From the NCBI GenBank assembly GCA_903884505.1, contig CAISET010000005.1:1-64000 (forward strand): DNA of 64,000 bases, in the 5' to 3' direction. A program made the position numbers and the translations under genes. The stretch is from an uncultured Microcaldota archaeon (GTDB lineage Archaea; Micrarchaeota; Micrarchaeia; Burarchaeales; Fermentimicrarchaeaceae). Positions 1-64,000 of this stretch are shown one piece after another; the stretch's first letter is position 1, and each line of letters starts with the position of its first letter. The notes under the pieces were generated by a model, which did no database searches, was not told the origin of the DNA, and saw nothing but the letters and a program-made list of their open reading frames with translations.

Positions 1-1853
1 CCGGCAAGCAGCAGTCCCGCGTAGATTGCCCTGCGGATTGCGGGTATTATCTGCGCCGGGCCGCGGTGCACGGGGTCCTCGTGGATGGTCGCATCGACAA
101 GCCTGACCTTAACGCCTCCGACCTTCTCCTTCGCGAGCGGGCCCTGCTTGCAAGCCTCTTCGAAGCCTTCCACGAGCAGCTCCATTATCTCATTGAGGTA
201 CTGCACTCCCTTGGTTGCGTCAACGAGCATGTTGCGGTTGTAGATGTCTATGACTCCCTTCGCCTCGTCGCGCTCCATTCCTGCCTTTATGAGAACATCC
301 CAGAGCGCCTTCCCCTTCGGCTTACCGTCGGGTATCTCGCCCTCTATCATCTTGTCCATCACGCCCTGCTCAATCGGCTCGACCGTTATCTTTATGCGCG
401 TGTGCTTGTTCGGGGACTTGCCTTCCACTGGGCCTGCTTTCCCGGTGATGGTCTCCTTGTAGACGACAATTGGGCGCGAGGTCTCGACCTCGAGCTTGTT
501 GTCGCGCTTAATCTTGTCCTCTACGATTTCCAGGTGGAGCTCGCCCATTCCAGAGATGAGGTGCTCGCCCGTCTCCTGGTTGATTTCAATCCTGATTGTG
601 GGGTCCTCCTTCGCGACGTCGCGGAGAACCTCCACGAGCTTCACGAGGTCCTTGGTGTTTTTGGCCTCGATGCTCTTCGTGAGCACGGGCTCGGAGTAGT
701 GCTTTATCTGCTCGAACGGGTCGATGTCCGTCTCGGAGAGCGTCTCTCCGACATAGAGGTCGTGCAGGCCGACAACCGCTGCGATGTTGCCCGCGGGAAT
801 CTCCTCTACTATCACCCTATCAGGACCCATGTAGACGGAAACCTGCTGTATCTTCTCGCGCTTATGCTTCCCGTGGATGAGGACCTCGACGCCTTTCTTC
901 GCGGTCCCTGAGAATATGCGGCCGATGCCGACCTCCCCTGCGTGCGGGTCGGTTGCAACGCCGAAGACGACCATCACGACCTTCCCCTTCGGGTCGCCCT
1001 TTGACATGGCCTGCCCGGCCTCGCTGTTCATGTCACCCTTCCAGATGACAGGGACACGGTAGGGCTGCGCCTCGGTGGGGGATGGCAGGTGCTTTATGAC
1101 CATCTCGAGCACCACGTCGTCGACGGGCGCGATTTCAACGAGCTTCTTGTGGTCCTCTGCAGCGCAGTACTTGTAGATGTCCTTGAATGTTATCTTGTTC
1201 TTCTGCATTATCGGGAAGGAAATTGCCCAGCGGTTGTAGGCCGAGCCGAAAGCGACGTTGCCCTTGTCCACCTTGATGAACCATGCTTCTTCCTTGTCCG
1301 CCGGCCCATATTGGCTGATGAGCTTGTTTATGCCGAATATTATCTTCATCAGCTTGTCCTGCATCTGCTCTGGCGTGAGCTTCAGCTCGTTTATGAGGCG
1401 GTCTATCTTGTTGATGAAGACCGTTGGCTGGGCCCTTTCCTTCATGGCCTGCCTGAGGACGGTCTCGGTCTGCGGCATTATGCCCTCGACTGCATCCACG
1501 ACCAGGATGATGCCGTCGACTGCGCGCATTGCCCTAGTAACGTGGCCTCCGAAGTCCACGTGCCCGGGCGTGTCGATTAGGTTGATTAGGTAGTCCGCGC
1601 CCTGGTATTGGAAGCCGAGGGAGATGTATGCCGCCTTGATGGTTATGCCTCTTGACTGCTCGATTTCGTCGTAGTCCAGCACCCTCTGCTGGCCCGCCGT
1701 CTCCTTGTTTATGAGCCCCGCCCTCGCCACCAGCGAGTCGCCCAGCGTGGATTTCCCGTGGTCCACATGCGCAACGATTGCGACGTTCCTGATATGACTT
1801 GGGTCGTACATCATCTTCTGGACTTCATCAACAACATATTCTTTCCTGACCAT
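1..1853 (-). CDS. fusA: Elongation factor aEF-2, partial (C-terminus beyond window edge)
   Basis: Ribosomal translocase GTPase. The N-terminal G domain shows the P-loop AHVDHGKST, the switch region RGITI, DTPGHVDFGG and the NKID guanine-specificity motif. About 618 residues are visible of the usual 720-740; the reading frame is still open at base 1, so domain V is missing. Domain IV contains DATIHEDPVHRGPAQIIPA, whose histidine (residue 596, bases 66-68) is the site that becomes diphthamide, so the substrate for Dph enzymes is present. The ATG at 1853 follows a GGTGA Shine-Dalgarno. It is the last visible gene of the eL30-nusA-uS12-uS7 series, 114 bases after uS7. Assignment is certain. Confidence 0.98.
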   Translation of the reverse strand, partial: MVRKEYVVDEVQKMMYDPSHIRNVAIVAHVDHGKSTLGDSLVARAGLINKETAGQQRVLDYDEIEQSRGITIKAAYISLGFQYQGADYLINLIDTPGHVDFGGHVTRAMRAVDGIILVVDAVEGIMPQTETVLRQAMKERAQPTVFINKIDRLINELKLTPEQMQDKLMKIIFGINKLISQYGPADKEEAWFIKVDKGNVAFGSAYNRWAISFPIMQKNKITFKDIYKYCAAEDHKKLVEIAPVDDVVLEMVIKHLPSPTEAQPYRVPVIWKGDMNSEAGQAMSKGDPKGKVVMVVFGVATDPHAGEVGIGRIFSGTAKKGVEVLIHGKHKREKIQQVSVYMGPDRVIVEEIPAGNIAAVVGLHDLYVGETLSETDIDPFEQIKHYSEPVLTKSIEAKNTKDLVKLVEVLRDVAKEDPTIRIEINQETGEHLISGMGELHLEIVEDKIKRDNKLEVETSRPIVVYKETITGKAGPVEGKSPNKHTRIKITVEPIEQGVMDKMIEGEIPDGKPKGKALWDVLIKAGMERDEAKGVIDIYNRNMLVDATKGVQYLNEIMELLVEGFEEACKQGPLAKEKVGGVKVRLVDATIHEDPVHRGPAQIIPAIRRAIYAGLLLA

Positions 1854-1896
1854 TTGGATTCACCCAGACAAACCGCAGGGGGCATGCACGTCTCCC

Positions 1897-1916
1897 GCAA
1901 CACCTTCGGGTGTTGC
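1897..1916 (-). promoter_or_regulatory. Perfect 8-bp hairpin between uS7 and fusA
   Basis: GCAACACC and GGTGTTGC pair around a 4-base loop in the 114-base gap between uS7 and aEF-2. It could pause, process or attenuate the polycistronic mRNA. There is no T-run after it, so it is not an obvious terminator. Confidence 0.5.
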
Positions 1917-1967
1917 GCAGTTGCGACGGCCCCCTTCAGTTTTTCCTCGATTTCCTGATTCCCCCGA

Positions 1968-2573
1968 TTATCTCGCTGACCTCGCCATGCGCTCGGTCTC
2001 ATCACGCTTCTTGATTGCGTAGCTGCTGATGTCGCCGTTCGCCGCGAGAACTATCTCGTCCGCGAGCGCCTGCGAAAGGGTTTTCTTCTTGTCGAACGCG
2101 CCCATGATTGCGGCGAGCGAGACGTTGCGCAGGGCCATGTCGAGCCTCCTCTCTGCGGAGACATCGACCGCGACCTGGTAGGAGACGCCTCCGTACTGCA
2201 CCCTGGTGGTGTCCTCGCGAGGAGCTGAATTCTGCAATGCGTTTATGAGAATCTGCACCGGGTTCTTGCTGGTCCTCTTTGCGATGTCATCAAGCGCATC
2301 ATCAACGATTTTCATCACTTTGAATTTCTTTCCCTGCAGGCGGCCCATCGTGCGGATGACCTTGCCGCTCGTCTTCTCGCCCGTGCCTCCGCGCATGAGC
2401 TTGTTCACGAGCCGCTCGACGATGTTCACCTTCTTCTTGCCGAACTGCTTCTGCGCCTGCCTGCCGTGCGAGTGCGGGATGACGACCGGGGCGAGGCTCA
2501 CGTACTCGATGAAGGTCGGGTCCGTAATCTGCACCTCGCTCAGGTCCCATTTGTCAAAAAGCTTGCTGGCCAT
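1968..2573 (-). CDS. rps7: Small ribosomal subunit protein uS7
   Basis: A 201-residue 30S head protein that contacts the E site and the 16S rRNA 3' major domain. It matches archaeal uS7 along its length, including the basic segment IVERLVNKLMRGGTGEKTSG and the ending KKRDETERMARSAR, and has the usual archaeal length. The ATG at 2573 lies just after a GGTGAT Shine-Dalgarno that directly follows the uS12 stop codon, so the two genes are transcribed and probably translated in series. fusA follows after a 114-base gap with a hairpin. No anomaly seen. Confidence 0.98.
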   Translation of the reverse strand: MASKLFDKWDLSEVQITDPTFIEYVSLAPVVIPHSHGRQAQKQFGKKKVNIVERLVNKLMRGGTGEKTSGKVIRTMGRLQGKKFKVMKIVDDALDDIAKRTSKNPVQILINALQNSAPREDTTRVQYGGVSYQVAVDVSAERRLDMALRNVSLAAIMGAFDKKKTLSQALADEIVLAANGDISSYAIKKRDETERMARSAR

Positions 2574-2582
2574 ATGATCACC

Positions 2583-3011
2583 TTACCTCTTTGGCTTCTC
2601 CTTCTTGCCCTTTATCAGCTCCCAAAGGCAGACGCCGTTCACCGATATTACCTTGTGCCTGACTCCGGGGATTGAGCCCATCTGCCCGCGCTGCGAGCCC
2701 CCGAGCCCATCAATGATTACCTCGTCGTGCTCATCAATGAAGTTGATTGCGCCGTCGCCGGGGGCGAAAGCCGTTATTATCTTGCCGTTCTTCGCGAGCT
2801 GGACGCGGACGCACTTTATCAGCCCCGAGTGCGGCTGCTTCTGCTCGAGCGCCTTCTTCTCAATCACGATTCCGCGGCCCTGCGGCGCGCCCTCGAGCGG
2901 GTCATATTTCTCTTTGAGCCTTAGCTTGCGCCTTTTCCAGGGCTTCTTCAGCCAGCGCTCCTTCTTCCGCTTCTTCGAAAGATACCTTCCACCGAATTCC
3001 CCTCTCCCCAT
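2583..3011 (-). CDS. rps12: Small ribosomal subunit protein uS12
   Basis: Decoding-centre protein of the 30S subunit, 142 residues from the ATG at 3011. I chose this start because GGTGAT lies three bases upstream; a TTG at 3026 is in frame but less likely. The body is archaeal uS12 ([35 protein letters not shown], ending KEKPKR). Two sites near the decoding centre deviate: the near-universal PNSA motif reads PHSG, and the GD(I/L)PGVR loop reads GSIPGVR, so an almost invariant Asp is Ser. Both were confirmed on the bases. It sits between nusA and rps7. Confidence 0.97.
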
Positions 3012-3022
3012 AGCATCACCGT

Positions 3023-3442
3023 TCAAACGAGCTTCAGCTCGGCTCTGAACCTCCTCTCAACCAGGGTGCGCGCGAGCTTTATCCTTGCGCCTCCCCTGCC
3101 GATTGCGGCGCCCCTGTCCTTTGAGTCAACCGTTATCTGGGCGAGCTTCTTCGTGCCCTCGCCCTCCCGGACGTTAATGCTCTTCAGGTTAACCCCGGGG
3201 AACATCCCCCTTATGAAGGCCTCGATGGTCTCCGCATCCTCTGCGACGTCTATCTGCTTCTTGAACATGTCCCTGACCTTGTTGATTGTCGAGCCGCCCT
3301 TGCCTATGGCGCGGCCCATCTGCCCCTCCTTCACGACGAATATCAGCCTGTCCGGCTCGATGATGCAGTCCTCGACAGCCGCGCCAGTCAGCTGCTCGAA
3401 GAGCGTGATGCATTTCAGTTCGTCGTTGCCGAGCGTAACCAA
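3023..3442 (-). CDS. nusA: Archaeal NusA-like transcription factor with two KH domains
   Basis: A 139-residue short archaeal NusA, made only of two KH domains and lacking the bacterial N-terminal and S1 domains. KH loops are visible as GRAIGKGG (around residue 43) and GAAIGRGG (around residue 112). It is thought to bind nascent RNA and transcribing RNA polymerase. The start is a TTG at 3442; AGGTG at the eL30 stop codon serves as ribosome-binding site, and no ATG is available. It lies between eL30 and uS12, the conserved archaeal order. Confidence 0.95.
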
Positions 3443-3450
3443 GAGAACAC

Positions 3451-3753
3451 CTAGCCTTTGACCGCTTCGAGGACGTTGGAGTTCCCTGCTTCGAGTATGC
3501 TCAGGGCCGCGACAGGGAACGGCTTGCCGCAGAGCGAGCCCAGCTCGATTGAGGTGCCCGTATAGTTGTAGGTCTCTATCTTGGAGAGCTTGGAGAAGTA
3601 CTGTATGTCGCCCCTCGTCGAGTTCGGGCAGTTGCCCGCGATTATTATCAGCTTCGCTTCCCCGTTCAAGGCCGCCTTCACGGCGTCCCTGCTGCCGAAC
3701 TTCACCTTTCCGGTGTCAACTGCGAGCCTAATGGCTTTCGCAACATCTGCCAT
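3451..3753 (-). CDS. rpl30e: Large ribosomal subunit protein eL30
   Basis: A 100-residue protein of the eL30/eL8 kink-turn RNA-binding family. It shows KFGSRDAVKAALNGEAKLIIIAGN-like core, then TGTSIELGSLCGKPF, both typical of archaeal eL30. The ATG at 3753 is preferred because GGTGAT lies five bases upstream; a GTG at 3762 overlaps that site and would spoil it. It is the first gene of the translation operon, with a TATA box at 3894-3904 and a leader of about 120 bases carrying two strong hairpins. In many archaea the RNA polymerase subunit genes lie directly upstream; here they do not. Confidence 0.96.
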   Translation of the reverse strand: MADVAKAIRLAVDTGKVKFGSRDAVKAALNGEAKLIIIAGNCPNSTRGDIQYFSKLSKIETYNYTGTSIELGSLCGKPFPVAALSILEAGNSNVLEAVKG

Positions 3754-3784
3754 GTATATCACCCGGGAAACTCAGGCGTTGAAT

Positions 3785-3834
3785 ATTTCGCCGAAGGCGA
3801 AATTTCAACAAATCGCCATCAGGCGATTGTGTTG
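3785..3834 (-). promoter_or_regulatory. Two hairpins in the leader of the eL30 operon
   Basis: Stem one pairs ATTTCGCC (3785-3792) with GGCGAAAT (3796-3803). Stem two pairs AATCGCC (3811-3817) with GGCGATT (3822-3828), extended by CAACA/TGTTG (3806-3810, 3830-3834) past one bulged base. Both lie between the inferred transcription start (about 3873) and the eL30 ATG. They may control the ribosomal operon; autoregulation by eL30, an RNA-binding protein, is only a possibility. Confidence 0.5.
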
Positions 3835-3893
3835 CGTCCTCCGAAAAGAAGAACGCCCTCCCTTCCCCAGAACAGGTAGTTTCTGGCGTTAGC

Positions 3894-3904
3894 GGTTTAT
3901 AAAG
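3894..3904 (-). promoter_or_regulatory. TATA box for the eL30-fusA operon
   Basis: On the minus strand it reads CTTTATAAACC, a good archaeal TATA element. Transcription would start near 3873, giving a leader of about 120 bases to the eL30 ATG. Confidence 0.6.
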
Positions 3905-3923
3905 ATTGCGCCATATTCCGGCG

Positions 3924-5708
3924 TTAGGCCCCTCCGGCTCCCCTGCGCAGCGCCATTAATGCGTCGCGTATGTCAATGAGCTTGTCAAACACGGCCCTGC
4001 GCTCTGTGTCGGCCATGCCGCCCAGGTCCATTTTTCCGATTTTATCGAGCCCGTGCTTATGCTCGGTAAGCTGGGCCTCATCTACAATCCCGCGCAGTGC
4101 GTCCAGTTCTGCTTTCCGTCTCTCGAACGAGCCTTTGATGTGATCTACTGATATCGTAGGCATCGGCACATTCGCCTTGCCAATCTCGGCCTTCAGCTCC
4201 GGGAAGTTGCCAAGGTAGAGCATGGTGACTGCCTTCGCATCTGCGGATGCCTGGTTGAATCTTGAGGTAAAGGACACGGAATCGGCTGTGCCTTTCCTTG
4301 TTCGGGTGGCTTGCAGCCTATCTGCAATCCCAGCAAGCAGGTGCGCCTCCTTTTTGCTTTCTTCGGAAATTTTCTTCTTCAAAAGACGCTTTCCCTTGTT
4401 GATGCTCCTGGAATATTCGGCTATCGCGTCTTCGACGGAATACGAGGCGGGCGGGAGTGCGGCCGTTTTCTGGAGCTGGGAAGCCTCGGACTTCAGCTTC
4501 GAGGGCTCTGGAGGCACATCATCGGTCTTCGGCGCAACCTGCGGGGGAGGAGTCTGTTCCAGCTTCGGAGCAATAATCTGCTCTGCCTGCCTCTTGGGGA
4601 GCTTCCCTGCCGCATCAGTCATTTCTTCGATTTTCACTCTTATCTCCAGGAGCGCATCGGCCACGGCGCGGAGTCCGTCCCCGCCCATTGCGCTGAAGCC
4701 CATGGGATTTATCTTAGAGAACTCGACAATCTGGTCATTGCGCCTGCTCTCAAGTTCCTTATACGCGGAGGTATTGCTGTCGGCGTCTATCAGAAGCTTG
4801 TTGAGGCCCCCAATCTTTCCGCCAGTCTTGTTGTACAGGCTGTTTGCCTCCTCGGCAGTCGGCGCTGGCGCGGCCTTTTCCTTCGGCGCAACAACAGGCG
4901 ACGGTGGCTGCGCAAGCACTTTCGGCGGTGTTGGTTTTGGCTCCTCGGCTTTTGGCACGGCTTGTGGCGCAGGTCCGGGCAGGCTGTCGGGCAAGGACAG
5001 CAGAAGCTTATGATTGGGGTCTATCTGCAGGCCCTTGTTGCGGGACTTGAGCGCCTCGCCCGCGTTTCCCATCTCGTCATGTGCGCAGCTCTTGTAATAC
5101 CAGGCGTCCACGAGCTTCGCGTCCAGGGAAAGCGCCTTGTCCAGGTTCCCGATGGCTTCGGGGCATTTCCCGGCATACAGGGAGGTTCGCCCTTCTTCGC
5201 ACCACTCCTTTGCGGTCTTCCCATCAATCCTCGCCTCTTCCTTCAGCGTAACGCTGGGCTTGCGCGTGAGCGACGGCGCAACAAGCGGTCTTATAGCCGG
5301 AATCCTCTCGGGCGCTGGCGCGGCAGTAGGCGGTTTTGCAGTTGGAACCCGCACCTGAATTGTTTTCTGCGCGGCGGGCGGCGCGACGCGGGGAACCACT
5401 GCTGGAGGCTTTGTTGTCACTGGGGCTGCTGGCGGCTTTTGCAGTTCTGCTGCGAGCGACTTGAATTCAAGGGACGCTGCCTTGTCCTTTTCCTGCTTCT
5501 CAGAATCGCGTATTTCATTTTCGAGCGTCTCGATTGACTTCTCCTTCTCATCAACCTGCTTCAAATAGCCTGCCTTTTTCACTGGATCTTTTGTGGCCTC
5601 GACGGCATCTTTTAGTATATCAAGCCGCAGCTTCTCATTGCCGAGCAGCTTCTGCTTTGCCGGGAGCAGCATCTCCGCATCAGCCGGCTGCAATTTAGTC
5701 TCGACCAT
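3924..5708 (-). CDS. Proline-rich coiled-coil protein with TPR-like repeats (594 aa)
   Basis: I do not recognise a named family. Residues 1-90 are a charged coiled coil (KQKLLGNEKLRLDILKD), followed by a long Pro/Ala-rich linker. About residues 160-236 form TPR-like helices (YAGKCPEAIGNLDKALSLDA, DAWYYKSCAHDEMGN), then another Pro-rich linker and a helical C-terminal half. No signal peptide or membrane segment is seen, so it is probably cytoplasmic and a scaffold. Its N-terminal coiled coil is a clear paralogue of the N-terminus of the next gene upstream (5715-8777), which ends six bases before this ATG; GGTGA for this start overlaps that gene's stop. It is last in a three-gene operon. Confidence 0.85.
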   Translation of the reverse strand: MVETKLQPADAEMLLPAKQKLLGNEKLRLDILKDAVEATKDPVKKAGYLKQVDEKEKSIETLENEIRDSEKQEKDKAASLEFKSLAAELQKPPAAPVTTKPPAVVPRVAPPAAQKTIQVRVPTAKPPTAAPAPERIPAIRPLVAPSLTRKPSVTLKEEARIDGKTAKEWCEEGRTSLYAGKCPEAIGNLDKALSLDAKLVDAWYYKSCAHDEMGNAGEALKSRNKGLQIDPNHKLLLSLPDSLPGPAPQAVPKAEEPKPTPPKVLAQPPSPVVAPKEKAAPAPTAEEANSLYNKTGGKIGGLNKLLIDADSNTSAYKELESRRNDQIVEFSKINPMGFSAMGGDGLRAVADALLEIRVKIEEMTDAAGKLPKRQAEQIIAPKLEQTPPPQVAPKTDDVPPEPSKLKSEASQLQKTAALPPASYSVEDAIAEYSRSINKGKRLLKKKISEESKKEAHLLAGIADRLQATRTRKGTADSVSFTSRFNQASADAKAVTMLYLGNFPELKAEIGKANVPMPTISVDHIKGSFERRKAELDALRGIVDEAQLTEHKHGLDKIGKMDLGGMADTERRAVFDKLIDIRDALMALRRGAGGA

Positions 5709-5714
5709 GGGGTT

Positions 5715-8700
5715 TCACCCTTTCAGCCTCTCAAAGCGGTCCTTCAACTCCTCGTATTTCTTGGCGGCCGCCGTGAGCTCCTCACCAGGCATCCCTTCCT
5801 TTACGGACTTGGAGAGCACTGTAAGCTCTTTTAGGAGCGCCTTCAGGTCGCCGAGCTTTCCCTCGAACTCCTTTGAGCCCATTCCATCGGTTATGGAGGC
5901 CACCAGACCTTCGACCTTCGTATCCAGCTCATTGAAGGTTATAGTCTCGGTGTGCGGCGCCTGCCCCTCATCAATAAGCGTGACTAGTATCATCGCCCGG
6001 GTCCTCGGGTTATTTGTAGCGGCGCCAGCCCTTTCCATCTCCCCCAATTTGCCCGCATCCCTTAGCGCAACGAAGCAGGCGTCCGCAGCCGCATCATTCG
6101 GCGTGTTCGCGAGGGCGACCTGTATTCCGCCCCATTTGCCCCCGCCCCTGAGCGCTGCGGAGTAGGCGTTTGCCTCCTTCTCGGTTTTCGCAGCAGTGAG
6201 GGCATTCACTACCAGCTCCACATTCGCGCCCCCTATCGCGACAAGGCCCTTTGCGTTTTCCGGAGTAACCGTGATGGCTGGCGGCTGGGCGATTGCCGGC
6301 TGTTGCACCGCAACCCCCGCCCGCATCTGCCCGCGCTTCAGCTTCTTCAGCCTCCTGGTGGACGGCACGGCTTGCTTGATTGTTTCCGCTATGTCGTCGG
6401 GGGTGGCCTGCCTCGTGAGTTCCTTGCCCTGCCAGAGGTGAGTGACTTCGTAGCGCCTCCGGTGCAGGACGCCCGGCTTTGTTACCTTTATTGACTTGAT
6501 TCCGGCAGCTGCGAGGATTCTTCCGTCCGCTCCGAACTGTTCAGGAGTATAGGCTATGCCTTCCGCGTTCGCGGGCATGGTCTCGATTACCTGCTTTATG
6601 CGCTTGCGGTCCTTCCTGTTTGCCGCGATGACGAAACCCGCCGCTATGTCGCGCTTCACTTCCTTGCGCGCCTTCAGCCTGAGCCCCGCCTCCTTGACGC
6701 CCATCTTAGCGACAACGTAGGTGCCTCCGACGCCCATCTTTGTGGCCCACCACATGCCCTTCCCCGCGCCCTTCACGCCCTTGACAACTGCCGTCTTCGC
6801 CTTCACCTTGAGCGGAACCTTTGGCTCTTCGGGCTTTGCCACGGGCTTCTCCGCGGGGGGCGAAATGGCCGGGGCAACGGTTTCGGGTGCTGGTTCCTTC
6901 TTCTTCCGGAATTTCCACTCCTTCGTTGCCTTCGGCTTTTCTGCCCTCACTTCAGTTGTAATCGCGACTGCGGCCCGCTTTTCCTTGGGGGCAAATGTGC
7001 AGGCGTCAACGCTCACTGCGCGCGGCGGATTCTTACCCTCTCCGGGGATTACGGTAAGCACCGCTGCCTGCCGGTTGACCGGGTCAATAACGACGCCGAA
7101 CTGATGCGGCCCGCCGAACATCTTGGAATGCGTCGAGATGTCCGTTTCTGAGAAGAATGCCGTGTGCCCGGGATGCGAGTGCACCCATCCTCCGAGGACA
7201 TAGTTGTATTTCAGGTCGTTCAGCAGCGGCATAACCTCCTTTAGCCCCGTATCGCCGAACTTGACGTTCACTGAGGTTGCATCGAAGCGGCCGGGGAACA
7301 CGACGTCCCTGACCTCGAAATATTCCTCGCCACCAGGGGTCTTGTACATGATGCCTGCGATAAAGCCCATGCGCTCGTCTTTCGTCCCGGAGGCCATGTC
7401 GGTGAAATCTCTGAGCTGCTGCAATGCTCCGGGCGTCCAGACGACTTTTGTGTGGCTCGTTTCCTCCCTCTGCAGCTTCGGGTCCCCAAAAAGTGCCGTG
7501 TTCAGGCTTATCGCCTCTACGTCGCCAGGGAATTCCTTCGTGGGGAGCACGGCCTTTTCCTCCCTTCCGGCTATTTTTGGCTTTCCTGGTTTCGTTTCTG
7601 CTATCAGCGCAGTTGGCGGGACAACAATAATCGGGATGGCGGGAGGCGGCTGCACAACCTGCGCGGGCTGCGGTTTGGAGGGCTCGAACTTCACCTTCGG
7701 GGGCTCCGGCGGCCTCTCTGCGAGTGCGGGCGGCGGGGGTGGGGGCACCTGCACGGGCGGCTGGACGACCTGTGCCGGAGGCGGCGGTGTGGAGATCTGC
7801 TCCTTCTTCACTTCTACTGGCGGGGGCGGCGGTGGAGGCGGAACCTCGGCTGCCTTCTTAGCCTTTTTCAGTTCATCGTTTATCCTGTCCAGTTTTTCGC
7901 GGAGTGCGAAGACATTTGCATCGAGCGCGCTGAGGCTCTCCTGGGTCTTCCTTCCCTCAAGCCCTTCCAGCTCCGCGCCCAGGCCTGTTGCCGCTTTTTC
8001 AATCTCTTGAAGCTGATTCAGAAGGTGAGAGACTGGTCGCACGTCGGATTCTAGGACGGCGGTGAAGAGCGCGTTGCCCACGTCCTTTGCCTCGCCGAGC
8101 CTGCCTTCAATCTCGCCGGAGTATTGCTGCAGCTTTTGCGCCCGCTCATACGCTGGCCGGAACTCATCGATGAGCTTAATGTACTCGTCCTGCAGGGCGT
8201 CGCACCGGGCGCTGGTTTCCTTCAGCTTCGCCGCGTCCTTCTTCTCTTTCCATGAGTCGGCATCCGAGATGATTGATTCGCGCTTCGCATTCAGGGCGTC
8301 AAACTTGCTGGTGAACTCGTCGTATGAGGTGCGGTTTTCGACATAGAGGGCTTCCTTGAAGGCCCTTGCCGCCTCTTCCGTGTCATGCGCGCTTAGGCCT
8401 TCAATCTTCTTCGTAAGTTCCTGGGCTGCGGCCTCGAGCTCGCGCGCCTGGGATTCGCCCATTGCCGCGAGCTTCGCCTGCAGGCCGGCGATTTCTTCCT
8501 CAAGCTTTGCGACCGACCTTTCCTTTTCAACGCTCTGCTTCGCGACCGCCTCCTTCTTCCCGGCGTCTTTAGTGGTCTCGAACGTGTCCTGGAGTATCTC
8601 AAGCCGCAGCTTCTCCTTTCCAAGCAGGTCATGCTTCGTCGAGAGCGTGTCCTCCAGTATCTCTTTGCGCTGCAGGTCCCTCTCCTGTTTCACCGCAAGC

Positions 8701-8777
8701 GTCTCCTCCGGTGGTTCTTTCCGCTGCTTTTCCTTCCCCGTGTCCGGCGCGGGCTTCGTCGCGGCGACCTGCCTCAT
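5715..8777 (-). CDS. Giant proline-rich coiled-coil protein with JAMM/MPN metalloprotease domain (1020 aa)
   Basis: Residues 1-310 are coiled coil, then poly-proline linkers, then a JAMM/MPN domain at about 445-590. The zinc-hydrolase signature is complete: Glu468 in DERMGFIAG, then H533-S-H535 followed by seven residues, Ser543 and Asp546 (VHSHPGHTAFFSETD). JAMM enzymes cleave isopeptide bonds of ubiquitin-like proteins; archaeal members remove SAMPs. A further Pro-rich linker, a basic region and a helical C-terminus follow. The C-terminal 30 residues match the end of the 8783-13627 protein, and the N-terminus matches the start of the 3924-5708 protein. The ATG at 8777 is chosen for its GTGAT site; a GTG at 8786 is in frame. 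The substrate is unknown. Confidence 0.9.
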   Translation of the reverse strand: MRQVAATKPAPDTGKEKQRKEPPEETLAVKQERDLQRKEILEDTLSTKHDLLGKEKLRLEILQDTFETTKDAGKKEAVAKQSVEKERSVAKLEEEIAGLQAKLAAMGESQARELEAAAQELTKKIEGLSAHDTEEAARAFKEALYVENRTSYDEFTSKFDALNAKRESIISDADSWKEKKDAAKLKETSARCDALQDEYIKLIDEFRPAYERAQKLQQYSGEIEGRLGEAKDVGNALFTAVLESDVRPVSHLLNQLQEIEKAATGLGAELEGLEGRKTQESLSALDANVFALREKLDRINDELKKAKKAAEVPPPPPPPPVEVKKEQISTPPPPAQVVQPPVQVPPPPPPALAERPPEPPKVKFEPSKPQPAQVVQPPPAIPIIVVPPTALIAETKPGKPKIAGREEKAVLPTKEFPGDVEAISLNTALFGDPKLQREETSHTKVVWTPGALQQLRDFTDMASGTKDERMGFIAGIMYKTPGGEEYFEVRDVVFPGRFDATSVNVKFGDTGLKEVMPLLNDLKYNYVLGGWVHSHPGHTAFFSETDISTHSKMFGGPHQFGVVIDPVNRQAAVLTVIPGEGKNPPRAVSVDACTFAPKEKRAAVAITTEVRAEKPKATKEWKFRKKKEPAPETVAPAISPPAEKPVAKPEEPKVPLKVKAKTAVVKGVKGAGKGMWWATKMGVGGTYVVAKMGVKEAGLRLKARKEVKRDIAAGFVIAANRKDRKRIKQVIETMPANAEGIAYTPEQFGADGRILAAAGIKSIKVTKPGVLHRRRYEVTHLWQGKELTRQATPDDIAETIKQAVPSTRRLKKLKRGQMRAGVAVQQPAIAQPPAITVTPENAKGLVAIGGANVELVVNALTAAKTEKEANAYSAALRGGGKWGGIQVALANTPNDAAADACFVALRDAGKLGEMERAGAATNNPRTRAMILVTLIDEGQAPHTETITFNELDTKVEGLVASITDGMGSKEFEGKLGDLKALLKELTVLSKSVKEGMPGEELTAAAKKYEELKDRFERLKG

Positions 8778-8782
8778 GTGAA

Positions 8783-11700
8783 TCACTTCGCAAGCTCGTC
8801 CAATTTACTCCTAAGCTTCTGGTATTTCTCTTCGGCCTTCTTCAGCTCATCCGCAGGCATCCCCTCCTTCACCATTCTGTAGAGGTTTTTGCGCTCCTTG
8901 GAGATGGCAACCAGGGTGCTGAGCTTGTCCACGAAGTTTGGGTCGTCGAGCTTCGCGGTTATGTCGGTTCCCAGCTCGTCTATCTTCGCCCCAAGCTTGG
9001 GAACCGTGATTTCTGCCGCCACTGCGGGGGTTACGGCTACGCGCGCCACTGGCGGCGCAACGGCCGCCGGCGCAGCCGGGCTGGCAGGCGCCCGCTCGGC
9101 TTTCGCGGTCTCAAGGTCCTTCTCAATGGCCGCGATCTTCCTATCCATGGTGGGAACGTCCGCTTCGCTGATTATCCTCAGGTTTTTTCCGTCTATGGCC
9201 ATGGCCTTCATGTCTTCAAGCGGCTTCTCCAGTGAATTGGTGCGCCCCCGCAGCTCTGCGGCCTGCCCCGCGGTTATTTCGCCGGTTAGTTCCGCATCGC
9301 TGATTGCAGTTACGAGGCTGCTGCGCCGTTCTATGAGGGGGTTTATCTTGTCGCTCATAAGCTCGAGGAGGTCGGGTTCTGGCTCCCCCACCTTCGCAAC
9401 AACTGCGGCTGGCTGGGGAGTTGGCATCGTGACGGGCGGCGGTGGAGGTGGTGGCGGAGGCTGCTGCAGCAGCACCTCTGGGGGCGGTGGAGGTGAAGGC
9501 GCTGCCGTCTTTGCCGCATTTACCGCATCCGCCTGCGCCAGGTCGTTCAGCTGCTCGCCGCAGTCATCGCAGGACCATGCCGCCAACCCATCAATCTGGC
9601 TCTTTGTGCCTGAGAGCTTCGCGCCGCAGGTTGGGCATTCCTTTTCGGTTTCTATTACCTTTTCCTTGAGTGCGGGCGCGATGGTTGTCGGCGGGGGCGG
9701 AGGAACGGTCCCTGCCTCTTCCTCCTGCTCCGGCGGAAATAGCATATCATCGTAGTCCTCGCGCAGTTCGGCGATGGACTTGCCCATCGCTGCGAGCTCG
9801 GTGATTATCTCCTGGCACTTTTCCTCGCTCAGCCTCCAGAACTGAGATTTGCCTATCGCTCCGAGCCTCTTCGCGTGCGGTTCGAGCTCATCCATCAGCC
9901 CTGCGGCGTCGCTATCCATTATGTCGTCGGCATCCTTTGCCGATTTTATGTCGTCGCGGAGAAGCTTCACGCTGTCCTGCGCGGCCTTGAGTTGAGTTTT
10001 GATTGCCTCGGTCGTGCCCTCGGACGCTACTCCCCCTTCGCCTTCCTCATCGGCCGCGAGCTCGCCAACTGCAGACTGGAAGTCCATCTTTAGGTTCTCA
10101 AACCTCGTGCGCAGCGCCGGGAGTTCCCTGGTGCTGAGCTCCTTGAGCTTGGCTTCGCCCATTGTTTTAGCCGCGTCATCCCTCTTACCCATCATCGTGC
10201 TGAGGGCTTCATGTATCTCCTCGCGCTGCGTTGAGAGGGCTGATTTCTTCGCGTCCGCAAGCGTTGAGCCCTCGATGGAATCACGCAGAAGGATGGAGTC
10301 GTTGCGCAAGCCCTCGACACCGCGGCGTATGCTGCGCGATATTTTGGAAAGCCCGTCCTCCCAATATTCAAGCTCGACTGCCGTGTCGAGCGCATCAAGC
10401 GAGTCCCACTTCCTGCCGAGTAGGAGGAGCGCATTATGCTTGTTGTGCCAGGCGAGGGAAGAGTTGGGGTTCTTCTCAATCGCCTTTTCATAGTGCTCCA
10501 GCGCTGACGAAATGCTGCTGTAGTTGTAAGCCGCGTTGCCGTTGCCAATATGCGCCTCCGCGGCAGCCTGGTCCTTTATGGTTACGGGACCGTCGCGGAC
10601 TGGCCTTGGGGCAAGCTGCCCGCTCTCCCAGCCCAGCCTCTTCTTCACGCGGGCCTTGTCGGTGTCATCTATGTATTGGTCGACGACGTCATGGGCCGCG
10701 CGGTCTATCTCCCCAAGCTGCGCGTAGAGCCACTCGCCGTCCTTCATGAATACTGTGGAGCGGGTCCAGCCCCGGTAGTATTCGATGTCGTCAACCAGCC
10801 TGCTGAACTTCCTTGCGAGTTTGTTCTCCGCGAGCTTGAGCGGCTTGTCTTTGATGAGGCGGTTAAGGGTTTCCGCGTCCTTCACCTGCTTCGAGATGTT
10901 GTCGCGCGCCCCGTTCCTCTTGGACTCGACGTATTTGGTGAGCACCTCATTCACGGGCCTGTCCGCATTCTCGAGCTCCTTCAGTATGTCGAATGCGGTG
11001 CGCTCTAGTAAGACGTTCTTGCGCGTCCATGCCCTGCCGAGGTTTATGTCGTCGATGAGCCGTCCTATGCGGCTTATTTCCGCAAGCTGCGGCTTCGTGA
11101 TTGGCGCGTCAGGGTGCGCGTTGTCGTGCTCCCAGACGAAGTGCTTCACCTCGGTCTTCGGGGACGGCACAATGTAGAGCTCGCCGGCGAACGGGAGCAG
11201 CGGGACTATGAAGGAGAGCCTGCAGCCTTCCATGTATTCCTTCGCCGCCTCCCTTCCGTGCGGGTTGTCGCGCACGGCCTTCGCGAGCCTGACGAATTTC
11301 CTTGTGCTCATGCCCGCGTTGAACTTGTCAGCGGCCTTCGCTATGGCTTTGGCTTCGTCCACCTTCATCTCGTTGAGCGTGCTCTTTGCCTTCAGGACGA
11401 CCCCGAACTTCTTCCGCGTCCCGATGTTCCTCCTCTCGAGGACCGACTGTATCGTGGATGCAGGCGTGTAGGGGCCTCCCCTCATCTTGTCCAGCGCCTC
11501 AATGTGTAAGTATAGCTTCTCGAGGTCGTCAGTGGCGAGAATTGCCTTGCCGACGTCCTCCAAGGTGTTACGGAGCGGGCCCGGGCTGATGACCATCCCC
11601 GGCTCGATGATCCGCAGCGCGTCCTTCAGCTTCGGGTACTCCGCCCTCCTGTAATCATAGGCCTCGATGGCCTTGTCTATTTTCCGTATGTCGCTCCAGG

Positions 11701-13627
11701 TCATCTCGTCGAGATTCTTCTCCAGCAGGTTGTTGGCCTCGACGAGCTTGTTCTTAAGCTTAAAGTATTCGTCCCTGAGTATAGTGCCGCGGCTGAATGG
11801 CTTCTCGCCAACCGTGCTTTCGATGGCGAAGAGCGCTGTCTCGAGTTCCGCAAGCGGCTTGTAGGGCTGCTTCTTTCCGGTGAGCGGATTCCCTTCGTAG
11901 TCGAGCGTGCCGAGAAGCGTGTCATCGGCAGCCAGGAATTTTATGCACTCGCCCTCCTTCTTCACCTTTGCCATGGTCGGCGAGACCAGGCGGATGGCTG
12001 CAAGCTCCTCAGCGGTTATCGCGTTGCCGGCCTTCAGCTCATCGAGGGTCTTCACGAGCGTTGCGCGCGGCTCCGCTGCCATGGCCATGCAGATTTTCGC
12101 GTATGCGCCGTGGGCTGCTTCTGCCAGCTGCTCCTGCGTGAGGGCTGGCGGCTGAACCGTAATCGGGACTGGCGGGGGCGGAGGCTGCTCCTTCTTCACC
12201 TCATCCGGCGCTGGAGGTGGCGGTGCTATGACTGGCGCGGCCTCTGCCGGCTTTGTGATCGGCGGGGGCGGAGGCGGCGGCTCGTTATTCTTCAGGTCTT
12301 CTGGGAGAACCACAGGCATGCCCTTTTTCGCCTCTTCGACGGCCCCTTCCGCCTCGCGCAGCCTTGCTATGATTGGGGCGCGCTTTCCGGCTTTGATATC
12401 GCCGGTCTTCTGCGGGATGTATTCGTCGGGAACAATAGTGGGGGCGACCATCATCTCGGTGAGGGCGCGATTGGTCTCGTCAGATATCGGGACGCCGATT
12501 GTCTTGCATTTGGCTGCGTCGTCCTGGATGGGCATCACCGATTCGAGCAGCAGGTCCACGCGGTTCCGCTCGTCGTTGACTGCCACGTGCATGCGCGACG
12601 CGAGCTTGCCGAGCTTGTCGATGCTTGCGTCGAATTCCTTGCCCTTTTCGGAGAGGTATGCGTCGAGCCCGCCCTGAGTCTCCTTCAGCTGCGCATCCAG
12701 CTCGCCTATCTTCTTGTTGCGCTGCTGGGTGAGGTAGTACTGCTCCTCTGCGGCTTCCATCTCCTTGCCCGCATTGCGCGCGGCGGCCTCGCGCTCATCA
12801 ACCGCCCGGTAAAGCTTCACTGCATCGAGCATCGTTGAGTCTATTTTTGCGTCGGGCTTCTTCGACTCGCGCTCTATGGCTGGCTCGCTGAAGCCCTTCG
12901 CCTTGCGCTCCGCATCGTATGCCTTGAAAGCCTCGTCATGGCTTTCCTCGGCGCGCTTTGCCGCTCCCTTCTTCTCTTCCAGCGCGGCCTCCTTCGCCTT
13001 AAGGTCGTCCTCCATCCCCTTTATCTGCGCGGAAAGCTCGGCCTTCGCCGTGTTGGCCTCTATCGTGGTCTCGACGCGGTCCTTTATGTTCTTGTGCGCG
13101 GCATCGACCTCTTTCTCAATCGCGTCCCTGTCTATGGTGATGCTGCTCCCGAGCTTGTTTATCTCGTCTATCTGCGGCTTCAGCTCCTTTGACAGCTTCT
13201 GGGCAGCCTCCTCGAAATCCACGCGGTAGCTGTCCAGCTTGTTGACCAGGTCCGTAAATTCGGTGCCAAGCCTTTCGACGTCGCTCTTCAGCGGCGCAGG
13301 AATCTCCCTTACTGCGGAGTCCCTGAGCTGCTCGATGCGCTTCTGCTTCTCGGACTCCGCCGTGTAGCTGGCGTGGTATTTGCCTATCTCGTCCCCCATC
13401 GCGAACATGGCAGGCTCGTCGCCCGTCTTGAGCGCGGCGCGGAATTTGGTGTTAAGCTCCGCTATGGGCTCGTCCGAGTCAAGATGCAGCCCCTTCGAAT
13501 TCAGGTCGTCCTTCTTCTCCATCAGCTCGGTGAGCTTCGCGGTGAGCTCCTCAATCCTCTTGATGGGCTCGACCACGTTCTCATCCTTCTTTGGAACTAC
13601 CTTTCCTGGAGGGTTTGCATACGCCAT
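8783..13627 (-). CDS. Giant coiled-coil protein with TPR-like repeats and zinc ribbon (1614 aa)
   Basis: No named family recognised. The first 430 residues are heptad-rich coiled coil, followed by Pro-rich linkers at about 445-505. A helical region contains an internal duplication: RLIDDINLGRAWTRKNV and, later, RLVDDIEYYRGWTRSTV. TPR-like helices occur at about 1025-1090 (ALEHYEKAIEKNPNSSLAWH). A zinc ribbon is formed by C1331-PT-C1334 and C1353-DD-C1356. After poly-proline, the C-terminus (KEGMPADELKKAEEKYQKL) resembles the end of the JAMM protein encoded next. No signal peptide or membrane segment is seen. Start at the ATG at 13627, behind a GGTGGAT site; it heads a three-gene operon with its own TATA box. 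Confidence 0.87.
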   Translation of the reverse strand: MAYANPPGKVVPKKDENVVEPIKRIEELTAKLTELMEKKDDLNSKGLHLDSDEPIAELNTKFRAALKTGDEPAMFAMGDEIGKYHASYTAESEKQKRIEQLRDSAVREIPAPLKSDVERLGTEFTDLVNKLDSYRVDFEEAAQKLSKELKPQIDEINKLGSSITIDRDAIEKEVDAAHKNIKDRVETTIEANTAKAELSAQIKGMEDDLKAKEAALEEKKGAAKRAEESHDEAFKAYDAERKAKGFSEPAIERESKKPDAKIDSTMLDAVKLYRAVDEREAAARNAGKEMEAAEEQYYLTQQRNKKIGELDAQLKETQGGLDAYLSEKGKEFDASIDKLGKLASRMHVAVNDERNRVDLLLESVMPIQDDAAKCKTIGVPISDETNRALTEMMVAPTIVPDEYIPQKTGDIKAGKRAPIIARLREAEGAVEEAKKGMPVVLPEDLKNNEPPPPPPPITKPAEAAPVIAPPPPAPDEVKKEQPPPPPVPITVQPPALTQEQLAEAAHGAYAKICMAMAAEPRATLVKTLDELKAGNAITAEELAAIRLVSPTMAKVKKEGECIKFLAADDTLLGTLDYEGNPLTGKKQPYKPLAELETALFAIESTVGEKPFSRGTILRDEYFKLKNKLVEANNLLEKNLDEMTWSDIRKIDKAIEAYDYRRAEYPKLKDALRIIEPGMVISPGPLRNTLEDVGKAILATDDLEKLYLHIEALDKMRGGPYTPASTIQSVLERRNIGTRKKFGVVLKAKSTLNEMKVDEAKAIAKAADKFNAGMSTRKFVRLAKAVRDNPHGREAAKEYMEGCRLSFIVPLLPFAGELYIVPSPKTEVKHFVWEHDNAHPDAPITKPQLAEISRIGRLIDDINLGRAWTRKNVLLERTAFDILKELENADRPVNEVLTKYVESKRNGARDNISKQVKDAETLNRLIKDKPLKLAENKLARKFSRLVDDIEYYRGWTRSTVFMKDGEWLYAQLGEIDRAAHDVVDQYIDDTDKARVKKRLGWESGQLAPRPVRDGPVTIKDQAAAEAHIGNGNAAYNYSSISSALEHYEKAIEKNPNSSLAWHNKHNALLLLGRKWDSLDALDTAVELEYWEDGLSKISRSIRRGVEGLRNDSILLRDSIEGSTLADAKKSALSTQREEIHEALSTMMGKRDDAAKTMGEAKLKELSTRELPALRTRFENLKMDFQSAVGELAADEEGEGGVASEGTTEAIKTQLKAAQDSVKLLRDDIKSAKDADDIMDSDAAGLMDELEPHAKRLGAIGKSQFWRLSEEKCQEIITELAAMGKSIAELREDYDDMLFPPEQEEEAGTVPPPPPTTIAPALKEKVIETEKECPTCGAKLSGTKSQIDGLAAWSCDDCGEQLNDLAQADAVNAAKTAAPSPPPPPEVLLQQPPPPPPPPPVTMPTPQPAAVVAKVGEPEPDLLELMSDKINPLIERRSSLVTAISDAELTGEITAGQAAELRGRTNSLEKPLEDMKAMAIDGKNLRIISEADVPTMDRKIAAIEKDLETAKAERAPASPAAPAAVAPPVARVAVTPAVAAEITVPKLGAKIDELGTDITAKLDDPNFVDKLSTLVAISKERKNLYRMVKEGMPADELKKAEEKYQKLRSKLDELAK

Positions 13628-13646
13628 AAGATCCACCACCACGGCC

Positions 13647-13660
13647 CAGCATTAATGCTG
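13647..13660. promoter_or_regulatory. 14-bp perfect palindrome at the start of the 1614-aa gene's transcript
   Basis: CAGCATTAATGCTG is its own reverse complement and lies at the inferred transcription start, between the TATA box and the ATG. A repressor site is a reasonable guess. Confidence 0.4.
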
Positions 13661-13680
13661 TAGTTAGCTTGCGATTCCGA

Positions 13681-13691
13681 AGTATATAAAC
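13681..13691 (-). promoter_or_regulatory. TATA box for the three-gene coiled-coil operon
   Basis: The minus strand reads GTTTATATACT, a near-consensus archaeal TATA element, 55 bases before the ATG at 13627. Transcription would start near 13660. Confidence 0.65.
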
Positions 13692-13702
13692 GCGAGCAGT
13701 TA

Positions 13703-13722
13703 CGGCGTGAAATTCCACGCCG
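13703..13722. repeat. 7-bp inverted repeat upstream of the TATA box
   Basis: CGGCGTG (13703-13709) and CACGCCG (13716-13722) flank a six-base centre. It lies between the end of the 3877-residue gene and the promoter of the next operon. It could be an activator site or part of the preceding gene's 3' end. Confidence 0.4.
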
Positions 13723-13760
13723 GAAGCAGGGCTTTGTGAATGAATGTTCAGAAATATGCT

Positions 13761-13777
13761 CAAAAGTTAAAAATTCG
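13761..13777 (-). terminator. Weak T-rich terminator after the 3877-aa gene
   Basis: On the minus strand, CGAATTTTTAACTTTTG lies about 30 bases after the stop codon. Archaeal termination often uses such T-tracts without a hairpin. Confidence 0.35.
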
Positions 13778-13805
13778 TTTGTTCCGTCGTTTGCCGAAAA
13801 CGGGC

Positions 13806-16800
13806 TTATCGGCTGAGATATTCCTTTATAACTTGTATCTTGCTGAGGTAATTCTCGAACATGTCCGCGTACTCGCCATGCTGCCCTGCGCGCAGCGCGT
13901 CACTCCCATAGCCGCCAGTCTGGTCGGCTGACAGCGTATTGTATTCATAGGCAGGAGTCGCAAGGGAGCCGCCATCGACCCATTTGCTCCTCAGGCCGGT
14001 GGACTTTATCTCGCTGGCGTTGTCTTCTATGCCGCCTATCCACGCCCTGCCTTGCGAGTCCTTGCAGAACATGTAGCTGTATCTGCCGTCCTTCGAATTG
14101 AAGACCTCGACCTTCACATCGCCGTAAAGGCTGCTCTTCTGCTTCCAGCCGGTTATGGGCATCGAGAAGTCCGGCGCCTGCCCCGGGTCCGTGAACTTCA
14201 CATCCTCCGGAGCTATCTTGCCGCCTTGCGACGCCGCGTAGAAGTTTCCGCTGAGATGCTCGGGCACGGCCTCAACCTCTCCGAAGTATGTCACATTCCT
14301 CTTCGGCTCTTTGTAGGGCCGCGAGGTGCCGGCGAAGACGAGCCCCGGATTGGCAACGCTCGCAACGCCAAGCTCCACGAGCCCGGAGAGCGCCTTCTGC
14401 GCGGGTATCGGGAGCGTGACGCTTTCCTCGCCGTAGCCCTTGCCGTACCACCTGAGGCCCCCATCCTCCGGATTCATGGTGTAGTTGGGCAGGTAGCGCC
14501 ACACGCCCTGCGAGTTGCTTAGGTAATATGACCTTGCGACCGTCTTTCCCTCCGTCTCTACGTAGGCGACGACCCCGATGCGGGTTCCGTCGATGTCGTA
14601 CGCATTTGAGGAGAACCAGGCGTTGTCTCCTATGGTTATCTTGCGCCTTGGCAGCAGAGCCGGGTCCTTCAGCAGCGCTTTGAACTCATCGGCATTGAGC
14701 GTCTGCCCCATGTATTCCATCGTTCCATGTATCTCTGCCTTGTCGACGATTGCAAGCGCTTCGTCGTAGCTGCCGACCGACTCCACCCTTGCCTCGGCTG
14801 CCTGCGCGGCCTGGCGTTGAGCCGTAGCGGCTGCTGGCGCTGGCGCGGCTTGCTGCTGCGCATTGGGTGGTGGCGCTGCGCGTCCCGGCCCTGGCGGCCT
14901 TTGCGTGCGCGCCTGCGGGCCAGGGGGTGGTGGCGCAGCTCCCTCCGGGGGCTTCTTCGGTATCCTGCCTATTATCTCCGCGCCCTTTTCCCTTGCGTCT
15001 TTGATTCTGAGGCCAAGGTTCTTCACCTCGTCCGTTCCGAGCACCCTGTCATAACGCGCCACTTCATGCGCCACTTTTGCGAGCGTCTCTTCAGCCTCGT
15101 CTAGCTTCACATTGTGCAGCACTGCCATCTCCTGGAGGGATTCAACCGGGGTCGTGCCTGCCCTCAAGTCCTGCGCCATTTGGTCCCGGATGCTGGATGC
15201 CAGGGTGAGGTTGTCGTTTACCTCCTGCGCTGCGGAGTCCCGCTTCTTCATTGCCTCGGCTATCTGCTCAGTGGTGAGCTGTATCGGCGGGAACTTCATG
15301 CGCCGCTTATCCGCAAGCTCCGCAAGGTCGTGCTCCCCCTCTCTTAGTTCCTCCCTCTTCTTGCCGATTTCAGCCTCATTCTTGAATATCTGCTCCTCAA
15401 TCGTCTTGCGTTCCGTTCCCTGCTGTATCTCCAGCTCGATGGGCGCGAGCCTGCCCATCTTCAACTCGATGCCCTTCGGGAGCTCGCCGTTGTTGCGCAG
15501 CGCCTCGGCGACGGCCCGGTTCATCATCGTTGCCTGCAGATCCGTTCTCATGCTGTCGCAGAACGCATCTATCTTCGCCTGCCCTGCCTGGCGCCTGCTG
15601 TTCATCTCCGCATCGAGCGCTGCCGCGCGCCTGTGGCCGGGCAGCTTCTGCTCCGCAAGCTGTATGCTGAAGGTCTTGCCATATTCCTTGACTTCCGCTT
15701 CAAGCGCCTCCATTAGCTGATGGCGGAACGGCGCAACTTCCGCTGCCGCGCTCGTCTCGGCGAGCGATGCCGCGCGCCTGTGGGTTTCCTGCGAGATGAG
15801 GCTGAGCCCTTCTATATTCGTCGCGCCTGCGACTTTCGTGACCTTTATGTCGGCCTCGTCCTTGCCTGCAGACATCTGGAGCGACTCGCTGAGCGGCATG
15901 CCTTTCCCAGTCACTTTTCCGATTGCGCCGAGCCGGACGTATTCATTTTCGCTGAGCAGCCCCTTGCTCAGGGTGAGCTTTTCTATGAGTGAGTCTAATT
16001 CGTAGCCGAGCTTCCTTCTGTAATCCGCTTCGCTCGGAGATATAATCCCGTTCTTGTATTCCGCTACGCTTGTCTTAGGCATCTTCCGCAGCTCTGCCTC
16101 TATCTGTACGGCGGTGTCGTTCACGCGCGCGTCATTGACCACGATGCTGAATGGAGTTAGCTCGAGCTTCTTCGTGCCCATCGCATCGGAGATAGTGTAG
16201 TCTGCCTTGACTGCGTCGGCCGGCTTGAGCATCTTCTTCTCTAGCCCGTCCTTGAGCGCCTTCAGCTCTTCAAGTTCCGGCTCTATCTCCTTGGTGAAGT
16301 AGCGCTCCATCCCGCCGCGCGTTGCCTCAAGGCCTCTCTTCGCGATGGCGAACCTGGCCTCGCCCTCACTGACCGGGTCCCCGGTCGAATTGTCGTATAT
16401 GTGCCACTTCCCGTCTGGCTGGAGCGCGCCGTTGAACTTCTCGTTCTGCACGTGCGTTACCCTCCGTTCCGCGGAGATTGTGATGCGCTCGCTTCCCTTC
16501 GCCAAGTCAAGGCCGCCGCTTTCGGTGAAGCCGATTACGCGGCCGTCCTTCGTTGTGAGCGTGCCTGTGCTGAGAGGGCCCGTAGAAACGTAGCTGTTGC
16601 CCTTCGTATCGGTAATCTTGAGCGGGGCTGCGAATTGCACCCTCTTCTTCAGGAGCGCGAGACTGTGCGAGTAGGTGATTCCCGCCTTGTCAGAGTGTCG
16701 GACAGGCGCCCCGCGCACCAGGACGGTCATGTCGCTTCTCCCGTCCGCCATGTCCTCGAGCGCGGACTCGATGACCGCGAGGGACGCGAGCTTCGCCTTG

Positions 16801-19800
16801 AGCTCCCTGTTCGCCTTCACGTCTTCCTCCTGCGGAAGCCCGGCGTCCGGGAACATGATGCGCAGGTCATTCTTGAGCCTGTCCGAGAGCGCGTCCCGGA
16901 TGTCCGCGTAGCGCGGGTCAGAGGCCCGTGCTGCGACGGCTGCGGCTATCCTCTGCTCTGCGTCGCGGCTGAACGGCTCTGGCTTGAGCATTTTGAGCTG
17001 CGCTTCCACTCTCTTGCGGTAGGATTCGATTATCGGGTTGAACATGGTCCGGTATGGGGCGAGAGCATCGCCCTCCGTGAACTTGTCGAGCGTGAGCTCC
17101 CCGTTCGCGACCTTCGCAGCATTGTTTGGTAGTGTCTTCTCGAATATGTTCTTGAGCGCGAGCCTGCGCGCGGTTATGCCGGTAAGCGCGGCGGATTCCG
17201 CAGCGTCGATTGTCGGCTTTGTGTAGAGCGCCTCCTCCTGCGTCTTGAGGCTTTCAATCAGCGCATCCGGCGTGACACCATTCGGGTCCTTCGCCTTTGT
17301 GCGCAGCTCGCCAATCATGGTTGCGAGCGTCCCCGAGTTGTGCGCCCCAAGCTCTCCGCGCTTGAAGAGGTCTTCCTTCGTGGTTGGCGCATTGAGAATC
17401 GCTGCGCGGTCACGCTCGTATCTGCGCTTCGATTTCATCAGCTCCTCGTTCAGGTAGGAGAGCTTCTTCTTCTCCTTCTCCAGCCGACCGTAAGCTGCCT
17501 TAAGCGACGCCACGCTATTCTTCAGCTTCTCATCACGATTGCCGGCCTCTGTCTTCTCGGCCTGCTTTGGCTTCTTCTGGAACGTGTCTTTTTGGTCGGC
17601 ATACGGGAGCGAAGACAGCGCCGCGCCGGCGAGATTCGGTGCCGGCCTGCCGTCGTCGAGCCTCATGGCGCACATCACTATGTCGGCCGCGGTTATCGGC
17701 CTCTCCATCTTTGGCAGGAAGTGCCCGCTTGCTATTGCGCCCCACATGCTGGAGTTCGCGCCCTGCCACATGGGGCCCTGCCATGGCCCGTATATGCCTG
17801 CCTCCCACGCCCTTCCGAGCGCCATGTTGCTCCAGTCAGTGACGAATGTCGGCCGCATCGGGGACATCTTCAGCCTGTCCGAGGGCGCCTGCGCCCAGTG
17901 CAGCTCGGGCGTGAGCGAGTACCTCAGGTTCAGGTACGAGGCCCTCTGGGTTGCCGTAACGTCGGGCAGCACCCAGAGCGAGTAGGCACCTGAGATTGAG
18001 AACTCTTTGTAGTCCCGCTCGAATGCGGTCTTGCCGAAGCCGCCGAACGGCAGCCTCGAGCTCTTGAGCCCCCTCCTGAACTTCGCTGCATTCCTCATTG
18101 TTAACGATTCGAGCATGTGCTTCTGCATCCTCATGTAGACCGGTATCGTGAGGTCGGACTGGTTGAGCGACGTGCCATACCACTTGTCGTAAATCTTGCC
18201 CTTCAGCGCGCCCTCCGAGTAGTAGCCGAGCGACCTCCTGTGCTCGCCCTTCACGAACCACTCCTTCCACGGAGTGACAGTGTTGGCGTAGCCCTGCTGC
18301 CTCGAGGTCACGGTCTCCGAATAGCCTGAAATCATGCGCAGCCGCTTTGCGACCGGCCCTCCGTAGACGCTCTGGTGGTACAACTTGGCGCTCCTGCCTA
18401 GGGAGTATTTTACGAGTTTCGTGCCGCCGATGGTTCCCCATCCGGCAAGCATCAGCATCGGCGAGGCCATTCCCATGGATGCGACCAGCAGGCAGAAGCC
18501 TGAGGCATAGCCGACGCGCCCGGCCCATTTCCATCTGCGCATCTTCCTGCCCGCCGCCTTCGGCATGGTCGCGAGCTGCGCCTCGGTTTCCTGGAACAGG
18601 TCCGCGCCAGCTGCGTCGAGGTAGGCGTTGCCCCTCGTCGCCTTCAGCGCCATCTTATTTGCCGCTACAGTCAGCGGGTTCAGGGCCTTCTGCCGTGCCT
18701 CCTCCCGTGCCTTCCTCACGTCATATTTTTGCTGGAGGTGCGGGAACTCCTTCTCGAGGTCATCGATGTGCTGGAACGTCATGGTCTCCGCAAGGCCCCG
18801 CTCCTCCCTCTCCTTCATCGAGACGTATTCCCATTCCTTCCCGGTCTCGTAAAGATCGTATTCGAGGAGCTCCACGTCCTTCGCAAGCCTCCACCTGTCG
18901 TTTGCGAGCTTCTGCGTCTTGGTGGGGTCCGTTTCCGTCGCGAGGTCCTCTGAAATCTTAGAAATTCCCTTGTTCTTCTCCGCTATCTCCGCGTTCAATG
19001 CGTCGGACCTTTCCTCGAGTTCGTGCGGCAGTATGCCGACTATCTTCGCCCTGCGCAGCGTGGACCTGACTGCCAGCCTGTTCACCATGTCCGTCTGCTG
19101 CCTCTTGAGGAACCGGTCAATCTTGCTGGGCACGAGCCTGCTTGTCTTGCTGTCCATGTAGCCGTAGATGTCCTGCACGCCTACCTTGATGTTGCGGATT
19201 ATGCCAGGTATCTCCTCCTTCTCGGGATCGGTGAGCGCTTCCTTCCTAAGGTGCTTGCTGAAGAGCTCGACGTCGCGCGGGCCGAGGAGCATCTTGCCCA
19301 GGGCCGCTTTCTCTTCGGCTGGGAGGCCGCTTATCGCCTTCTTCTCGAACGCCTTGACGCCTTCCGTTATTTCGCGCGCTATCCTGTCAATGTCCTTCGT
19401 CCGCGCATCCACCTCTTTCTTCTCGGCATTGCTCAGCCCTTCGTAATTGAGCGAATTTATGAACGTCTTCGTGCGCTTGGAGCCGAATAGCTGCTCCATC
19501 GTGCTGAGGAGCTTTGTCTCCTTCACGAGCGTATCCAGCTTGCGCGTCAGCTCCGCCTTTTCTACTTCGAGCTGCTGGCGGCGCGCTGGATCCTTTACCT
19601 TTCCGAGCTTGCTGGTGACCTCCTCAAGTTGCTCTGAAATCAGCAGCGCGGCGCGGATTGGGGCGACAAGCTTTTCCTTATCGCCAGTGAGCCTCGTCTT
19701 TTCCTCTTCGAGCTGCTCGCGGCGCGCTTGGCCCTTCTCCTTCTCGAGCTTGACGATGACACCCTTGAGCTTCTTTGAAACAGTCACCAGCGCGCGGACT

Positions 19801-22800
19801 GAAACCAGGTCGGAATAGAGAAGCGAGTCATAGGTGGCCTTGAGCGCGGATTTCTCGACCGCCTTCTCGAACACCGAGCTGCCCATCTTCTTCTCCATCG
19901 CGGCGAGCTTCCCGTTGCTGCCCTCCTGCTGCTTGGCAAAGTGGTCTATGAGCACGGCCTTCGTGTCCTTGAAGACGCGAGTGTAGGTGTCGCTCTTCTC
20001 AAGCGCCCAGGTCTTCATTTCAGGCGCCTCGGCATACATGAAGTCCGCGAGCCCGTTGTAGTGGAAGTCGCCGTAGACGTGCGTCTCCATTCCGACGTAG
20101 TGCTCTGCGAGCGCGCGCTTGTCCTCCGGCGTGAGTGGCTCCCCGTTTTCAAGCCTGCCAGCGAGCGCCTCGCGGCGGTCTATCCACTCCTGGACCAGCT
20201 GCTTGTCCCCATTCTTCCACTTGCCGGTCGCGGGGTCTTTCTCCCCGGTGAGCTTCGCGTCCTTATCGAGCGCGTCCTCGTCTAAGGCAGTGGCTGCCCG
20301 TATCTGCGCGGAGAGCTTCGTGTCCTTGAGCCTCTTCAATTCTTCCGCGCTGAAGCCCATGGCCTTGACTGCTTCGATGAATCCGTGCTTGTCCGCCACG
20401 TTGAGGATTACGCCGCGCCTAAGGGCCTGGAGGTAAGTGCCAGTCTCTCTTGACTGGAACTGCGCGTCCGCAACTTCCGCGAAGTCTTCAACTCCGACCA
20501 CGGACCTGAACGCATCAAGGTCCGCCTTTATGCGCTTGCTGATTGTTTCAAGGGTCGCCGCGTCTTCGCCAGTCATCTTTCCGAGGACCTTGTTGGTGAG
20601 CGCCATTTCGAGCCCCTTCACCTCGCTCCTACCGAGCGATTCCGCGAGTGCGGCCTTTGTTTCCTTCCCGAACTGCCCCGTGAATTCTTTCCTGCCGTCT
20701 ATGCAGTCCTCCGCTTCCTTGAGCGCCAGCGCTTCCCTGACCGCTTCCTTTGCGGAGCCCTGCTCGAGTATCGTCCTGTTACGCTCGTCCTGCAGCACCG
20801 AGTCGCCCTTCGACCTCCACGCCCTCAGCACCTCGCCGTAGGCGACCCGCTCCTCGCCCTCTGCCTGGACCGCCCACTCGCGAACCTGCGGCAGCATCGG
20901 CCCGCCCCGGTTGATGGCGTCGAAGACCGCCTTGTCGCGCTTCTCCTCGTCTATCGCGTCCGTGCGCGCCTGCGCTTCGGTGCGCAGGTCCATTGGCAGC
21001 GCATTGATTGCCTCGCCCGAGCCTGCCATTGTGGCCTCTGCCTGCGCAATTTGGAATGTGAGCTCGCCCCATTTCGTTTCCTCTGCAGGTGTAAGCGGGC
21101 CCTGCGCCTTCTTGTCCTGCAGCGGCTTCAGCACGGCCTGGGCGTCGTCCAGGCCTATCTGGGCCCTCTCGAGCATGCCGAGGTGCACCTGGTATTGCTC
21201 TATCTCCATCTCGCGCGCCCTGACATGGAGCTCGCCCTCGACGCGCTTCAGCTGATCTTCCAGCCGCTTCTTCTCCACGCCCCATGTTTCCGCGGCATTG
21301 CTGGCCGCATCGATATCGGACTTGACCTTCTCCCTGTAATCCACCACCCCGGTTTCCGTCTCGGCAATCTCCTTGGACCAGGCCCCGACTATCTTCCAGC
21401 GCTCCTTCTCGTTCCCGGTCTTCGTTGCAATGGGCGTGTATTCCTCCAGTATCGCGAGCTGCTTCTGCGTTGCCTGCAGCATGTCTTCAACTATTGCCTT
21501 GTTCGCCTTCACCTCGTTCGTCTCGAGCATTGTACTGAGCTCGGCAAGCCTTGTCTGCTGCTGCGCCCTACGCGCCTCGACCCCGGTGCGCAGCGTGCGC
21601 AGTTTCTCTACTGCGGAGTCTGGGTCTGTTATGTCCGGGTTCATGATGTCGCGCAGTTTCTTCATCTGGGTGAGCGCCTCCTGCTGGACCTGGACTTCTG
21701 CCCAGTCCTGCGACCGCGTCTGCGCAGCCTGCTTCGCCTCTTCGTGCGCCTGCTGCGCCTCGCCCATCTTCGCGAAGTAGTTCTTCCTCTGGTGCTCCAT
21801 CTCGAGTATTTTCACCTGGTTCAGATTGTGGACGGTTTCCGCAGTGACCATTATGCTAACCGCGTCGGTGCTCGCCTTCTGCTGGTCCCAGAGCCATGAG
21901 TTGAAGCGGCTTGAAATCCCCTGTGCCTTGGCGTCGGCGTCCGGCTGCTGGAACTTGAACGCGCCCCTGACCGCAGCTTCCAGGAGCAGCGGGTCCATGC
22001 CGTTCAGGTAGTCCTTCGGGATCGGCTGTCTCGTGTCGAAGGTTTTTTCCAGGGACTTCATCTCCTTGTCGAACTGCCTGTCCCTGTACTTGTCAATCCA
22101 GCTTGAGCCGTCTCCGGCGGTCCATCTCTCGCGCCTGGTCATCGCGTCGAAGTGCAGCTGGTGCTCCTTGAGGTCGGCTTCTGCAACCGCGAGATAGCTT
22201 TTAGTAGCGTCGTATGCCGCACGGTTGTTGTTTATCAGCTCCTCCATCGTGTGTGCCTGTTCGCGCAGCTTCGCGACGGCTGCCACGTCTTTGGTAATCG
22301 ACTCGCCCGCAGCAACTTTCTTTTCAATTTCGGCCAGCAGCGTGTTGTCCTTTATCAGCTCCTTCACATTGCGCGACTGCTCACGCAGCTTCGCGACAGT
22401 TGCCACTTCTTTGGCAACTGGTTCGCCCGCAGCAACTTTCCTCTCGATTTCAGCCAGCAGTGTAAGAGCGTCGTACTCCGTTGTGAGAGCATCCTTCTGC
22501 ATGCCCAGTTTCTTCTCGCTCGCCTCAAGCCCGGCTATCCTCGCCTTCGTTTCTCCGGCGTTGAGGCCCACAAACTTGCGCTCCTCCCGCCATTTCTCGG
22601 AGGCCGCATCCTTCGTTTTCAGCTCATCGTTAAGCTGGGCCAGCTCGCCCGCGCGCTTCTCCAGCCTCCCTTCCTTGGACTTCAGCTCGCCTTCCAAAGA
22701 ATCGCGCTTCACTTTGCTGAGGCTGGTATCCTTCAAATTTGCCTCGAGCTCCGAAATCTCGCTCCTCAGCCTCTTCACGTCGCTGTCCGCGACCTCCACC

Positions 22801-25439
22801 TTGCCCTTTGCGTATGTCAGGTCGCTGGCGAGCCTTGCCCCTGTGACGACCTTCCCGCTGGAATCGAGCATCCCGAACATCTTGTATTCTTCCGCTGCCC
22901 TGGTGAGCTTGACCTGGTCTTTCCGTAGCCTCGCTGTCTCCTTCTCGAGCTTGTCCTCGGTGGACCTCCAGAACGCGCGGTCCTCCCACCTTCCGGTCTT
23001 CGAAGCATCCTTGTAATCGAACCCCAGCTCCTTCAGCTGCGAATTCGCCTTCCGGAGCTCGGCATCCACGCCTTTGAGCGAGTTCTGCGTGTCCTTGAGC
23101 TGCGCCTGCATCTCCTTCCTTCTCGCCTCGGTGCGCTCCGCCTTCATCGCCGCCTCTGTGTCGGCCATCGACTGCCTTATGCTGGCGGCTTCCTTCTCGA
23201 GCCCGCCCTTCTTGTCCTGCACTCCCTTGATTTCGCCTTCGAGGCGCGTCTTCTCCGCGGACTGGCTATCCTTCAGCTTCCTCAGCTCCAGTATCTTGGC
23301 CTCGTGCTTGTCGGCATTCGCCTGGTGCTCGCCCACCCAGGTGCGGAGCTTCATATCCGTCTTTTCGGTCTTGGATGCTTCGGGCGACCACTTGACTATG
23401 CCTGCAGTGTTGACACGGTTCTTTATCCCGTTGTAAGTGGCTGAGAGCGACATCTTTGCAGTCGTGCCCGAATACTTCAGCCGCTCTTTGCGCGAAAGCT
23501 CGAGGTAGTTCTCGGGCAGGCCCTTGCGCACCATCTCCGAGAGCGCCTCGTTGCGCAGCGTGCGCAGGTCTGCCCTTTTCCGGTCAAGGTCCTGGTGCTG
23601 CGCATTGAGCCCCTCGTAGCGCTTCACGTGCGCGTTCAGGTCGGGGTTCTTCGCGGCGAATTCCTTCCTCTGCTCGTTGGTCATGCCATTCATGTGGTTC
23701 TGCAAAGCCTTGAGACTCGAGTGCGCTTCGTACTGCTTCAGCTGGGAATTCAGCTCGGGATATTTCATCGCGAAATCCTTCTTCTGGCTGTCTGTTAGCG
23801 TCTTCAGGTGCCCCTGCACCTCCTGGGCGTTCTTGAACCCGAGCTGCTTCCGCTTACCCAGCTCGGCCTCGACGTTCGTCGCCATCGCCCGTCGCAGTGG
23901 GACCAGGGTGGCCTCGATGTTCTTCGCAGTGGAATCATGCTGCGCCGAGACCTTCTTCGCGTCCGTGTCGACCTCCTTGTAGTAAGCGCCATAGAGCTTC
24001 GTCCGTACCACTGGATTGTACAGCGCGCGGTCCAGCTTGCGCGCTGCCGCCGCGTACCTGACCGTCTGCATTGGGAACAGTATCGCGCCTGCGAACGCCG
24101 ACCTCGTCTGCTTCATCGCAGTGCCGAGCGGATAGATGCTCGTGGTCTTCTCCAGGTTCAGCCTGAGCTGGTTCATGACCATGTGGTTGTGCTTCAGGGA
24201 CTCGAGCGTCGAGGGCGTTAGCTGGGTGTTCTTGCCCATGCTTGCCGCCAGGGTGCGGACCTCCGACCTCTTGTTCAGGGTGTCCATCTTGCTGGCGTAG
24301 TCCATGAGCTGCCTTGCCTTCAGCTTCTCGCCTGCCTGCTGCGCGGCCTGCGCCTTCGCCGTTATTTCATCGATGGTCTTGCCTTTCACCCCGAGTGCGG
24401 CGCCGGTGTGGAGCTCCAGCTTGGCCCTCTCCCTCTCTATCTTCCAGAGCTGGTACCTTGAAGTGAGCGATTCTACCTTACCGACCTGGCCGTACTGCAG
24501 CCTCTTGTTCAGGCCGAGCTCGCCGCCGCCGACAGCCGCAACCTTCTCGACTCCACGCAGCTTCATCGCTCCCGTGCGCCCTCCTTCTATGACTGCCGGG
24601 AGCGCGGCCGCTTTCGCGAGCACCTTCGCATCGCCCTTCGTTATCCTCATCTTCGCCAGCTCCTTGTTCAGCTGGGCCTCCGTTATTTTCCTCTTCGCCA
24701 ACTCCTTGTTAATCTGGGCCTTCGTCATCCCCTGCGCCTTCAGGCTTGCGGCAAACTCTTTCGAGCTCATCCCCGTGATGCCGTACTTTGTGAACAGCTG
24801 CTTCGAGTTCATCTCGGTGATGCCGCGCTTGTTTTCCACCAGGCTCGCCTTCCATGCGAGCCTGTAGGCCTGCGCGACAGTGAGCAGTCTCCCGTTCGCG
24901 TCGCGAATCTTGGCATTCATGTCAATTTTTCCGACGACCTTGCCATCGGGACCTGTGACGTTGCCTCTCCCGGAGCCCCACGCCTTCAGCCTCTGCCCGT
25001 TGCCGAGCTGGACGTACCTTGAGCCGCGCTGGGTGAGCCCGGCTGCGGTCCTGCTTAGGACGCCACCGCCAATCGCCTTCAACTCCTTTATCATCTGGCG
25101 CGCGCCGATGCCGAAGTGGAACGTCCTGAACCTGTAGCGCTGCGGGGTGCGCGGCCTCGGAGATGAGAGGTCCAGGAACGCGAGTGGGCTTTTCCCCTGC
25201 GCGTAGAGCGCCGCGAAAAGCAGCGCGAGTATCAGGAAGAACGGGAAGCACATTGACAGGCCGCCAATGTCGAGCAGCACAGCAGCGGGAGCGGAAATGA
25301 GAATGCCTCCAATATCGGGCAGCGCGGGCGCTGAGATTGAAATGCCCTGCGCAGCGGCAGCATAAACGGCCGTGGAAATGGCTATCAAAAACAGTATTGC
25401 GGGCACCGCATAGCTACCCACTCGGAACACTGGCGCCAT
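13806..25439 (-). CDS. 3877-residue membrane-anchored giant coiled-coil protein
   Basis: No family recognised. Two hydrophobic segments lie at about residues 9-33 and 57-82, then a basic region. Most of the protein is charged coiled coil with short internal repeats (a 40-residue tandem duplication at 22224-22463, and 36-residue pairs near 23595-23815). A membrane hairpin falls at about 2300-2345, followed by an aromatic-rich segment, more helix, a Pro/Gln/Ala linker at about 3490-3545 and a probable globular C-terminal domain. Start: ATG at 25439; the TATA box at 25461-25470 implies a transcript starting at the ATG, so it is leaderless. It is probably a long structural or tethering protein of the cell envelope. 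Confidence 0.88.
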   Translation of the reverse strand: MAPVFRVGSYAVPAILFLIAISTAVYAAAAQGISISAPALPDIGGILISAPAAVLLDIGGLSMCFPFFLILALLFAALYAQGKSPLAFLDLSSPRPRTPQRYRFRTFHFGIGARQMIKELKAIGGGVLSRTAAGLTQRGSRYVQLGNGQRLKAWGSGRGNVTGPDGKVVGKIDMNAKIRDANGRLLTVAQAYRLAWKASLVENKRGITEMNSKQLFTKYGITGMSSKEFAASLKAQGMTKAQINKELAKRKITEAQLNKELAKMRITKGDAKVLAKAAALPAVIEGGRTGAMKLRGVEKVAAVGGGELGLNKRLQYGQVGKVESLTSRYQLWKIERERAKLELHTGAALGVKGKTIDEITAKAQAAQQAGEKLKARQLMDYASKMDTLNKRSEVRTLAASMGKNTQLTPSTLESLKHNHMVMNQLRLNLEKTTSIYPLGTAMKQTRSAFAGAILFPMQTVRYAAAARKLDRALYNPVVRTKLYGAYYKEVDTDAKKVSAQHDSTAKNIEATLVPLRRAMATNVEAELGKRKQLGFKNAQEVQGHLKTLTDSQKKDFAMKYPELNSQLKQYEAHSSLKALQNHMNGMTNEQRKEFAAKNPDLNAHVKRYEGLNAQHQDLDRKRADLRTLRNEALSEMVRKGLPENYLELSRKERLKYSGTTAKMSLSATYNGIKNRVNTAGIVKWSPEASKTEKTDMKLRTWVGEHQANADKHEAKILELRKLKDSQSAEKTRLEGEIKGVQDKKGGLEKEAASIRQSMADTEAAMKAERTEARRKEMQAQLKDTQNSLKGVDAELRKANSQLKELGFDYKDASKTGRWEDRAFWRSTEDKLEKETARLRKDQVKLTRAAEEYKMFGMLDSSGKVVTGARLASDLTYAKGKVEVADSDVKRLRSEISELEANLKDTSLSKVKRDSLEGELKSKEGRLEKRAGELAQLNDELKTKDAASEKWREERKFVGLNAGETKARIAGLEASEKKLGMQKDALTTEYDALTLLAEIERKVAAGEPVAKEVATVAKLREQSRNVKELIKDNTLLAEIEKKVAAGESITKDVAAVAKLREQAHTMEELINNNRAAYDATKSYLAVAEADLKEHQLHFDAMTRRERWTAGDGSSWIDKYRDRQFDKEMKSLEKTFDTRQPIPKDYLNGMDPLLLEAAVRGAFKFQQPDADAKAQGISSRFNSWLWDQQKASTDAVSIMVTAETVHNLNQVKILEMEHQRKNYFAKMGEAQQAHEEAKQAAQTRSQDWAEVQVQQEALTQMKKLRDIMNPDITDPDSAVEKLRTLRTGVEARRAQQQTRLAELSTMLETNEVKANKAIVEDMLQATQKQLAILEEYTPIATKTGNEKERWKIVGAWSKEIAETETGVVDYREKVKSDIDAASNAAETWGVEKKRLEDQLKRVEGELHVRAREMEIEQYQVHLGMLERAQIGLDDAQAVLKPLQDKKAQGPLTPAEETKWGELTFQIAQAEATMAGSGEAINALPMDLRTEAQARTDAIDEEKRDKAVFDAINRGGPMLPQVREWAVQAEGEERVAYGEVLRAWRSKGDSVLQDERNRTILEQGSAKEAVREALALKEAEDCIDGRKEFTGQFGKETKAALAESLGRSEVKGLEMALTNKVLGKMTGEDAATLETISKRIKADLDAFRSVVGVEDFAEVADAQFQSRETGTYLQALRRGVILNVADKHGFIEAVKAMGFSAEELKRLKDTKLSAQIRAATALDEDALDKDAKLTGEKDPATGKWKNGDKQLVQEWIDRREALAGRLENGEPLTPEDKRALAEHYVGMETHVYGDFHYNGLADFMYAEAPEMKTWALEKSDTYTRVFKDTKAVLIDHFAKQQEGSNGKLAAMEKKMGSSVFEKAVEKSALKATYDSLLYSDLVSVRALVTVSKKLKGVIVKLEKEKGQARREQLEEEKTRLTGDKEKLVAPIRAALLISEQLEEVTSKLGKVKDPARRQQLEVEKAELTRKLDTLVKETKLLSTMEQLFGSKRTKTFINSLNYEGLSNAEKKEVDARTKDIDRIAREITEGVKAFEKKAISGLPAEEKAALGKMLLGPRDVELFSKHLRKEALTDPEKEEIPGIIRNIKVGVQDIYGYMDSKTSRLVPSKIDRFLKRQQTDMVNRLAVRSTLRRAKIVGILPHELEERSDALNAEIAEKNKGISKISEDLATETDPTKTQKLANDRWRLAKDVELLEYDLYETGKEWEYVSMKEREERGLAETMTFQHIDDLEKEFPHLQQKYDVRKAREEARQKALNPLTVAANKMALKATRGNAYLDAAGADLFQETEAQLATMPKAAGRKMRRWKWAGRVGYASGFCLLVASMGMASPMLMLAGWGTIGGTKLVKYSLGRSAKLYHQSVYGGPVAKRLRMISGYSETVTSRQQGYANTVTPWKEWFVKGEHRRSLGYYSEGALKGKIYDKWYGTSLNQSDLTIPVYMRMQKHMLESLTMRNAAKFRRGLKSSRLPFGGFGKTAFERDYKEFSISGAYSLWVLPDVTATQRASYLNLRYSLTPELHWAQAPSDRLKMSPMRPTFVTDWSNMALGRAWEAGIYGPWQGPMWQGANSSMWGAIASGHFLPKMERPITAADIVMCAMRLDDGRPAPNLAGAALSSLPYADQKDTFQKKPKQAEKTEAGNRDEKLKNSVASLKAAYGRLEKEKKKLSYLNEELMKSKRRYERDRAAILNAPTTKEDLFKRGELGAHNSGTLATMIGELRTKAKDPNGVTPDALIESLKTQEEALYTKPTIDAAESAALTGITARRLALKNIFEKTLPNNAAKVANGELTLDKFTEGDALAPYRTMFNPIIESYRKRVEAQLKMLKPEPFSRDAEQRIAAAVAARASDPRYADIRDALSDRLKNDLRIMFPDAGLPQEEDVKANRELKAKLASLAVIESALEDMADGRSDMTVLVRGAPVRHSDKAGITYSHSLALLKKRVQFAAPLKITDTKGNSYVSTGPLSTGTLTTKDGRVIGFTESGGLDLAKGSERITISAERRVTHVQNEKFNGALQPDGKWHIYDNSTGDPVSEGEARFAIAKRGLEATRGGMERYFTKEIEPELEELKALKDGLEKKMLKPADAVKADYTISDAMGTKKLELTPFSIVVNDARVNDTAVQIEAELRKMPKTSVAEYKNGIISPSEADYRRKLGYELDSLIEKLTLSKGLLSENEYVRLGAIGKVTGKGMPLSESLQMSAGKDEADIKVTKVAGATNIEGLSLISQETHRRAASLAETSAAAEVAPFRHQLMEALEAEVKEYGKTFSIQLAEQKLPGHRRAAALDAEMNSRRQAGQAKIDAFCDSMRTDLQATMMNRAVAEALRNNGELPKGIELKMGRLAPIELEIQQGTERKTIEEQIFKNEAEIGKKREELREGEHDLAELADKRRMKFPPIQLTTEQIAEAMKKRDSAAQEVNDNLTLASSIRDQMAQDLRAGTTPVESLQEMAVLHNVKLDEAEETLAKVAHEVARYDRVLGTDEVKNLGLRIKDAREKGAEIIGRIPKKPPEGAAPPPPGPQARTQRPPGPGRAAPPPNAQQQAAPAPAAATAQRQAAQAAEARVESVGSYDEALAIVDKAEIHGTMEYMGQTLNADEFKALLKDPALLPRRKITIGDNAWFSSNAYDIDGTRIGVVAYVETEGKTVARSYYLSNSQGVWRYLPNYTMNPEDGGLRWYGKGYGEESVTLPIPAQKALSGLVELGVASVANPGLVFAGTSRPYKEPKRNVTYFGEVEAVPEHLSGNFYAASQGGKIAPEDVKFTDPGQAPDFSMPITGWKQKSSLYGDVKVEVFNSKDGRYSYMFCKDSQGRAWIGGIEDNASEIKSTGLRSKWVDGGSLATPAYEYNTLSADQTGGYGSDALRAGQHGEYADMFENYLSKIQVIKEYLSR
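22224..22463 (-). repeat. Two tandem 120-base in-gene repeats
   Basis: Copies 22224-22343 and 22344-22463 each encode 40 residues starting TLLAEIE(R/K)KVAAGE and continuing through VAKLREQ. They are head-to-tail and in frame, showing growth of the coiled coil by tandem duplication. Confidence 0.8.
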
Positions 25440-25460
25440 CGGTATTTTCGCTCACTCGGA

Positions 25461-25470
25461 GTATATTAAT
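25461..25470 (-). promoter_or_regulatory. TATA box for the 3877-aa gene (leaderless)
   Basis: The minus strand reads ATTAATATAC. Its centre is 26-27 bases from the ATG at 25439, so the mRNA probably starts at the start codon. Confidence 0.6.
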
Positions 25471-25477
25471 CTGACGG

Positions 25478-25508
25478 GCGTGCGCACGCGCGTGCGCGTT
25501 CGGAAAAG
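25478..25508. promoter_or_regulatory. Alternating CG run plus GCGTTCGGAAAAG element
   Basis: Bases 25478-25499 strictly alternate purine and pyrimidine (containing GTGCGCAC and ACGCGCGT) and run into the 13-mer GCGTTCGGAAAAG (25496-25508). The element starts about 40 bases upstream of the 3877-residue gene. The same composite occurs, inverted, upstream of the ATPase operon at 42094-42127. Confidence 0.55.
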
Positions 25509-25523
25509 TTCGAAAATTGTACG
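25496..25523 (+). repeat. 28-base direct repeat, copy 1
   Basis: It differs from copy 2 (25609-25636) at only two of 28 positions and begins GCGTTCGGAAAAGTTCGAA. The copies are 113 bases apart. Confidence 0.8.
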
Positions 25524-25605
25524 GTTGGTTCACGGGCGGAAGTAGCGTAGAAACCGAGGATATGGCGCAAGTGAGCCTGCGAACGCAGCGCCAACCGGGG
25601 TTTCT
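25522..25605. other. Spacer between direct repeats with nested inverted repeats
   Basis: CGGTTGG (25522-25528) can pair with CCAACCG (25591-25597), and AGAAACC (25549-25555) with GGTTTCT (25599-25605); GGCG (25564-25567) with CGCC (25589-25592) is an alternative. No open reading frame of note. It could be a small structured RNA or a complex protein-binding site; I cannot choose between them. Confidence 0.35.
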
Positions 25606-25608
25606 CGA

Positions 25609-25636
25609 GCGTTCGGAAAAGTTCGAATTTTGTACG
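25609..25636 (+). repeat. 28-base direct repeat, copy 2
   Basis: Matches copy 1 at 26 of 28 positions; the difference is AAAATT against AATTTT inside the repeat. Further on, TATAACAA (from 25649) and TTGTTATA (25676-25683) form another inverted repeat downstream of the surface-protein stop codon. Confidence 0.8.
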
Positions 25637-25701
25637 AATTTATGCGGTATAACAAGCGGGGCTTGGATTGTTTTCTTTGTTATATGGTATGACAATCCAT
25701 C

Positions 25702-28700
25702 TCACGCGTGCGCGCGGGATGGCTTTTTCTTCGCATCGGAATGGAGCTTGTAGAAGATTGCCAGCAGGACGATTGCGAACGGAATCCAGAGCGCGAGCGC
25801 CCCGATGTCGAGCGGCAGGCCGCCCGAGTAGTAGGCCTGTATGTCGACCGCTGGCGCGTAGCTCTTCGTGCCGTTGAAGAGGGCGATTGCGCGGTGCCGT
25901 CCCCAGCCGCAGACGTTGTATTCCACGGATGCCTGGCCGACCGAGAGGCTGCCTTCGCACCTGCCGCCCGCGGCCACATCGGTTTCGCTGCAGGTCTGCT
26001 GCGAGTCGCCGATCTTCCCGAAGCTGTGCAGGCAGCGGCCCGAGTCCTCGCAGCGGCCCAGCGGGCATGTGCCTCCCGGGCATTCGGAGGACTTGGTGCA
26101 GGTAACGCCGTTGCTCGAGCCTCCCCTGCAGACTCTCGCGCCGCAGGTGCCGGTGCTGGCTCCGGGGCAGGCGCCGCTGCCTCCGAGATAGCTGGGCCAG
26201 CACGTGCCCCCGCTCTGGCTGCAGTAGTAGACGTTCGGAGGCACGTACGTGCACACGTCCGCCTGCGTGCATTCGTCGTCGCTCTGGCAGAGCGTGCCCC
26301 CCATGCACGCGCCCGCGCCTCCGCAGTTGGCATCGGTCGTGCAGGCAGTCTGGCCGTTCGCGTTTGAGCATTTGGTCTCGCAGGTCCTCGGGTCGGCACC
26401 CACGCACGGGCAGGTGCAGATGGTGTTGCCAGCGGTGCTTATGTCCTGCGTGTTGTCGTTCGTCTCCATCACATAGGGCGTGTCCGAAACGTTGTATTCG
26501 TAGAAGTTGATGTAGATGTTATCGCCGCGGCTCGGGGAGCCGAGCGGGTGGGAGGGCGCCTGGTTCGGCTCCTGCAGAGTGGAATAATAGAGCGTCGCGG
26601 TGAGGTTCACAAGCGTCCTGTTCGCGTCCTTCTTGTCCCTCCTCGCATCGACCTGGAGCACAAGCTTCGTGGGCAGGGTGAAGTTGAAGGGCTGGTCCCA
26701 GATGAACGAGTTGTTGAACCTGTCGAAGAAGATGTATTTCCCGCCGTGGAATCCGAGCACCTTCTCATCGAGTATCTGCGTGTTCACGTAGTCCTTGGTC
26801 GAGAACATGTAGAAGCCGTCAAGGTCCTGGTAGGGGTAGGGCGTGAAGTGGAACGTCCGCAGGTAGATTGTCCCGAAGGACTTCGGGTTCGCCGGGTCCA
26901 CGCCAGGCGGCCTCGGCGGCGTCTCCTGGTCGAACGGGAATGTCTCGACTGTGAAGGTGTCGCCCGGGCTTGCTCCCGTTACGCTGAGGGTGTAAATCTC
27001 GACGACTGGAGGATATGCGAGGCTGTTGGCCTCGCTTGAGTGGCCCATCGTTAGGGCCATCGTGACGGGCACGCCCGTCTTGTCCGCGCCCTCTATCGCG
27101 ATTGTGGCGGTGCTTGTCGCGTTGCTCGAGCGCACGCGGATGTACCTGTTCTCGGGCTCGAAGCCGCCGATGCGGCTGACAAGGCTGGTCGGGTAGGTGC
27201 TCACATCGGTGCTCAATATCGGGAAGGCTGCCGTGTCGCCTGCCCAGACTCTCATTGTCTCGTTCAGGCCGCCGGTTATGTTGATCCTGTAGATTGCGGA
27301 ATATTTCGTGCCCGAGAGCTTCACGAGCGTGTCGTTGCTTGATGCGGTGATGTCCTTCGCCTCGGACTTCAGCTCGCCGCCTACGCACGTGGAGCCGGGG
27401 CAGTCGCTGTCCGTGCCGCACACGCTGCCTGCGTTCGAGCCGCCGGAGCAGAGCCTCGCGGTCCTGCCGATTATCATCACCGAGCCCGTCTGCTCATTGG
27501 GTGTGTAATAGTTCTGGCTGGCGCAGGAGACCGCCGCGGGCGCCTCCGAAGCAGTCGTGCAGTTGGGGTTCGTCGCGTCCTTGCACTCGCGGCAGTCGGA
27601 GAACGACTCGAATGGCGCCCTGTCGCGCTTGTCGCAGCAGGCGTTCCTGTGCGCGGAGAACTGGAGGGGCGCGGGCGTGCGCGAGAGGTCGTAGAGCGAG
27701 TCCGCGGCGACGGCTATATTGCCATTGCGGTCCGCCGTAAGCGTTGCTGCGTTTATCACGACCGCGGTGTCCTGCCAGACGTAGTATTTGTCCCCGAAGT
27801 CGCCGCCCTGGCCCCTGACATCCGTGATGAGGTAGAAGGGCCCGCTCCTCGGGGTCGTCGCGCTCTGCTCCGCGACCTGCACGGTCATGTTCTGCATGTC
27901 GTTGATGAATTTCGTGCCGTTGGATATCACGCCCCCGGCATCCGGGATGAGGTAGTAGTCGTTCCCGTGCGTGGATGTGCTGTGGTAATACGAGGAGGAA
28001 GTGACGCGCACGGGGTTGCCGGACTTGCCGAAGAACTTGAACGAGATGAAGCCCGTGCCGGTGCCGTTCGTGGCTATCGTTATGTTGTCAAGCCTGGTGA
28101 AATCGGGGTGCGCGGACGAGGCCGTGGCGCCGGAGCCCGGGGCCACGTTCTGGTCTATAAGCATATAGCTCTCGGGGCTGCCGGCGCCGTTCAGGCCGTT
28201 GTACCACATGTGGATGTGGAGCTGCTCCGGGGCGTCATTGTAATAATCGAAGTCGAAGCCTATCCTTCCTTCCACCGGGTTCGGCCCCATGTAGCCGCCC
28301 GTTGTCGCGAAGCCGCTCAGCGGGAAGAGGTCGCCCGTGAAGTTGGTGTAGCCCATCACGGTTATCGAGGTCATGCCCGTCGACTTCACGGGCTGTATCT
28401 TGAGCGCGTAGCCGTGCTTTCCGTCCAGCGGGTCGCCGGGCGCGAGGACCTGGTCCGTCGAATTGTCGACCAGCTTGAGGGTGTTTGCCGGGACGTAGCC
28501 GAACGATATCTTGTGGTGGTCCGCCGCCGCGTCCGGTATTCCCGTGGATGAGTTGAATGCGAAGTAATAGTCGCCGCAGCCGGCGGGCGGGCATATCTTC
28601 ACCATGGTCTCGCCGTTGCGCGGCGCGCTGACGACCACTTTCGTTATGTTCTCGAACTGGTTGCCGCGGGTCGAGTTCGTCCAGAACGCGGTGTCGCTGG

Positions 28701-31700
28701 TGCAGCTCTTGCCCGTGAGCTCGCCTATGTCGAACGTGTCCTCAATGTAGATGCCGGTGGTGTCGTAGCCCCCTATCTGGACAATCACCGGCGAGTTCGT
28801 TACGTTGTTCGCCGGCCGCTTCACCTCGTAGTAGCAGACATGGCAGTCGGTGCCGCCCGGCGGAACGCAGTGGTCCGCCTTCTCCTCAAGGCTGCAGTCG
28901 CGCACCTTGCAGGCCTGCCCAGGCAGGCAGGGGGGCGCACTTGCGCAGTCCGCGGCAGCCATTGCGACGTCGCAGCTCACGTTCACTGTGTGGTTGCCGT
29001 ATGCGAGCGGCTCGTTCGGGGAAAGCTCTGCGCAGGCGTAGAACTTGTGTGGGTCGGCGGTCAGGTTCAGCGGCATCGGGTTCTTCACGTAGCGCTCAGG
29101 AACGTAGACGAACTGCGGGATGAAGCTCCAGTTTATCGAGGCGTTCGCGTAGCCGGACGGCCATGGCGAGACCGAGCCGAGCGCGGGCAGGTAGGGCTGT
29201 GCGCCCACGTCGTACCTCCTGTTGGAAGGCGACGTGCTGGAGACGTCCCCGTATACGTCTACGCTCGTGTTCACCTGCGTGTAGAACGAGTAGTTGTTCT
29301 GCAGCAGGGTGTAGTTGAGCCTGTAGCTTGAGTTCACCATCCCCGCGTTTATCTTGCATTCGCAGAGGATGCGCGGGGTGAATGCGGTCCCGTAGGTGCC
29401 GCACGCGTTCTCGTTCGCCTTGCAGTCCGCGCTCTGCGTGTTGTCCGTGGTGCATTCCGCCGGGTCCTTCGACTCGGAGCCGAGGTATGTCTTGCACGCA
29501 TCCTTCGCAGCGGCCTCGGTGGGGCCGCGCCCAAACTTGTCGTTCTTGCACTTGCAGCTCACCGGGTCGTTGGGCGCCGAGCCGCCGTTCCAGCACGCCG
29601 CCCTTGCGTCATCGGCGGTCTTGCCGCATGCGGTCTTCCCGCTTATGCAGGTGCAGCTCTGCATCGGGCTTGTCGCGGTTGATTTGTTGCCGCAGGCCGC
29701 ATCGTTGCCCGCGCAGTTCTGCGGAGTGCCCGCACCTTCGGTGCAGGTGAATTTCGCGCCCGTATCGTCATCGCCGCAAACCGTGGTTACGTAATTATTC
29801 GACGCGGCGCCTGGCGGGAGGTTGCCCAGCACAACGAAATGCTTCGCCATCAGGCGAGAGGAGTAGGCCTCGTAGCTCAGGATTGGGAGCGTGTGCGGGC
29901 CGCTCGGGTCCCTGATGAGCCTGTAGGGCCTCATGAATGCGAGCTTGAACATGCCGCCCTCGACGTCCGCCTGCAGCCAGTTGCTCGTGGCCTGGCCGTC
30001 GCCGTAAAGCGTGACCGTGTGTTCCGTGCCGCTGGCGCTCCCGCAGGTTATCTCCTGCACGCTCACGTCGAACTTCGCGCGGACCTTCCCCTCGATGGAA
30101 GTGTTCAGGTCCACCTGCACGAGCACGGGCGCGAGCGGCTTCACGAAGAACCCGCCGCCCGTCGAGACCGACGCGCCTGCAGATACCTTCTGCTCCTCCT
30201 GGTTGCAGACGTCGAGGCTGATTGCGCCCTTGTCCGAGCAGCCCTCGCAATATACGCCCTGCGAGAGCGTCTGCTTTATCACGTCCGGGAACGCGAGGAC
30301 GTCGTGCGGGGTGTTGAGGTTTGCGGTGCCGGATACGAGCACCTGGGGAGTGGTCGCCCACCCACCCTGCGGGCTAAGCGTCATCGTGAATTTGTATACG
30401 AAGTTCTTGTCCGTGCTGCCGTCGAGCATCGGGCTCGCGACCGTGATGTAGACGTTGAAGTCGTCGTCGACGAACAGCCCGGAGGTGTCGCCCTCGGTGA
30501 TGTTGAGCTGCTGCGCGGTCCCGCGGCCCGCCGTGTATTGCCAGCCGTAGGTGTCGTCGTAAGCGCCGCGGTAGTGGCCGGCATAGAGCTTGTCGCCGCC
30601 CAAGGCGTATGGGAAGTTGCTGCTGTCGCAGCTGCCGGAGCCGGAGCCGCCGCAAGCCCCGCCCCGCTCATCGCCCGTAGAGTTGCTGAATGTCGCCTGC
30701 TTGAACGCGCCGTTGTAGACCGGGACGAGGGCGTTGCCCTGGGTCTGGTCCTCGCGGAAGACGCGCAGCCAGTATTCCGTGCGCTGCTTCGTGACTCCGC
30801 TGCCGCACCTGTTATGGTGCGTCCAGTCATAGCAGTTGAAACTGAGCGAGTCGCCCAACCCGCACCAGTTGACCGAGATGAGCGTCTCGCATCCCTGGTA
30901 GCGGATGGCAGGCCCGCTGTTGCACTGGTTCGGCGCTATGCTGCCGCAGCCGCAGAGGTTGTCTGCGCAGCCGCTCCATTCCTCGGTCCGGTTATAGTCC
31001 AGCTTGTCGATTACGAACACGTAGCCCTTCTTGTCGAAGACCGCAACCGCCTTATGGTCAACGTCCGGGTTGTCGTGCTCGGGCATGCGCGCGGTGGTGA
31101 GATTGTGGCATTGCTGGTCCATTGGCTGCCCGCTGGTTCCCGGGCCGCAATACGCATCCTGGTTGCCCTCGCTTAGCATGTCGTCAATGCTCCCCCAGTT
31201 GTCCTCCATGTACATGGGAGAGCACAGGTCGCCGGTGTAATCATAAGCGTTGAGCCAGTCCGTCTGCCAGGGGAAGCCGCGGCCGCCGTTTGCGGCTGCC
31301 AGCCCGCAGTTCGAGTCCCAGCAGCCCGAGCCGAGGTGCCTGCATGGTATGTAGAGATGGTAGCCCTGGTTGCCGCTGGATGTTTTCCCCCTGCTGCCCG
31401 AGGTTTCGCATATCTGCTGGTCGCTGCCGGGCAGCGATGCTGTCAGGCAGGATTGCGGAGTTTCGGTGTAGGCGAACTGCCGTATCTTCTTCTCGTCGTC
31501 CGCGACGTAGATGAAAACTCCCTGCGGGTCGACCGAGATGTCCGCGTGCGTCGCATAGGGCCTTAGTTCGGAGTAGTTCGCAACCGCCGTCTTCAGGTCG
31601 GGCCCATAGACCTGTATGACGAGGTAGTTCTCCTCCTGGCCCGGGTTGGTGAGCCCTGCGATGAAGAGCCTGTTGAACGTGTCCAGCGAAACGCCCATCG

Positions 31701-34700
31701 GGTCGTATTCCGTGGCGCCGGTTATGGAAGGCGGGGTGAGCTCCAGCTTGTCGGGCACGAGCTGAATCTTCTGTATGCTCGGAAGCCCCTTCGCGTAGCT
31801 CACGTTCGCCAGCTTGAAAATTACGATGCGCCTGTGGCCCGTGTCCGCGACGAAGATGTTGCCGCGCTTGTCGGATATGATGGACTGCGGGGTTATGAGG
31901 CCGTAGTCATCGCTGTAGAACGGGTATTTTTCGCGGTAGGTGCCATCCATGCCGAACATGCGCAGCGCGCCACCGTTCGCGACCGCGTCGGCGGAGTCGT
32001 CAACGACGAGAAGCGCGTCCATCCCCGTTATCATGTGCGGGGAGGCGCAGCACTGCGGGTTGCCTGCGTCGCAGGTGCAGCCGGACAGCCCGCCGCTGGA
32101 GTATCCGAGCGCCGCGCCGGCCTTGTCCCACGTGATGTTGTAGGAAGGAAGCGAGATGTTGCGCACGGAGGTTGCTGTTATGTTGAAGTAGTCGCCCTCT
32201 CCGGGGAACTCCGGCTGCGCCGGGAATTTGATGATGTAGCCCTTGCCGCCATGCGTGCCCTGGCCTGGCGGTGCGAGGAAGCCGCAGGTGCTCTGCGGCG
32301 TGCTGTTGGGGCCGATGAAGCCCCAGCCCCACACGACTCGAGGGTAATAGAAAGTTTCGAGCAGCTTCTTGCGCGAGAGGTTCATGTCCCCGAAGTTCAG
32401 GTGGTCGGAGATTGCGCCGTCGACTTCTGGCGTGTAGATGTACTCCTTTATGCACATCAGCCCCGCGCCCGGCGGGGTCACGAACATGCCGCTGGTCGCA
32501 TTCACGCAAAGCTCGACGCGCTGCGGGGGCTGGTCGTAGCACAGGCTCGCGTTGCCGCCCATCGTCTGCGTTGAGGGGTCCATGCCGACGAGCAGCGGGC
32601 CCATGAGGTAGTTCTTCGCGTTCGCCTCGTTCACGAGGTAGCTGAGGTTCTGCGCAATCGCCTTGTCCGCAATCTCGACAGGCCCTGGCGGCGGGCTGAC
32701 CGTGAAGTTAGCGCACTGCGACTCCCAGATTTTAGTTGTGGCCGTGCCGTCAGCCGGGCAGTAGCCGGCCCCGCCTATGGGGCAGTCCTTGCCGGGCCTG
32801 ATTGTGGACTTGCCGTGGTAGACTCCGGTGAATTTGAGCTCCGGATTGTCCGAATTGAGCGGGGCCTCCGCCCTCAATCTTATCGTGCATTTGCCGCTGA
32901 GCAGGCCGGTGGTGCAGTTGCAGGTGGCCGGAGAAACGCAGGAGTCGCCGGCAGGCGTCTTAACCGCGTAGTTGCCAACGCTGCCGGATGCGATGGAGAG
33001 CGAAACGTTGTATGCGTTGCCGGTAACGACCTTGCCCGCGCCGTCCCTGAGCGAGAGGTTCACGTCAAATGGGACCCATTCGAACCATTCCGGAGGCGCC
33101 TCCACGCTGACGTTGCGCGGCACGCCCTGTACGACTATCTTCACAGCGCCCTTCGCTTCTACCCAGATGGGGATGCCGGGGAGAGGGAATTTCGCGCAGT
33201 CCAAAAGCTGGGCTCCCTCGATACTCGACACGGTTACCTTGTAAAGGCCGGGCTTGCTTATCCCCATTTCCAGCTTCTTCGGGATGAAGCTGCCTTTGTA
33301 GCTGGTGCAGTTGTAGACATACCACTGCTGTTCCGTAGCTGGGTCGGAGAGCGTGGGCGTAGTGGGGCATCCCATGCCCGACGAGCTTAGGTTTACGACG
33401 AAATTCTTTACGTAGCCCGATGAGACGTTTATGGACAGGATGTTTGGGAAGATGAGGCTGTTGCCTCCGGTCGTGCATCCGCCAATCCCCGACATGTTGG
33501 TCGGCAGGCCCGAAGCGTCCATTGCGGTGACGTTCAGGTAGAAGTTGCGCACCTCCGACTCGAAGGGCATGCTCGCGTTGTTTGCCAGCCCGTAGCCCTT
33601 AACCGGCCTGAAGAACTGCACGTTCACCTTGAAGGATTTCCCCTGGTCCCCTCCGGAGGGATAGAGGGTGAATACGTTTGCTTCGTATGTGCGGCCGGTG
33701 GCCGGATCCGTAATTGTCTGCTTCTGCGTACTGCCCACTGTGAAGTTGCTTTCTACCCAAACCGCGTCCCGGTATGCCGTGAGGCTGAACGGGACGGCGC
33801 CATTGATGTTCGGCCAGGTCTGCGTCTTGTCAAGGCGGGCGGGGTTCGTGCATTGCAGCGTGCAGTAGTCCCCGCTGGACTGGGCGTCCTGGCATTGCTT
33901 GGTCGTGAGGTTCACGTCGTAGGTATATGCGGTGTTGGTTGGCTTGAGCGCGTCAGCGATGTTCGACTCGGTCAGCGCCCCGCTCGCGATGTTAGCGTAT
34001 ATCTTGGTCCAGTTCCTGAACCTCACGGTCTGGTTTATGTGCACCTCAACCGGAGGGCTCTCCTGATAGCGCGGGAGCCCCCGCATCCTATTGAGAAAAT
34101 CGTTGATTGTGTCCGACACCCCCTTATCCTCCTGGCTCAGGTAGGCATACGAGGAGCAGTCCCCGCCAAGCGCACCCATGTTCGTGTCAAGGAAGGCGAT
34201 GTAGGTTATGTTCGCGCCTTCGATAGCGCTGGTTGGGTTAGTGCTGCAGCGGTCGCCCTTGCCACAGACTTGCATATTGGTAGGGTCTGCCGGTATGACC
34301 ATGAGGGTTGCGGATGCGGTTGCGCTGCCGTTCGTGACAGCGACGGTCACGCTTTTGCCGACACCGGCGCAGCCCGCTATCTTGATGCTCGGCGTAGTTT
34401 TGTCTTTATCTATCTGCCCCACAAATTCAAATGCTGAGGGGCAGCTTTTGTCCGAGAACCTTGCGCTGGTGTTGTACGCAATGCCGAGAATCGACCAGGT
34501 GCATTTGCTGGCTGCCGAGCACGTGACGTTCGTGTTCGCGTATATCGCCGTGCCGCACTGCGTGACGCTGCTGGCGATGTTGGCCCCGGCCGCGTCCGTG
34601 GTGAAGTTGATGGCGTAGGTGGCTGCGGCCGATGCGAGGGAAACGAAGGCTAGCAGTAGTAGGATGGAAGCGGAAAAAGCACGGCTGTATTGGCAGGGCA

Positions 34701-34710
34701 TGCGAAGCAT
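25702..34710 (-). CDS. Giant secreted cysteine-rich surface protein, C-terminally membrane anchored (3002 aa)
   Basis: A Sec signal peptide (core ASILLLLAFVSLASA) begins the protein; the open frame extends upstream to 35358, but that part overlaps the neighbouring gene and is not credible. The ectodomain has many N-x-S/T sequons and cysteines. About residues 905-1070 resemble NHL beta-propeller repeats (SDKRGNIFVADTGHRRIVIF). A cluster of Cys-rich repeats lies at about 2760-2930 (SECPGGTCPLGRC, DSDCPGSTC earlier). It ends in one transmembrane helix (ALWIPFAIVLLAIFY) and a basic tail, so the bulk is outside the cell. ATG at 34710; the ATG at 34701 is an alternative that fits the TATA spacing better. 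Function unknown; adhesion or cell contact is inferred. Confidence 0.88.
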   Translation of the reverse strand: MLRMPCQYSRAFSASILLLLAFVSLASAAATYAINFTTDAAGANIASSVTQCGTAIYANTNVTCSAASKCTWSILGIAYNTSARFSDKSCPSAFEFVGQIDKDKTTPSIKIAGCAGVGKSVTVAVTNGSATASATLMVIPADPTNMQVCGKGDRCSTNPTSAIEGANITYIAFLDTNMGALGGDCSSYAYLSQEDKGVSDTINDFLNRMRGLPRYQESPPVEVHINQTVRFRNWTKIYANIASGALTESNIADALKPTNTAYTYDVNLTTKQCQDAQSSGDYCTLQCTNPARLDKTQTWPNINGAVPFSLTAYRDAVWVESNFTVGSTQKQTITDPATGRTYEANVFTLYPSGGDQGKSFKVNVQFFRPVKGYGLANNASMPFESEVRNFYLNVTAMDASGLPTNMSGIGGCTTGGNSLIFPNILSINVSSGYVKNFVVNLSSSGMGCPTTPTLSDPATEQQWYVYNCTSYKGSFIPKKLEMGISKPGLYKVTVSSIEGAQLLDCAKFPLPGIPIWVEAKGAVKIVVQGVPRNVSVEAPPEWFEWVPFDVNLSLRDGAGKVVTGNAYNVSLSIASGSVGNYAVKTPAGDSCVSPATCNCTTGLLSGKCTIRLRAEAPLNSDNPELKFTGVYHGKSTIRPGKDCPIGGAGYCPADGTATTKIWESQCANFTVSPPPGPVEIADKAIAQNLSYLVNEANAKNYLMGPLLVGMDPSTQTMGGNASLCYDQPPQRVELCVNATSGMFVTPPGAGLMCIKEYIYTPEVDGAISDHLNFGDMNLSRKKLLETFYYPRVVWGWGFIGPNSTPQSTCGFLAPPGQGTHGGKGYIIKFPAQPEFPGEGDYFNITATSVRNISLPSYNITWDKAGAALGYSSGGLSGCTCDAGNPQCCASPHMITGMDALLVVDDSADAVANGGALRMFGMDGTYREKYPFYSDDYGLITPQSIISDKRGNIFVADTGHRRIVIFKLANVSYAKGLPSIQKIQLVPDKLELTPPSITGATEYDPMGVSLDTFNRLFIAGLTNPGQEENYLVIQVYGPDLKTAVANYSELRPYATHADISVDPQGVFIYVADDEKKIRQFAYTETPQSCLTASLPGSDQQICETSGSRGKTSSGNQGYHLYIPCRHLGSGCWDSNCGLAAANGGRGFPWQTDWLNAYDYTGDLCSPMYMEDNWGSIDDMLSEGNQDAYCGPGTSGQPMDQQCHNLTTARMPEHDNPDVDHKAVAVFDKKGYVFVIDKLDYNRTEEWSGCADNLCGCGSIAPNQCNSGPAIRYQGCETLISVNWCGLGDSLSFNCYDWTHHNRCGSGVTKQRTEYWLRVFREDQTQGNALVPVYNGAFKQATFSNSTGDERGGACGGSGSGSCDSSNFPYALGGDKLYAGHYRGAYDDTYGWQYTAGRGTAQQLNITEGDTSGLFVDDDFNVYITVASPMLDGSTDKNFVYKFTMTLSPQGGWATTPQVLVSGTANLNTPHDVLAFPDVIKQTLSQGVYCEGCSDKGAISLDVCNQEEQKVSAGASVSTGGGFFVKPLAPVLVQVDLNTSIEGKVRAKFDVSVQEITCGSASGTEHTVTLYGDGQATSNWLQADVEGGMFKLAFMRPYRLIRDPSGPHTLPILSYEAYSSRLMAKHFVVLGNLPPGAASNNYVTTVCGDDDTGAKFTCTEGAGTPQNCAGNDAACGNKSTATSPMQSCTCISGKTACGKTADDARAACWNGGSAPNDPVSCKCKNDKFGRGPTEAAAKDACKTYLGSESKDPAECTTDNTQSADCKANENACGTYGTAFTPRILCECKINAGMVNSSYRLNYTLLQNNYSFYTQVNTSVDVYGDVSSTSPSNRRYDVGAQPYLPALGSVSPWPSGYANASINWSFIPQFVYVPERYVKNPMPLNLTADPHKFYACAELSPNEPLAYGNHTVNVSCDVAMAAADCASAPPCLPGQACKVRDCSLEEKADHCVPPGGTDCHVCYYEVKRPANNVTNSPVIVQIGGYDTTGIYIEDTFDIGELTGKSCTSDTAFWTNSTRGNQFENITKVVVSAPRNGETMVKICPPAGCGDYYFAFNSSTGIPDAAADHHKISFGYVPANTLKLVDNSTDQVLAPGDPLDGKHGYALKIQPVKSTGMTSITVMGYTNFTGDLFPLSGFATTGGYMGPNPVEGRIGFDFDYYNDAPEQLHIHMWYNGLNGAGSPESYMLIDQNVAPGSGATASSAHPDFTRLDNITIATNGTGTGFISFKFFGKSGNPVRVTSSSYYHSTSTHGNDYYLIPDAGGVISNGTKFINDMQNMTVQVAEQSATTPRSGPFYLITDVRGQGGDFGDKYYVWQDTAVVINAATLTADRNGNIAVAADSLYDLSRTPAPLQFSAHRNACCDKRDRAPFESFSDCRECKDATNPNCTTASEAPAAVSCASQNYYTPNEQTGSVMIIGRTARLCSGGSNAGSVCGTDSDCPGSTCVGGELKSEAKDITASSNDTLVKLSGTKYSAIYRINITGGLNETMRVWAGDTAAFPILSTDVSTYPTSLVSRIGGFEPENRYIRVRSSNATSTATIAIEGADKTGVPVTMALTMGHSSEANSLAYPPVVEIYTLSVTGASPGDTFTVETFPFDQETPPRPPGVDPANPKSFGTIYLRTFHFTPYPYQDLDGFYMFSTKDYVNTQILDEKVLGFHGGKYIFFDRFNNSFIWDQPFNFTLPTKLVLQVDARRDKKDANRTLVNLTATLYYSTLQEPNQAPSHPLGSPSRGDNIYINFYEYNVSDTPYVMETNDNTQDISTAGNTICTCPCVGADPRTCETKCSNANGQTACTTDANCGGAGACMGGTLCQSDDECTQADVCTYVPPNVYYCSQSGGTCWPSYLGGSGACPGASTGTCGARVCRGGSSNGVTCTKSSECPGGTCPLGRCEDSGRCLHSFGKIGDSQQTCSETDVAAGGRCEGSLSVGQASVEYNVCGWGRHRAIALFNGTKSYAPAVDIQAYYSGGLPLDIGALALWIPFAIVLLAIFYKLHSDAKKKPSRAHA

Positions 34711-34724
34711 TTTTGGCCTCTCCA

Positions 34725-34736
34725 CCTTTATAATGG
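34725..34736 (-). promoter_or_regulatory. TATA box for the giant surface protein
   Basis: The minus strand reads CCATTATAAAGG. Transcription would start near 34704-34710, at or next to the two candidate ATGs. The AGGTGG overlapping it is probably not used for translation. Confidence 0.5.
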
Positions 34737-34808
34737 TTTTCGGCGCAGCGCCCGCAGCGCCCGTGGTTATCCGGCTGAGCGGGCCCATTGGTTTCCTTAC
34801 CGCTGCGC

Positions 34809-37118
34809 TCAGCGGAGCTCGGACATGCCGATTATCGGGCCGAGCGATTCCGCGTGGGTGAGCATGACCTGCCTCGAGCCCATCTCCATCTTCAGCGCGA
34901 CCGCGAGCCTCGTTGGCGCGGGGCCAAGCCTTTTGGCGAAGTCCTGGAGCTGCTCCTTGCTCTCGAAGACTATGAAATTCTTCCCCTTCTTCGCCAGGAG
35001 CAGGGCGCGCCTGACCGCCTCCTCGCCATCGTAGATGTGGATGAATATGTTCTCCCCGCGGTAGTTCACGAGTATGTCGCAGTCCTGCCTCTGCGCGACG
35101 TCCGTGAAGAGGATTGCATGGCTGATGAGGAAGTTCCTCAGCATCCTGAACATGGCGAGGTAGCGCGCGCTTTTGCCGCTCTGCTTCTCCCATGAGCCGA
35201 GGCCGTAGAGGCCGAGCGCATTCGTGACCTCGCCGCTCCCGGAGAGGCTCCGGAGCAGCTTCTCGAGGTTGTAGTCCGAGACCAGGACCGGCTTCCCCTG
35301 GTAGGTTACGCGCTTCCGCACCCCCGCCTTTATCTCCTGCGCGGTGAGGGGCATCCACTTCCAGCGGTATTCCTTGTTGATGTTCTCCATCAGGTTCGTG
35401 AGCGCGAAGCGGGAGAGCGGTATGCGCTCCTTCTGCTGCGGCGGGAAGTCCGGGACGTCGATGAAGTACTTGGGCGGCTCGGTGCGGCGGAGCGCCACGC
35501 CGATGATGAGCACGAGGAACGTGACCACTATGATGCCCTGGTTCATGGGCTTGTCGAAAAAGGTCTCCTGCTTGACGCGGGAGGCCTTGAGCGTGAATGA
35601 CCTGCCGGTTGCGCTAAGGCTGAACGAGTGGTCGCCGAAGCCCGGCTTGTCCGCTGGCTTGTAGGTAAGGATGCCCGCCCCGTCCGTCTTCAGCGTGACC
35701 TGCGGCAGGCTGTCCATGCTGAAGAGCACGTTCGTGTTGTCCACCGGCTTCCCGTCGGAAAGAAGGGCGAAGGTGAATATGCCGTTGTCCCAATCCGCGC
35801 CGACCAGCTGCGCGGCAACGAGCGGGATGTGGAGCAGGGACTGTGCGTATGCCTTGCCGGAGATGTCGTTTATGCGCAGCAGGTAGTCCCCGCCCGTGAG
35901 GTTGATGGTGTAGCGCTTCTCGGTCGAGTAGTCGGTGACGAAGTTGACGAGGCCGAGGTTCTGCTGCTGCTCTATCTTCCCGTCCTTGTAGGCGGTGAGG
36001 AACAGCTCGAATTCCCTCGGCTCGCTGAAGTTCTCGTGGAGTTCCAGCTTCACGGGTATTATGGAGCCGTTGACCGCGAAGTTCGCGTTGAAGAGCCTCC
36101 CGGTCACCGGGTTGGATATGTTGAGGTCATGGTGCTCATTCAAGCTCCGCGAGTCCAGCGTGGTGACGGCCGCGTATAGGCGCACGTAGCCTCCGTTCTC
36201 GGCGGATGGCGAGAGGAAGATGGAGTCGGTCGCGTTTATCACGCCGTAATAGTCGGCGGCGAGGGTGCGGTTGCCCGTTGCGACCGGCTCCTGCCAGCCG
36301 ACCTCGGAGATGAACCTCGCAACATCCTGCGCCGCGGCAGTCCCGTTGCCCCCTCCGCGCGAGTTCCAGCCCAAGTCGAGGAAATTCGGGAAGGCGACGA
36401 AGTAGCCCTTTGAGAGGGACAGCACGTTTATCGCCGAGTCGTAGATTGTCGAGTTGCCGCTTAGCCTGTAGGGGCCGCCCTCGAATGTGTAATTCCCGTC
36501 AGCAGGCTGCTGCTGGGAGGGAGCCTCCGAGAGGTTGTACTGGCCCAGCGCGCCGAGAGGGACCGACTCGACCGAGCCGGTGCGGGTCATCCAGAGGCTG
36601 AAGTCGGAGCCGATGTAGACTATCACGCACCCGCGCTCCATAAGCCTGTTGAGGTTGGCGCTCGAGTTCGAGTCGAAGAGCACGCTCGGCAGCCTGCCCG
36701 TCGGGACTATGATTATTGCCCCCTTCTCTATGCGCTCGAGCTGGTTGAACTTCACGGACACGAGCGTCGAGTCGGCGGGTATGATACCCTGAGCCTTCAG
36801 CCCCGCCTCGAGCGAGGACTTGAAATCGGGGAGCGTCGTGCAGCTCTCGCACGGGTAGTCGAGCAGGTAGATGTCGCTGGGAATCTCGCTCCTGTACATC
36901 TCCGCGGAGAAGTCCGCCCTCGAGATGTCCTTCCCCTGCATGCCGTAGATGATGTAGAGCGAGCGCTGCCCCTGCTCCCCGTTGTCCACGACCCCGGTCC
37001 CGCCCACCGAGTAGCTGTATTCGGGCGTGTAGTTGGCGGGAGGCGGCGCGACGACTCCGCCGGCGAGCAGCTGCACGTAGATGTAGAGGCCGACGAACGC
37101 AAGCAGCAGGACGAGCAC
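34809..37118 (-). CDS. Membrane protein with extracellular GATase/DUF4350-like region and cytoplasmic tail (769 aa)
   Basis: An N-terminal hydrophobic helix (LVLLLAFVGLYIYVQLLAGG) is followed by an extracellular alpha/beta region at about 40-190 that loosely resembles GATase-like DUF4350 domains. A sequon-containing beta-rich region comes next, then a second helix at about 524-542 and a cytoplasmic tail of some 225 residues. This topology suggests a receptor or anchor linking outside to inside. The listed start is GTG 37118, but a CTG at 37148 (giving NLKRAFLTIV before the helix) lies closer to a GGGTGAT site and may be the true start. It follows the ATPase operon without a gap. Confidence 0.85.
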   Translation of the reverse strand: MLVLLLAFVGLYIYVQLLAGGVVAPPPANYTPEYSYSVGGTGVVDNGEQGQRSLYIIYGMQGKDISRADFSAEMYRSEIPSDIYLLDYPCESCTTLPDFKSSLEAGLKAQGIIPADSTLVSVKFNQLERIEKGAIIIVPTGRLPSVLFDSNSSANLNRLMERGCVIVYIGSDFSLWMTRTGSVESVPLGALGQYNLSEAPSQQQPADGNYTFEGGPYRLSGNSTIYDSAINVLSLSKGYFVAFPNFLDLGWNSRGGGNGTAAAQDVARFISEVGWQEPVATGNRTLAADYYGVINATDSIFLSPSAENGGYVRLYAAVTTLDSRSLNEHHDLNISNPVTGRLFNANFAVNGSIIPVKLELHENFSEPREFELFLTAYKDGKIEQQQNLGLVNFVTDYSTEKRYTINLTGGDYLLRINDISGKAYAQSLLHIPLVAAQLVGADWDNGIFTFALLSDGKPVDNTNVLFSMDSLPQVTLKTDGAGILTYKPADKPGFGDHSFSLSATGRSFTLKASRVKQETFFDKPMNQGIIVVTFLVLIIGVALRRTEPPKYFIDVPDFPPQQKERIPLSRFALTNLMENINKEYRWKWMPLTAQEIKAGVRKRVTYQGKPVLVSDYNLEKLLRSLSGSGEVTNALGLYGLGSWEKQSGKSARYLAMFRMLRNFLISHAILFTDVAQRQDCDILVNYRGENIFIHIYDGEEAVRRALLLAKKGKNFIVFESKEQLQDFAKRLGPAPTRLAVALKMEMGSRQVMLTHAESLGPIIGMSELR

Positions 37119-37152
37119 GATGGTGAGGAATGCCCTTTTCAGGTTCAGGCAA

Positions 37153-37350
37153 TCACCCTTCCTCCTTCCGGCCCATCATCTTGTAGACCGCGAGCCGTAT
37201 CTGCCTGAGGTAGGGGTTCTCCTGCGCCTCCTGCAGGCGCTTCACTGGCCTAGCCTGCTTCACGTAGGAGAACCTGCGCGCTATGTTGAATACGTAGGAC
37301 TTCTTCACAACCTGCAGCTTCATCAGCTCGGGTTGTTCCTGGTCTGCCAA
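37153..37350 (-). CDS. Small basic protein (65 aa)
   Basis: No family recognised. The sequence is rich in Lys, Arg and aromatic residues (SYVFNIARRFSYVKQARPVK) and has no membrane segment. The start is probably the TTG at 37350, four bases after a GTGAT site that overlaps the upstream stop codon; a GTG at 37359 is the alternative. Its tight place between the coiled-coil winged-helix-like protein and the 769-residue membrane protein suggests it belongs to the secretion-related machine. Confidence 0.7.
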   Translation of the reverse strand: MADQEQPELMKLQVVKKSYVFNIARRFSYVKQARPVKRLQEAQENPYLRQIRLAVYKMMGRKEEG

Positions 37351-37358
37351 GATTATCA

Positions 37359-38135
37359 CTAACCCCTCAGCTCGAGATAGCCCTGCATGACCATCTTGTT
37401 GAGCACGTCCTCGACGCGCGACTCCACTACCCCGTATTGCTTCGCGAAGTCCGAGACGTTCATCTCGTTCCTGTGCACGTCAAGCCAGTCCTGTATCTTC
37501 ACCATGAGCGCCTCGTCCGTGTAGGCCTCAAGCTGGCCCAGGCGCAGGGTGAGCTCGTCGTTCCTCGCGCGCGCCTCTATGAGGTCCCTGCTCACCTTCG
37601 CGTTCAGCGAGGCCAGCTCGTCCGCGCGCCTCTTCAGCTCCTCGTGGTCCTTCAGCAGGGAATCGTAGCGCGCGAAAATCTCCTTGTAGTCGGAGCTTGC
37701 GAATTCGGTGATGTCCGCGAGCGCGGACTGGAGCGTCTGGAACAGGTATTTCTCGTCTATCTCGTAGGCGCCGGGGATGATGGTGAGGATGTTGAGGAAA
37801 TGGCGCAGGACGTCGATGCGGCGCTTGCGCGGGCTGACGCCGGGCACGAGCGTGTAGGCGACCTCGATGGCATCTGGCCTCATGTAGACCGTCGAGAAGA
37901 GGTAGGGGCTGCGGCGGATGTCGCGGCTCTCCACGTTCAGCACCGCGATGTAGTCCGCCTCGCGCGCAATCTCGAGGTTGCTCAGGGTGCAGAGCGCGTC
38001 CATTATCTCCGCGGTGCCCTTGAGCCTCTTCGCGAATATCTTGAATCCGTCCACCTTCGGCGCGGCGAGCTTCTCCGCCTCGGCCTGTGACGGCAGCGCC
38101 GGCTTTCCGGTTTGTGGCTTCGCTGGCTCTGGCAT
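37359..38135 (-). CDS. Coiled-coil protein with winged-helix-like C-terminus (258 aa)
   Basis: No named family. Residues 1-30 are Pro/Ala-rich, 31-145 look globular (FKIFAKRLKGTAEIMDALC, YLFSTVYMRPDAIEVAYTLV), 145-205 form a coiled coil, and the end (VSDFAKQYGVVESRVEDVL, NKMVMQGYLELRG) resembles a winged helix. There is no signal or membrane segment, so it should act in the cytoplasm. The ATG at 38135 has a GGTGAT site. It is encoded in the ATPase operon, five bases after the upstream two-helix protein, and is probably an adaptor or regulator of that machine. Confidence 0.82.
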   Translation of the reverse strand: MPEPAKPQTGKPALPSQAEAEKLAAPKVDGFKIFAKRLKGTAEIMDALCTLSNLEIAREADYIAVLNVESRDIRRSPYLFSTVYMRPDAIEVAYTLVPGVSPRKRRIDVLRHFLNILTIIPGAYEIDEKYLFQTLQSALADITEFASSDYKEIFARYDSLLKDHEELKRRADELASLNAKVSRDLIEARARNDELTLRLGQLEAYTDEALMVKIQDWLDVHRNEMNVSDFAKQYGVVESRVEDVLNKMVMQGYLELRG

Positions 38136-38140
38136 TCATA

Positions 38141-38518
38141 TCACCTTTTCCGAACCGGCTTCCCCGCATTTTTCTGGGCCGGTTCCTCCGCTTTCTCGTC
38201 GCGGATGCCCGGGGAGTAGGTCAGGAGCGGGATGGCCATTACGAGGATGATGCCGACCAGCATGTAGGCGAAACCCGCTATGCTCGGCGAAACCAAGATG
38301 AAGGACACGAAGAAGACGAAGGAGAGGAACGCGAACCACATCACGTATTTCTCGAAGCGCTTCCGTTTCTCCCGCCACTTCGGGATGTCCTCCTTGCACA
38401 CGACCAGCCTGTTGCCCGCGGCTATGCCGAGCCTGGTCTTTATTGCGCGCACGGTTTTGATGTACGGGTCGTCGAGCACCGGCGAGCCTTCCTTCTCCTG
38501 CCTGCAGACTATGCACAC
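38141..38518 (-). CDS. Two-helix membrane protein with N-terminal CxxC (125 aa or longer)
   Basis: No family recognised. An N-terminal CIVC, possibly zinc-binding with a later Cys (VVCKED), precedes a basic stretch and two hydrophobic helices (MWFAFLSFVFFVSFILV and AGFAYMLVGIILVMAIPLL), ending in a basic tail. The listed GTG at 38518 has no ribosome-binding site. A CTG at 38569 is in frame, adds 17 residues and lies eight bases after a strong GGAGGT, overlapping the end of the previous gene; it may be the real start. It probably anchors cytoplasmic parts of the ATPase machine at the membrane. Confidence 0.78.
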   Translation of the reverse strand: MCIVCRQEKEGSPVLDDPYIKTVRAIKTRLGIAAGNRLVVCKEDIPKWREKRKRFEKYVMWFAFLSFVFFVSFILVSPSIAGFAYMLVGIILVMAIPLLTYSPGIRDEKAEEPAQKNAGKPVRKR

Positions 38519-38561
38519 GCTTTTCTGCTTGTTAGCAGCGGCCTTTTCGCTTCCCGTTGTC

Positions 38562-38861
38562 TTAGTCAGAGAAAACTACCTCCTGCACCTTGCTCTCGTC
38601 CAGCCCGGCCTTCTTCAGGTCCGCGCGGGAGAAAATATTGATGAGCGTCGGGTCGTCGAGCCCAGTCTCCTTCAGGAACGCATATACCGTGTCGCGGCCT
38701 ATCCCGAACCTCTCTATCGCCAGCACGAAGGAGAGGGCGTCCATGTGCCTGCTCCTCTGGTCGAACAGCGCGATGGTCTCCTCGAGCTGGGCGTCCGTGA
38801 GCCCCATGTCCCTGAGCCTCTTCTTCAGGGCGGGCTTTTCGAACGGGAAGGATTGGGCCAT
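38562..38861 (-). CDS. Small paralogue of the ATPase C-terminal domain (99 aa)
   Basis: An all-helical soluble protein. It aligns over about 80 residues with the C-terminus of the ATPase encoded immediately upstream: here FEKPALKKRLRDMGLTDAQL, there FERGELRNRLVEFGMEDTRV; here AFLKETGLDDPTLINIFSR, there AFLKGIGVDDATIIDLFSR. A duplicated tail domain as a free protein suggests an adaptor that competes with or bridges the ATPase hexamer. The ATG at 38861 lies 11 bases after the ATPase stop. Confidence in the paralogy is high; the role is inferred. Confidence 0.85.
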   Translation of the reverse strand: MAQSFPFEKPALKKRLRDMGLTDAQLEETIALFDQRSRHMDALSFVLAIERFGIGRDTVYAFLKETGLDDPTLINIFSRADLKKAGLDESKVQEVVFSD

Positions 38862-38872
38862 TTCGCTCGCAC

Positions 38873-40414
38873 CTACGGCGCGCCGCCGCGCATGAAGTCG
38901 ACGCGGGAGAACAGGTCTATTATCGTCGCATCGTCCACTCCTATCCCCTTGAGGAACGCCATCGTGTTCGTGCGCGCGACGTTGTTTTCCTCCAGGAAGT
39001 TCACGAACATGAGCACGTCAAGCCGCTTCCCGCCCTTCTCGAAGTTGGATATCAGGTCGTTGACGCGCGTGTCCTCCATCCCGAATTCCACGAGCCTGTT
39101 GCGCAGCTCGCCGCGCTCGAACGCGTAGCTGTGCGGGGTGCCGGGGGTTGCGCGCGCCTCTTCCGAGAGCACGCTTTCCACGTCGAGGAAATATTCCTCG
39201 AGCGGCTCCTCGCCGTGAATCTTCTCCAGCAGGAAGGTCTCGGGGAACTCGGTGGTGGTCTGGAACGCCATGTTCACGGCGCACTGCCCGACCCCGAACT
39301 TCGCTATCTCGTCGCGCATGTAGTCGCTGAAGCCCAGCGAGCCCTGTATGTAGTCGAGGAACTTCTCGAACTTCACCCTGAGGATGAAGGTGGTGCCGAC
39401 GTTGGAGAAGATTGCCTCGTTTATGTCAGTGGGGTTCTGGGAGGCGACGATGAGCCCGAACTGGTACTTCCTTCCCTCCCTGACAATCATGATTGCGTCC
39501 GAGCGCTCGTCCGCGGCTATCTTCCACGCCTCGTCGAGGACGACCAGGACCTTCAGGCCCTTCGTGGCTGCCCAGCCCACGGCGCGCATGCGCTCCTTCA
39601 GGAACTGCAGGAAGAAAAGGCCCGCAAGGCCCCTCATCACCTCGTCCGGAAGGCCGCTCATGTCTATGTCCACGAGGCCGATGTCCGTAAGCTCCTCGAG
39701 CTTCACGGTCGAGGGCTGCGCGAAGAAGTCGTTGCCCGGGCGCGTGAACTGCTTCAGCCTGTAGACTGCGTTCTCCAGCTCCGCCGGGAACTCGTAGGTC
39801 CCGGCCTTCATCCTCTTCTCCAGGATTGCGACGACTTCTTTTAGCGTGGGAACCTGCAGGGGCTTGCCGGTCTTGCTCTTCGTGTCCGCGACCTCCACCA
39901 CGAAGCCCGCGTCTATGTAGGACTGCTCTATCGCCTGCTCGGTCAGGCGCTTCTGCTCGGGGTAGCCGCCTATGTCCGTCAGTATCTCGAGCGCGCGGAT
40001 AATCTGCTTAACCCTGTCTATGGGCCTCATGCCGCCGAGGTCGAGCAGGTTCACGTAGTCGCCCTTGCCGAGCGAAAGGATTTTGCCGCCGGTCTGCTGC
40101 ACCCAGCCCTTGTACTCGCCGGCCCAGTCGATTATGATGGCGTTGCTGCCCCATACGAAGGCCGCGCGGGACAGGAACGTCTTCACGAAATAGGACTTTC
40201 CCGCGCCGGTTATCCCCACGACGCAGATGTGCGGGTTGGTCAGGTGCATGAATGACCAGTTGAACGGCATGTGGAACATCTTGGTCTTGCCGATGTAGAT
40301 GGAGTTCCCGGGGTCGAGCGCCACGAACTCGGGGGGAGGCTCGGGCGGCCTTACGAATAGCGGGCGCTTCGAAAGCTCCTTGCTTGTCACGCTCTGCAGT
40401 TTCAGCCAGCCCAT
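38873..40414 (-). CDS. VirB4/HerA-like ATPase of a type IV secretion-related system (513 aa)
   Basis: P-loop ATPase of the VirB4/TraC/HerA class. Walker A is G67-ITGAGKS-74 with Lys73; Walker B is LKVLVVLDEAW with Asp294-Glu295. The text ASQNPTDINEAIFSNVGTTF after it is typical of VirB4. The N-terminal membrane and VirB4 N-terminal domains are absent; they appear instead to be encoded by the two genes upstream. A C-terminal helical domain of about 85 residues is duplicated in the 99-residue neighbour. VirB4 proteins power pilus assembly or substrate transport; CedB is the archaeal DNA-import analogue. ATG at 40414 with GGTGAT. Which substrate moves, and in which direction, cannot be told. Confidence 0.93.
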   Translation of the reverse strand: MGWLKLQSVTSKELSKRPLFVRPPEPPPEFVALDPGNSIYIGKTKMFHMPFNWSFMHLTNPHICVVGITGAGKSYFVKTFLSRAAFVWGSNAIIIDWAGEYKGWVQQTGGKILSLGKGDYVNLLDLGGMRPIDRVKQIIRALEILTDIGGYPEQKRLTEQAIEQSYIDAGFVVEVADTKSKTGKPLQVPTLKEVVAILEKRMKAGTYEFPAELENAVYRLKQFTRPGNDFFAQPSTVKLEELTDIGLVDIDMSGLPDEVMRGLAGLFFLQFLKERMRAVGWAATKGLKVLVVLDEAWKIAADERSDAIMIVREGRKYQFGLIVASQNPTDINEAIFSNVGTTFILRVKFEKFLDYIQGSLGFSDYMRDEIAKFGVGQCAVNMAFQTTTEFPETFLLEKIHGEEPLEEYFLDVESVLSEEARATPGTPHSYAFERGELRNRLVEFGMEDTRVNDLISNFEKGGKRLDVLMFVNFLEENNVARTNTMAFLKGIGVDDATIIDLFSRVDFMRGGAP

Positions 40415-40424
40415 TTCATCACCG

Positions 40425-41246
40425 TCAGATTTGCGCGGCGAAGTCCTTCGGCTCGGGTGGGATTGCGCGCTCCCACTTGAAGCACTTCTTCATGTCCTCG
40501 CCCTTGAGCGGGACTATCTCTATGTTGAGCGCGTTCGCGACCGTCGAGCGCACCTCGTCGACCTGCTTCTTCGCCTGCGCGATGGCAGCGTCCTCGCTCA
40601 CGCCCACGCCGGTCGTCGCGATGTACATCAGCGTGCCCATCGGCTTCTCGCCGGACGTGAGCCTGCTGAGCATGTCGTTGAGCCTGTCTATCTCGCGCTC
40701 CCACTTGTCAATCGTCAGCGCGTCGGGGTTGGGCTTCTCCTTCTCCTTCCCGAGCTTTATCTGCGCCCCAGCCCTGTCGGTCTCTATCTTCTCCCTGTAC
40801 CTGACGATGTCGTCTAGGTAGGCGATGAGGCTGAACTTCATCGGGAAGCGGAGCGCGGCGAGGCTGCGCTCCCAGAGGTCCATGTAGCTCGAGCCCGCCT
40901 CCTCCTCGACGCCCGAGACCGCGGCCTCGTAGAACTTCGCGCCCATGAACATGCTCGCCTGGTAGAGGCCGCCCACGTTCCTGATGACCACGTCCTGCGT
41001 TGGCGGCACCCGGTAGCCGTCCGAGAGGTCCTCGGAGACGCGGAGCAGCTTCGTGATTACCGGCATTATGAAGTATGCGGCCATGAACACGCCGTATGTG
41101 ACTGCGACGCCGGCTGCACCCACGACCATCAGGGCTATGGTGAGGATGCCGCCGATGTCCCCGGCGCGCGTGAATGTGATGGCCAGCCCTACCAGTCCCA
41201 TTCCTATCGCGGCGAACGCCATGTTCTTCTCGCTCACATCAACCAT
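40425..41246 (-). CDS. PrgI/VirB3-like plus VirB4 N-terminal-domain-like membrane protein B (273 aa)
   Basis: Two hydrophobic helices near the N-terminus (MAFAAIGMGLVGLAITF and LTIALMVVGAAGVAVTY), then a soluble region of about 200 residues. The soluble part ends VANALNIEIVPLKGEDMKKC, which resembles the end of the VirB4/TraC N-terminal domain, just before the ATPase in a normal VirB4. I infer a split VirB4. It is a tandem paralogue of the gene upstream (RSTVANALNIEIVPLKGEDM against RSTVGTALNVDVVPMSGEDM). ATG at 41246, with only a weak AGGCTGAT site. It lies 10 bases before the ATPase gene. Confidence 0.85.
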   Translation of the reverse strand: MVDVSEKNMAFAAIGMGLVGLAITFTRAGDIGGILTIALMVVGAAGVAVTYGVFMAAYFIMPVITKLLRVSEDLSDGYRVPPTQDVVIRNVGGLYQASMFMGAKFYEAAVSGVEEEAGSSYMDLWERSLAALRFPMKFSLIAYLDDIVRYREKIETDRAGAQIKLGKEKEKPNPDALTIDKWEREIDRLNDMLSRLTSGEKPMGTLMYIATTGVGVSEDAAIAQAKKQVDEVRSTVANALNIEIVPLKGEDMKKCFKWERAIPPEPKDFAAQI

Positions 41247-41255
41247 TCTATCAGC

Positions 41256-42050
41256 CTAAAATTCCTTCATCCCTGCGGGGAGCGTGTATGCCCAGTCGAA
41301 GCAGCGCTTCATGTCCTCGCCGCTCATCGGGACCACGTCCACGTTGAGTGCTGTGCCTACGGTCGAGCGTATCTCGTTCGCGCGCTGGCGCGCGGCTGCG
41401 ATTGCGGAGTCTTTCGTGGCCCCGGTCGCGGAAGTCTGTATGAAAGTGGCGATTGCCGTCGGCTTCTCGCCGTATGATATCTTCGAGAGCATGTTGTCCC
41501 ACATCGCTATCTCGCGCTCCGTCTTGTCCACCACGGCCTGGCTCGGGCTCTGCTTCTCGCTCTCCTGCCCCAGGAGCATCTGCGCCTTCGCCTTCCTCGC
41601 CTCTATGCTCTCGCGGTATTTCGAGAGGTCCTTTATGTAGACGAGGATGCTGAACTTGACCACGCTCTTCATTCCGGAGACGGCGCGCTCCCACAGGTTC
41701 ATGAAGCCCACCTTCTCGTCGGCGCTCATGCCGGTGGTGGTCTTGAATATCTTCACGCCGAGGAAGACCGTCGCGGTGTAGGTGCCGCCCTCCTGCTTGA
41801 CGAGCACGTCCTCGCTTGGCGGAATGTCGACGAAGGCATCCTGCGTCCTTATCACGCGGAGCCCCCGCGTGAAATAGGGTATCATCCAGTAGCCGTACTT
41901 GTAGGTCACTATGGAGGCGGGGCAGAGGATGAGCGCGGCGAGCAGTATTATCGCGGTGAGCGGGCCGAGCGTGCCGCCGGTCACGAACGCGAGCAGCATC
42001 AGCACGAGCGCGGCGCCCAGCATCGCCAATGCCGTCGTCTTCTCGTCCAT
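41256..42050 (-). CDS. PrgI/VirB3-like plus VirB4 N-terminal-domain-like membrane protein A (264 aa)
   Basis: First gene of the ATPase operon. Two N-terminal helices (ALAMLGAALVLMLLAF, LTAIILLAALILCPASIV) are followed by a soluble domain paralogous to that of the next gene, sharing NLWERA(V), KFSILVYIKDL, MLSKISYGEKP and the ending GEDMKRCFDWAYTLP. The tandem pair may form a hetero-oligomeric membrane base for the separate ATPase. ATG at 42050; the TATA box at 42071-42082 places the transcript start at the ATG, so it is leaderless. Homology to VirB4 N-termini is inferred from motifs and context. Confidence 0.85.
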   Translation of the reverse strand: MDEKTTALAMLGAALVLMLLAFVTGGTLGPLTAIILLAALILCPASIVTYKYGYWMIPYFTRGLRVIRTQDAFVDIPPSEDVLVKQEGGTYTATVFLGVKIFKTTTGMSADEKVGFMNLWERAVSGMKSVVKFSILVYIKDLSKYRESIEARKAKAQMLLGQESEKQSPSQAVVDKTEREIAMWDNMLSKISYGEKPTAIATFIQTSATGATKDSAIAAARQRANEIRSTVGTALNVDVVPMSGEDMKRCFDWAYTLPAGMKEF

Positions 42051-42070
42051 GGCAGGATATTACGGCGCGT

Positions 42071-42082
42071 CCTTTATTAATG
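42071..42082 (-). promoter_or_regulatory. TATA box for the ATPase operon (leaderless)
   Basis: The minus strand reads CATTAATAAAGG, centred 26 bases from the ATG at 42050. Confidence 0.6.
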
Positions 42083-42093
42083 TTTTCAGGGCG

Positions 42094-42127
42094 CTTTTCC
42101 GAACGCGCGCGTGCGCACGCGCGCGCG
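42094..42127. promoter_or_regulatory. GCGTTCGGAAAAG element fused to a 22-bp CG palindrome
   Basis: The 13-mer occupies 42094-42106 on the minus strand. Bases 42103-42127 alternate purine and pyrimidine without a break, and 42104-42125 are a perfect palindrome centred on TGCGCA; such DNA can adopt the Z form. It lies some 44-77 bases before the operon start and is an inverted relative of the element at 25478-25508. Confidence 0.6.
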
Positions 42128-42157
42128 ATTATTATAATTCGTGTGCGTCCCAGGGCT

Positions 42158-43351
42158 TCAGATAAGCTTTACCAGCCCCTGCCCGACCTCGCTTATGTCC
42201 GAGCCGAGGAGCGGCGCGGCTATGCGGATGAAAGAAATCGTCACGGCGAATATTATCATCGGGTAGAACACGGCCTTCAGTATGATGGGAGGCAGGAACG
42301 AATGGAACTGGTTCACCTTCGCCACGACCGCGGGATTGGCCTGCTCTTCGGCAGTCTTGGCGGCGTCCTCGAAGTCGTGCTCGCAGGCGCTGAACTGCTC
42401 GAAGTTGATTCCGACCGTGGACGCCCTCGCGGTGCTCAGCGCGGCCTCCATGGCCGCCTGCTCCTCGGTCATCCTCGCCACGAAGGCGAAAATCGTGGGA
42501 TAGACGAAGAAGAAGCCTATGGCTAACGCTATGATGAGGCCGCCGGCGCCGCGCGTAATGGGGAATATGCGCAGGAACACGCCCAGCGGAAGGAGCACCG
42601 AGAACATCTTCTGCTGGATGAATGATAGGATGGACTCCTGGAAGTAGACTATCATCAGGACCTGTATGATGAAGTGCATGGCGAGGTGCGGCGGGTCGAC
42701 CAGTATCGGCTTCAGCCAGACCAGCAGGTATATCTCGCCCGGGCCCATGTTCTCGTATTTGTAGAGCGTGGTGAGCGCCTCAATCCAGTAGGTCCAGTTG
42801 TAGAAGTTGCGGTACCAGTCGATTAGGGGGTTCGCTACGCCCTCGAGATACCTGTGGGCCACTGCGAACGGGTTCACGTTCGCGCCGAGTATCACGGCCA
42901 TGCCCTCGTCCAGCATGATGTAAGTCAGCACGATCAGGGCGCCTACCAGGACCGCGCTCGCGAAAGCCTGGTACATCTCGCTCTTCGCCCACATCCTGAG
43001 CTCGCGCACGTCGAAGCCTATCCCGAGCATGTAGGCGAAAGCCGCGACGAGGAACGCGCAGAGCACGCCCAGCATCGCAATCGGGCCCCAGAAGCTCCAC
43101 TGCGACTCTATCTTCGCCTTGCAGGGGTCGTACCAGTTCGCTCCCGGGACGGTGTAGCACGCGGAGCCGGTGGTCGAGGCGGAATCGGCTATGCACGTCT
43201 GCCCGCACTCGCATTCCGTGGAGAAGTCTGGCGAGGTCGGGTCGCTGTGGGCGCATGCCTTGCCCTCTATCGTATCCGCGGCGGACGCAAGCGTGGGGAG
43301 AAGTGCGGCAACGAGCACGATGCAGAGCAATGCTCTCCAGGCGTTCATCAT
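42158..43351 (-). CDS. VirB6/TrbL-like polytopic membrane protein 1 (397 aa)
   Basis: Signal peptide (ALLCIVLVAALLPTLASA), then a short Cys-rich ectodomain (CECGQTC) and about six membrane helices. Family hallmarks: FAYMLGIGF followed by WAKSEMYQAF; LLPLGVFLRIFPITRGAGG; and the end GSDISEVGQGLVKLI. VirB6/CedA-type proteins form the inner-membrane channel part of type IV secretion or DNA-import machines; assignment rests on topology and the pilin/VirB4 context. The ATG at 43351 overlaps the previous stop (ATGA). Last of six tandem paralogues. Confidence 0.82.
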   Translation of the reverse strand: MMNAWRALLCIVLVAALLPTLASAADTIEGKACAHSDPTSPDFSTECECGQTCIADSASTTGSACYTVPGANWYDPCKAKIESQWSFWGPIAMLGVLCAFLVAAFAYMLGIGFDVRELRMWAKSEMYQAFASAVLVGALIVLTYIMLDEGMAVILGANVNPFAVAHRYLEGVANPLIDWYRNFYNWTYWIEALTTLYKYENMGPGEIYLLVWLKPILVDPPHLAMHFIIQVLMIVYFQESILSFIQQKMFSVLLPLGVFLRIFPITRGAGGLIIALAIGFFFVYPTIFAFVARMTEEQAAMEAALSTARASTVGINFEQFSACEHDFEDAAKTAEEQANPAVVAKVNQFHSFLPPIILKAVFYPMIIFAVTISFIRIAAPLLGSDISEVGQGLVKLI

Positions 43352-44415
43352 ATCAGCCTCGTGAGGTTGCTAACGTCGACCTCCTCGCCGATGGCCGCTG
43401 AAAGGCCCTTGATGAACGATATGAGCACTATGAATATCACTAAAGGTATGAAGATTATGCCGACCGCGAGCGTCGCTATGAACCCGAATGCGGCGTTTAC
43501 GCCGTTGCCAATCCATGCGACGGGGTTAATCATGTTGTTGATGCTCGCGAGCGCATCCTGGATGCCGGAGAACGCGTTGCTCGAGCTCTGCGTTGCGCCT
43601 ACCAGGTCCTGGTAATCGTTGTGCAGGTTGTTGAGCAGCAGCCCGTAGAGCAGCACTATGGCGAGCGGATAGACCAGGAAGAAGCCCACGGCTATCGCAA
43701 TCAGGGAGCCGCCGAACCCCCTTGTGGCTCCGAACGAGCGCAGCAGCAGGCCCGCAACCATCAGGTAGCCGAAGAGCTGCTCCGATATCCTGACGAGCAG
43801 CACCTGCGCCATCGCGAGCAGCAGCCCCACCCCGATTGCGGAAATGCCCATGCTGAGCGACTGCGAGACCTGAGTGAGCCCGTGGCCCAGCGAGACCTGC
43901 ATCCCTATGCCGCCGGGCGCGGTGTACCACGTGAAGGTCGATGCGAAAGCTATGAAGCCGTTGAGGACGGCGACTGTCGTGAAGGCTTGTTCGATGGTGT
44001 TCCTGAAGTCCTGGACGTAGAATTCCGCGACCTTGAACGTGCCGCAGTGGTTGGCAACCGTCAGGTTCTGGATGTTGAAGAACGCGGGCTGGGTGCAGGC
44101 CAGCGTAGGGTCAGCGCCGGCCACTGCCTCGGGGCAGGGCGCGCACTTGACGTCGTCTCCGAGCATGTGCGCATCGAGGGTGCAGGCCCACTGGACGAGC
44201 CCTATGAAGAAGAGCGCGAAGATGAGCGTAACGATTCCCTCGTAGACCTGGTTGATGGCCCAGAGCCTCACGCCGCGGTGGTTCGCCACTCCCGCGAGTA
44301 TGTAGGCGAGGCCGGCGACGAGGAAGACGATGAACGTCGCCATTATCACGACGGGCTGCCATCCTGTGACGAAGCCCTGGAACGAGGAGAAATCCGAGCA
44401 TACTGGGAATCCCAT
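43348..44415 (-). CDS. VirB6/TrbL-like polytopic membrane protein 2 (355 aa)
   Basis: Same architecture as its neighbours but with no cleavable signal. The first helix ends in LAYILAGV, then WAINQVYEGI, an extracellular loop with paired cysteines (CAPCPEAV, LACTQ), several helices, and LLLRSFGATRGFGGSLIAIA. The end SFIKGLSAAIGEEVDVSNLT is the cluster's C-terminal signature. It diverges most at the WAxxExYQ motif. GTGAT precedes the ATG at 44415. The last codons overlap the next gene by four bases, implying coupled translation. Confidence 0.82.
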   Translation of the reverse strand: MGFPVCSDFSSFQGFVTGWQPVVIMATFIVFLVAGLAYILAGVANHRGVRLWAINQVYEGIVTLIFALFFIGLVQWACTLDAHMLGDDVKCAPCPEAVAGADPTLACTQPAFFNIQNLTVANHCGTFKVAEFYVQDFRNTIEQAFTTVAVLNGFIAFASTFTWYTAPGGIGMQVSLGHGLTQVSQSLSMGISAIGVGLLLAMAQVLLVRISEQLFGYLMVAGLLLRSFGATRGFGGSLIAIAVGFFLVYPLAIVLLYGLLLNNLHNDYQDLVGATQSSSNAFSGIQDALASINNMINPVAWIGNGVNAAFGFIATLAVGIIFIPLVIFIVLISFIKGLSAAIGEEVDVSNLTRLI

Positions 44416-44419
44416 AGCA

Positions 44420-45391
44420 TCACAACAGTTTCGTCAGGCTGCTTATATCAACGTCCCCTCCCATGACCTTTGCGAACTCCCGCGTGAATGAAAGCGTGAT
44501 GGTCAGGTTGAAGAGTGGGAGGAATAAGCCGACTACGACCACGTCGTATATTGGCCTGTAGAGGGTTGAGATTATCCCGGCTATTATGCCGCCGACAAAC
44601 GGAACGTCCCCTCCGGGCAGGCTCGTGGCGCCGCCCATGAACTCCGTGAAGTTCTTCGTGTCGTTCGCGAACATGAGCGAGTCCAGGTAGAACATCATGG
44701 GGTAGAGGACATAGAAGCCCACGACAACCGCGACGATTGCGCCGCCCGCGGAGCGCGTGAACGGGAAGGAGCGCAGGCCTATGCCTATCGGGAAGAGCGC
44801 CATGAGCTTGTAGCGCAGGAAATCGAGGATTAGCGAGTTGATTGTGAGCAGTATCGCACCCCCTGCGGTGCCCATCATCACGAGCCCGATGAAGTCGCTG
44901 ACCGTCGCGAAGCCAGGCATGAGGCTGAAGGAGAAGCCCTGCTGGTAGGGCGAGACGTACTGGTGCCAGCTTACCATCACCCCGACGAGGATGTTGATGC
45001 CGAGCAGGGTCCCGTAGTTGGCGAGCAGCCAGAACCTCTCGCTGTCCATGAAGCATTTCGCGTAGTCGAACGCGGCGGCGTAGCCTCCGGGCGTGCTGTA
45101 GTCGCAGAGCGCGGGGTAGGTCGCGGCATCGCATTTGCAGCAGGAAGTGTTGGGGCAGACGGAAGACCCGGTTATGCCATTCATCAGCCCGTTTATGGAT
45201 GCGATGAGAACGACCATGCCGCCCACGATTATCGCGTTGGCTATGGCCTGGTAGAACTCGTTCCTCGCCCATCCCTTAACCCTCGGCAGCATGAAGCCTA
45301 TGCCTATCATGTAGGCGAATGCGACCAGCAGGAAGGATAGCAGGACCATTAGCGCGGACACGCTTTGCCAGGTTACCCAGATTCCAGCCAT
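44420..45391 (-). CDS. VirB6/TrbL-like polytopic membrane protein 3 (323 aa)
   Basis: Starts almost directly in the first helix (LMVLLSFLLVAFAYMIGIGF) without a signal peptide. WARNEFYQAI follows, then an outside loop with a cluster of cysteines (CPNTSCCKCDAATY), further helices and LFPIGIGLRSFPFTRSAGG. The end VMGGDVDISSLTKLL is the shared C-terminal signature. ATG at 45391, 10 bases after the upstream stop codon. The Cys-rich loops differ in length and sequence among the six paralogues, while the cytoplasmic end is conserved. Confidence 0.82.
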   Translation of the reverse strand: MAGIWVTWQSVSALMVLLSFLLVAFAYMIGIGFMLPRVKGWARNEFYQAIANAIIVGGMVVLIASINGLMNGITGSSVCPNTSCCKCDAATYPALCDYSTPGGYAAAFDYAKCFMDSERFWLLANYGTLLGINILVGVMVSWHQYVSPYQQGFSFSLMPGFATVSDFIGLVMMGTAGGAILLTINSLILDFLRYKLMALFPIGIGLRSFPFTRSAGGAIVAVVVGFYVLYPMMFYLDSLMFANDTKNFTEFMGGATSLPGGDVPFVGGIIAGIISTLYRPIYDVVVVGLFLPLFNLTITLSFTREFAKVMGGDVDISSLTKLL

Positions 45392-45401
45392 AACTTCCAG
45401 C

Positions 45402-46712
45402 TCATATCAGGTGCGTAAGCCCTGCTATCTCTACGTCGCCTCCGAGGAGCGGCGACAGCCCTTTTATGAACGCGATGGTCACCAGTATGGAAATCAGCGG
45501 TATCACGAGCGCGGGCACCATCAGCTCGCCGAGCTTCTGGCACAGCGGGAAGAGGAAGTCTGCGGGGTGCGGGTTCCCGGTCGTGCCATAGCCCACGAGG
45601 CCTCCGATGCTCAGGTCGGTCGGCGGCTCTACGCCTATGTCGAATGCGACGGCCTTGCCCCAGAGGACCGTCTCCACGAAGGTCGCGCTGCACCAGCGGA
45701 CTGGGCAGTGTATCTTTTCGTCGTATGACGCGACGGGCCACTTGCCGTTGCACAGGCAGTCTACCGAGCCCGTGATGCCGTATTGGTCGTACCACGGGTC
45801 GAAGCTATAGGAGTCCTCGAGGATGATGTACATGAACGGGTAGATTGTGTAGATGCCGATGGCGATTGCGATGAGCAGGCCGCCGAGCTTCCTGGTGAAG
45901 AAGAGCGTGCGGAGTATGAGGCCCATGGTGAGGAAGATGGGGAAGAACGCGTCCCGCGTGAGCGCGAGGAAGGTGGCCTGCGCCATGAAGCTCGTTATCC
46001 AGGTGAAGACAATCGGGAACATGAGGCCGAGGGCCTCGGTCAGCATCGAGACGCCTGCGTAGAGCTGGAAGCCGATGCCGAAGGCGCCGGACGCGCAGGT
46101 CCCCGGTATCCCCATGCATCCCGGCCACGGGTAAGTGGGCTCCCCCACGCCGGGGGAGACGTCGAAGTACTTGCCGGTCGCGGCGAGCGCGGCGGCGCGG
46201 ATGTTTATCCAGAGGAGCTGGTCCGCCTGCTCGATGCTCTTCTGCTCGAGGATTGAGACTATGCACCATGCCTTCTGGATGTGGAACTCGCATGGCAGTC
46301 CAGCGGCGAGGCGCGCGTCGCATGTATCGTGGTATTGGGAGTCGCAGGTCCCCGTGGTGGAAAACAGGCATGCGGATTGCGATGTGAAGTTGGCGAGGAA
46401 ATAGACGAAGCCGACTATGAACGCGAGCATGAACGCGCTCGCGAGCGCCTGGTAGAGCTCGTTCTTGGCCCACGCGGTTATCTGCGGATGGCGGAAAGCT
46501 ATCCCGAGCATGTAGGCCAGGGAGACGATTAGCAGGGAGATTAGGACCGCCGCGGCCGCGACCGCCTGCCAGCCGTAGTATGTCCAGAGGGACTCGAAGC
46601 TAGCGCCGCCACTCTGCGGGAGCGTATTGCACGTGTCCGCCTTGGCATCCGAGAGCGGGGCTAGAAGCAGGAGCGCGAACGCGGCCAGTGCAAGCTTCGC
46701 TGCCAACTTCAT
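45402..46712 (-). CDS. VirB6/TrbL-like polytopic membrane protein 4 (436 aa)
   Basis: The longest of the six. Signal peptide (ALAAFALLLLAPLSDAKA), then the first helix, LAYMLGIAF and WAKNELYQAL. Two long Cys-containing outside regions follow (CLFSTTGTCDSQYHDTC; a second near CLCNGKWPV), with LILRTLFFTRKLGGLLIAIA between helices and the signature end PLLGGDVEIAGLTHLI. GTGAT precedes the ATG at 46712. The enlarged outer loops could give this paralogue a special place in the channel; that is inference. Confidence 0.83.
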   Translation of the reverse strand: MKLAAKLALAAFALLLLAPLSDAKADTCNTLPQSGGASFESLWTYYGWQAVAAAAVLISLLIVSLAYMLGIAFRHPQITAWAKNELYQALASAFMLAFIVGFVYFLANFTSQSACLFSTTGTCDSQYHDTCDARLAAGLPCEFHIQKAWCIVSILEQKSIEQADQLLWINIRAAALAATGKYFDVSPGVGEPTYPWPGCMGIPGTCASGAFGIGFQLYAGVSMLTEALGLMFPIVFTWITSFMAQATFLALTRDAFFPIFLTMGLILRTLFFTRKLGGLLIAIAIGIYTIYPFMYIILEDSYSFDPWYDQYGITGSVDCLCNGKWPVASYDEKIHCPVRWCSATFVETVLWGKAVAFDIGVEPPTDLSIGGLVGYGTTGNPHPADFLFPLCQKLGELMVPALVIPLISILVTIAFIKGLSPLLGGDVEIAGLTHLI

Positions 46713-46716
46713 GCTA

Positions 46717-47625
46717 TCACTCGAACGGAGACGGGAACTGCTGGCTGAGTATCTTTGTGAGGCTGCGCGCGGCAGCTATGGTTATCACTATGCTGAGCAT
46801 CGGAAGGAAGACTCCCGGCGGGATGAGGTTCGCGACGTCCTGTATCATGCCCGGGACGTTGACGGAGTTGAGGATGTTGAAGTTCGCGTCGTTCCCCCAG
46901 AGCGTGGCCTGGTCCGGGCTGTTCTTGAAGTCTATCTTGTTTCCCGTGACCTGCTCCATTATGTCCTTGTTCATAACGTAGGTGAGCGGGAACACTATGT
47001 AAAACGCGATTGCCAGAGCGATGAAAGTGGCGCCGGCGGTGCGCAGGAACGGGAAGAGGCGGAAGAATATCCCGAGCGGCAGCATCACCTTGAACGCGAA
47101 CGCCTGCACGAGCCACAGGATTATGACCTGCATCAGCATGCTCGAGAACATCACGGACACCAGCCCGAACATCAGGTCCAGCACTCCGGCTATCGCGTTC
47201 ATTCCGGAGAACGGGAAGAAGCCCGTCTTCAGGTTGCCCAACGGCACGTACCACGCGGCCGTTATCTGGCAGAAAAGCGAGCCGAAGTATAGGTTCGTGG
47301 CTACCGAGACGCTCCGCTGCCAGATGAGGTCGTTGAGGTAGGAGTCCGCCACGCGGAACGGGTCCCCGCCTGCGAGCGAGAACGAAAGGCTGCACGCGCC
47401 CCAGGTGAACCAGACCACGAGGAGGATTATCATGGAAGAGATGACTATCTGGTAGAACTCCTCCTTCGCCCAGATGAGCCAGTCCTGCCTCTTGAAGAAC
47501 ACGGACATCATGTAGGTGAGGGAGAGGAACAGCATCACCACGAGCATCGCGAGGAATGAGAGCGAAATCCAGCCTCCGGTGACCCATTCCTCCGAGATGT
47601 TGCACGTGTATGGGATGATTGCCAT
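46717..47625 (-). CDS. VirB6/TrbL-like polytopic membrane protein 5 (302 aa)
   Basis: The shortest of the six, without a cleavable signal. It has WAKEEFYQIV after the first helix and MLPLGIFFRLFPFLRTAGAT in the second conserved block. The end is different: it stops at LTKILSQQFPSPFE and lacks the GGDVxIxxLT signature seen in its neighbours. Several helices and one outer loop (CSLSFSLAGGDPFRVADSYL) are visible. GAGGT lies ahead of the ATG at 47625, 10 bases after the preceding gene. Confidence 0.8.
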   Translation of the reverse strand: MAIIPYTCNISEEWVTGGWISLSFLAMLVVMLFLSLTYMMSVFFKRQDWLIWAKEEFYQIVISSMIILLVVWFTWGACSLSFSLAGGDPFRVADSYLNDLIWQRSVSVATNLYFGSLFCQITAAWYVPLGNLKTGFFPFSGMNAIAGVLDLMFGLVSVMFSSMLMQVIILWLVQAFAFKVMLPLGIFFRLFPFLRTAGATFIALAIAFYIVFPLTYVMNKDIMEQVTGNKIDFKNSPDQATLWGNDANFNILNSVNVPGMIQDVANLIPPGVFLPMLSIVITIAAARSLTKILSQQFPSPFE

Positions 47626-47634
47626 TCAAAGACC

Positions 47635-48663
47635 TCATATCCCGAGCTTGCCCATGCCGAATATCTGCGGGTCCCCGCCTATCGCCTCGGCTATGGACCT
47701 GAACGCCGTTATGGTTACTATCAGGTCGAGTATGAAAAGGAACAGCCCCATGATTATCCAGAGGAACTCCCTGTCGAGGGCGTTCATGACGACGTCGACC
47801 GTGCCGGACGGCAGGTCCCAGCCGCTCGACGGGGGCGCCGTGTTCCCGGTGACTATCTCGGTTCCCTGCCCGGCGTAGAGCTGGAATATGTAGACGTTTA
47901 TCGCGAGCGAGAGAGGGAACACGAAGTAGAGCGCGAGCGCCATCGCGATTACCGTCCCGCCTATCTTCCTTGTGAGCGGGAACGCCCTGAAGAGCACGCC
48001 GAGGGGCAGGAACACCTTGAGCATGTTGTTCTTCGCGAAGTGGAGCAGGACGTCCTGCGCCATGTTCGCGAAAATCGCGAAGTAGACCATGTAGAGCGGG
48101 GCTGAAAGGCCCTGAAGGATGGCGCCGAACCCGGCGGCGAGCGAAAGGGTGGTGCCTGTCCGGATGTAGACCCAGGTCGTCGGGAACTGCGTGGGGATGA
48201 GCGGGATGAAGAGGAAGAAGGTGAAGGAGAACGCCGAGGCGAAGCCGAACCCCTCCATGGTCAGGAGGAGAGACATCCACGTGCTAAGGAGCGCGGTCCG
48301 CATGAGGTTAAGGTAGTTGAATGCAGCGGAGAAGTGGTCCCCGCCGGCGAGCCCGTAGGAGATGTCCGTGAGGAACTGCGCGAAGAAGAATATGACGGCC
48401 ACCATCAGCAGTGTGAGCATTGCCTCCCAGAATTCCACCTTCGCCCACTGCTCGACCTGGTGGTAGCGGAAACCCATGCCTATCATGTAGGCGAGCGCGA
48501 CCAGCAGGAATGAGACGAGCAGCGCGGCCCCGGCCACCGGCAGCCAGTCCCCGAGGACCGGCGAAACTGTGGGGACCGTTGCGGAGGCAAAAGGCGCGAA
48601 TGAGAGCAAAAGCAACGCGAACGCTAGGGGTTTTGCCATCCTTCCCATGGCGCGGCTAAGCAT
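47635..48663 (-). CDS. VirB6/TrbL-like polytopic membrane protein 6 (342 aa)
   Basis: First of the six in transcription order. Signal peptide (PLAFALLLLSFAPFASA), first helix with LAYMIGMGF, then WAKVEFWEAM, and later FLPLGVLFRAFPLTRKIGG. The end AIGGDPQIFGMGKLGI is a drifted form of the cluster signature. There are about six helices and an outer loop (YGLAGGDHFSAAFNYL) similar to one in protein 5, so 5 and 6 may be the closest pair. The ATG at 48663 matches a leaderless transcript from the TATA-like box at 48685-48698; ATGs at 48648 and 48639 are alternatives. Confidence 0.82.
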   Translation of the reverse strand: MLSRAMGRMAKPLAFALLLLSFAPFASATVPTVSPVLGDWLPVAGAALLVSFLLVALAYMIGMGFRYHQVEQWAKVEFWEAMLTLLMVAVIFFFAQFLTDISYGLAGGDHFSAAFNYLNLMRTALLSTWMSLLLTMEGFGFASAFSFTFFLFIPLIPTQFPTTWVYIRTGTTLSLAAGFGAILQGLSAPLYMVYFAIFANMAQDVLLHFAKNNMLKVFLPLGVLFRAFPLTRKIGGTVIAMALALYFVFPLSLAINVYIFQLYAGQGTEIVTGNTAPPSSGWDLPSGTVDVVMNALDREFLWIIMGLFLFILDLIVTITAFRSIAEAIGGDPQIFGMGKLGI

Positions 48664-48684
48664 CGGTGGAATTTGGCCGTTCGT

Positions 48685-48698
48685 AGTTTTTAATAATA
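48685..48698 (-). promoter_or_regulatory. TATA-like box for the six VirB6-like genes
   Basis: The minus strand contains TTATTAAAAA centred about 28 bases upstream of the ATG at 48663, consistent with a separate leaderless transcript for the VirB6-like series. Confidence 0.45.
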
Positions 48699-48800
48699 TG
48701 CCAAGAAATCCGCTGGGTTTCGAGCAGCCTTCGGTCGCAAATCGCGTTAGGCGTGGGAGGATGCCGCTAATGACGGTTGCGGCGCCAGGGCTCGGGATAT

Positions 48801-48822
48801 GGGAAAAATAAGAAAGAGAAAA
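48801..48822 (-). terminator. T-rich terminator after the pilin pair
   Basis: Directly after the stop codon of the second pilin gene the minus strand runs TTTTCTCTTTCTTATTTTT. Such a T-tract is a typical archaeal terminator and would separate the abundant pilin message from the VirB6-like genes. Confidence 0.6.
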
Positions 48823-48827
48823 GGGGC

Positions 48828-49142
48828 TTAGCTGCTGAATCCCAGCAGGAAGTCCACGAGCCAGGGCGCGATGATGACGATGATGATGCCGATTATTCCG
48901 CCGACAATCATCGCCATAGACCAGTTCTGCGCCTTCTGCCTCGTCTGCACGTCAAATACCTGCCCTATCGCATAGACTATGCCCGCGAAGACGAACAGCC
49001 CCAGCGAAATGACCGGGACTATGCTCCGCAGCATGTTCACGAGCGATATGAGCTGCTCGTTTATCGTGCTCGCAACGCTTGAAGTGGCGAATGCGAGCGC
49101 CGCGAACGCGAGCAGCGTTAGGGGCAGTAGGGTTTTCCTCAT
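48828..49142 (-). CDS. VirB2/TrbC-like pilin subunit 2 (104 aa)
   Basis: Signal peptide (LLPLTLLAFAALAFATSSVA), then two helices joined by a short polar loop: VPVISLGLFVFAGIVYAIGQ and MAMIVGGIIGIIIVIIAPWL with VFDVQTRQKAQNWS between. This is the VirB2/TrbC topology; CedA1-type archaeal pilins share it. It is a clear paralogue of the gene upstream (KAQNWSMAMIVGGIIG against KAQGWAMSLLVGAIIG). The ATG at 49142 follows an AGGTG site. Probably secreted across the membrane and polymerised into a pilus or forming a membrane pore. Confidence 0.83.
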   Translation of the reverse strand: MRKTLLPLTLLAFAALAFATSSVASTINEQLISLVNMLRSIVPVISLGLFVFAGIVYAIGQVFDVQTRQKAQNWSMAMIVGGIIGIIIVIIAPWLVDFLLGFSS

Positions 49143-49152
49143 TTAACGCACC

Positions 49153-49482
49153 TTATTTGCAGCCCGACACCATGCCCCCGCCGAAAATGCTCAGGAACAC
49201 GGGCGCGAGCACTGCGAGCAAAAGGCCGATTATCGCTCCGACGAGGAGGGACATCGCCCAGCCCTGGGCCTTCGCCTTCATCTCTGCGCCGAAAGCCTGC
49301 CCTGCGGCGTACACCAGGCCTGCCATGAGCAGCATGATGAGCGCAATGGTGGGGATGACGGTTTCAATCAGGCTCTTTATCTGGCACAGCGAGCCGACAA
49401 GCTGGCTTGCAATGCTCGAAGACGCGGCAGCGAAGCTGCCAAACACAACTAACGCCAAAAAGACTGCCAACAGGTATCTCAT
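49153..49482 (-). CDS. VirB2/TrbC-like pilin subunit 1 (109 aa)
   Basis: Signal peptide (YLLAVFLALVVFGSFAAASS), then helices VIPTIALIMLLMAGLVYAAG and a second containing LLVGAIIGLLLAVLAPVFL, with a polar loop FGAEMKAKAQGW. Two cysteines (SLCQIK and the penultimate CK) are unique to this copy and could form a disulphide. It is first in its transcript, with a TATA box at 49543-49556 and a strong GGAGG site before the ATG at 49482, in keeping with high expression of a structural subunit. Family assignment rests on size, topology and neighbours. Confidence 0.83.
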   Translation of the reverse strand: MRYLLAVFLALVVFGSFAAASSSIASQLVGSLCQIKSLIETVIPTIALIMLLMAGLVYAAGQAFGAEMKAKAQGWAMSLLVGAIIGLLLAVLAPVFLSIFGGGMVSGCK

Positions 49483-49499
49483 CTACAATCGCCTCCTTC

Positions 49500-49512
49500 G
49501 GGGCATTGCCCC
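49500..49512 (-). promoter_or_regulatory. Small GC hairpin in the pilin leader
   Basis: GGGGC and GCCCC around a three-base loop lie in the roughly 40-base leader, just upstream of the GGAGG ribosome-binding site. Confidence 0.4.
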
Positions 49513-49542
49513 TTTCTCACTTGTGGGAAAGTTGCTGTTTTT

Positions 49543-49556
49543 CTTATATTTAAACC
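49543..49556 (-). promoter_or_regulatory. TATA box for the pilin genes
   Basis: The minus strand reads GGTTTAAATATAAG, with purine-rich GAAAG just upstream as a BRE. Transcription would start near 49524. Confidence 0.65.
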
Positions 49557-49634
49557 TTTCTATAAGTGTACTAATTCCACAAAAGCGAGCAAAAGCTTTT
49601 ATGCGCACGGCGAGAATTCCGCGCGGGGGGTTCC

Positions 49635-50246
49635 ATGGCGAAGAAAAAGGGCGGAAAGGATTTCTCTGTCGACGAGTATTTTGCGGGCTATTCCAAGAAG
49701 AAAAAGGGGGAGAAAGAAAAGCAGGAGGAAGACGAGGGGGATATCTCCGAGCTCCTTGCCGCCTCGCGCAAAAAGAAGGAGATGGGGGAGCGGAGAAGGG
49801 AGGAGGACATCGAGAAGTACGACAGGCTTAGCGACGCCGGAAAGAGGAAAGAGGTCGCGCGTGCCGAAGCCGAGGGCGCGGAAAAAGAGGAGAAGATAGG
49901 GAACAGGCCGCTGATAATCTTCATGTACCTTTTCCGCGCGTTCGCGCTCGTGGCCATGCTGCTGCTGATGCTGTTCGTCCTGGAGAAGCGCGTGCCGGGG
50001 TTCGGGAGGGCCGTGGACTGGGCGGCCGGGGCCGACACGTTCATCGGCTTCATCCTAGCGAACTTCATCCTGTTCCTCGCCCTGTTCCTGCTGCTTTTCG
50101 GCCTCGAGCTTCTATACTATATAGTCTATTGGGTTGCGCACAAGAAATGGAAGGGGTATGCGAGGGCCGAACTGGTCTATTCGCTGGGCTTCGCGCTCGT
50201 GGGGCTGCTCGGCGCGGCGGCGATAATCTGGGCTATGGGCTATTAG
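49635..50246 (+). CDS. Membrane protein with long charged cytoplasmic N-terminus (203 aa)
   Basis: No family recognised. Residues 1-88 are strongly charged, Lys/Glu-rich and probably helical or disordered; three hydrophobic segments follow at about 92-115, 133-165 and 178-202 (IIFMYLFRAFALVAMLLLML, ILANFILFLALFLLLFGLEL). It is divergent from the pilin genes, sharing the intergenic region, with its own TATA-like AGCTTTTATG at about 49592-49601 and a short leader. Its stop overlaps the convergent glycosyltransferase gene by four bases. It may be an accessory of the secretion-related machine, but only position suggests this. Confidence 0.8.
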   Translation: MAKKKGGKDFSVDEYFAGYSKKKKGEKEKQEEDEGDISELLAASRKKKEMGERRREEDIEKYDRLSDAGKRKEVARAEAEGAEKEEKIGNRPLIIFMYLFRAFALVAMLLLMLFVLEKRVPGFGRAVDWAAGADTFIGFILANFILFLALFLLLFGLELLYYIVYWVAHKKWKGYARAELVYSLGFALVGLLGAAAIIWAMGY

Positions 50247-51733
50247 TTTTTTGAAACCACGAAGAGCTGCAAATCCTGCGATGAGAAGGCGAGGGTGTAG
50301 GCCGGATCCGGGTCCTCCGAATATATCCCGTAGAGCCTTGCGTCCATCAGCACGTTCTCCTTCTGCGAGGATGAGATGAGCGACCGGACGTAGGCCGCGT
50401 CCGCGCCTTTAAGGCTGTTCGGCTCGAGCGTCTGGAAGACTATCTCGCGCATCGTCCTGAATGCGGTGTAGGACTCCACCCCGTACGGCTCCGCGACCAT
50501 CTGCTTCACCGAGGGATAGCCCGGCCGCGCCTCGTTGTGGAACTTGTAGAAGAAGACGGTCGGCACGCCGGTCTCGGTCAGGGAGAGGACGCTGCCCTTC
50601 CCTGCAAGGAATTCCCCGGCCTGGGCCTGCGCACTTGCGCCCCCGGGCGGCTGGGCGAAGCCCTGGTATGCGGTGAGAGAGAGCGCGAGGAAGGCGGTTG
50701 CGATGATGGCCGCGTGCCAGCGGTTCAGCCTGAGCAGGGCGCGCGCCGCGAGGATGGAGAGCGGCGGTGCCGCCATGAGGAAGTACCAGAAATACCCGCT
50801 CGAGCTCGCGAGCGGGATGAGCGAGATGGCGCACCACCAGGCGAGCAGCCTGTCCTCCGCTTTCTTCCAGTTGAGGAGGAAGAAGCCCGCAGGCGCGAGG
50901 AGAACCCACGGGAAGAAGTACTGGAATGCGGTTGCCGCGTTGTTCGCGATTGCGGTGAGCGGGTTCGTGTAGAGGCGCCCCACGAAATCATAGATGTAGG
51001 ACGAGCCTATTTCCCTGAACCCGTCCGGGGCGAGGAGCGCGAAGAGCGCCCAGTATGCGAGCATCGCCGCCGGAACCGAGAGGAGCGAGAGGAGGAACGC
51101 ATTGTTCCGCTTCCTGCCGAGCAGCGCGTCCCCTATGCCGCACTTCTGCCTCGAGGTGAAATAAGCCAGCGCGAGCAGCGGGATGATGAGCGCGACATAC
51201 GTCTTCGTGAGGGCTGCGAGCACGGAGAATGCGGCTGCTGGAATAAGCCAGCGCGCGTCCTTTGCCGAGCGGAGATAGCAGTGCAGCGCCCAGATTATGG
51301 AGAGGAGGAGCGCGCTGTCGAGCAGGAGCAGGCTCGTGGGGAAAAGCGCGCCGTTCGCAACGGTGAAGATAAACGCGGCGGCGAATGCTTCCCGCTCCCC
51401 AAAAAATTCGCGCACTAGGAAGAATAGCGCGAGCGTGGAGATGGCCGCGAAGAATGCCGGGGCCGCGCGGTAGGCGAACTCCGGCGGAATGCCGGGGAAA
51501 AGGAAGTTTAGCGACGCGATGGCCGGGAGGTAGAGGTAGAAGCCAGCGGGCGGCTTCCACGAGATTGGGTTGCCGAGGTAGTGCGGGAGAATCTGCGCCG
51601 GGCTGCGGAGGAACTCGTCTATTATCTCCGCATAGACCGCCTCGTCGTTGTGGAGTGGGGACTGCGGGATGAGGAGGAAGCGGAGGCAGGAGAAAACGAT
51701 TAGCGCGATTAGGATGAGCGCACTTTTTCTCAC
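50243..51733 (-). CDS. GT39/ArnT-type membrane glycosyltransferase (496 aa)
   Basis: A GT-C fold enzyme with about 11-12 membrane helices. The first outer loop carries the acidic motif HNDEAVYAEI used to bind the polyprenyl-phosphate sugar donor, and the family-typical W/N-K-PP pattern (SWKPPAGFYLYLP) follows. It would move a mannose-like sugar from a dolichol-phosphate carrier to protein or glycan on the outer face. The start is a GTG at 51733 behind GAGGCGAG; there is no in-frame ATG nearby. It follows a six-helix membrane protein by 10 bases and meets the plus-strand gene tail to tail. Confidence 0.85.
   Translation of the reverse strand: MRKSALILIALIVFSCLRFLLIPQSPLHNDEAVYAEIIDEFLRSPAQILPHYLGNPISWKPPAGFYLYLPAIASLNFLFPGIPPEFAYRAAPAFFAAISTLALFFLVREFFGEREAFAAAFIFTVANGALFPTSLLLLDSALLLSIIWALHCYLRSAKDARWLIPAAAFSVLAALTKTYVALIIPLLALAYFTSRQKCGIGDALLGRKRNNAFLLSLLSVPAAMLAYWALFALLAPDGFREIGSSYIYDFVGRLYTNPLTAIANNAATAFQYFFPWVLLAPAGFFLLNWKKAEDRLLAWWCAISLIPLASSSGYFWYFLMAAPPLSILAARALLRLNRWHAAIIATAFLALSLTAYQGFAQPPGGASAQAQAGEFLAGKGSVLSLTETGVPTVFFYKFHNEARPGYPSVKQMVAEPYGVESYTAFRTMREIVFQTLEPNSLKGADAAYVRSLISSSQKENVLMDARLYGIYSEDPDPAYTLAFSSQDLQLFVVSKN
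50247..50252 (+). terminator. Short T-run after the divergent membrane gene
   Basis: Six T residues directly follow the stop codon; a minimal archaeal terminator. Confidence 0.35.
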
Positions 51734-51743
51734 GCAGCTCGCC

Positions 51744-52472
51744 TCACGTCAGTATCGTGTATTTTGTGAGGTATATCTGCACCTGCATCATTATGAGGAA
51801 CGGCAGGATGAGCAGCGCGTTCACTATTAGCACGATGTAGCGCGCATATGGGACGTAGCCGTGGAGGAGGATGAACATTATGTCCAGGAGCGAGAGCGCC
51901 GCGATGCCTATCGCTATCCAGAGCAGGAACATCTCCATCCTCCGCATAATCATGAAGAGGCTCGTGCGCATCGCGACGAGCGGGCGCTGCTCGTCTATCA
52001 CTATTGCGGTGGGCGCGTAGAAGAGCGGCAGCGAGAGGAGGAGCGCGACGAGCGGGGAAAACCACGTGCTGATGCCGTACTCATAGCCGATGAGTATCGC
52101 AATCAGCCCGATTATGAATGCGGTCAGGTAGAGCCAGAAGACCGTGAGCGTGTATTTCTCTATCCCCTCGAGCACTTCGGTGCGGATGTTCGTGAAGGTC
52201 CTCTGCGATTTTATGAGCAGGTTTATCGCCACGATGGCGAACGAGACGAGGAAGAGCGACACGAGGAAGGAGAGGACGATTACCGCGACGTCGAGCCCGG
52301 TGAGGTCCACGTACATGCTTCCGGTCCTCAGGAAGGTCCCGCCGAGCGCGACGTAGGTCGGCGTGGGCGCGAGGAGAGGGATGAGGACGGCGAGCAGGAA
52401 AGGCAGCGAGAAGAATGAAACCATCTTTATGTTCTTCAGGTATGCGTTAGCAGTGTATTTCAGCACGTCCAT
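51744..52472 (-). CDS. Six-helix membrane protein of unknown function (242 aa)
   Basis: No family recognised. Six hydrophobic helices are clear (SFFSLPFLLAVLIPLLA; VAVIVLSFLVSLFLVSFAIV; FWLYLTAFIIGLIAILIGY; and three more), with no catalytic motif. The start is the ATG at 52472 (MDVLKYTANAYLKNIKM); the frame is open further up to 52580 but that part overlaps the end of the upstream gene. A TATA-like TGTTTTAAAAGC lies near 52510. It may be a transporter or an assembly factor for the adjoining glycosylation genes. Confidence 0.8.
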   Translation of the reverse strand: MDVLKYTANAYLKNIKMVSFFSLPFLLAVLIPLLAPTPTYVALGGTFLRTGSMYVDLTGLDVAVIVLSFLVSLFLVSFAIVAINLLIKSQRTFTNIRTEVLEGIEKYTLTVFWLYLTAFIIGLIAILIGYEYGISTWFSPLVALLLSLPLFYAPTAIVIDEQRPLVAMRTSLFMIMRRMEMFLLWIAIGIAALSLLDIMFILLHGYVPYARYIVLIVNALLILPFLIMMQVQIYLTKYTILT

Positions 52473-52518
52473 ATGGGCACCCGGACATATATCGCCTAAC
52501 CTGCTTTTAAAACATTTG

Positions 52519-53964
52519 TTAGGCCCGCTTCCAAGCGCATGGGGCGATGCGCACATAGCCTGCGGCCGCGAGCTGGGCATTGAGCCGGGTGCTGTTGCAA
52601 TAGAGGTATGTGACGGCGTAGGTGCAGTTTTGCGCAGCCGCCTCTTCCGCGATTCCGGCCTCGCTCCATTCCCAATGGATGTACTCCGGGTCGCCGCCAG
52701 CGTAGAAGAATGTCTGCGGGACGTCCACGACCACGGGCTCGTGCCGCACGTTCATCTCCTTCACGAGCTTCGCGGATTGGAATGGGAACTGCTCCGGAAA
52801 AGGCCAGCCCGTGGAATAGGCGGCATCGTATTGGTAGATGTTAAGGAGCAGCACCGCGGAGAGGACGAGCGCAATCGCGCCGGCTGCGGCCGCTTTCCCC
52901 GCAAGCTGGGAGGCCATGCCGTAGAGCTCGGCAAGCGGGATGGCTGCGAAAACGCAGAGCGAGTACCAGCCTGGGTAGTCGTAGTAGGGGTTCCCGGAGT
53001 AAAGCGACGGGTAGGCCAGGATTATCAGGTACCAGGCGAGCGCCCAGAGGAGCAGGATGCCGGATGGCTGGCGCATCCGCGGGTAAACATAGCGGAACGC
53101 CCCTGCCAGCGCGAGGACGAAGGTCGCGGCGCCGAGCTGAAGCGGAATGGAGAAGAGCGCAAGCAATGCGGACTGCGCTGCCGCGGCGATTCCGCCATCG
53201 AAGCGGCCGAAATACCATCCGACGCTGCCCCCGCCGCCGGAAAGGAATCCGTAGGAGTACCAGAGTGCGGCAGGGATGAACGGAACCAGCAGCAGGGCTG
53301 CGGCCTCCTTCTTCCTGAAATTAATTGCGCGGCGCTCGCATGCGAGCAGCAGGAGGGCTGGAAGCCCGAGGAGCATCGATGACTTGAATGCCATGGCCAC
53401 CGCGAGCATTAGCATCGCGGCCCACGCGGACCTGCGCGCCATGAGGAGGAGTGCAAGCAGGAGAAACAGCGTGGCCGGGCTTTCGAGCTGCACGCTCCTT
53501 GAGATGTAGATTATCCCGGGGGCGGCTGCGGCGAGGGCGGTGGCGAGCAATGCCGTCCTTTTTTCTGTGAGTTCCCTTGCTAGCAAGTAAAAGACCAGAA
53601 GCGAGAGCACTCCGCAGATGAAAACGGGCAGGCGCGCGGCGAGCTCGCTAACGCCGAGGAGATTGAATGAGGCGAATATCATCCACGGGAGCAGCGGCGT
53701 TGTGCTGAAGTCCCTACCCAGTTCGTCCATCTGCACGAGCGGCCCGTATTTGAAGAAATTAAGCGCTACGAGTGAGTAGTGCGCCTCGTTGAACGACTGC
53801 GGGCCCATGAACGGGTCTGCGATGCCATTCAGCCTTAGAAGGGAGCCAATGAGAAGGATTGCAAGAAGGAGCGCGAGCTCGCTTCGTTCGAATTTCACAA
53901 GAGCCGCCTTTGCGGGCGGCTGTTCGCGGGAAGGAATGCGGGTTCGCGCCTCTCGGATTTTCAT
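52519..53964 (-). CDS. GT39/PMT-like membrane glycosyltransferase (481 aa)
   Basis: After a basic N-terminal 25 residues come about 11 membrane helices. The first loop carries QSFNEAHYSLVALNFF, a variant of the donor-binding acidic motif, and later STTPLLPWMIF, matching the position of the family's PP motif. The helix pattern and length fit GT-C enzymes that use dolichol-phosphate sugars. Its ATG at 53964 directly follows the stop codon of the next GT gene (TAGATG), so the two are translationally coupled. Acceptor unknown. Confidence 0.83.
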   Translation of the reverse strand: MKIREARTRIPSREQPPAKAALVKFERSELALLLAILLIGSLLRLNGIADPFMGPQSFNEAHYSLVALNFFKYGPLVQMDELGRDFSTTPLLPWMIFASFNLLGVSELAARLPVFICGVLSLLVFYLLARELTEKRTALLATALAAAAPGIIYISRSVQLESPATLFLLLALLLMARRSAWAAMLMLAVAMAFKSSMLLGLPALLLLACERRAINFRKKEAAALLLVPFIPAALWYSYGFLSGGGGSVGWYFGRFDGGIAAAAQSALLALFSIPLQLGAATFVLALAGAFRYVYPRMRQPSGILLLWALAWYLIILAYPSLYSGNPYYDYPGWYSLCVFAAIPLAELYGMASQLAGKAAAAGAIALVLSAVLLLNIYQYDAAYSTGWPFPEQFPFQSAKLVKEMNVRHEPVVVDVPQTFFYAGGDPEYIHWEWSEAGIAEEAAAQNCTYAVTYLYCNSTRLNAQLAAAGYVRIAPCAWKRA

Positions 53965-55359
53965 CTAACCGGCCCTTTGGAGCGCGAACGAGGCGTCGCG
54001 GAAGATGTACACTGCGGAATAATGCCCACGGAGGTAGGCGTAAAGCGCGGGCGCATAGCCCTTCATCGTCTCATCCCGGTCGAATGCGGCGTCCGAGAGA
54101 TAGATGAGCCCGGGCCGGGTTGCCTCGAGGTCCGAAATCGTCCGCGCCTCGGACCTTTCGTTCATGACCCACTGGGGGGTGCTGATATAGTAGGAGGCAG
54201 GCAGGCGGTCCGCATAGACGTAGAGCTGCGGCCTGAACGCGTAGGCTGCGATGCGCTCGCCGGGCTGCGTGTGCGATGAGAAGTATGCGCCTATCGCTAT
54301 TTCGCCTGCCGTCTCGTCCCTGAATGCCGACTGCAGCAGGAGCGCGAAGAGGGCGGCGAACGAAAGCATCGCGAGCGCTGGCAGGAGCCATTCCCGCAGC
54401 GTGGCGGAAAACCCGCGCAGCGGGGCGCAAGCAACGCGGCCGAACATCACCGCGAGCGGGGGCAGGCTGGGAAGGAAATGGAATATGTCGAGGCGCGGGA
54501 ATGCGAAGAGCAGGGAGGACGCGAACCACGCGAGAAGGATTATGTCCTCCGCCTTCGCCTTTCTGCGCGCCATGCCCGCGAACGCCAGCGCAGCCGGCAT
54601 GCTCAGGAAGAGGATGAGCCACTCGTAGGGCAGCAGGGAAAGCTTGGCAAAGCCCTGCGTCTCAAGGAGGTTGAAGGCGGTCGAATAATAGGCGAACTCG
54701 AAAAGGGCGCCGTTTGCGAGGAACCATGCCGCAGCGATTGCAACTGGCAGCAGGAGCCACGCCGCGAATCTCGCGGCATCCTTCGGGCCTGAGCTGCGGG
54801 CGACGAAAAACGCCGCGAGGGCTGCGAAGATTATCGCCTGCGGCTTGAGCAGGAGCGAGAGGCCTGCGGCGATGCCGCAGAGCGCCAGTGCGCGCCGGCT
54901 TCCGCTTTCCCGCCAGTCAAGCAGCGCATATGCCGAAGCAGCGAGCGAGAGCGCGAGGAACGGCTCGATGACGAACCAGACCCCGCAGCAGAGAATTTCG
55001 AAGCCGGCGTAGAAGATTGCGGCTGCGACCGCTGCGCGGCTTCCATAGAGCTTCCGCGCCAGGAGGAAGACGATGGCGGTCGTTGCCAGCTGCGCGAGGA
55101 GGGTGAGCGAGCGCACGACTGGCATGCTCGCGCCGAAGAGCCTCACCGGAACGAGTGCGATGAACTCGATGAGCGGGGGATGGTTGTCGAAAAAGTCGCG
55201 GTATATCACCAGGCCATTCGAGGTAAGCCAGGAGTATGCGAGGAAATGCCCCTCGTCGTTGAAGAGGAAGGACCTGAGCATGCTCGCGTGGAGCGCAAGC
55301 TGCGTGGCGAGGACGAGCGCGAGGACGAGCGCAACGAACCTGGCTTCCCCGGATTTCAT
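53965..55359 (-). CDS. GT39/PMT-like membrane glycosyltransferase (464 aa)
   Basis: A polytopic GT-C enzyme. The first outer loop has FNDEGHFLAYSWL and the next DFFDNHPPLIEFIA, which together match the catalytic and donor-binding loops of PMT/ArnT-like proteins. About 11 helices are seen. The ATG at 55359 is 44 bases from the divergent dolichol-phosphate-mannose synthase-like gene; TATA-like TTTTAACC near 55385 would give a leaderless mRNA. It probably uses the donor made by that neighbour. Confidence 0.85.
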   Translation of the reverse strand: MKSGEARFVALVLALVLATQLALHASMLRSFLFNDEGHFLAYSWLTSNGLVIYRDFFDNHPPLIEFIALVPVRLFGASMPVVRSLTLLAQLATTAIVFLLARKLYGSRAAVAAAIFYAGFEILCCGVWFVIEPFLALSLAASAYALLDWRESGSRRALALCGIAAGLSLLLKPQAIIFAALAAFFVARSSGPKDAARFAAWLLLPVAIAAAWFLANGALFEFAYYSTAFNLLETQGFAKLSLLPYEWLILFLSMPAALAFAGMARRKAKAEDIILLAWFASSLLFAFPRLDIFHFLPSLPPLAVMFGRVACAPLRGFSATLREWLLPALAMLSFAALFALLLQSAFRDETAGEIAIGAYFSSHTQPGERIAAYAFRPQLYVYADRLPASYYISTPQWVMNERSEARTISDLEATRPGLIYLSDAAFDRDETMKGYAPALYAYLRGHYSAVYIFRDASFALQRAG

Positions 55360-55403
55360 CGAAGGTTTTTATTAGCTGGTGGTTAAAACCGATTCGGTTC
55401 GAG

Positions 55404-56099
55404 ATGCCGGATTTTACTGTAGTCATACCGACGCTCAACGAGCGCGGGACCATAACGGGGCTCCTGAAGGAGCTGCGCTCGCTCTATCCCTCCGCGAAGG
55501 TTATAGTCGCGGATGACGGCTCCCGGGACGGGACGCAGAAGGCGGTTTTGCAGGTTGCAAGGAAGGACAGGCGCATAAGTCTTTTGGACAGGAGCGAATC
55601 GGAAGCCCACGGCCTGACCGCGAGCGTGCTCGATGCAGCGGGGCTTGCCAAGACGGATTTTATCGTGGTGATGGACGGGGACCTGCAACATCCGCCTGAG
55701 AAGGTTGGCGACCTTGTCGGCGAATTGGCCAGGGGCGCGGATGTTGCTGTCGCTTACAGAGTGGGGGTTGAGGGAGCGTGGCCTTTCGAGAGAAGGGTGA
55801 TGTCGAAAGGGGCAGAGCTTCTCGGGGCTGCCGCGCTTGCCGTGCGCGGTGCGCCCCAGTGCAGGGACGTGCTCTCGGGATTCTTCGCGGCGCGGGCCGC
55901 GCTGCTCAGGGATGCCGCAAGGAGGCATCCGAATAGGTTCGAGCTTGAGGGCTACAAGGTCCTTTTCGACCTGCTGAAGGCGCTTCCGCGCGATGCGGTT
56001 GTCGCGGAAGTCCCGTATGTCTTCAACCAGCGGCGCTCCGGGAGCTCGAAGATAGGGCTGATGCACATCGGCGCATTCCTGCGCTCCCTGGTGAGATGA
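55404..56099 (+). CDS. Dolichol-phosphate mannosyltransferase-like GT2 (231 aa)
   Basis: GT2 enzyme of the DPM1 type. The N-terminus TVVIPTLNERGTITGLLKEL, ADDGSRDGT for nucleotide-sugar binding, the VMDGDLQHPPEK motif that is diagnostic for DPM1-like proteins, and DVLSGFFAARA are all present. There is no C-terminal membrane segment, as in archaeal soluble DPM1 forms. It would transfer mannose (or a similar sugar) from its nucleotide form to dolichol phosphate, feeding the GT39-like enzymes encoded around it. A TATA-like TTTTTATT near 55366-55373 gives a short leader. It overlaps the next gene by four bases. Confidence 0.92.
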   Translation: MPDFTVVIPTLNERGTITGLLKELRSLYPSAKVIVADDGSRDGTQKAVLQVARKDRRISLLDRSESEAHGLTASVLDAAGLAKTDFIVVMDGDLQHPPEKVGDLVGELARGADVAVAYRVGVEGAWPFERRVMSKGAELLGAAALAVRGAPQCRDVLSGFFAARAALLRDAARRHPNRFELEGYKVLFDLLKALPRDAVVAEVPYVFNQRRSGSSKIGLMHIGAFLRSLVR

Positions 56100-58123
56100 T
56101 GCGCCATGATGCGCATGCAGCGGTAATTGTGCTTTATCTCCTGATTGCGCTGGGCTTCACCTTTCCGCTCGCGCTTCACCTGCTTGACGCGGTGCCCGGA
56201 ACCGGGATATGGAACGATGAATTTGCGTTCATGTGGAACCTGCAATGGGCCAAGACATCCCTGCTCGGGCTGCATACGTCGCCATTTTTCACGGACTACC
56301 TGCTCTACCCGCACGGCGAATATTTCTATCTCGGCACGCTCAGCATACTGAACGGATTGATTTCGATACCGCTCCAGCTCGCGCTCGGGGTTGTGGGCGC
56401 ATACAACCTGCTCGTAATCTTCTACCTCGTGCTCGGGGCATATGGCGCGTTCCTCCTTGGCCGCCACTTCGTGAAGGACGGGATTGCCGCCTTCCTCTCC
56501 GGGCTCATATTCGGCTTTTCGCCGTATTTCGTGCATGTCCTGCATGGCCACCTCAACCTGCTGGCAGCCGCATGGCTTCCGCTTTTCGCGCTCTTTTTTG
56601 CGAAATCGTTTGAGGAGAAGGGCGCGAAGAATCCCGCCATCGCCGGGCTGCTGCTTGCCGTGATAGGCTTCACGGACTGGCAGGTGTTCATGTATGCGCT
56701 CATGCTTGCGGCTGCGTTCGCCGCTGCCAGGCTCTGGCTTTTCAGGGGAAAGCATTCCGGAAGCGCACTTCTCAGGGCGGGCGCCGGAATCGCGCTCGGG
56801 TGCATGCTCGTTTCCCCGCTCGCGGTTGCCGCATTCGCAGAGGCCGTTTCCGGGGAGCACGAGCTGCCGAGTGCCGGGGAGCGGCTCTTCTTCTCCCTCG
56901 ACTTGGCCGACCTCGTGTCGCCGCCCCAGTTTGGCACGCTTCTCCGCGCAGTGGACGTCCTGAAAGGCACCACGCCACCCTCGCTCTGGACCGAGAACGC
57001 CGGCTACCTGGGGATTGTTGCGCTCACTGCGTCGCTCATCGCGTTCTTCAATGTCAGGAAAAGGGAGGTGAAGGCCTGGGCGCTTGTCGCGGCGCTGTTC
57101 GCGGTCCTTTCGCTCGGCCCAGTGCTGCACGTATTCTGGTTCAATACGGGGATTCCGCTCCCGACCGCGCTGCTCCAGATGATGCCAGCCGCATCCCTGA
57201 CGAGGGTTTCCTCGCGCTTCATAATCGTGGCTGTGCTGGCGCTCTCGGTCCTCGCAGCGTATGGCTTCCTTTTCTTCGCGAAAGCCGCAAGGGGGAAGAA
57301 GGGGCTGTTCGCAGGCGTTGCCGCGCTCATGATACTCATCGAGCTGATTCCGGCGCCCATCGCGCTCAATAGGACGGATGCGGTGCCCGCGTTCTATTAC
57401 ACGCTTGCGAAAGAGCAGGGCGATTTTGCGGTGCTCGAGGTGCCGCCCATGGCTTCGGATGCGGCGGGCGGCCGGTATATACAGGTTTACTCGTATTACC
57501 AGACAATCCATGGAAAGCGGCGCGTGGATGGCGGTTCGAATGTCCCGTCCGCGCACATGTATTGGTTTCTGGCAAACACTGCATTCATTTCCCAATTCTG
57601 CAGCCCCATGCTGCCCGACGTGCTTTCACAGGGAGCGGGGTTCGAGAGCGACCTGCTCGCGCACTACAACATAAGGTACATCGTGCTGCACAGGAGCTTT
57701 TTGGATGCGGAGGAATCCGCGTTTTACGGCAAGCTGCTGCGCGATTCGCTCGGCCCGCCCGTTTATGATGACGGGGATGTTGCCGCGTATCGCGCAGGGG
57801 CGCCTTCAGGCAGGCCTTTCGCCACGCTCGCGGACGGCTGGAGCCCGCGGCGCGCTGGCGGCTGGGGAACGGTGCGCGAAACGGACGGCAATGCCACAAT
57901 CACGCTTGTCTCCCCTTCGCCGCACACCTTCCGCCTCCGGTTCGAAGGATGGGTGGAAAAGCCGCAGGTGATAAGGATTATGGCCGATGGTAGGGAAATC
58001 AAGTCCGTCAATGCGGATGGCTGGTTCGACTTCGGGGCCGAGGCCGGCTCGCAGGGAGGGGAAACGGGATTGGAGATTGATTCTGGCGGGAAAGCATTCT
58101 TCACGCGCGTAGATGCGCGGTGA
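56096..58123 (+). CDS. Polytopic GT-C-like membrane protein (675 aa)
   Basis: About 12 helices and a soluble C-terminal extracellular domain of some 220 residues. The first loop has TGIWNDEFAFMWNLQW, with the Asp-Glu pair expected of GT-C enzymes, and HGEYFYLGTLSILNG. The later outer domain (ARGKKGLF onward, FAVLEVPPMASDA) resembles that of YfhO-like or other large GT-C proteins. It overlaps the DPM1-like gene by ATGA and so is coupled to it. Likely to add or process surface glycan; precise reaction unknown. Confidence 0.82.
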   Translation: MMRHDAHAAVIVLYLLIALGFTFPLALHLLDAVPGTGIWNDEFAFMWNLQWAKTSLLGLHTSPFFTDYLLYPHGEYFYLGTLSILNGLISIPLQLALGVVGAYNLLVIFYLVLGAYGAFLLGRHFVKDGIAAFLSGLIFGFSPYFVHVLHGHLNLLAAAWLPLFALFFAKSFEEKGAKNPAIAGLLLAVIGFTDWQVFMYALMLAAAFAAARLWLFRGKHSGSALLRAGAGIALGCMLVSPLAVAAFAEAVSGEHELPSAGERLFFSLDLADLVSPPQFGTLLRAVDVLKGTTPPSLWTENAGYLGIVALTASLIAFFNVRKREVKAWALVAALFAVLSLGPVLHVFWFNTGIPLPTALLQMMPAASLTRVSSRFIIVAVLALSVLAAYGFLFFAKAARGKKGLFAGVAALMILIELIPAPIALNRTDAVPAFYYTLAKEQGDFAVLEVPPMASDAAGGRYIQVYSYYQTIHGKRRVDGGSNVPSAHMYWFLANTAFISQFCSPMLPDVLSQGAGFESDLLAHYNIRYIVLHRSFLDAEESAFYGKLLRDSLGPPVYDDGDVAAYRAGAPSGRPFATLADGWSPRRAGGWGTVRETDGNATITLVSPSPHTFRLRFEGWVEKPQVIRIMADGREIKSVNADGWFDFGAEAGSQGGETGLEIDSGGKAFFTRVDAR

Positions 58124-58127
58124 AACC

Positions 58128-59216
58128 ATGGCTGCGGAAAAATATTTAATGGGGCGCAAGGGGCGACTTGTGAAGAAGCCCTTGGTCAGCATCGTGATAC
58201 CTTCCTACAATGCGGAGCGGACGCTCGCCGCGTGCATCGAGTCCGCGCTTGCGCAGGATTACCCGGAAAAGGAGGTGATAGTCTCGGACAATGCTTCCAA
58301 GGATGGGTCGTTCGGAATCGCAAAGAGCTATGAAAAGCTTGGCGTGAAGGTCCTGCGCAATGACCGCAACTGGGGGCTCGCGGTTAATCTGAACCGCGCC
58401 ATAAAGAGGGCGCGGGGCGGCTTCATCCTCGCACTGCAGGACGACTGCGTGCTCATAGGGAAGGACTGGGTTTCCCGCGCGATGAGGCGTTTCAGGAGCA
58501 AAAAGGTCGCCGGCGTTTCCGGCAAGATAGTCGAGGACCTGGGCGGGTTCGGCTTCTGGGACAGGATTTTCCGCGTGCTGGACCGGATTGCCGCCGCGTC
58601 GGACGCGGTCGAGGAGGTTCCCTTCATAGAGAACAGGTGCAGCGTCTATGCGGGGGACGCGCTCATGGCGGCCGGGGGATTCAGCGAGTCCTACTCCGAG
58701 AATGCCGGCGAAGACCAGGACCTCTGCTATCATCTGCGCGAGAAGGGGTTCAGGTTCGTGCTCGACCGCTCACTCAAGGCGATACACGATTATACCGTAC
58801 ACCAGGGCTCGTTCCTCGGGGATTTGCGCCATGAGGCCTTATACGGGAGGGCTGCTGCGCAGCTTGCGCTGAGGCATCCCCTTTCGCTCGCCGGAAACGT
58901 ATCCTACGGGGCGGACCTCGGGGGGAGGTCCCGCTACCGCGCCTCGATAATCGCCTTCGTGCTGCTGTTTCTCGCCTTCGCCGCGCTGCTTCCGTTCCAG
59001 TTCCAGATTGGCGCCGCGCTCCTGGCAATGCTGGCCGCTGCCCGGATATTGTATTTCGCCTGGACTTGCGCCCCCCATATCGGGATTATCGGGTGGAACG
59101 GGGCCCTTGTTTTCCCGTTCGTGGGCCTGCTCGTCGACTTCATCTATTTTTACGGGGGCCTGCTGGGCGCCCTCGAGTCGGTTGCGACAAGAGGTAGCCG
59201 GGGGCGGCGCCGGTGA
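58128..59216 (+). CDS. GT2 family glycosyltransferase with C-terminal membrane helices (362 aa)
   Basis: Typical GT-A fold: VSIVIPSYNAERTLAACIES, SDNASKDGS, LALQDDCVLIGKDWV with the metal-binding Asp pair, and ENAGEDQDLCYHLREKGF with the catalytic ED. Three C-terminal helices (about residues 270-345) anchor it in the membrane. The ATG at 58128 is chosen because GGTGA lies four bases upstream; an ATG at 58113 is in frame but would overlap the previous gene. Its last 77 bases overlap the end of the convergent methylthiotransferase gene. Confidence 0.88.
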   Translation: MAAEKYLMGRKGRLVKKPLVSIVIPSYNAERTLAACIESALAQDYPEKEVIVSDNASKDGSFGIAKSYEKLGVKVLRNDRNWGLAVNLNRAIKRARGGFILALQDDCVLIGKDWVSRAMRRFRSKKVAGVSGKIVEDLGGFGFWDRIFRVLDRIAAASDAVEEVPFIENRCSVYAGDALMAAGGFSESYSENAGEDQDLCYHLREKGFRFVLDRSLKAIHDYTVHQGSFLGDLRHEALYGRAAAQLALRHPLSLAGNVSYGADLGGRSRYRASIIAFVLLFLAFAALLPFQFQIGAALLAMLAAARILYFAWTCAPHIGIIGWNGALVFPFVGLLVDFIYFYGGLLGALESVATRGSRGRRR

Positions 59217-60441
59217 TTTTTACGGCTACGGACCCGCCCGGCTTTGCGCTCCCGAGTGCGACCTGCTTGTAGGAGTCCGTCCTCCCCGAGAATCCCTTCT
59301 TTTGCCGCTCGGTCACGAGAACGCGGAAGGGTTTGCCAATCATCTTCCCGTTCTTCTCCAGGGAAATTTTCCTGCAGAGCGCCGAGGTTATTTCGCTTCT
59401 CCTTTTTACTTCGCTGTTTGGGAGCTGCTTCAGCTTCGCCGCATGCGTGAACGGGCGCGGGGTGAATTTTGAGACGTTCACGATGTCGAACCTTATTTTT
59501 CCCAGCAAACGCAGCGTATCCTCGAACGCAGCCGCGCTCTCAGTTGGATAACCGACGATTATGTCGGTCGCAACCGTAATCTCCGGAAATTCCTTCCTGA
59601 AAGCGCGCATCACCTTCTCGAAATCCTTCACGGAATAGTTCCTCCGCATGTCCTTCAGCACCGCATCGTTGCCGCTCTGCACAGGGATGTGGATGAACTT
59701 GTAGATTTTTGGCGAGCGGAATGCGGCGAGCAGGTCCGGCAGCATGCTGAGCGCGTGCTCGGGGTTCATCATGCCCACGCGAACCCTGAAGTCGCCGGGA
59801 ATTGCGTCGATGCGGTGGAGAAGGCGGGCGAGGTTCGTCCCATTTTCCTTCCCATATGCGCCCGTGTCCTGCGCAGTGAGCTGGATTTCCTTGCAGCCCT
59901 TCTTCACGCATTTCCCAACCTCGGCAACGATTGCATCTTCTGGGTAGCTGCGCAGCGCGCCCCTTGCGATTTTCGTGGCGCAGAACGAGCAGGCGCCAAG
60001 GCAGCCTTCCGCAATTGGCACCTTTGCTATTATGCTCCCGCGCAGCCTCGGGAGCCCTAGCTTCTCTTCCTCCTTGTCGAAGAATTCAATCCGCCGTCCC
60101 CTCATCGCGGCCTTCACCGCCTCTGCGACGTGCGTGAGGGAGCGGGTCCCGACGATTGGCGCGCGTGGGGCGTATTTCCTGATGAGCCCCAAGTCCGCCT
60201 CTGGGATGCAGCCTGCGATTACGAGCTTCTTGCGCGCTGCAACAAGCCGCCGTATCTCGTGCATTATCTTCTGCTCCGTAGCGCCCTTCACGGTGCAGGT
60301 ATTGAGGATGATGGCGTCGGCCTTATCCGGGCCGGAGGCGAGCTTCATGCCATCCGCCAATAATACCCCTGCCATCACCTCGGAATCGGACTGGTTCATT
60401 GTGCAGCCGTAGGTTTTGATGAAAACTCGCGCCTTTGGCAT
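59140..60441 (-). CDS. MiaB-like tRNA methylthiotransferase, archaeal MtaB/CDKAL1 type (433 aa)
   Basis: Radical SAM enzyme that adds a methylthio group at tRNA A37, probably to t6A. The N-terminal UPF0004 domain has three cluster-binding cysteines in YGCTMNQSDSE, NTCTVK and AGCIPE. The radical SAM motif is C147-LGA-C151-SF-C154. The HIPVQSGND segment and a C-terminal TRAM domain (about 370-425) complete the family pattern. ATG at 60441, leaderless from TATA-like CTTTTATTTC near 60470. Bacterial RimO, which modifies uS12, is a relative, but archaeal sequence and context favour the tRNA enzyme. Confidence 0.93.
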   Translation of the reverse strand: MPKARVFIKTYGCTMNQSDSEVMAGVLLADGMKLASGPDKADAIILNTCTVKGATEQKIMHEIRRLVAARKKLVIAGCIPEADLGLIRKYAPRAPIVGTRSLTHVAEAVKAAMRGRRIEFFDKEEEKLGLPRLRGSIIAKVPIAEGCLGACSFCATKIARGALRSYPEDAIVAEVGKCVKKGCKEIQLTAQDTGAYGKENGTNLARLLHRIDAIPGDFRVRVGMMNPEHALSMLPDLLAAFRSPKIYKFIHIPVQSGNDAVLKDMRRNYSVKDFEKVMRAFRKEFPEITVATDIIVGYPTESAAAFEDTLRLLGKIRFDIVNVSKFTPRPFTHAAKLKQLPNSEVKRRSEITSALCRKISLEKNGKMIGKPFRVLVTERQKKGFSGRTDSYKQVALGSAKPGGSVAVKITGAAPGYLLSQPTRGRPAGPRKNR

Positions 60442-60484
60442 GTGGTTTAAAATGGTTGGCGCAGAAATAAAAGGGTTCTTCGAA

Positions 60485-60490
60485 GGAGGT
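60485..60490 (+). promoter_or_regulatory. Full GGAGGT Shine-Dalgarno of the zinc-finger gene
   Basis: GGAGGT lies seven bases before the ATG at 60498; one of the strongest ribosome-binding sites in the window. A TATA-like GGTTTAAAATGG at 60443-60454 would start the mRNA near 60474. Confidence 0.6.
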
Positions 60491-60497
60491 TTTTGGA

Positions 60498-60689
60498 ATG
60501 CCCATAATCATATGCGAAAGGTGCTCTGCCGAGACGCATGAGCCGGAAAAGTGCAAGTCATGCGGAAAGAAAATCTGCAGGAATTGCGTGAAGTCGATGA
60601 AGAAGCTCCACAAGCTGGAGCGCATCGCAATCTGCAAGGACTGCTGGGGAGACATGGCTAAAAGAAGCAAGTTCAAGTCGGCGAGATAG
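60498..60689 (+). CDS. Small treble-clef-like zinc-finger protein (63 aa)
   Basis: Four CxxC pairs in 63 residues: CERC, CKSC, CRNC and CKDC, enough for two zinc ions in a FYVE/B-box-like treble-clef arrangement, followed by a basic C-terminus (AKRSKFKSAR). Small archaeal proteins of this sort often bind RNA or ribosomes, but no partner is evident. The ATG has a strong ribosome-binding site. The gene is divergent from the methylthiotransferase and its stop codon abuts that of convergent ileS. Confidence 0.85.
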   Translation: MPIIICERCSAETHEPEKCKSCGKKICRNCVKSMKKLHKLERIAICKDCWGDMAKRSKFKSAR

Positions 60690-63600
60690 CTAGGCCTTCT
60701 TCACCGCTATCTCCACTTCCTCTCCCTCTATTTCCCATTTCTTCGCATCCTTCGGCTTCTTCTCGTGCGAAAGTGTTATCGAGGAGGCGTTGACCTCTTT
60801 TGCGAGCTCGTCCTTGCGCGACTTGAGCATTTCCGTGAATTCCTTCCCTGCTGAAATTTCCGCCTCTATGGAATCGCGCTCAACGAGGTTCATCTCCTTC
60901 CTCATCATCTGGATTCTCCGCGCGACTTCCCTGCAGATGGCCTCCGAATAGAGCTCCTTGTTGAGGTGCGTCTTGAGGAGCGCTTTCCCGTTGCTGAACT
61001 CCGCGAGCGCGTGCCCCTCCGGCGCTGCCTCCTTGAACTCCACCATGTCCGGGAGGATGCCGAACTTCTTCCCCTCGAGCCCGAGCTCGAACTTCCCGCC
61101 CGCGAGCCCCAGCCTCAGGTTCTCCGCGTCCTGGGCCTTCAGCGCCTCGCCGACCTTCTGCGCATCGCCTTTGAATACCGGGCCCAGCTTGTTGAAGTTC
61201 ACGGTGAACGAGACGCTGAGCGGGAGGCTCTCGGAAAGCCTGAGCTTCTTCACGTTGGAAAGCATCTCTATGATGAATGGCAGGCGCTCGGCCGCGTTGC
61301 GCACCTCCGTCGACTGCGTGGAGATTACCGCCTCCTCGAGCGGCCACCTCAGCTTCACGCCCGCATCCTGCCGCGCGCTCGCGAGTGCACCTGCTATATC
61401 TACTGCAATTGCCATCTGCGCCTCGAGCTGCGTGTTTATCTTCCCGGGGTCGTGCGCGGGCCAGCCGAGCAGCGAAATGCTCTCCGCGCCCTCGTGCTTC
61501 CTGAAAATCCCCTGGTACATCTCTTCCGAGATGAAGGGCGCGAACGGGGATGCAAGCCTGCAGGCAGCAAGAAGGGAATCGTACGCTACCTTCAGCGCAG
61601 CTTTTTTGTTCCTCCCGTCGCCGAGCCTCTTCTTCGCAAGCTTCAGGTATAGGCGGCTGAGGTCGGAGACTAGGAACTCGCGCAGCAGCCTGTCAGCCTC
61701 ATGGACCTCGTATTTCTCCATCTTCTCTGTCGCGTCCCTGATGACTGAGTTTAGGCGCGAGAGCAGCCACTGGTCCTCCAGGTCAAGCTCCTTCTCAGGA
61801 ACCTCCTTCTTCGGGTTGAAGTTCTCGAACTCCATTGCGCGCTGCAGGAAGATGCCGATGTTCCACATGATTCCGAGCGCGCGGTGCGCATCCTTTATCT
61901 CATCCCAGTTGAACTTCAAATCATCCCACACAACCGAGTTGAGGGACCAGAGCCTGAATGAGTCCGCGCCGTATTTCGCGGTCACGTCCTCGAGCGGCAC
62001 GAAATTGCCGAGCGACTTGCTCATCTTCTCGCCCTTCTCATCAACGAAATGGCCGTGCATGAGCAGCGCCTTGTAGGGTATCTCATCGTAGGCCACGACC
62101 CCGGAGCCGAGGAGCGAGTAGAACCATCCCCTTATCTGGTCCTTCCCCTCGGTTATGAAGTCGCACGGGTACCAGTGCTTGAGCTCCTCGTCGGAGAGCG
62201 TGGCCCAGATGGCGTTGCCGGAATCGAACCACACATCGAGCACATCGGGCACGCGGTGCATCTTCCCCTCGCACCTCTCGCACTTGAACACCGCCTTGTC
62301 TATGTGGGGCTTGTGCAGCTCGGGGAACCTGTGGCCCCAGAGCTTCTCGACTTCCGCGCGGGAGCCGAAGACCTTCAGGTTGCCGCAGCCCTCGCATTTC
62401 CATATGGGCAGGGGGATTCCCCAATACCTCTGGCGCGAGATGCACCAGTCGGGCGCGCCGGTCACGAAATCCTTGAACCACACCCTCGCGTGGTCGGGCT
62501 GCCATTTGCAGCCCTCTATTTCCGCGAGCATCTTGTCGCGGATTTTGGAGACCGTGATGAACCACTGGTCCGTGGTTATGAAAATGAGCGGCGTCTTGCA
62601 CCTCCAGCAGTGGGGGTACCTGTGCTCTATCCAGCCCGCGTTCAGCAGCAGCCCTTTCTCCTTCAGGGCGTGCGTTATGGGCTTGTTCGCGTCGAAGACC
62701 TTCATGCCCTTGTACTCGCCGGCATCCTTCGTGTATTCGCCCTTGGTGTCAACCGGGCAGAAGGCCGGGATCTTCTCCCGCTTCCCTATCTCGAAGTCCT
62801 GGGGCCCGTGCCCGGGTGCAGTGTGCACGAGGCCCGTGCCTTCCTCCAGCGTGACGAATTCGTCGCTGAGCGTAACGTAATGGAAATTCTTGAATTCCTC
62901 GCTCGCATGGATGGGCACTTCCTTTATCAGCGGCTGCTCATACTTCAGCCCCTCGAGCTTCCTTCCCGAGAACTCCTCCAGTATCTCTACCTTCAGGCCG
63001 AGCGGGTTCGCTATTGCCGCAACCGCATCAAGCCTCTCCTTCGCAAGTATCCACTTCTCGCCATCAACCTTGGCCTTCACATATTGGAATTCCGGGTGCG
63101 CCATCACCGCCATGTTCGCAACGAGCGTCCATGGTGTCGTGGTCCAGATTATCAAATATTCATTCTCCTTTCCCTTCACCTTGAATTTCAAATAGACCGA
63201 CGGGTCCTTCTGCTCAGCATACTCCAGCTCGTAGTTCGCCATCGAGGTCTCGCAGCGCGGGCAATAGGGAAGCACGTAGATTCCGCGCTCGAGCAGCCCC
63301 TTCTCCTCCGCCTTCTTGATGGTCCGCCATGCCTTCTCTATGAACTCGTCCCTGTAGGTTATGTAGGGCGAGTCCCAGTCCATCCAGACCCCGAGGGACT
63401 TGAACTGCCCCGCCATCACCCCGATGTACTGCGTCGCGAACTCCTTGCATTTCTCTATGAACTTCTCCACCCCGTATTTCTCGATGTCTTTCTTCGAGGA
63501 GAACTTGAGCTCCTGCTCCACTTTCACCTCGATGGGCAGGCCGTGCGTGTCGAACCCGGGCTGCGCCCTCACGTCAAGGCCGCGCATCCGCTTGTAGCGG

Positions 63601-63785
63601 CAGACCGCGTCCTTTAGGCACTTGTTCCAGGCGGTCCCGGGGTGTATCTGCCCTGTCGCGTAGGGCGGGCCATCGTTGAAATAGAACTTCTGCTTCCCTG
63701 CGTTCGCTGCCTTCGCCTTCTCGTAAATCTTCTCATTTTCCCAGAATGAGGCGATTTTCCGCTCGACTTCACTCGGGTTGTACAT
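60690..63785 (-). CDS. ileS: Isoleucyl-tRNA synthetase
   Basis: A 1031-residue class I synthetase charging tRNA-Ile. The HIGH-type motif is H48-P-G-T51 in ATGQIHPGTAWNK; KMSKS is at 587-591 in GEKMSKSLGN; the CP1 editing domain is present (WTTTPWTLVANMAV); RFWDSGN-type catalytic-core text appears as DVWFDSGNAIW. A small zinc-binding insert (KCEGCGN, KCERCEGK) precedes this. Length and domain order fit the archaeal/eukaryotic-type enzyme. ATG at 63785, inside the last 17 bases of the upstream membrane protein gene, so the two are coupled. Confidence 0.98.
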   Translation of the reverse strand: MYNPSEVERKIASFWENEKIYEKAKAANAGKQKFYFNDGPPYATGQIHPGTAWNKCLKDAVCRYKRMRGLDVRAQPGFDTHGLPIEVKVEQELKFSSKKDIEKYGVEKFIEKCKEFATQYIGVMAGQFKSLGVWMDWDSPYITYRDEFIEKAWRTIKKAEEKGLLERGIYVLPYCPRCETSMANYELEYAEQKDPSVYLKFKVKGKENEYLIIWTTTPWTLVANMAVMAHPEFQYVKAKVDGEKWILAKERLDAVAAIANPLGLKVEILEEFSGRKLEGLKYEQPLIKEVPIHASEEFKNFHYVTLSDEFVTLEEGTGLVHTAPGHGPQDFEIGKREKIPAFCPVDTKGEYTKDAGEYKGMKVFDANKPITHALKEKGLLLNAGWIEHRYPHCWRCKTPLIFITTDQWFITVSKIRDKMLAEIEGCKWQPDHARVWFKDFVTGAPDWCISRQRYWGIPLPIWKCEGCGNLKVFGSRAEVEKLWGHRFPELHKPHIDKAVFKCERCEGKMHRVPDVLDVWFDSGNAIWATLSDEELKHWYPCDFITEGKDQIRGWFYSLLGSGVVAYDEIPYKALLMHGHFVDEKGEKMSKSLGNFVPLEDVTAKYGADSFRLWSLNSVVWDDLKFNWDEIKDAHRALGIMWNIGIFLQRAMEFENFNPKKEVPEKELDLEDQWLLSRLNSVIRDATEKMEKYEVHEADRLLREFLVSDLSRLYLKLAKKRLGDGRNKKAALKVAYDSLLAACRLASPFAPFISEEMYQGIFRKHEGAESISLLGWPAHDPGKINTQLEAQMAIAVDIAGALASARQDAGVKLRWPLEEAVISTQSTEVRNAAERLPFIIEMLSNVKKLRLSESLPLSVSFTVNFNKLGPVFKGDAQKVGEALKAQDAENLRLGLAGGKFELGLEGKKFGILPDMVEFKEAAPEGHALAEFSNGKALLKTHLNKELYSEAICREVARRIQMMRKEMNLVERDSIEAEISAGKEFTEMLKSRKDELAKEVNASSITLSHEKKPKDAKKWEIEGEEVEIAVKKA

Positions 63786-64000
63786 ACTTCAAACGCTCCT
63801 GTGTTATCTGGAATGCTGCGGGGAGGATGAACATCGCAATCGGGAGGAGGAGGAAGGAGTTTACTGCCGCGAGAAGCGGCTGCCTTAGGAACGCCGCACC
63901 GAGCAGGCCTGAGAGGAGCGCGAGGCACGCATAGTATAGGTAGAACTTCGGCGTCTTCTCGATATTCAGCACCCTGTCGGAGTAAAGCAGCACCCCGAAA
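63769..64000 (-). CDS. Membrane protein, partial (N-terminus beyond window edge)
   Basis: The reading frame is open to the window edge; only the C-terminal 77 or so residues are visible. They include two hydrophobic helices (YYACLALLSGLLGAAFL and LLLPIAMFILPAAF) and a short polar tail ending KYVQPE. The family cannot be named from this fragment. It overlaps ileS by 17 bases, which suggests one operon. Confidence 0.65.
   Translation of the reverse strand, partial: FGVLLYSDRVLNIEKTPKFYLYYACLALLSGLLGAAFLRQPLLAAVNSFLLLPIAMFILPAAFQITQERLKYVQPE

Follow-up and report, generated by a model that had tools for sequence, protein, structure and literature searches.

How did a cluster of genes resembling a type IV secretion system (T4SS) come to lie among core chromosomal genes of a tiny archaeon, and what might it do there? 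Micrarchaeota are tiny archaea, and for many of them a life attached to other cells is presumed. Bacteria use the T4SS-type apparatus for cell-to-cell transfer of DNA and proteins; normally it has a single channel gene. We analyzed a window of 64,000 nucleotides (the whole stretch of DNA considered) from a 1.5-Mb Micrarchaeota genome. Its ORFs include sixteen machine genes at 34809-49482, all on the minus strand, separated by intergenic gaps of -4 to +11 nt (exceptions: 34, 43, 107, and 164 nt). A preliminary description of this DNA had listed the gene set and its co-orientation, which we recovered together with the ribosomal and tRNA-synthetase neighbors it had named: EF-2 and ribosomal genes on one side and IleRS on the other. 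The genes and neighbors are as follows.

60690-63785: IleRS
49153..49482, minus: putative VirB2-like pilin P2, 109 aa; signal-like N-terminus, two transmembrane helices with a short basic loop between them
48828..49142, minus: putative VirB2-like pilin P1, 104 aa; sub-threshold Pfam matches
47635..48663, minus: channel position 1, putatively VirB6-like, 342 aa; paralogue family, position-1 orthologous group
46717..47625, minus: channel position 2, 302 aa; short C-terminus, likewise in relatives
45402..46712, minus: channel position 3, 436 aa; enlarged extracytoplasmic loop, >500 aa in some relatives
44420..45391, minus: channel position 4, 323 aa; predicted structure, pLDDT 85
43348..44415, minus: channel position 5, 355 aa; paralogue family, position orthology
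42158..43351, minus: channel position 6, 397 aa; paralogue family, position orthology
41256..42050, minus: N2, 264 aa; membrane-anchored, VirB4 N-terminal-domain-like, with a PrgI/VirB3-like transmembrane hairpin; paralogue of N1
40425..41246, minus: N1, 273 aa; same family as N2, AlphaFold pLDDT 86
38873..40414, minus: VirB4-like P-loop ATPase, 513 aa, without an N-terminal domain of its own
38562..38861, minus: stand-alone copy of the C-terminal helical domain of the ATPase, 99 aa (phmmer)
38141..38518, minus: small protein with two transmembrane helices and an N-terminal Cys pair, 125 aa; adjoins the ATPase phylum-wide
37359..38135, minus: coiled-coil protein with a winged-helix-like C-terminal end, 258 aa; kept phylum-wide
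37153..37359, minus: cytoplasmic segment, 68 aa; matches the N-terminus of the next protein by sequence reading
34809..37118, minus: protein with two transmembrane helices, 769 aa; extracytoplasmic region of ~500 residues, cytoplasmic domain of ~225 residues; kept phylum-wide
1968-3762: uS7-, uS12-, NusA- and L30e-like ORFs, read directly from the sequence
3-1853: EF-2

The two pilins are homologous (E 2e-21). P1 matched T4SS_pilin (2.8e-5) and TrbC (2.5e-4) in Pfam and P2 matched TrbC (9.6e-4) and T4SS_pilin (1.4e-3), all below the curated cut-offs; a P2 profile built from 13 relatives matched the R388 pilin TrwL (E 0.015). These matches, sub-threshold but consistent, support the earlier assignment of both proteins as VirB2-like.

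The six polytopic channel proteins have 5-7 predicted transmembrane helices each and form one family (pairwise phmmer E 3e-9 to 5e-28). Although mutual identity among the six of the window is just 19-29%, two arginines are conserved in 150/155 and 152/155 channel proteins. Exactly six genes were present in 44/44 complete arrays from ~14 families (27 of them read one gene at a time and 17 from match positions, two of the latter with one gene interrupted where the contig ends or the frame breaks). For 144/144 channel proteins the nearest neighbor in another locus came from the same array position; as judged from sequence, the array positions correspond to separate orthologous groups of ancient origin. 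Some families carry two six-gene arrays, and in these the channel genes are located away from the ATPase, so we infer joint assembly of channel and ATPase from their conservation alone. Sequence searches of Pfam, NCBIfam, and the PDB with the channel family gave no match, Foldseek of the position-4 model against R388 VirB6 was not significant (E 0.3-0.6, TM 0.25-0.31), and direct comparison of the channel profile with bacterial (R388-type) VirB6 was negative. The profile did align with the VirB6 of Micrarchaeal conjugation systems (pairwise hhalign E 5.6e-6) over 27 columns holding the motif LP.G..LR.F..TR..GG, and comparison by way of these proteins weakly supported the link to R388-type VirB6. 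The pilin profile resembled the channel N-terminus (hhalign probability 83%, pairwise E 8.5e-6), as in Ced/Ted systems; this VirB2-VirB6/CedA1-CedA relation has been reported (PMC9905601). The preliminary description had called these six proteins VirB6-like: six homologous polytopic proteins are indeed present, and weak profile links and synteny suggest, indirectly, that the family is VirB6-like. The most striking feature of the locus, a fixed-order set of exactly six channel genes throughout the phylum, had been overlooked there.

The ATPase carries the Walker A motif GITGAGKS and the Walker B motif VVLDEAW, and it matched DUF87, AAA_10, and TraG above the curated Pfam cut-offs. Its best NCBIfam models were CedD, CedB, and VirB4 CD1110, and the VirB4 structure 4ag5 aligned to residues 61-326 (E 1e-13). 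The DEAW Walker B is common to this ATPase and the conjugation-type VirB4 of the same genome, in which five DUF87 proteins were found, three of them T4SS ATPases. The AAA_10, TraG, and 4ag5 matches and the DEAW motif place the protein in the VirB4 class of the broad T4SS superfamily, and what had been described as VirB4/HerA-like is VirB4-like. N1 and N2, earlier described as PrgI/VirB4-N-like, are homologues of each other (phmmer E 7.8e-64). The PDB sequence-profile search of N1/N2 gave coiled-coil artefacts alone, whereas the fold search gave VirB4: when the structure search proposed in the preliminary description was run on the N1 model, the top five PDB matches were all R388 VirB4 (probability 0.99-1.00, E 0.02-0.04, hence 0.02 at best and not <0.001). 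The N profile matched the Micrarchaeal VirB4 N-domain (hhalign E 2.9e-4, a pairwise value with no database correction). The N1 fold and this profile match both point to a VirB4 N-terminal domain with a VirB3/PrgI membrane hairpin as found in the T4SS superfamily. Because N1/N2-type proteins are predicted to fold like this domain, the VirB4 of the cluster is, on the models, split over separate genes with its N part duplicated. The product of 38562..38861 matched ATPase residues 428-511 (phmmer E 3e-17).

The 769-aa protein has no relative in Pfam or the PDB, and in other families it is fused with the 68-aa segment into one protein. On topology alone it is a candidate VirB8 counterpart; the analysis identified neither VirB8 nor VirB5 among the genes. 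Further genes of the window lie outside the run.

51744..52472 (about), minus: protein with six transmembrane helices; occupies the interval between pilin and channel position 1 in relatives
25702..34710, minus: giant surface protein, 3002 aa; signal peptide and C-terminal transmembrane anchor
3924-25439, same strand: giant proteins that do not look secreted; TPR and JAB matches

The protein with six transmembrane helices is probably part of the machine, since in relatives its gene separates the pilin from the first of the channel genes. The 3002-aa protein, a candidate adhesin, comes after the cluster on the same strand and is limited to near relatives; 115 Cys and 66 NxS/T were counted in its open frame.

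The synteny search that the preliminary description had suggested found the gene order again in dozens of Micrarchaeota genomes, which excludes chance. The order in three families is pilin, six channels, N, N, ATPase, C-terminal copy, two-transmembrane protein, coiled coil, and 769-aa protein; outside those three families the cluster is broken up into separate arrays. The ATPase was present in 130/146 Micrarchaeota genomes (E <= 1e-90) and the channel family in 130/142, whereas conjugation-type VirB4 was present in only 14/142. The machine is near-universal, core to the phylum, and ancient, and conjugation-type VirB4 is sporadic. One scan of genome contigs reached close relatives only, of Micrarchaeota type or archaeal (one record was labelled Marsarchaeota).

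Six different channel genes in fixed order suggest that these archaea deal with neighboring cells through a channel of unusual, mixed make-up. We consider the cluster to be, with somewhat better than even probability, a domesticated, vertically inherited, T4SS-derived contact machine of Micrarchaeota with a heteromeric channel of six VirB6-like subunits. In such a machine, the VirB2-like pilins would be exported via Sec and polymerize outward, and the six non-identical VirB6-like proteins would form a single heteromeric channel and pilus base. N1 and N2, with VirB3/PrgI-like hairpin and VirB4 N-terminal domain, would keep a VirB4-type ATPase ring beneath the channel, where the ATPase may pull out pilins and power the passage of a macromolecule through the pore. 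Cytoplasm and surface would be connected by the 769-aa protein, lineage-specific surface proteins would confer partner specificity, and the whole would act in contact with other cells. More tentatively, and at somewhat less than even probability, the channel may be an obligate asymmetric hetero-hexamer or hetero-oligomer that has had its own subunit for each seat since the early Micrarchaeota radiation, and may constitute a DPANN-side contact organelle exchanging macromolecules with partner cells. A comparable resident T4SS of Patescibacteria is required for epibiont growth (PMC12102498, PMC12857230).

It is improbable that each gene instead makes its own homomeric channel, with a common ATPase serving all six. 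Bacterial VirB6 forms homopentamers (PMC9259494), and one channel gene can suffice, as in the compact Micrarchaeota loci L058 and L080, where a lone channel gene accompanies one N gene and one ATPase gene; independent function, however, should give losses or tandem gains, yet number and order are fixed and five or seven genes never occurred in the 44 arrays. An integrated conjugative element or its remnant was rejected on phyletic distribution and genomic context and is highly improbable, even though the same genome carries a separate conjugation-type T4SS on another contig (C33). The cluster has core chromosomal neighbors on either side, and its phylum-wide core pattern is not the sporadic, mobile distribution expected of a conjugative element. 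Neither phage records nor a set of 2.9 million viral contigs contained a relative, and plasmid matches were <60% identical, none reaching 80% query coverage. As the preliminary description had noted, the window contains neither a relaxase nor a coupling protein (VirD4); genome-wide, the most general family of each, PF03432 (the single relaxase family searched) and PF02534 (T4CP), had no match, which also speaks against the ordinary conjugative element just outside the cluster that it had named as the contrary outcome. It had read the locus as a T4SS-related envelope machine that resides in the chromosome and lacks conjugation genes, and the near-universal distribution and the absence of these families support this.

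Two other functions have to be weighed against a contact machine. DNA import like that of crenarchaeal Ced/Ted, bringing in DNA from neighbors for repair, recombination, or nucleotide supply, is possible but rather doubtful. CedD and CedB are the nearest curated ATPase models, and the pilin-channel-ATPase set corresponds to CedA1/CedA/CedB (PMC9905601), but the ATPase scores (64.9 of 600 and 58.5 of 700 bits) lie far under the CedB/CedD equivalog cut-offs. Ced also has two channel paralogues (CedA and CedE) and a VirB4 N-domain spread over two proteins (PMC11868833), and the paired conserved arginines on every channel subunit would suit a polyanion; against DNA import, the locus has neither HerA/NurA nor a repair gene linked to it. 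ComEC was absent from the 97 Micrarchaeota searched, save one sub-cut-off match, so any DNA uptake needs another channel; since all four archaeal controls were also without ComEC, its absence is uninformative by itself. The machine occurs in genomes both with and without purC and does not track purine auxotrophy; purine/pyrimidine auxotrophy was accordingly rejected as the selective reason. The window genome retains purine and pyrimidine synthesis genes. A role like that of Dot/Icm, rvh, or Ptl, exporting effector proteins whether against a host cell or in cooperation with it, is unlikely. The giant TPR/JAB-matching proteins downstream on the same strand (examined in the window family) would be candidate cargo, relaxase-free protein-delivering T4SSs exist, with Ptl listed as lacking a T4CP (PMC12857230), and the other known bearers of several VirB6 genes are obligate intracellular Rickettsiales (PMC2653234); against this, there was no T4CP family match and no recognized export signal.

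The Micrarchaeota group includes strain ARM-1. In Microcaldus variisymbioticus ARM-1, cryo-tomography revealed nanotubes, which the authors trace to the host, and the DPANN envelope was seen to contain a 21-nm barrel; no genes are known for either structure (PMC11329633). The phylum-wide, ancient, T4SS-derived cluster supplies named candidate genes for a DPANN-side contact structure. If the mixed channel is real, the strict six-gene set would be a rare VirB6 stage of different subunits and would bear on T4SS pore assembly and gating; together with the Patescibacteria T4SS, it would mean that ultrasmall bacteria and ultrasmall archaea each converted conjugation machinery into a resident organelle.

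Compared with R388 VirB/Trw, the cluster shares the VirB4 ATPase, the predicted VirB4 N-domain fold, and, putatively, the VirB2-like pilin and a polytopic VirB6-like protein with a pilin-like N-terminus. It differs in that VirB4 is split in two genes with the N part duplicated, there are six channel genes rather than one, and VirB8-11, T4CP, and relaxase were not found. Ced/Ted is likewise archaeal, chromosomal, and relaxase-free, combines pilin, channel, and VirB4/HerA-class ATPase, and has its VirB4 N-domain divided between CedB and CedD as reported (PMC11868833). Ced, however, has one or two channel proteins (CedA, CedE) rather than six, other accessory genes, and cut-offs far above the scores of our ATPase. 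VirB6 is also multiplied in the rvh system of Rickettsiales, where the paralogues are divergent and number five in Rickettsia (PMC2653234); very large extensions occur on some VirB6 proteins of the order (PMC7648143). This bacterial system has VirB8-11 and VirD4, keeps VirB4 unsplit, and carries four or five VirB6 copies. The conjugation-type T4SS of Micrarchaeota (C33; 14/142 genomes) has the same VirB2-VirB6-PrgI/VirB4 order and, in several genomes, a VirB4 split after the N-domain, but it is sporadic, has one VirB6 and an ATPase in a separate clade of the tree, and in some loci adjoins DNA methyltransferase-like genes. The resident T4SS of Patescibacteria is chromosomal and relaxase-free, occurs in ultrasmall host-associated cells, and has the T4SS_pilin family and a paralogue array (PMC12102498); in Patescibacteria it is the pilins that have multiplied, to a variable number of 2-11 genes, whereas here it is the channel, always to six (the ATPase tree was without Patescibacteria sequences). 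In the paper library searched for Micrarchaeota and T4SS, no description of this machine was found. Its core status throughout the phylum, the strict six-gene channel arrays, and the orthology of array positions are new findings.

The genes of the T4SS-related machine, placed at 34809-49482 and called co-oriented in the preliminary description, formed a single uninterrupted run at these positions, all on the minus strand. The window makes up 64 kb of a 68.6-kb contig in a 1.5-Mb, 37-contig genome. In order of transcription, with the neighboring genes, the run comprised the following (transmembrane [TM] numbers are from a simple hydropathy scan):

Upstream, about 51744-52472: six-TM protein, set apart from the run by a plus-strand ORF and a single glycosyltransferase of the PMT type
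Minus strand: two pilin-like proteins
Minus strand: six polytopic membrane proteins (channel proteins, positions 1-6)
Minus strand: N2 and N1, approximately 270 aa each, with a double TM segment at the N-terminus
Minus strand: ATPase, 513 aa
Minus strand: copy of the ATPase C-terminal domain, 99 aa (E = 3e-17)
Minus strand: two-TM protein, 125 aa
Minus strand: coiled-coil protein, 258 aa
Minus strand: cytoplasmic segment, 68 aa
34809-37118, minus strand: two-TM protein, 769 aa
25702-34710, minus strand, downstream of the run: anchored surface protein, 3002 aa

The six-TM protein is probably part of the cluster, because other families have it after the pilin and ahead of the first of the channel genes. 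The setting was core chromosome, and the ribosomal and tRNA-synthetase neighbors described earlier were recovered (EF-2; uS7-, uS12-, NusA-, and L30e-like ORFs; IleRS), together with a radical-SAM methylthiotransferase and, beyond the window, an Rfc-small-like ORF. GC content was 0.605 in the cluster vs. 0.601 in the window; therefore, recent acquisition is not indicated. In other families (L062-L064, L006-L016; e.g., L063, 15962-18532), the counterparts of the 68-aa segment and of the 769-aa protein apparently form a single protein of approximately 850 aa; the window has them in separate frames. Three PMT/ArnT-type glycosyltransferases (50243-55359, minus strand), encoded between the machine genes and those on the side of the tRNA synthetase, possibly glycosylate pilins or surface proteins. 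Below the 3002-aa protein were four very large proteins of 594, 1023, 1619, and 3877 aa (3924-25439, minus strand), which are possible cargo; three of them had TPR or JAB (MPN protease-like) matches and apparently share N- and C-terminal coiled-coil modules.

The channel genes numbered exactly six in every countable complete array: 27 counted gene by gene (L035 and L082, from the same genome, taken once) and 17 counted from match positions in nine genomes (one array split across a contig end and one with a gene frame break). These arrays were distributed over about 14 families. In form A families (f1, f5, and f6), a single array was linked to a pair of N genes and the ATPase; f4, f7, f9, and f10, among others, carried a pair of separate six-gene arrays together with a single N gene and a single ATPase. 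One further locus (L021) had nine ORF pieces, interpreted as a six-gene array with frame breaks. Its contig is labeled Marsarchaeota, and the array is typical of Micrarchaeota; the bin is probably mislabeled. When 155 channel proteins were placed in a tree, the closest protein from a different locus occupied the same array position every time (144 of 144; chance expectation, 1 in 6), and positions 2, 5, and 6 were single clades of 25 members each. Within the motif L(P)xGxxLRxFxxTRxxGG, two arginines were retained in 150 and 152 of the 155 proteins despite an identity of 19-29% among the six paralogues of the window; thus, selection acts on all six positions. Position 3 carried an extracytoplasmic insert, whose length in second arrays reached hundreds of residues. 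Proteins of second arrays (L069, L071, L073, L075, and L077) had large extracytoplasmic inserts or N-terminal domains and reached 1126 aa.

The ATPase was found in 130 of 146 Micrarchaeota genomes at E ≤ 1e-90 (140 at 1e-3), the channel family in 130 of 142, and conjugation-type VirB4 in 14 of 142; contamination and fragmentation of genomes affect single absences. The machine was absent from a few families (f14, f16, f17, and most of f19), several of which retained purC and had rather large genomes (1.2-1.4 Mb). Purine synthesis loss did not predict machine presence. The 45 related loci of the genome collection were titled Micrarchaeota, 'ainarchaeum', or archaeal, with one Marsarchaeota; the phylum search retrieved the same locus family, and a search of viral contigs and phages found no relatives.

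The ATPase exceeded the Pfam cut-offs of DUF87 (3e-13), AAA_10 (6e-11), and TraG (3e-8). Its top NCBIfam models, all far from cut-offs, were CedD (5.7e-18), CedB (4.7e-16), VirB4-like CD1110 (1.6e-13), and HerA (2.9e-13); a Ced equivalog was ruled out by score. Its Walker B motif was DEAW, as in the conjugation VirB4 of the same genome, and not EEAH as in aligned HerA-like sequences. The ATPase fell into a clade of its own (FastTree, support 1.0), separate from conjugation-type VirB4s, and had no VirB4 N-terminal domain. The five best PDB matches of the N1 model (AlphaFold, pLDDT 86) were R388 TrwK/VirB4 (8rtb, 8rtd, and 7o41; probability 0.99-1.00, E = 0.02-0.04, TM to query 0.35-0.38). The N1/N2 profile aligned collinearly to VirB4 N-domains from conjugation loci of Micrarchaeota (E = 2.9e-4, 41%; single-sequence 0.0017). 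From these sequence and model comparisons, we conclude that the VirB4 of the machine is split, with its membrane-bound N part duplicated.

On the proposed VirB2-like identity of the pilins, T4SS_pilin, TrbC, and TrwL matches were concordant, but all were subthreshold. For the channel proteins, the VirB6-like assignment had indirect support from profile links and none from structure: R388 VirB6 ranked 3, 9, and 11 for the position 4 model (pLDDT 85) without significance, and the family had no relative in Pfam or PDB. The pilin profile aligned to the channel N-terminus (pairwise E = 8.5e-6), a relation described for CedA1/CedA and VirB2/VirB6 by Beltran et al. (PMC9905601). The channel profile matched Micrarchaeal conjugation VirB6 in one 27-column motif (pairwise E = 5.6e-6), and the latter matched bacterial VirB6 weakly (pairwise E = 2.4e-4). 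The pilin-profile and conjugation-motif matches suggest a VirB6/CedA relation.

Two further T4SS-like loci were present in the window genome:

8740-13296 of L058 (G000:C30:1-20000): compact copy with pilin, one channel gene, one N gene, ATPase, C-terminal copy, and two-TM protein
8428-13927 of L059 (G000:C33:28000-46000): conjugation-type T4SS with PrgI-VirB4 fusion (890 aa), VirB6-like 9-TM protein, 517-aa protein, and pilin

The compact locus, whose ATPase is a paralogue (52% identical), lay next to ORFs for giant surface proteins and to a 769-aa protein homologue. Relatives of the conjugation-type locus occurred in 14 of 142 Micrarchaeota; several adjoined a DNA methyltransferase-like gene and had VirB4 split after the N-domain. 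The one relaxase model searched (PF03432) and the VirD4/T4CP model (PF02534) had no match anywhere in the window genome, in agreement with the initial reading, and a conjugative element was rejected on distribution and chromosomal context.

In the proposed working, a pilus or tube would be assembled from the VirB2-like subunits, a single channel and pilus base would consist of the six non-identical VirB6-like proteins, and the ATPase would be docked by N1/N2. The R388 system has a homopentameric VirB6 and a VirB4 arranged as a hexamer of dimers (PMC9259494). For six invariant, non-interchangeable genes, the simplest reading is a ring with six seats, each filled by its own subunit; a pentamer with a single accessory subunit is a less simple alternative. 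Contact with another cell would be the most likely role, because the T4SS of Patescibacteria, required for epibiont growth (PMC12102498, PMC12857230), offers an analogy and the gene cluster is joined to that of a giant surface protein in the window family. The main alternative concerns the substrate, namely DNA import as in Ced; Micrarchaeota were without ComEC, but so were the archaeal controls.

The machine has common ancestry with T4SSs and would work like them. A fixed six-gene channel set in archaea combined with a split VirB4 was undescribed in the literature searched, a scope that leaves aside preprints and most subscription papers. The split VirB4 has a natural precedent in the Micrarchaeal conjugation loci in which VirB4 is cut after the N-domain. 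Rickettsia carries five VirB6 copies (PMC2653234), and the extended VirB6 proteins of Rickettsiales resemble the enlarged channel proteins of Micrarchaeota second arrays. In Patescibacteria the pilins are multiplied, whereas in the machine it is the channel gene.
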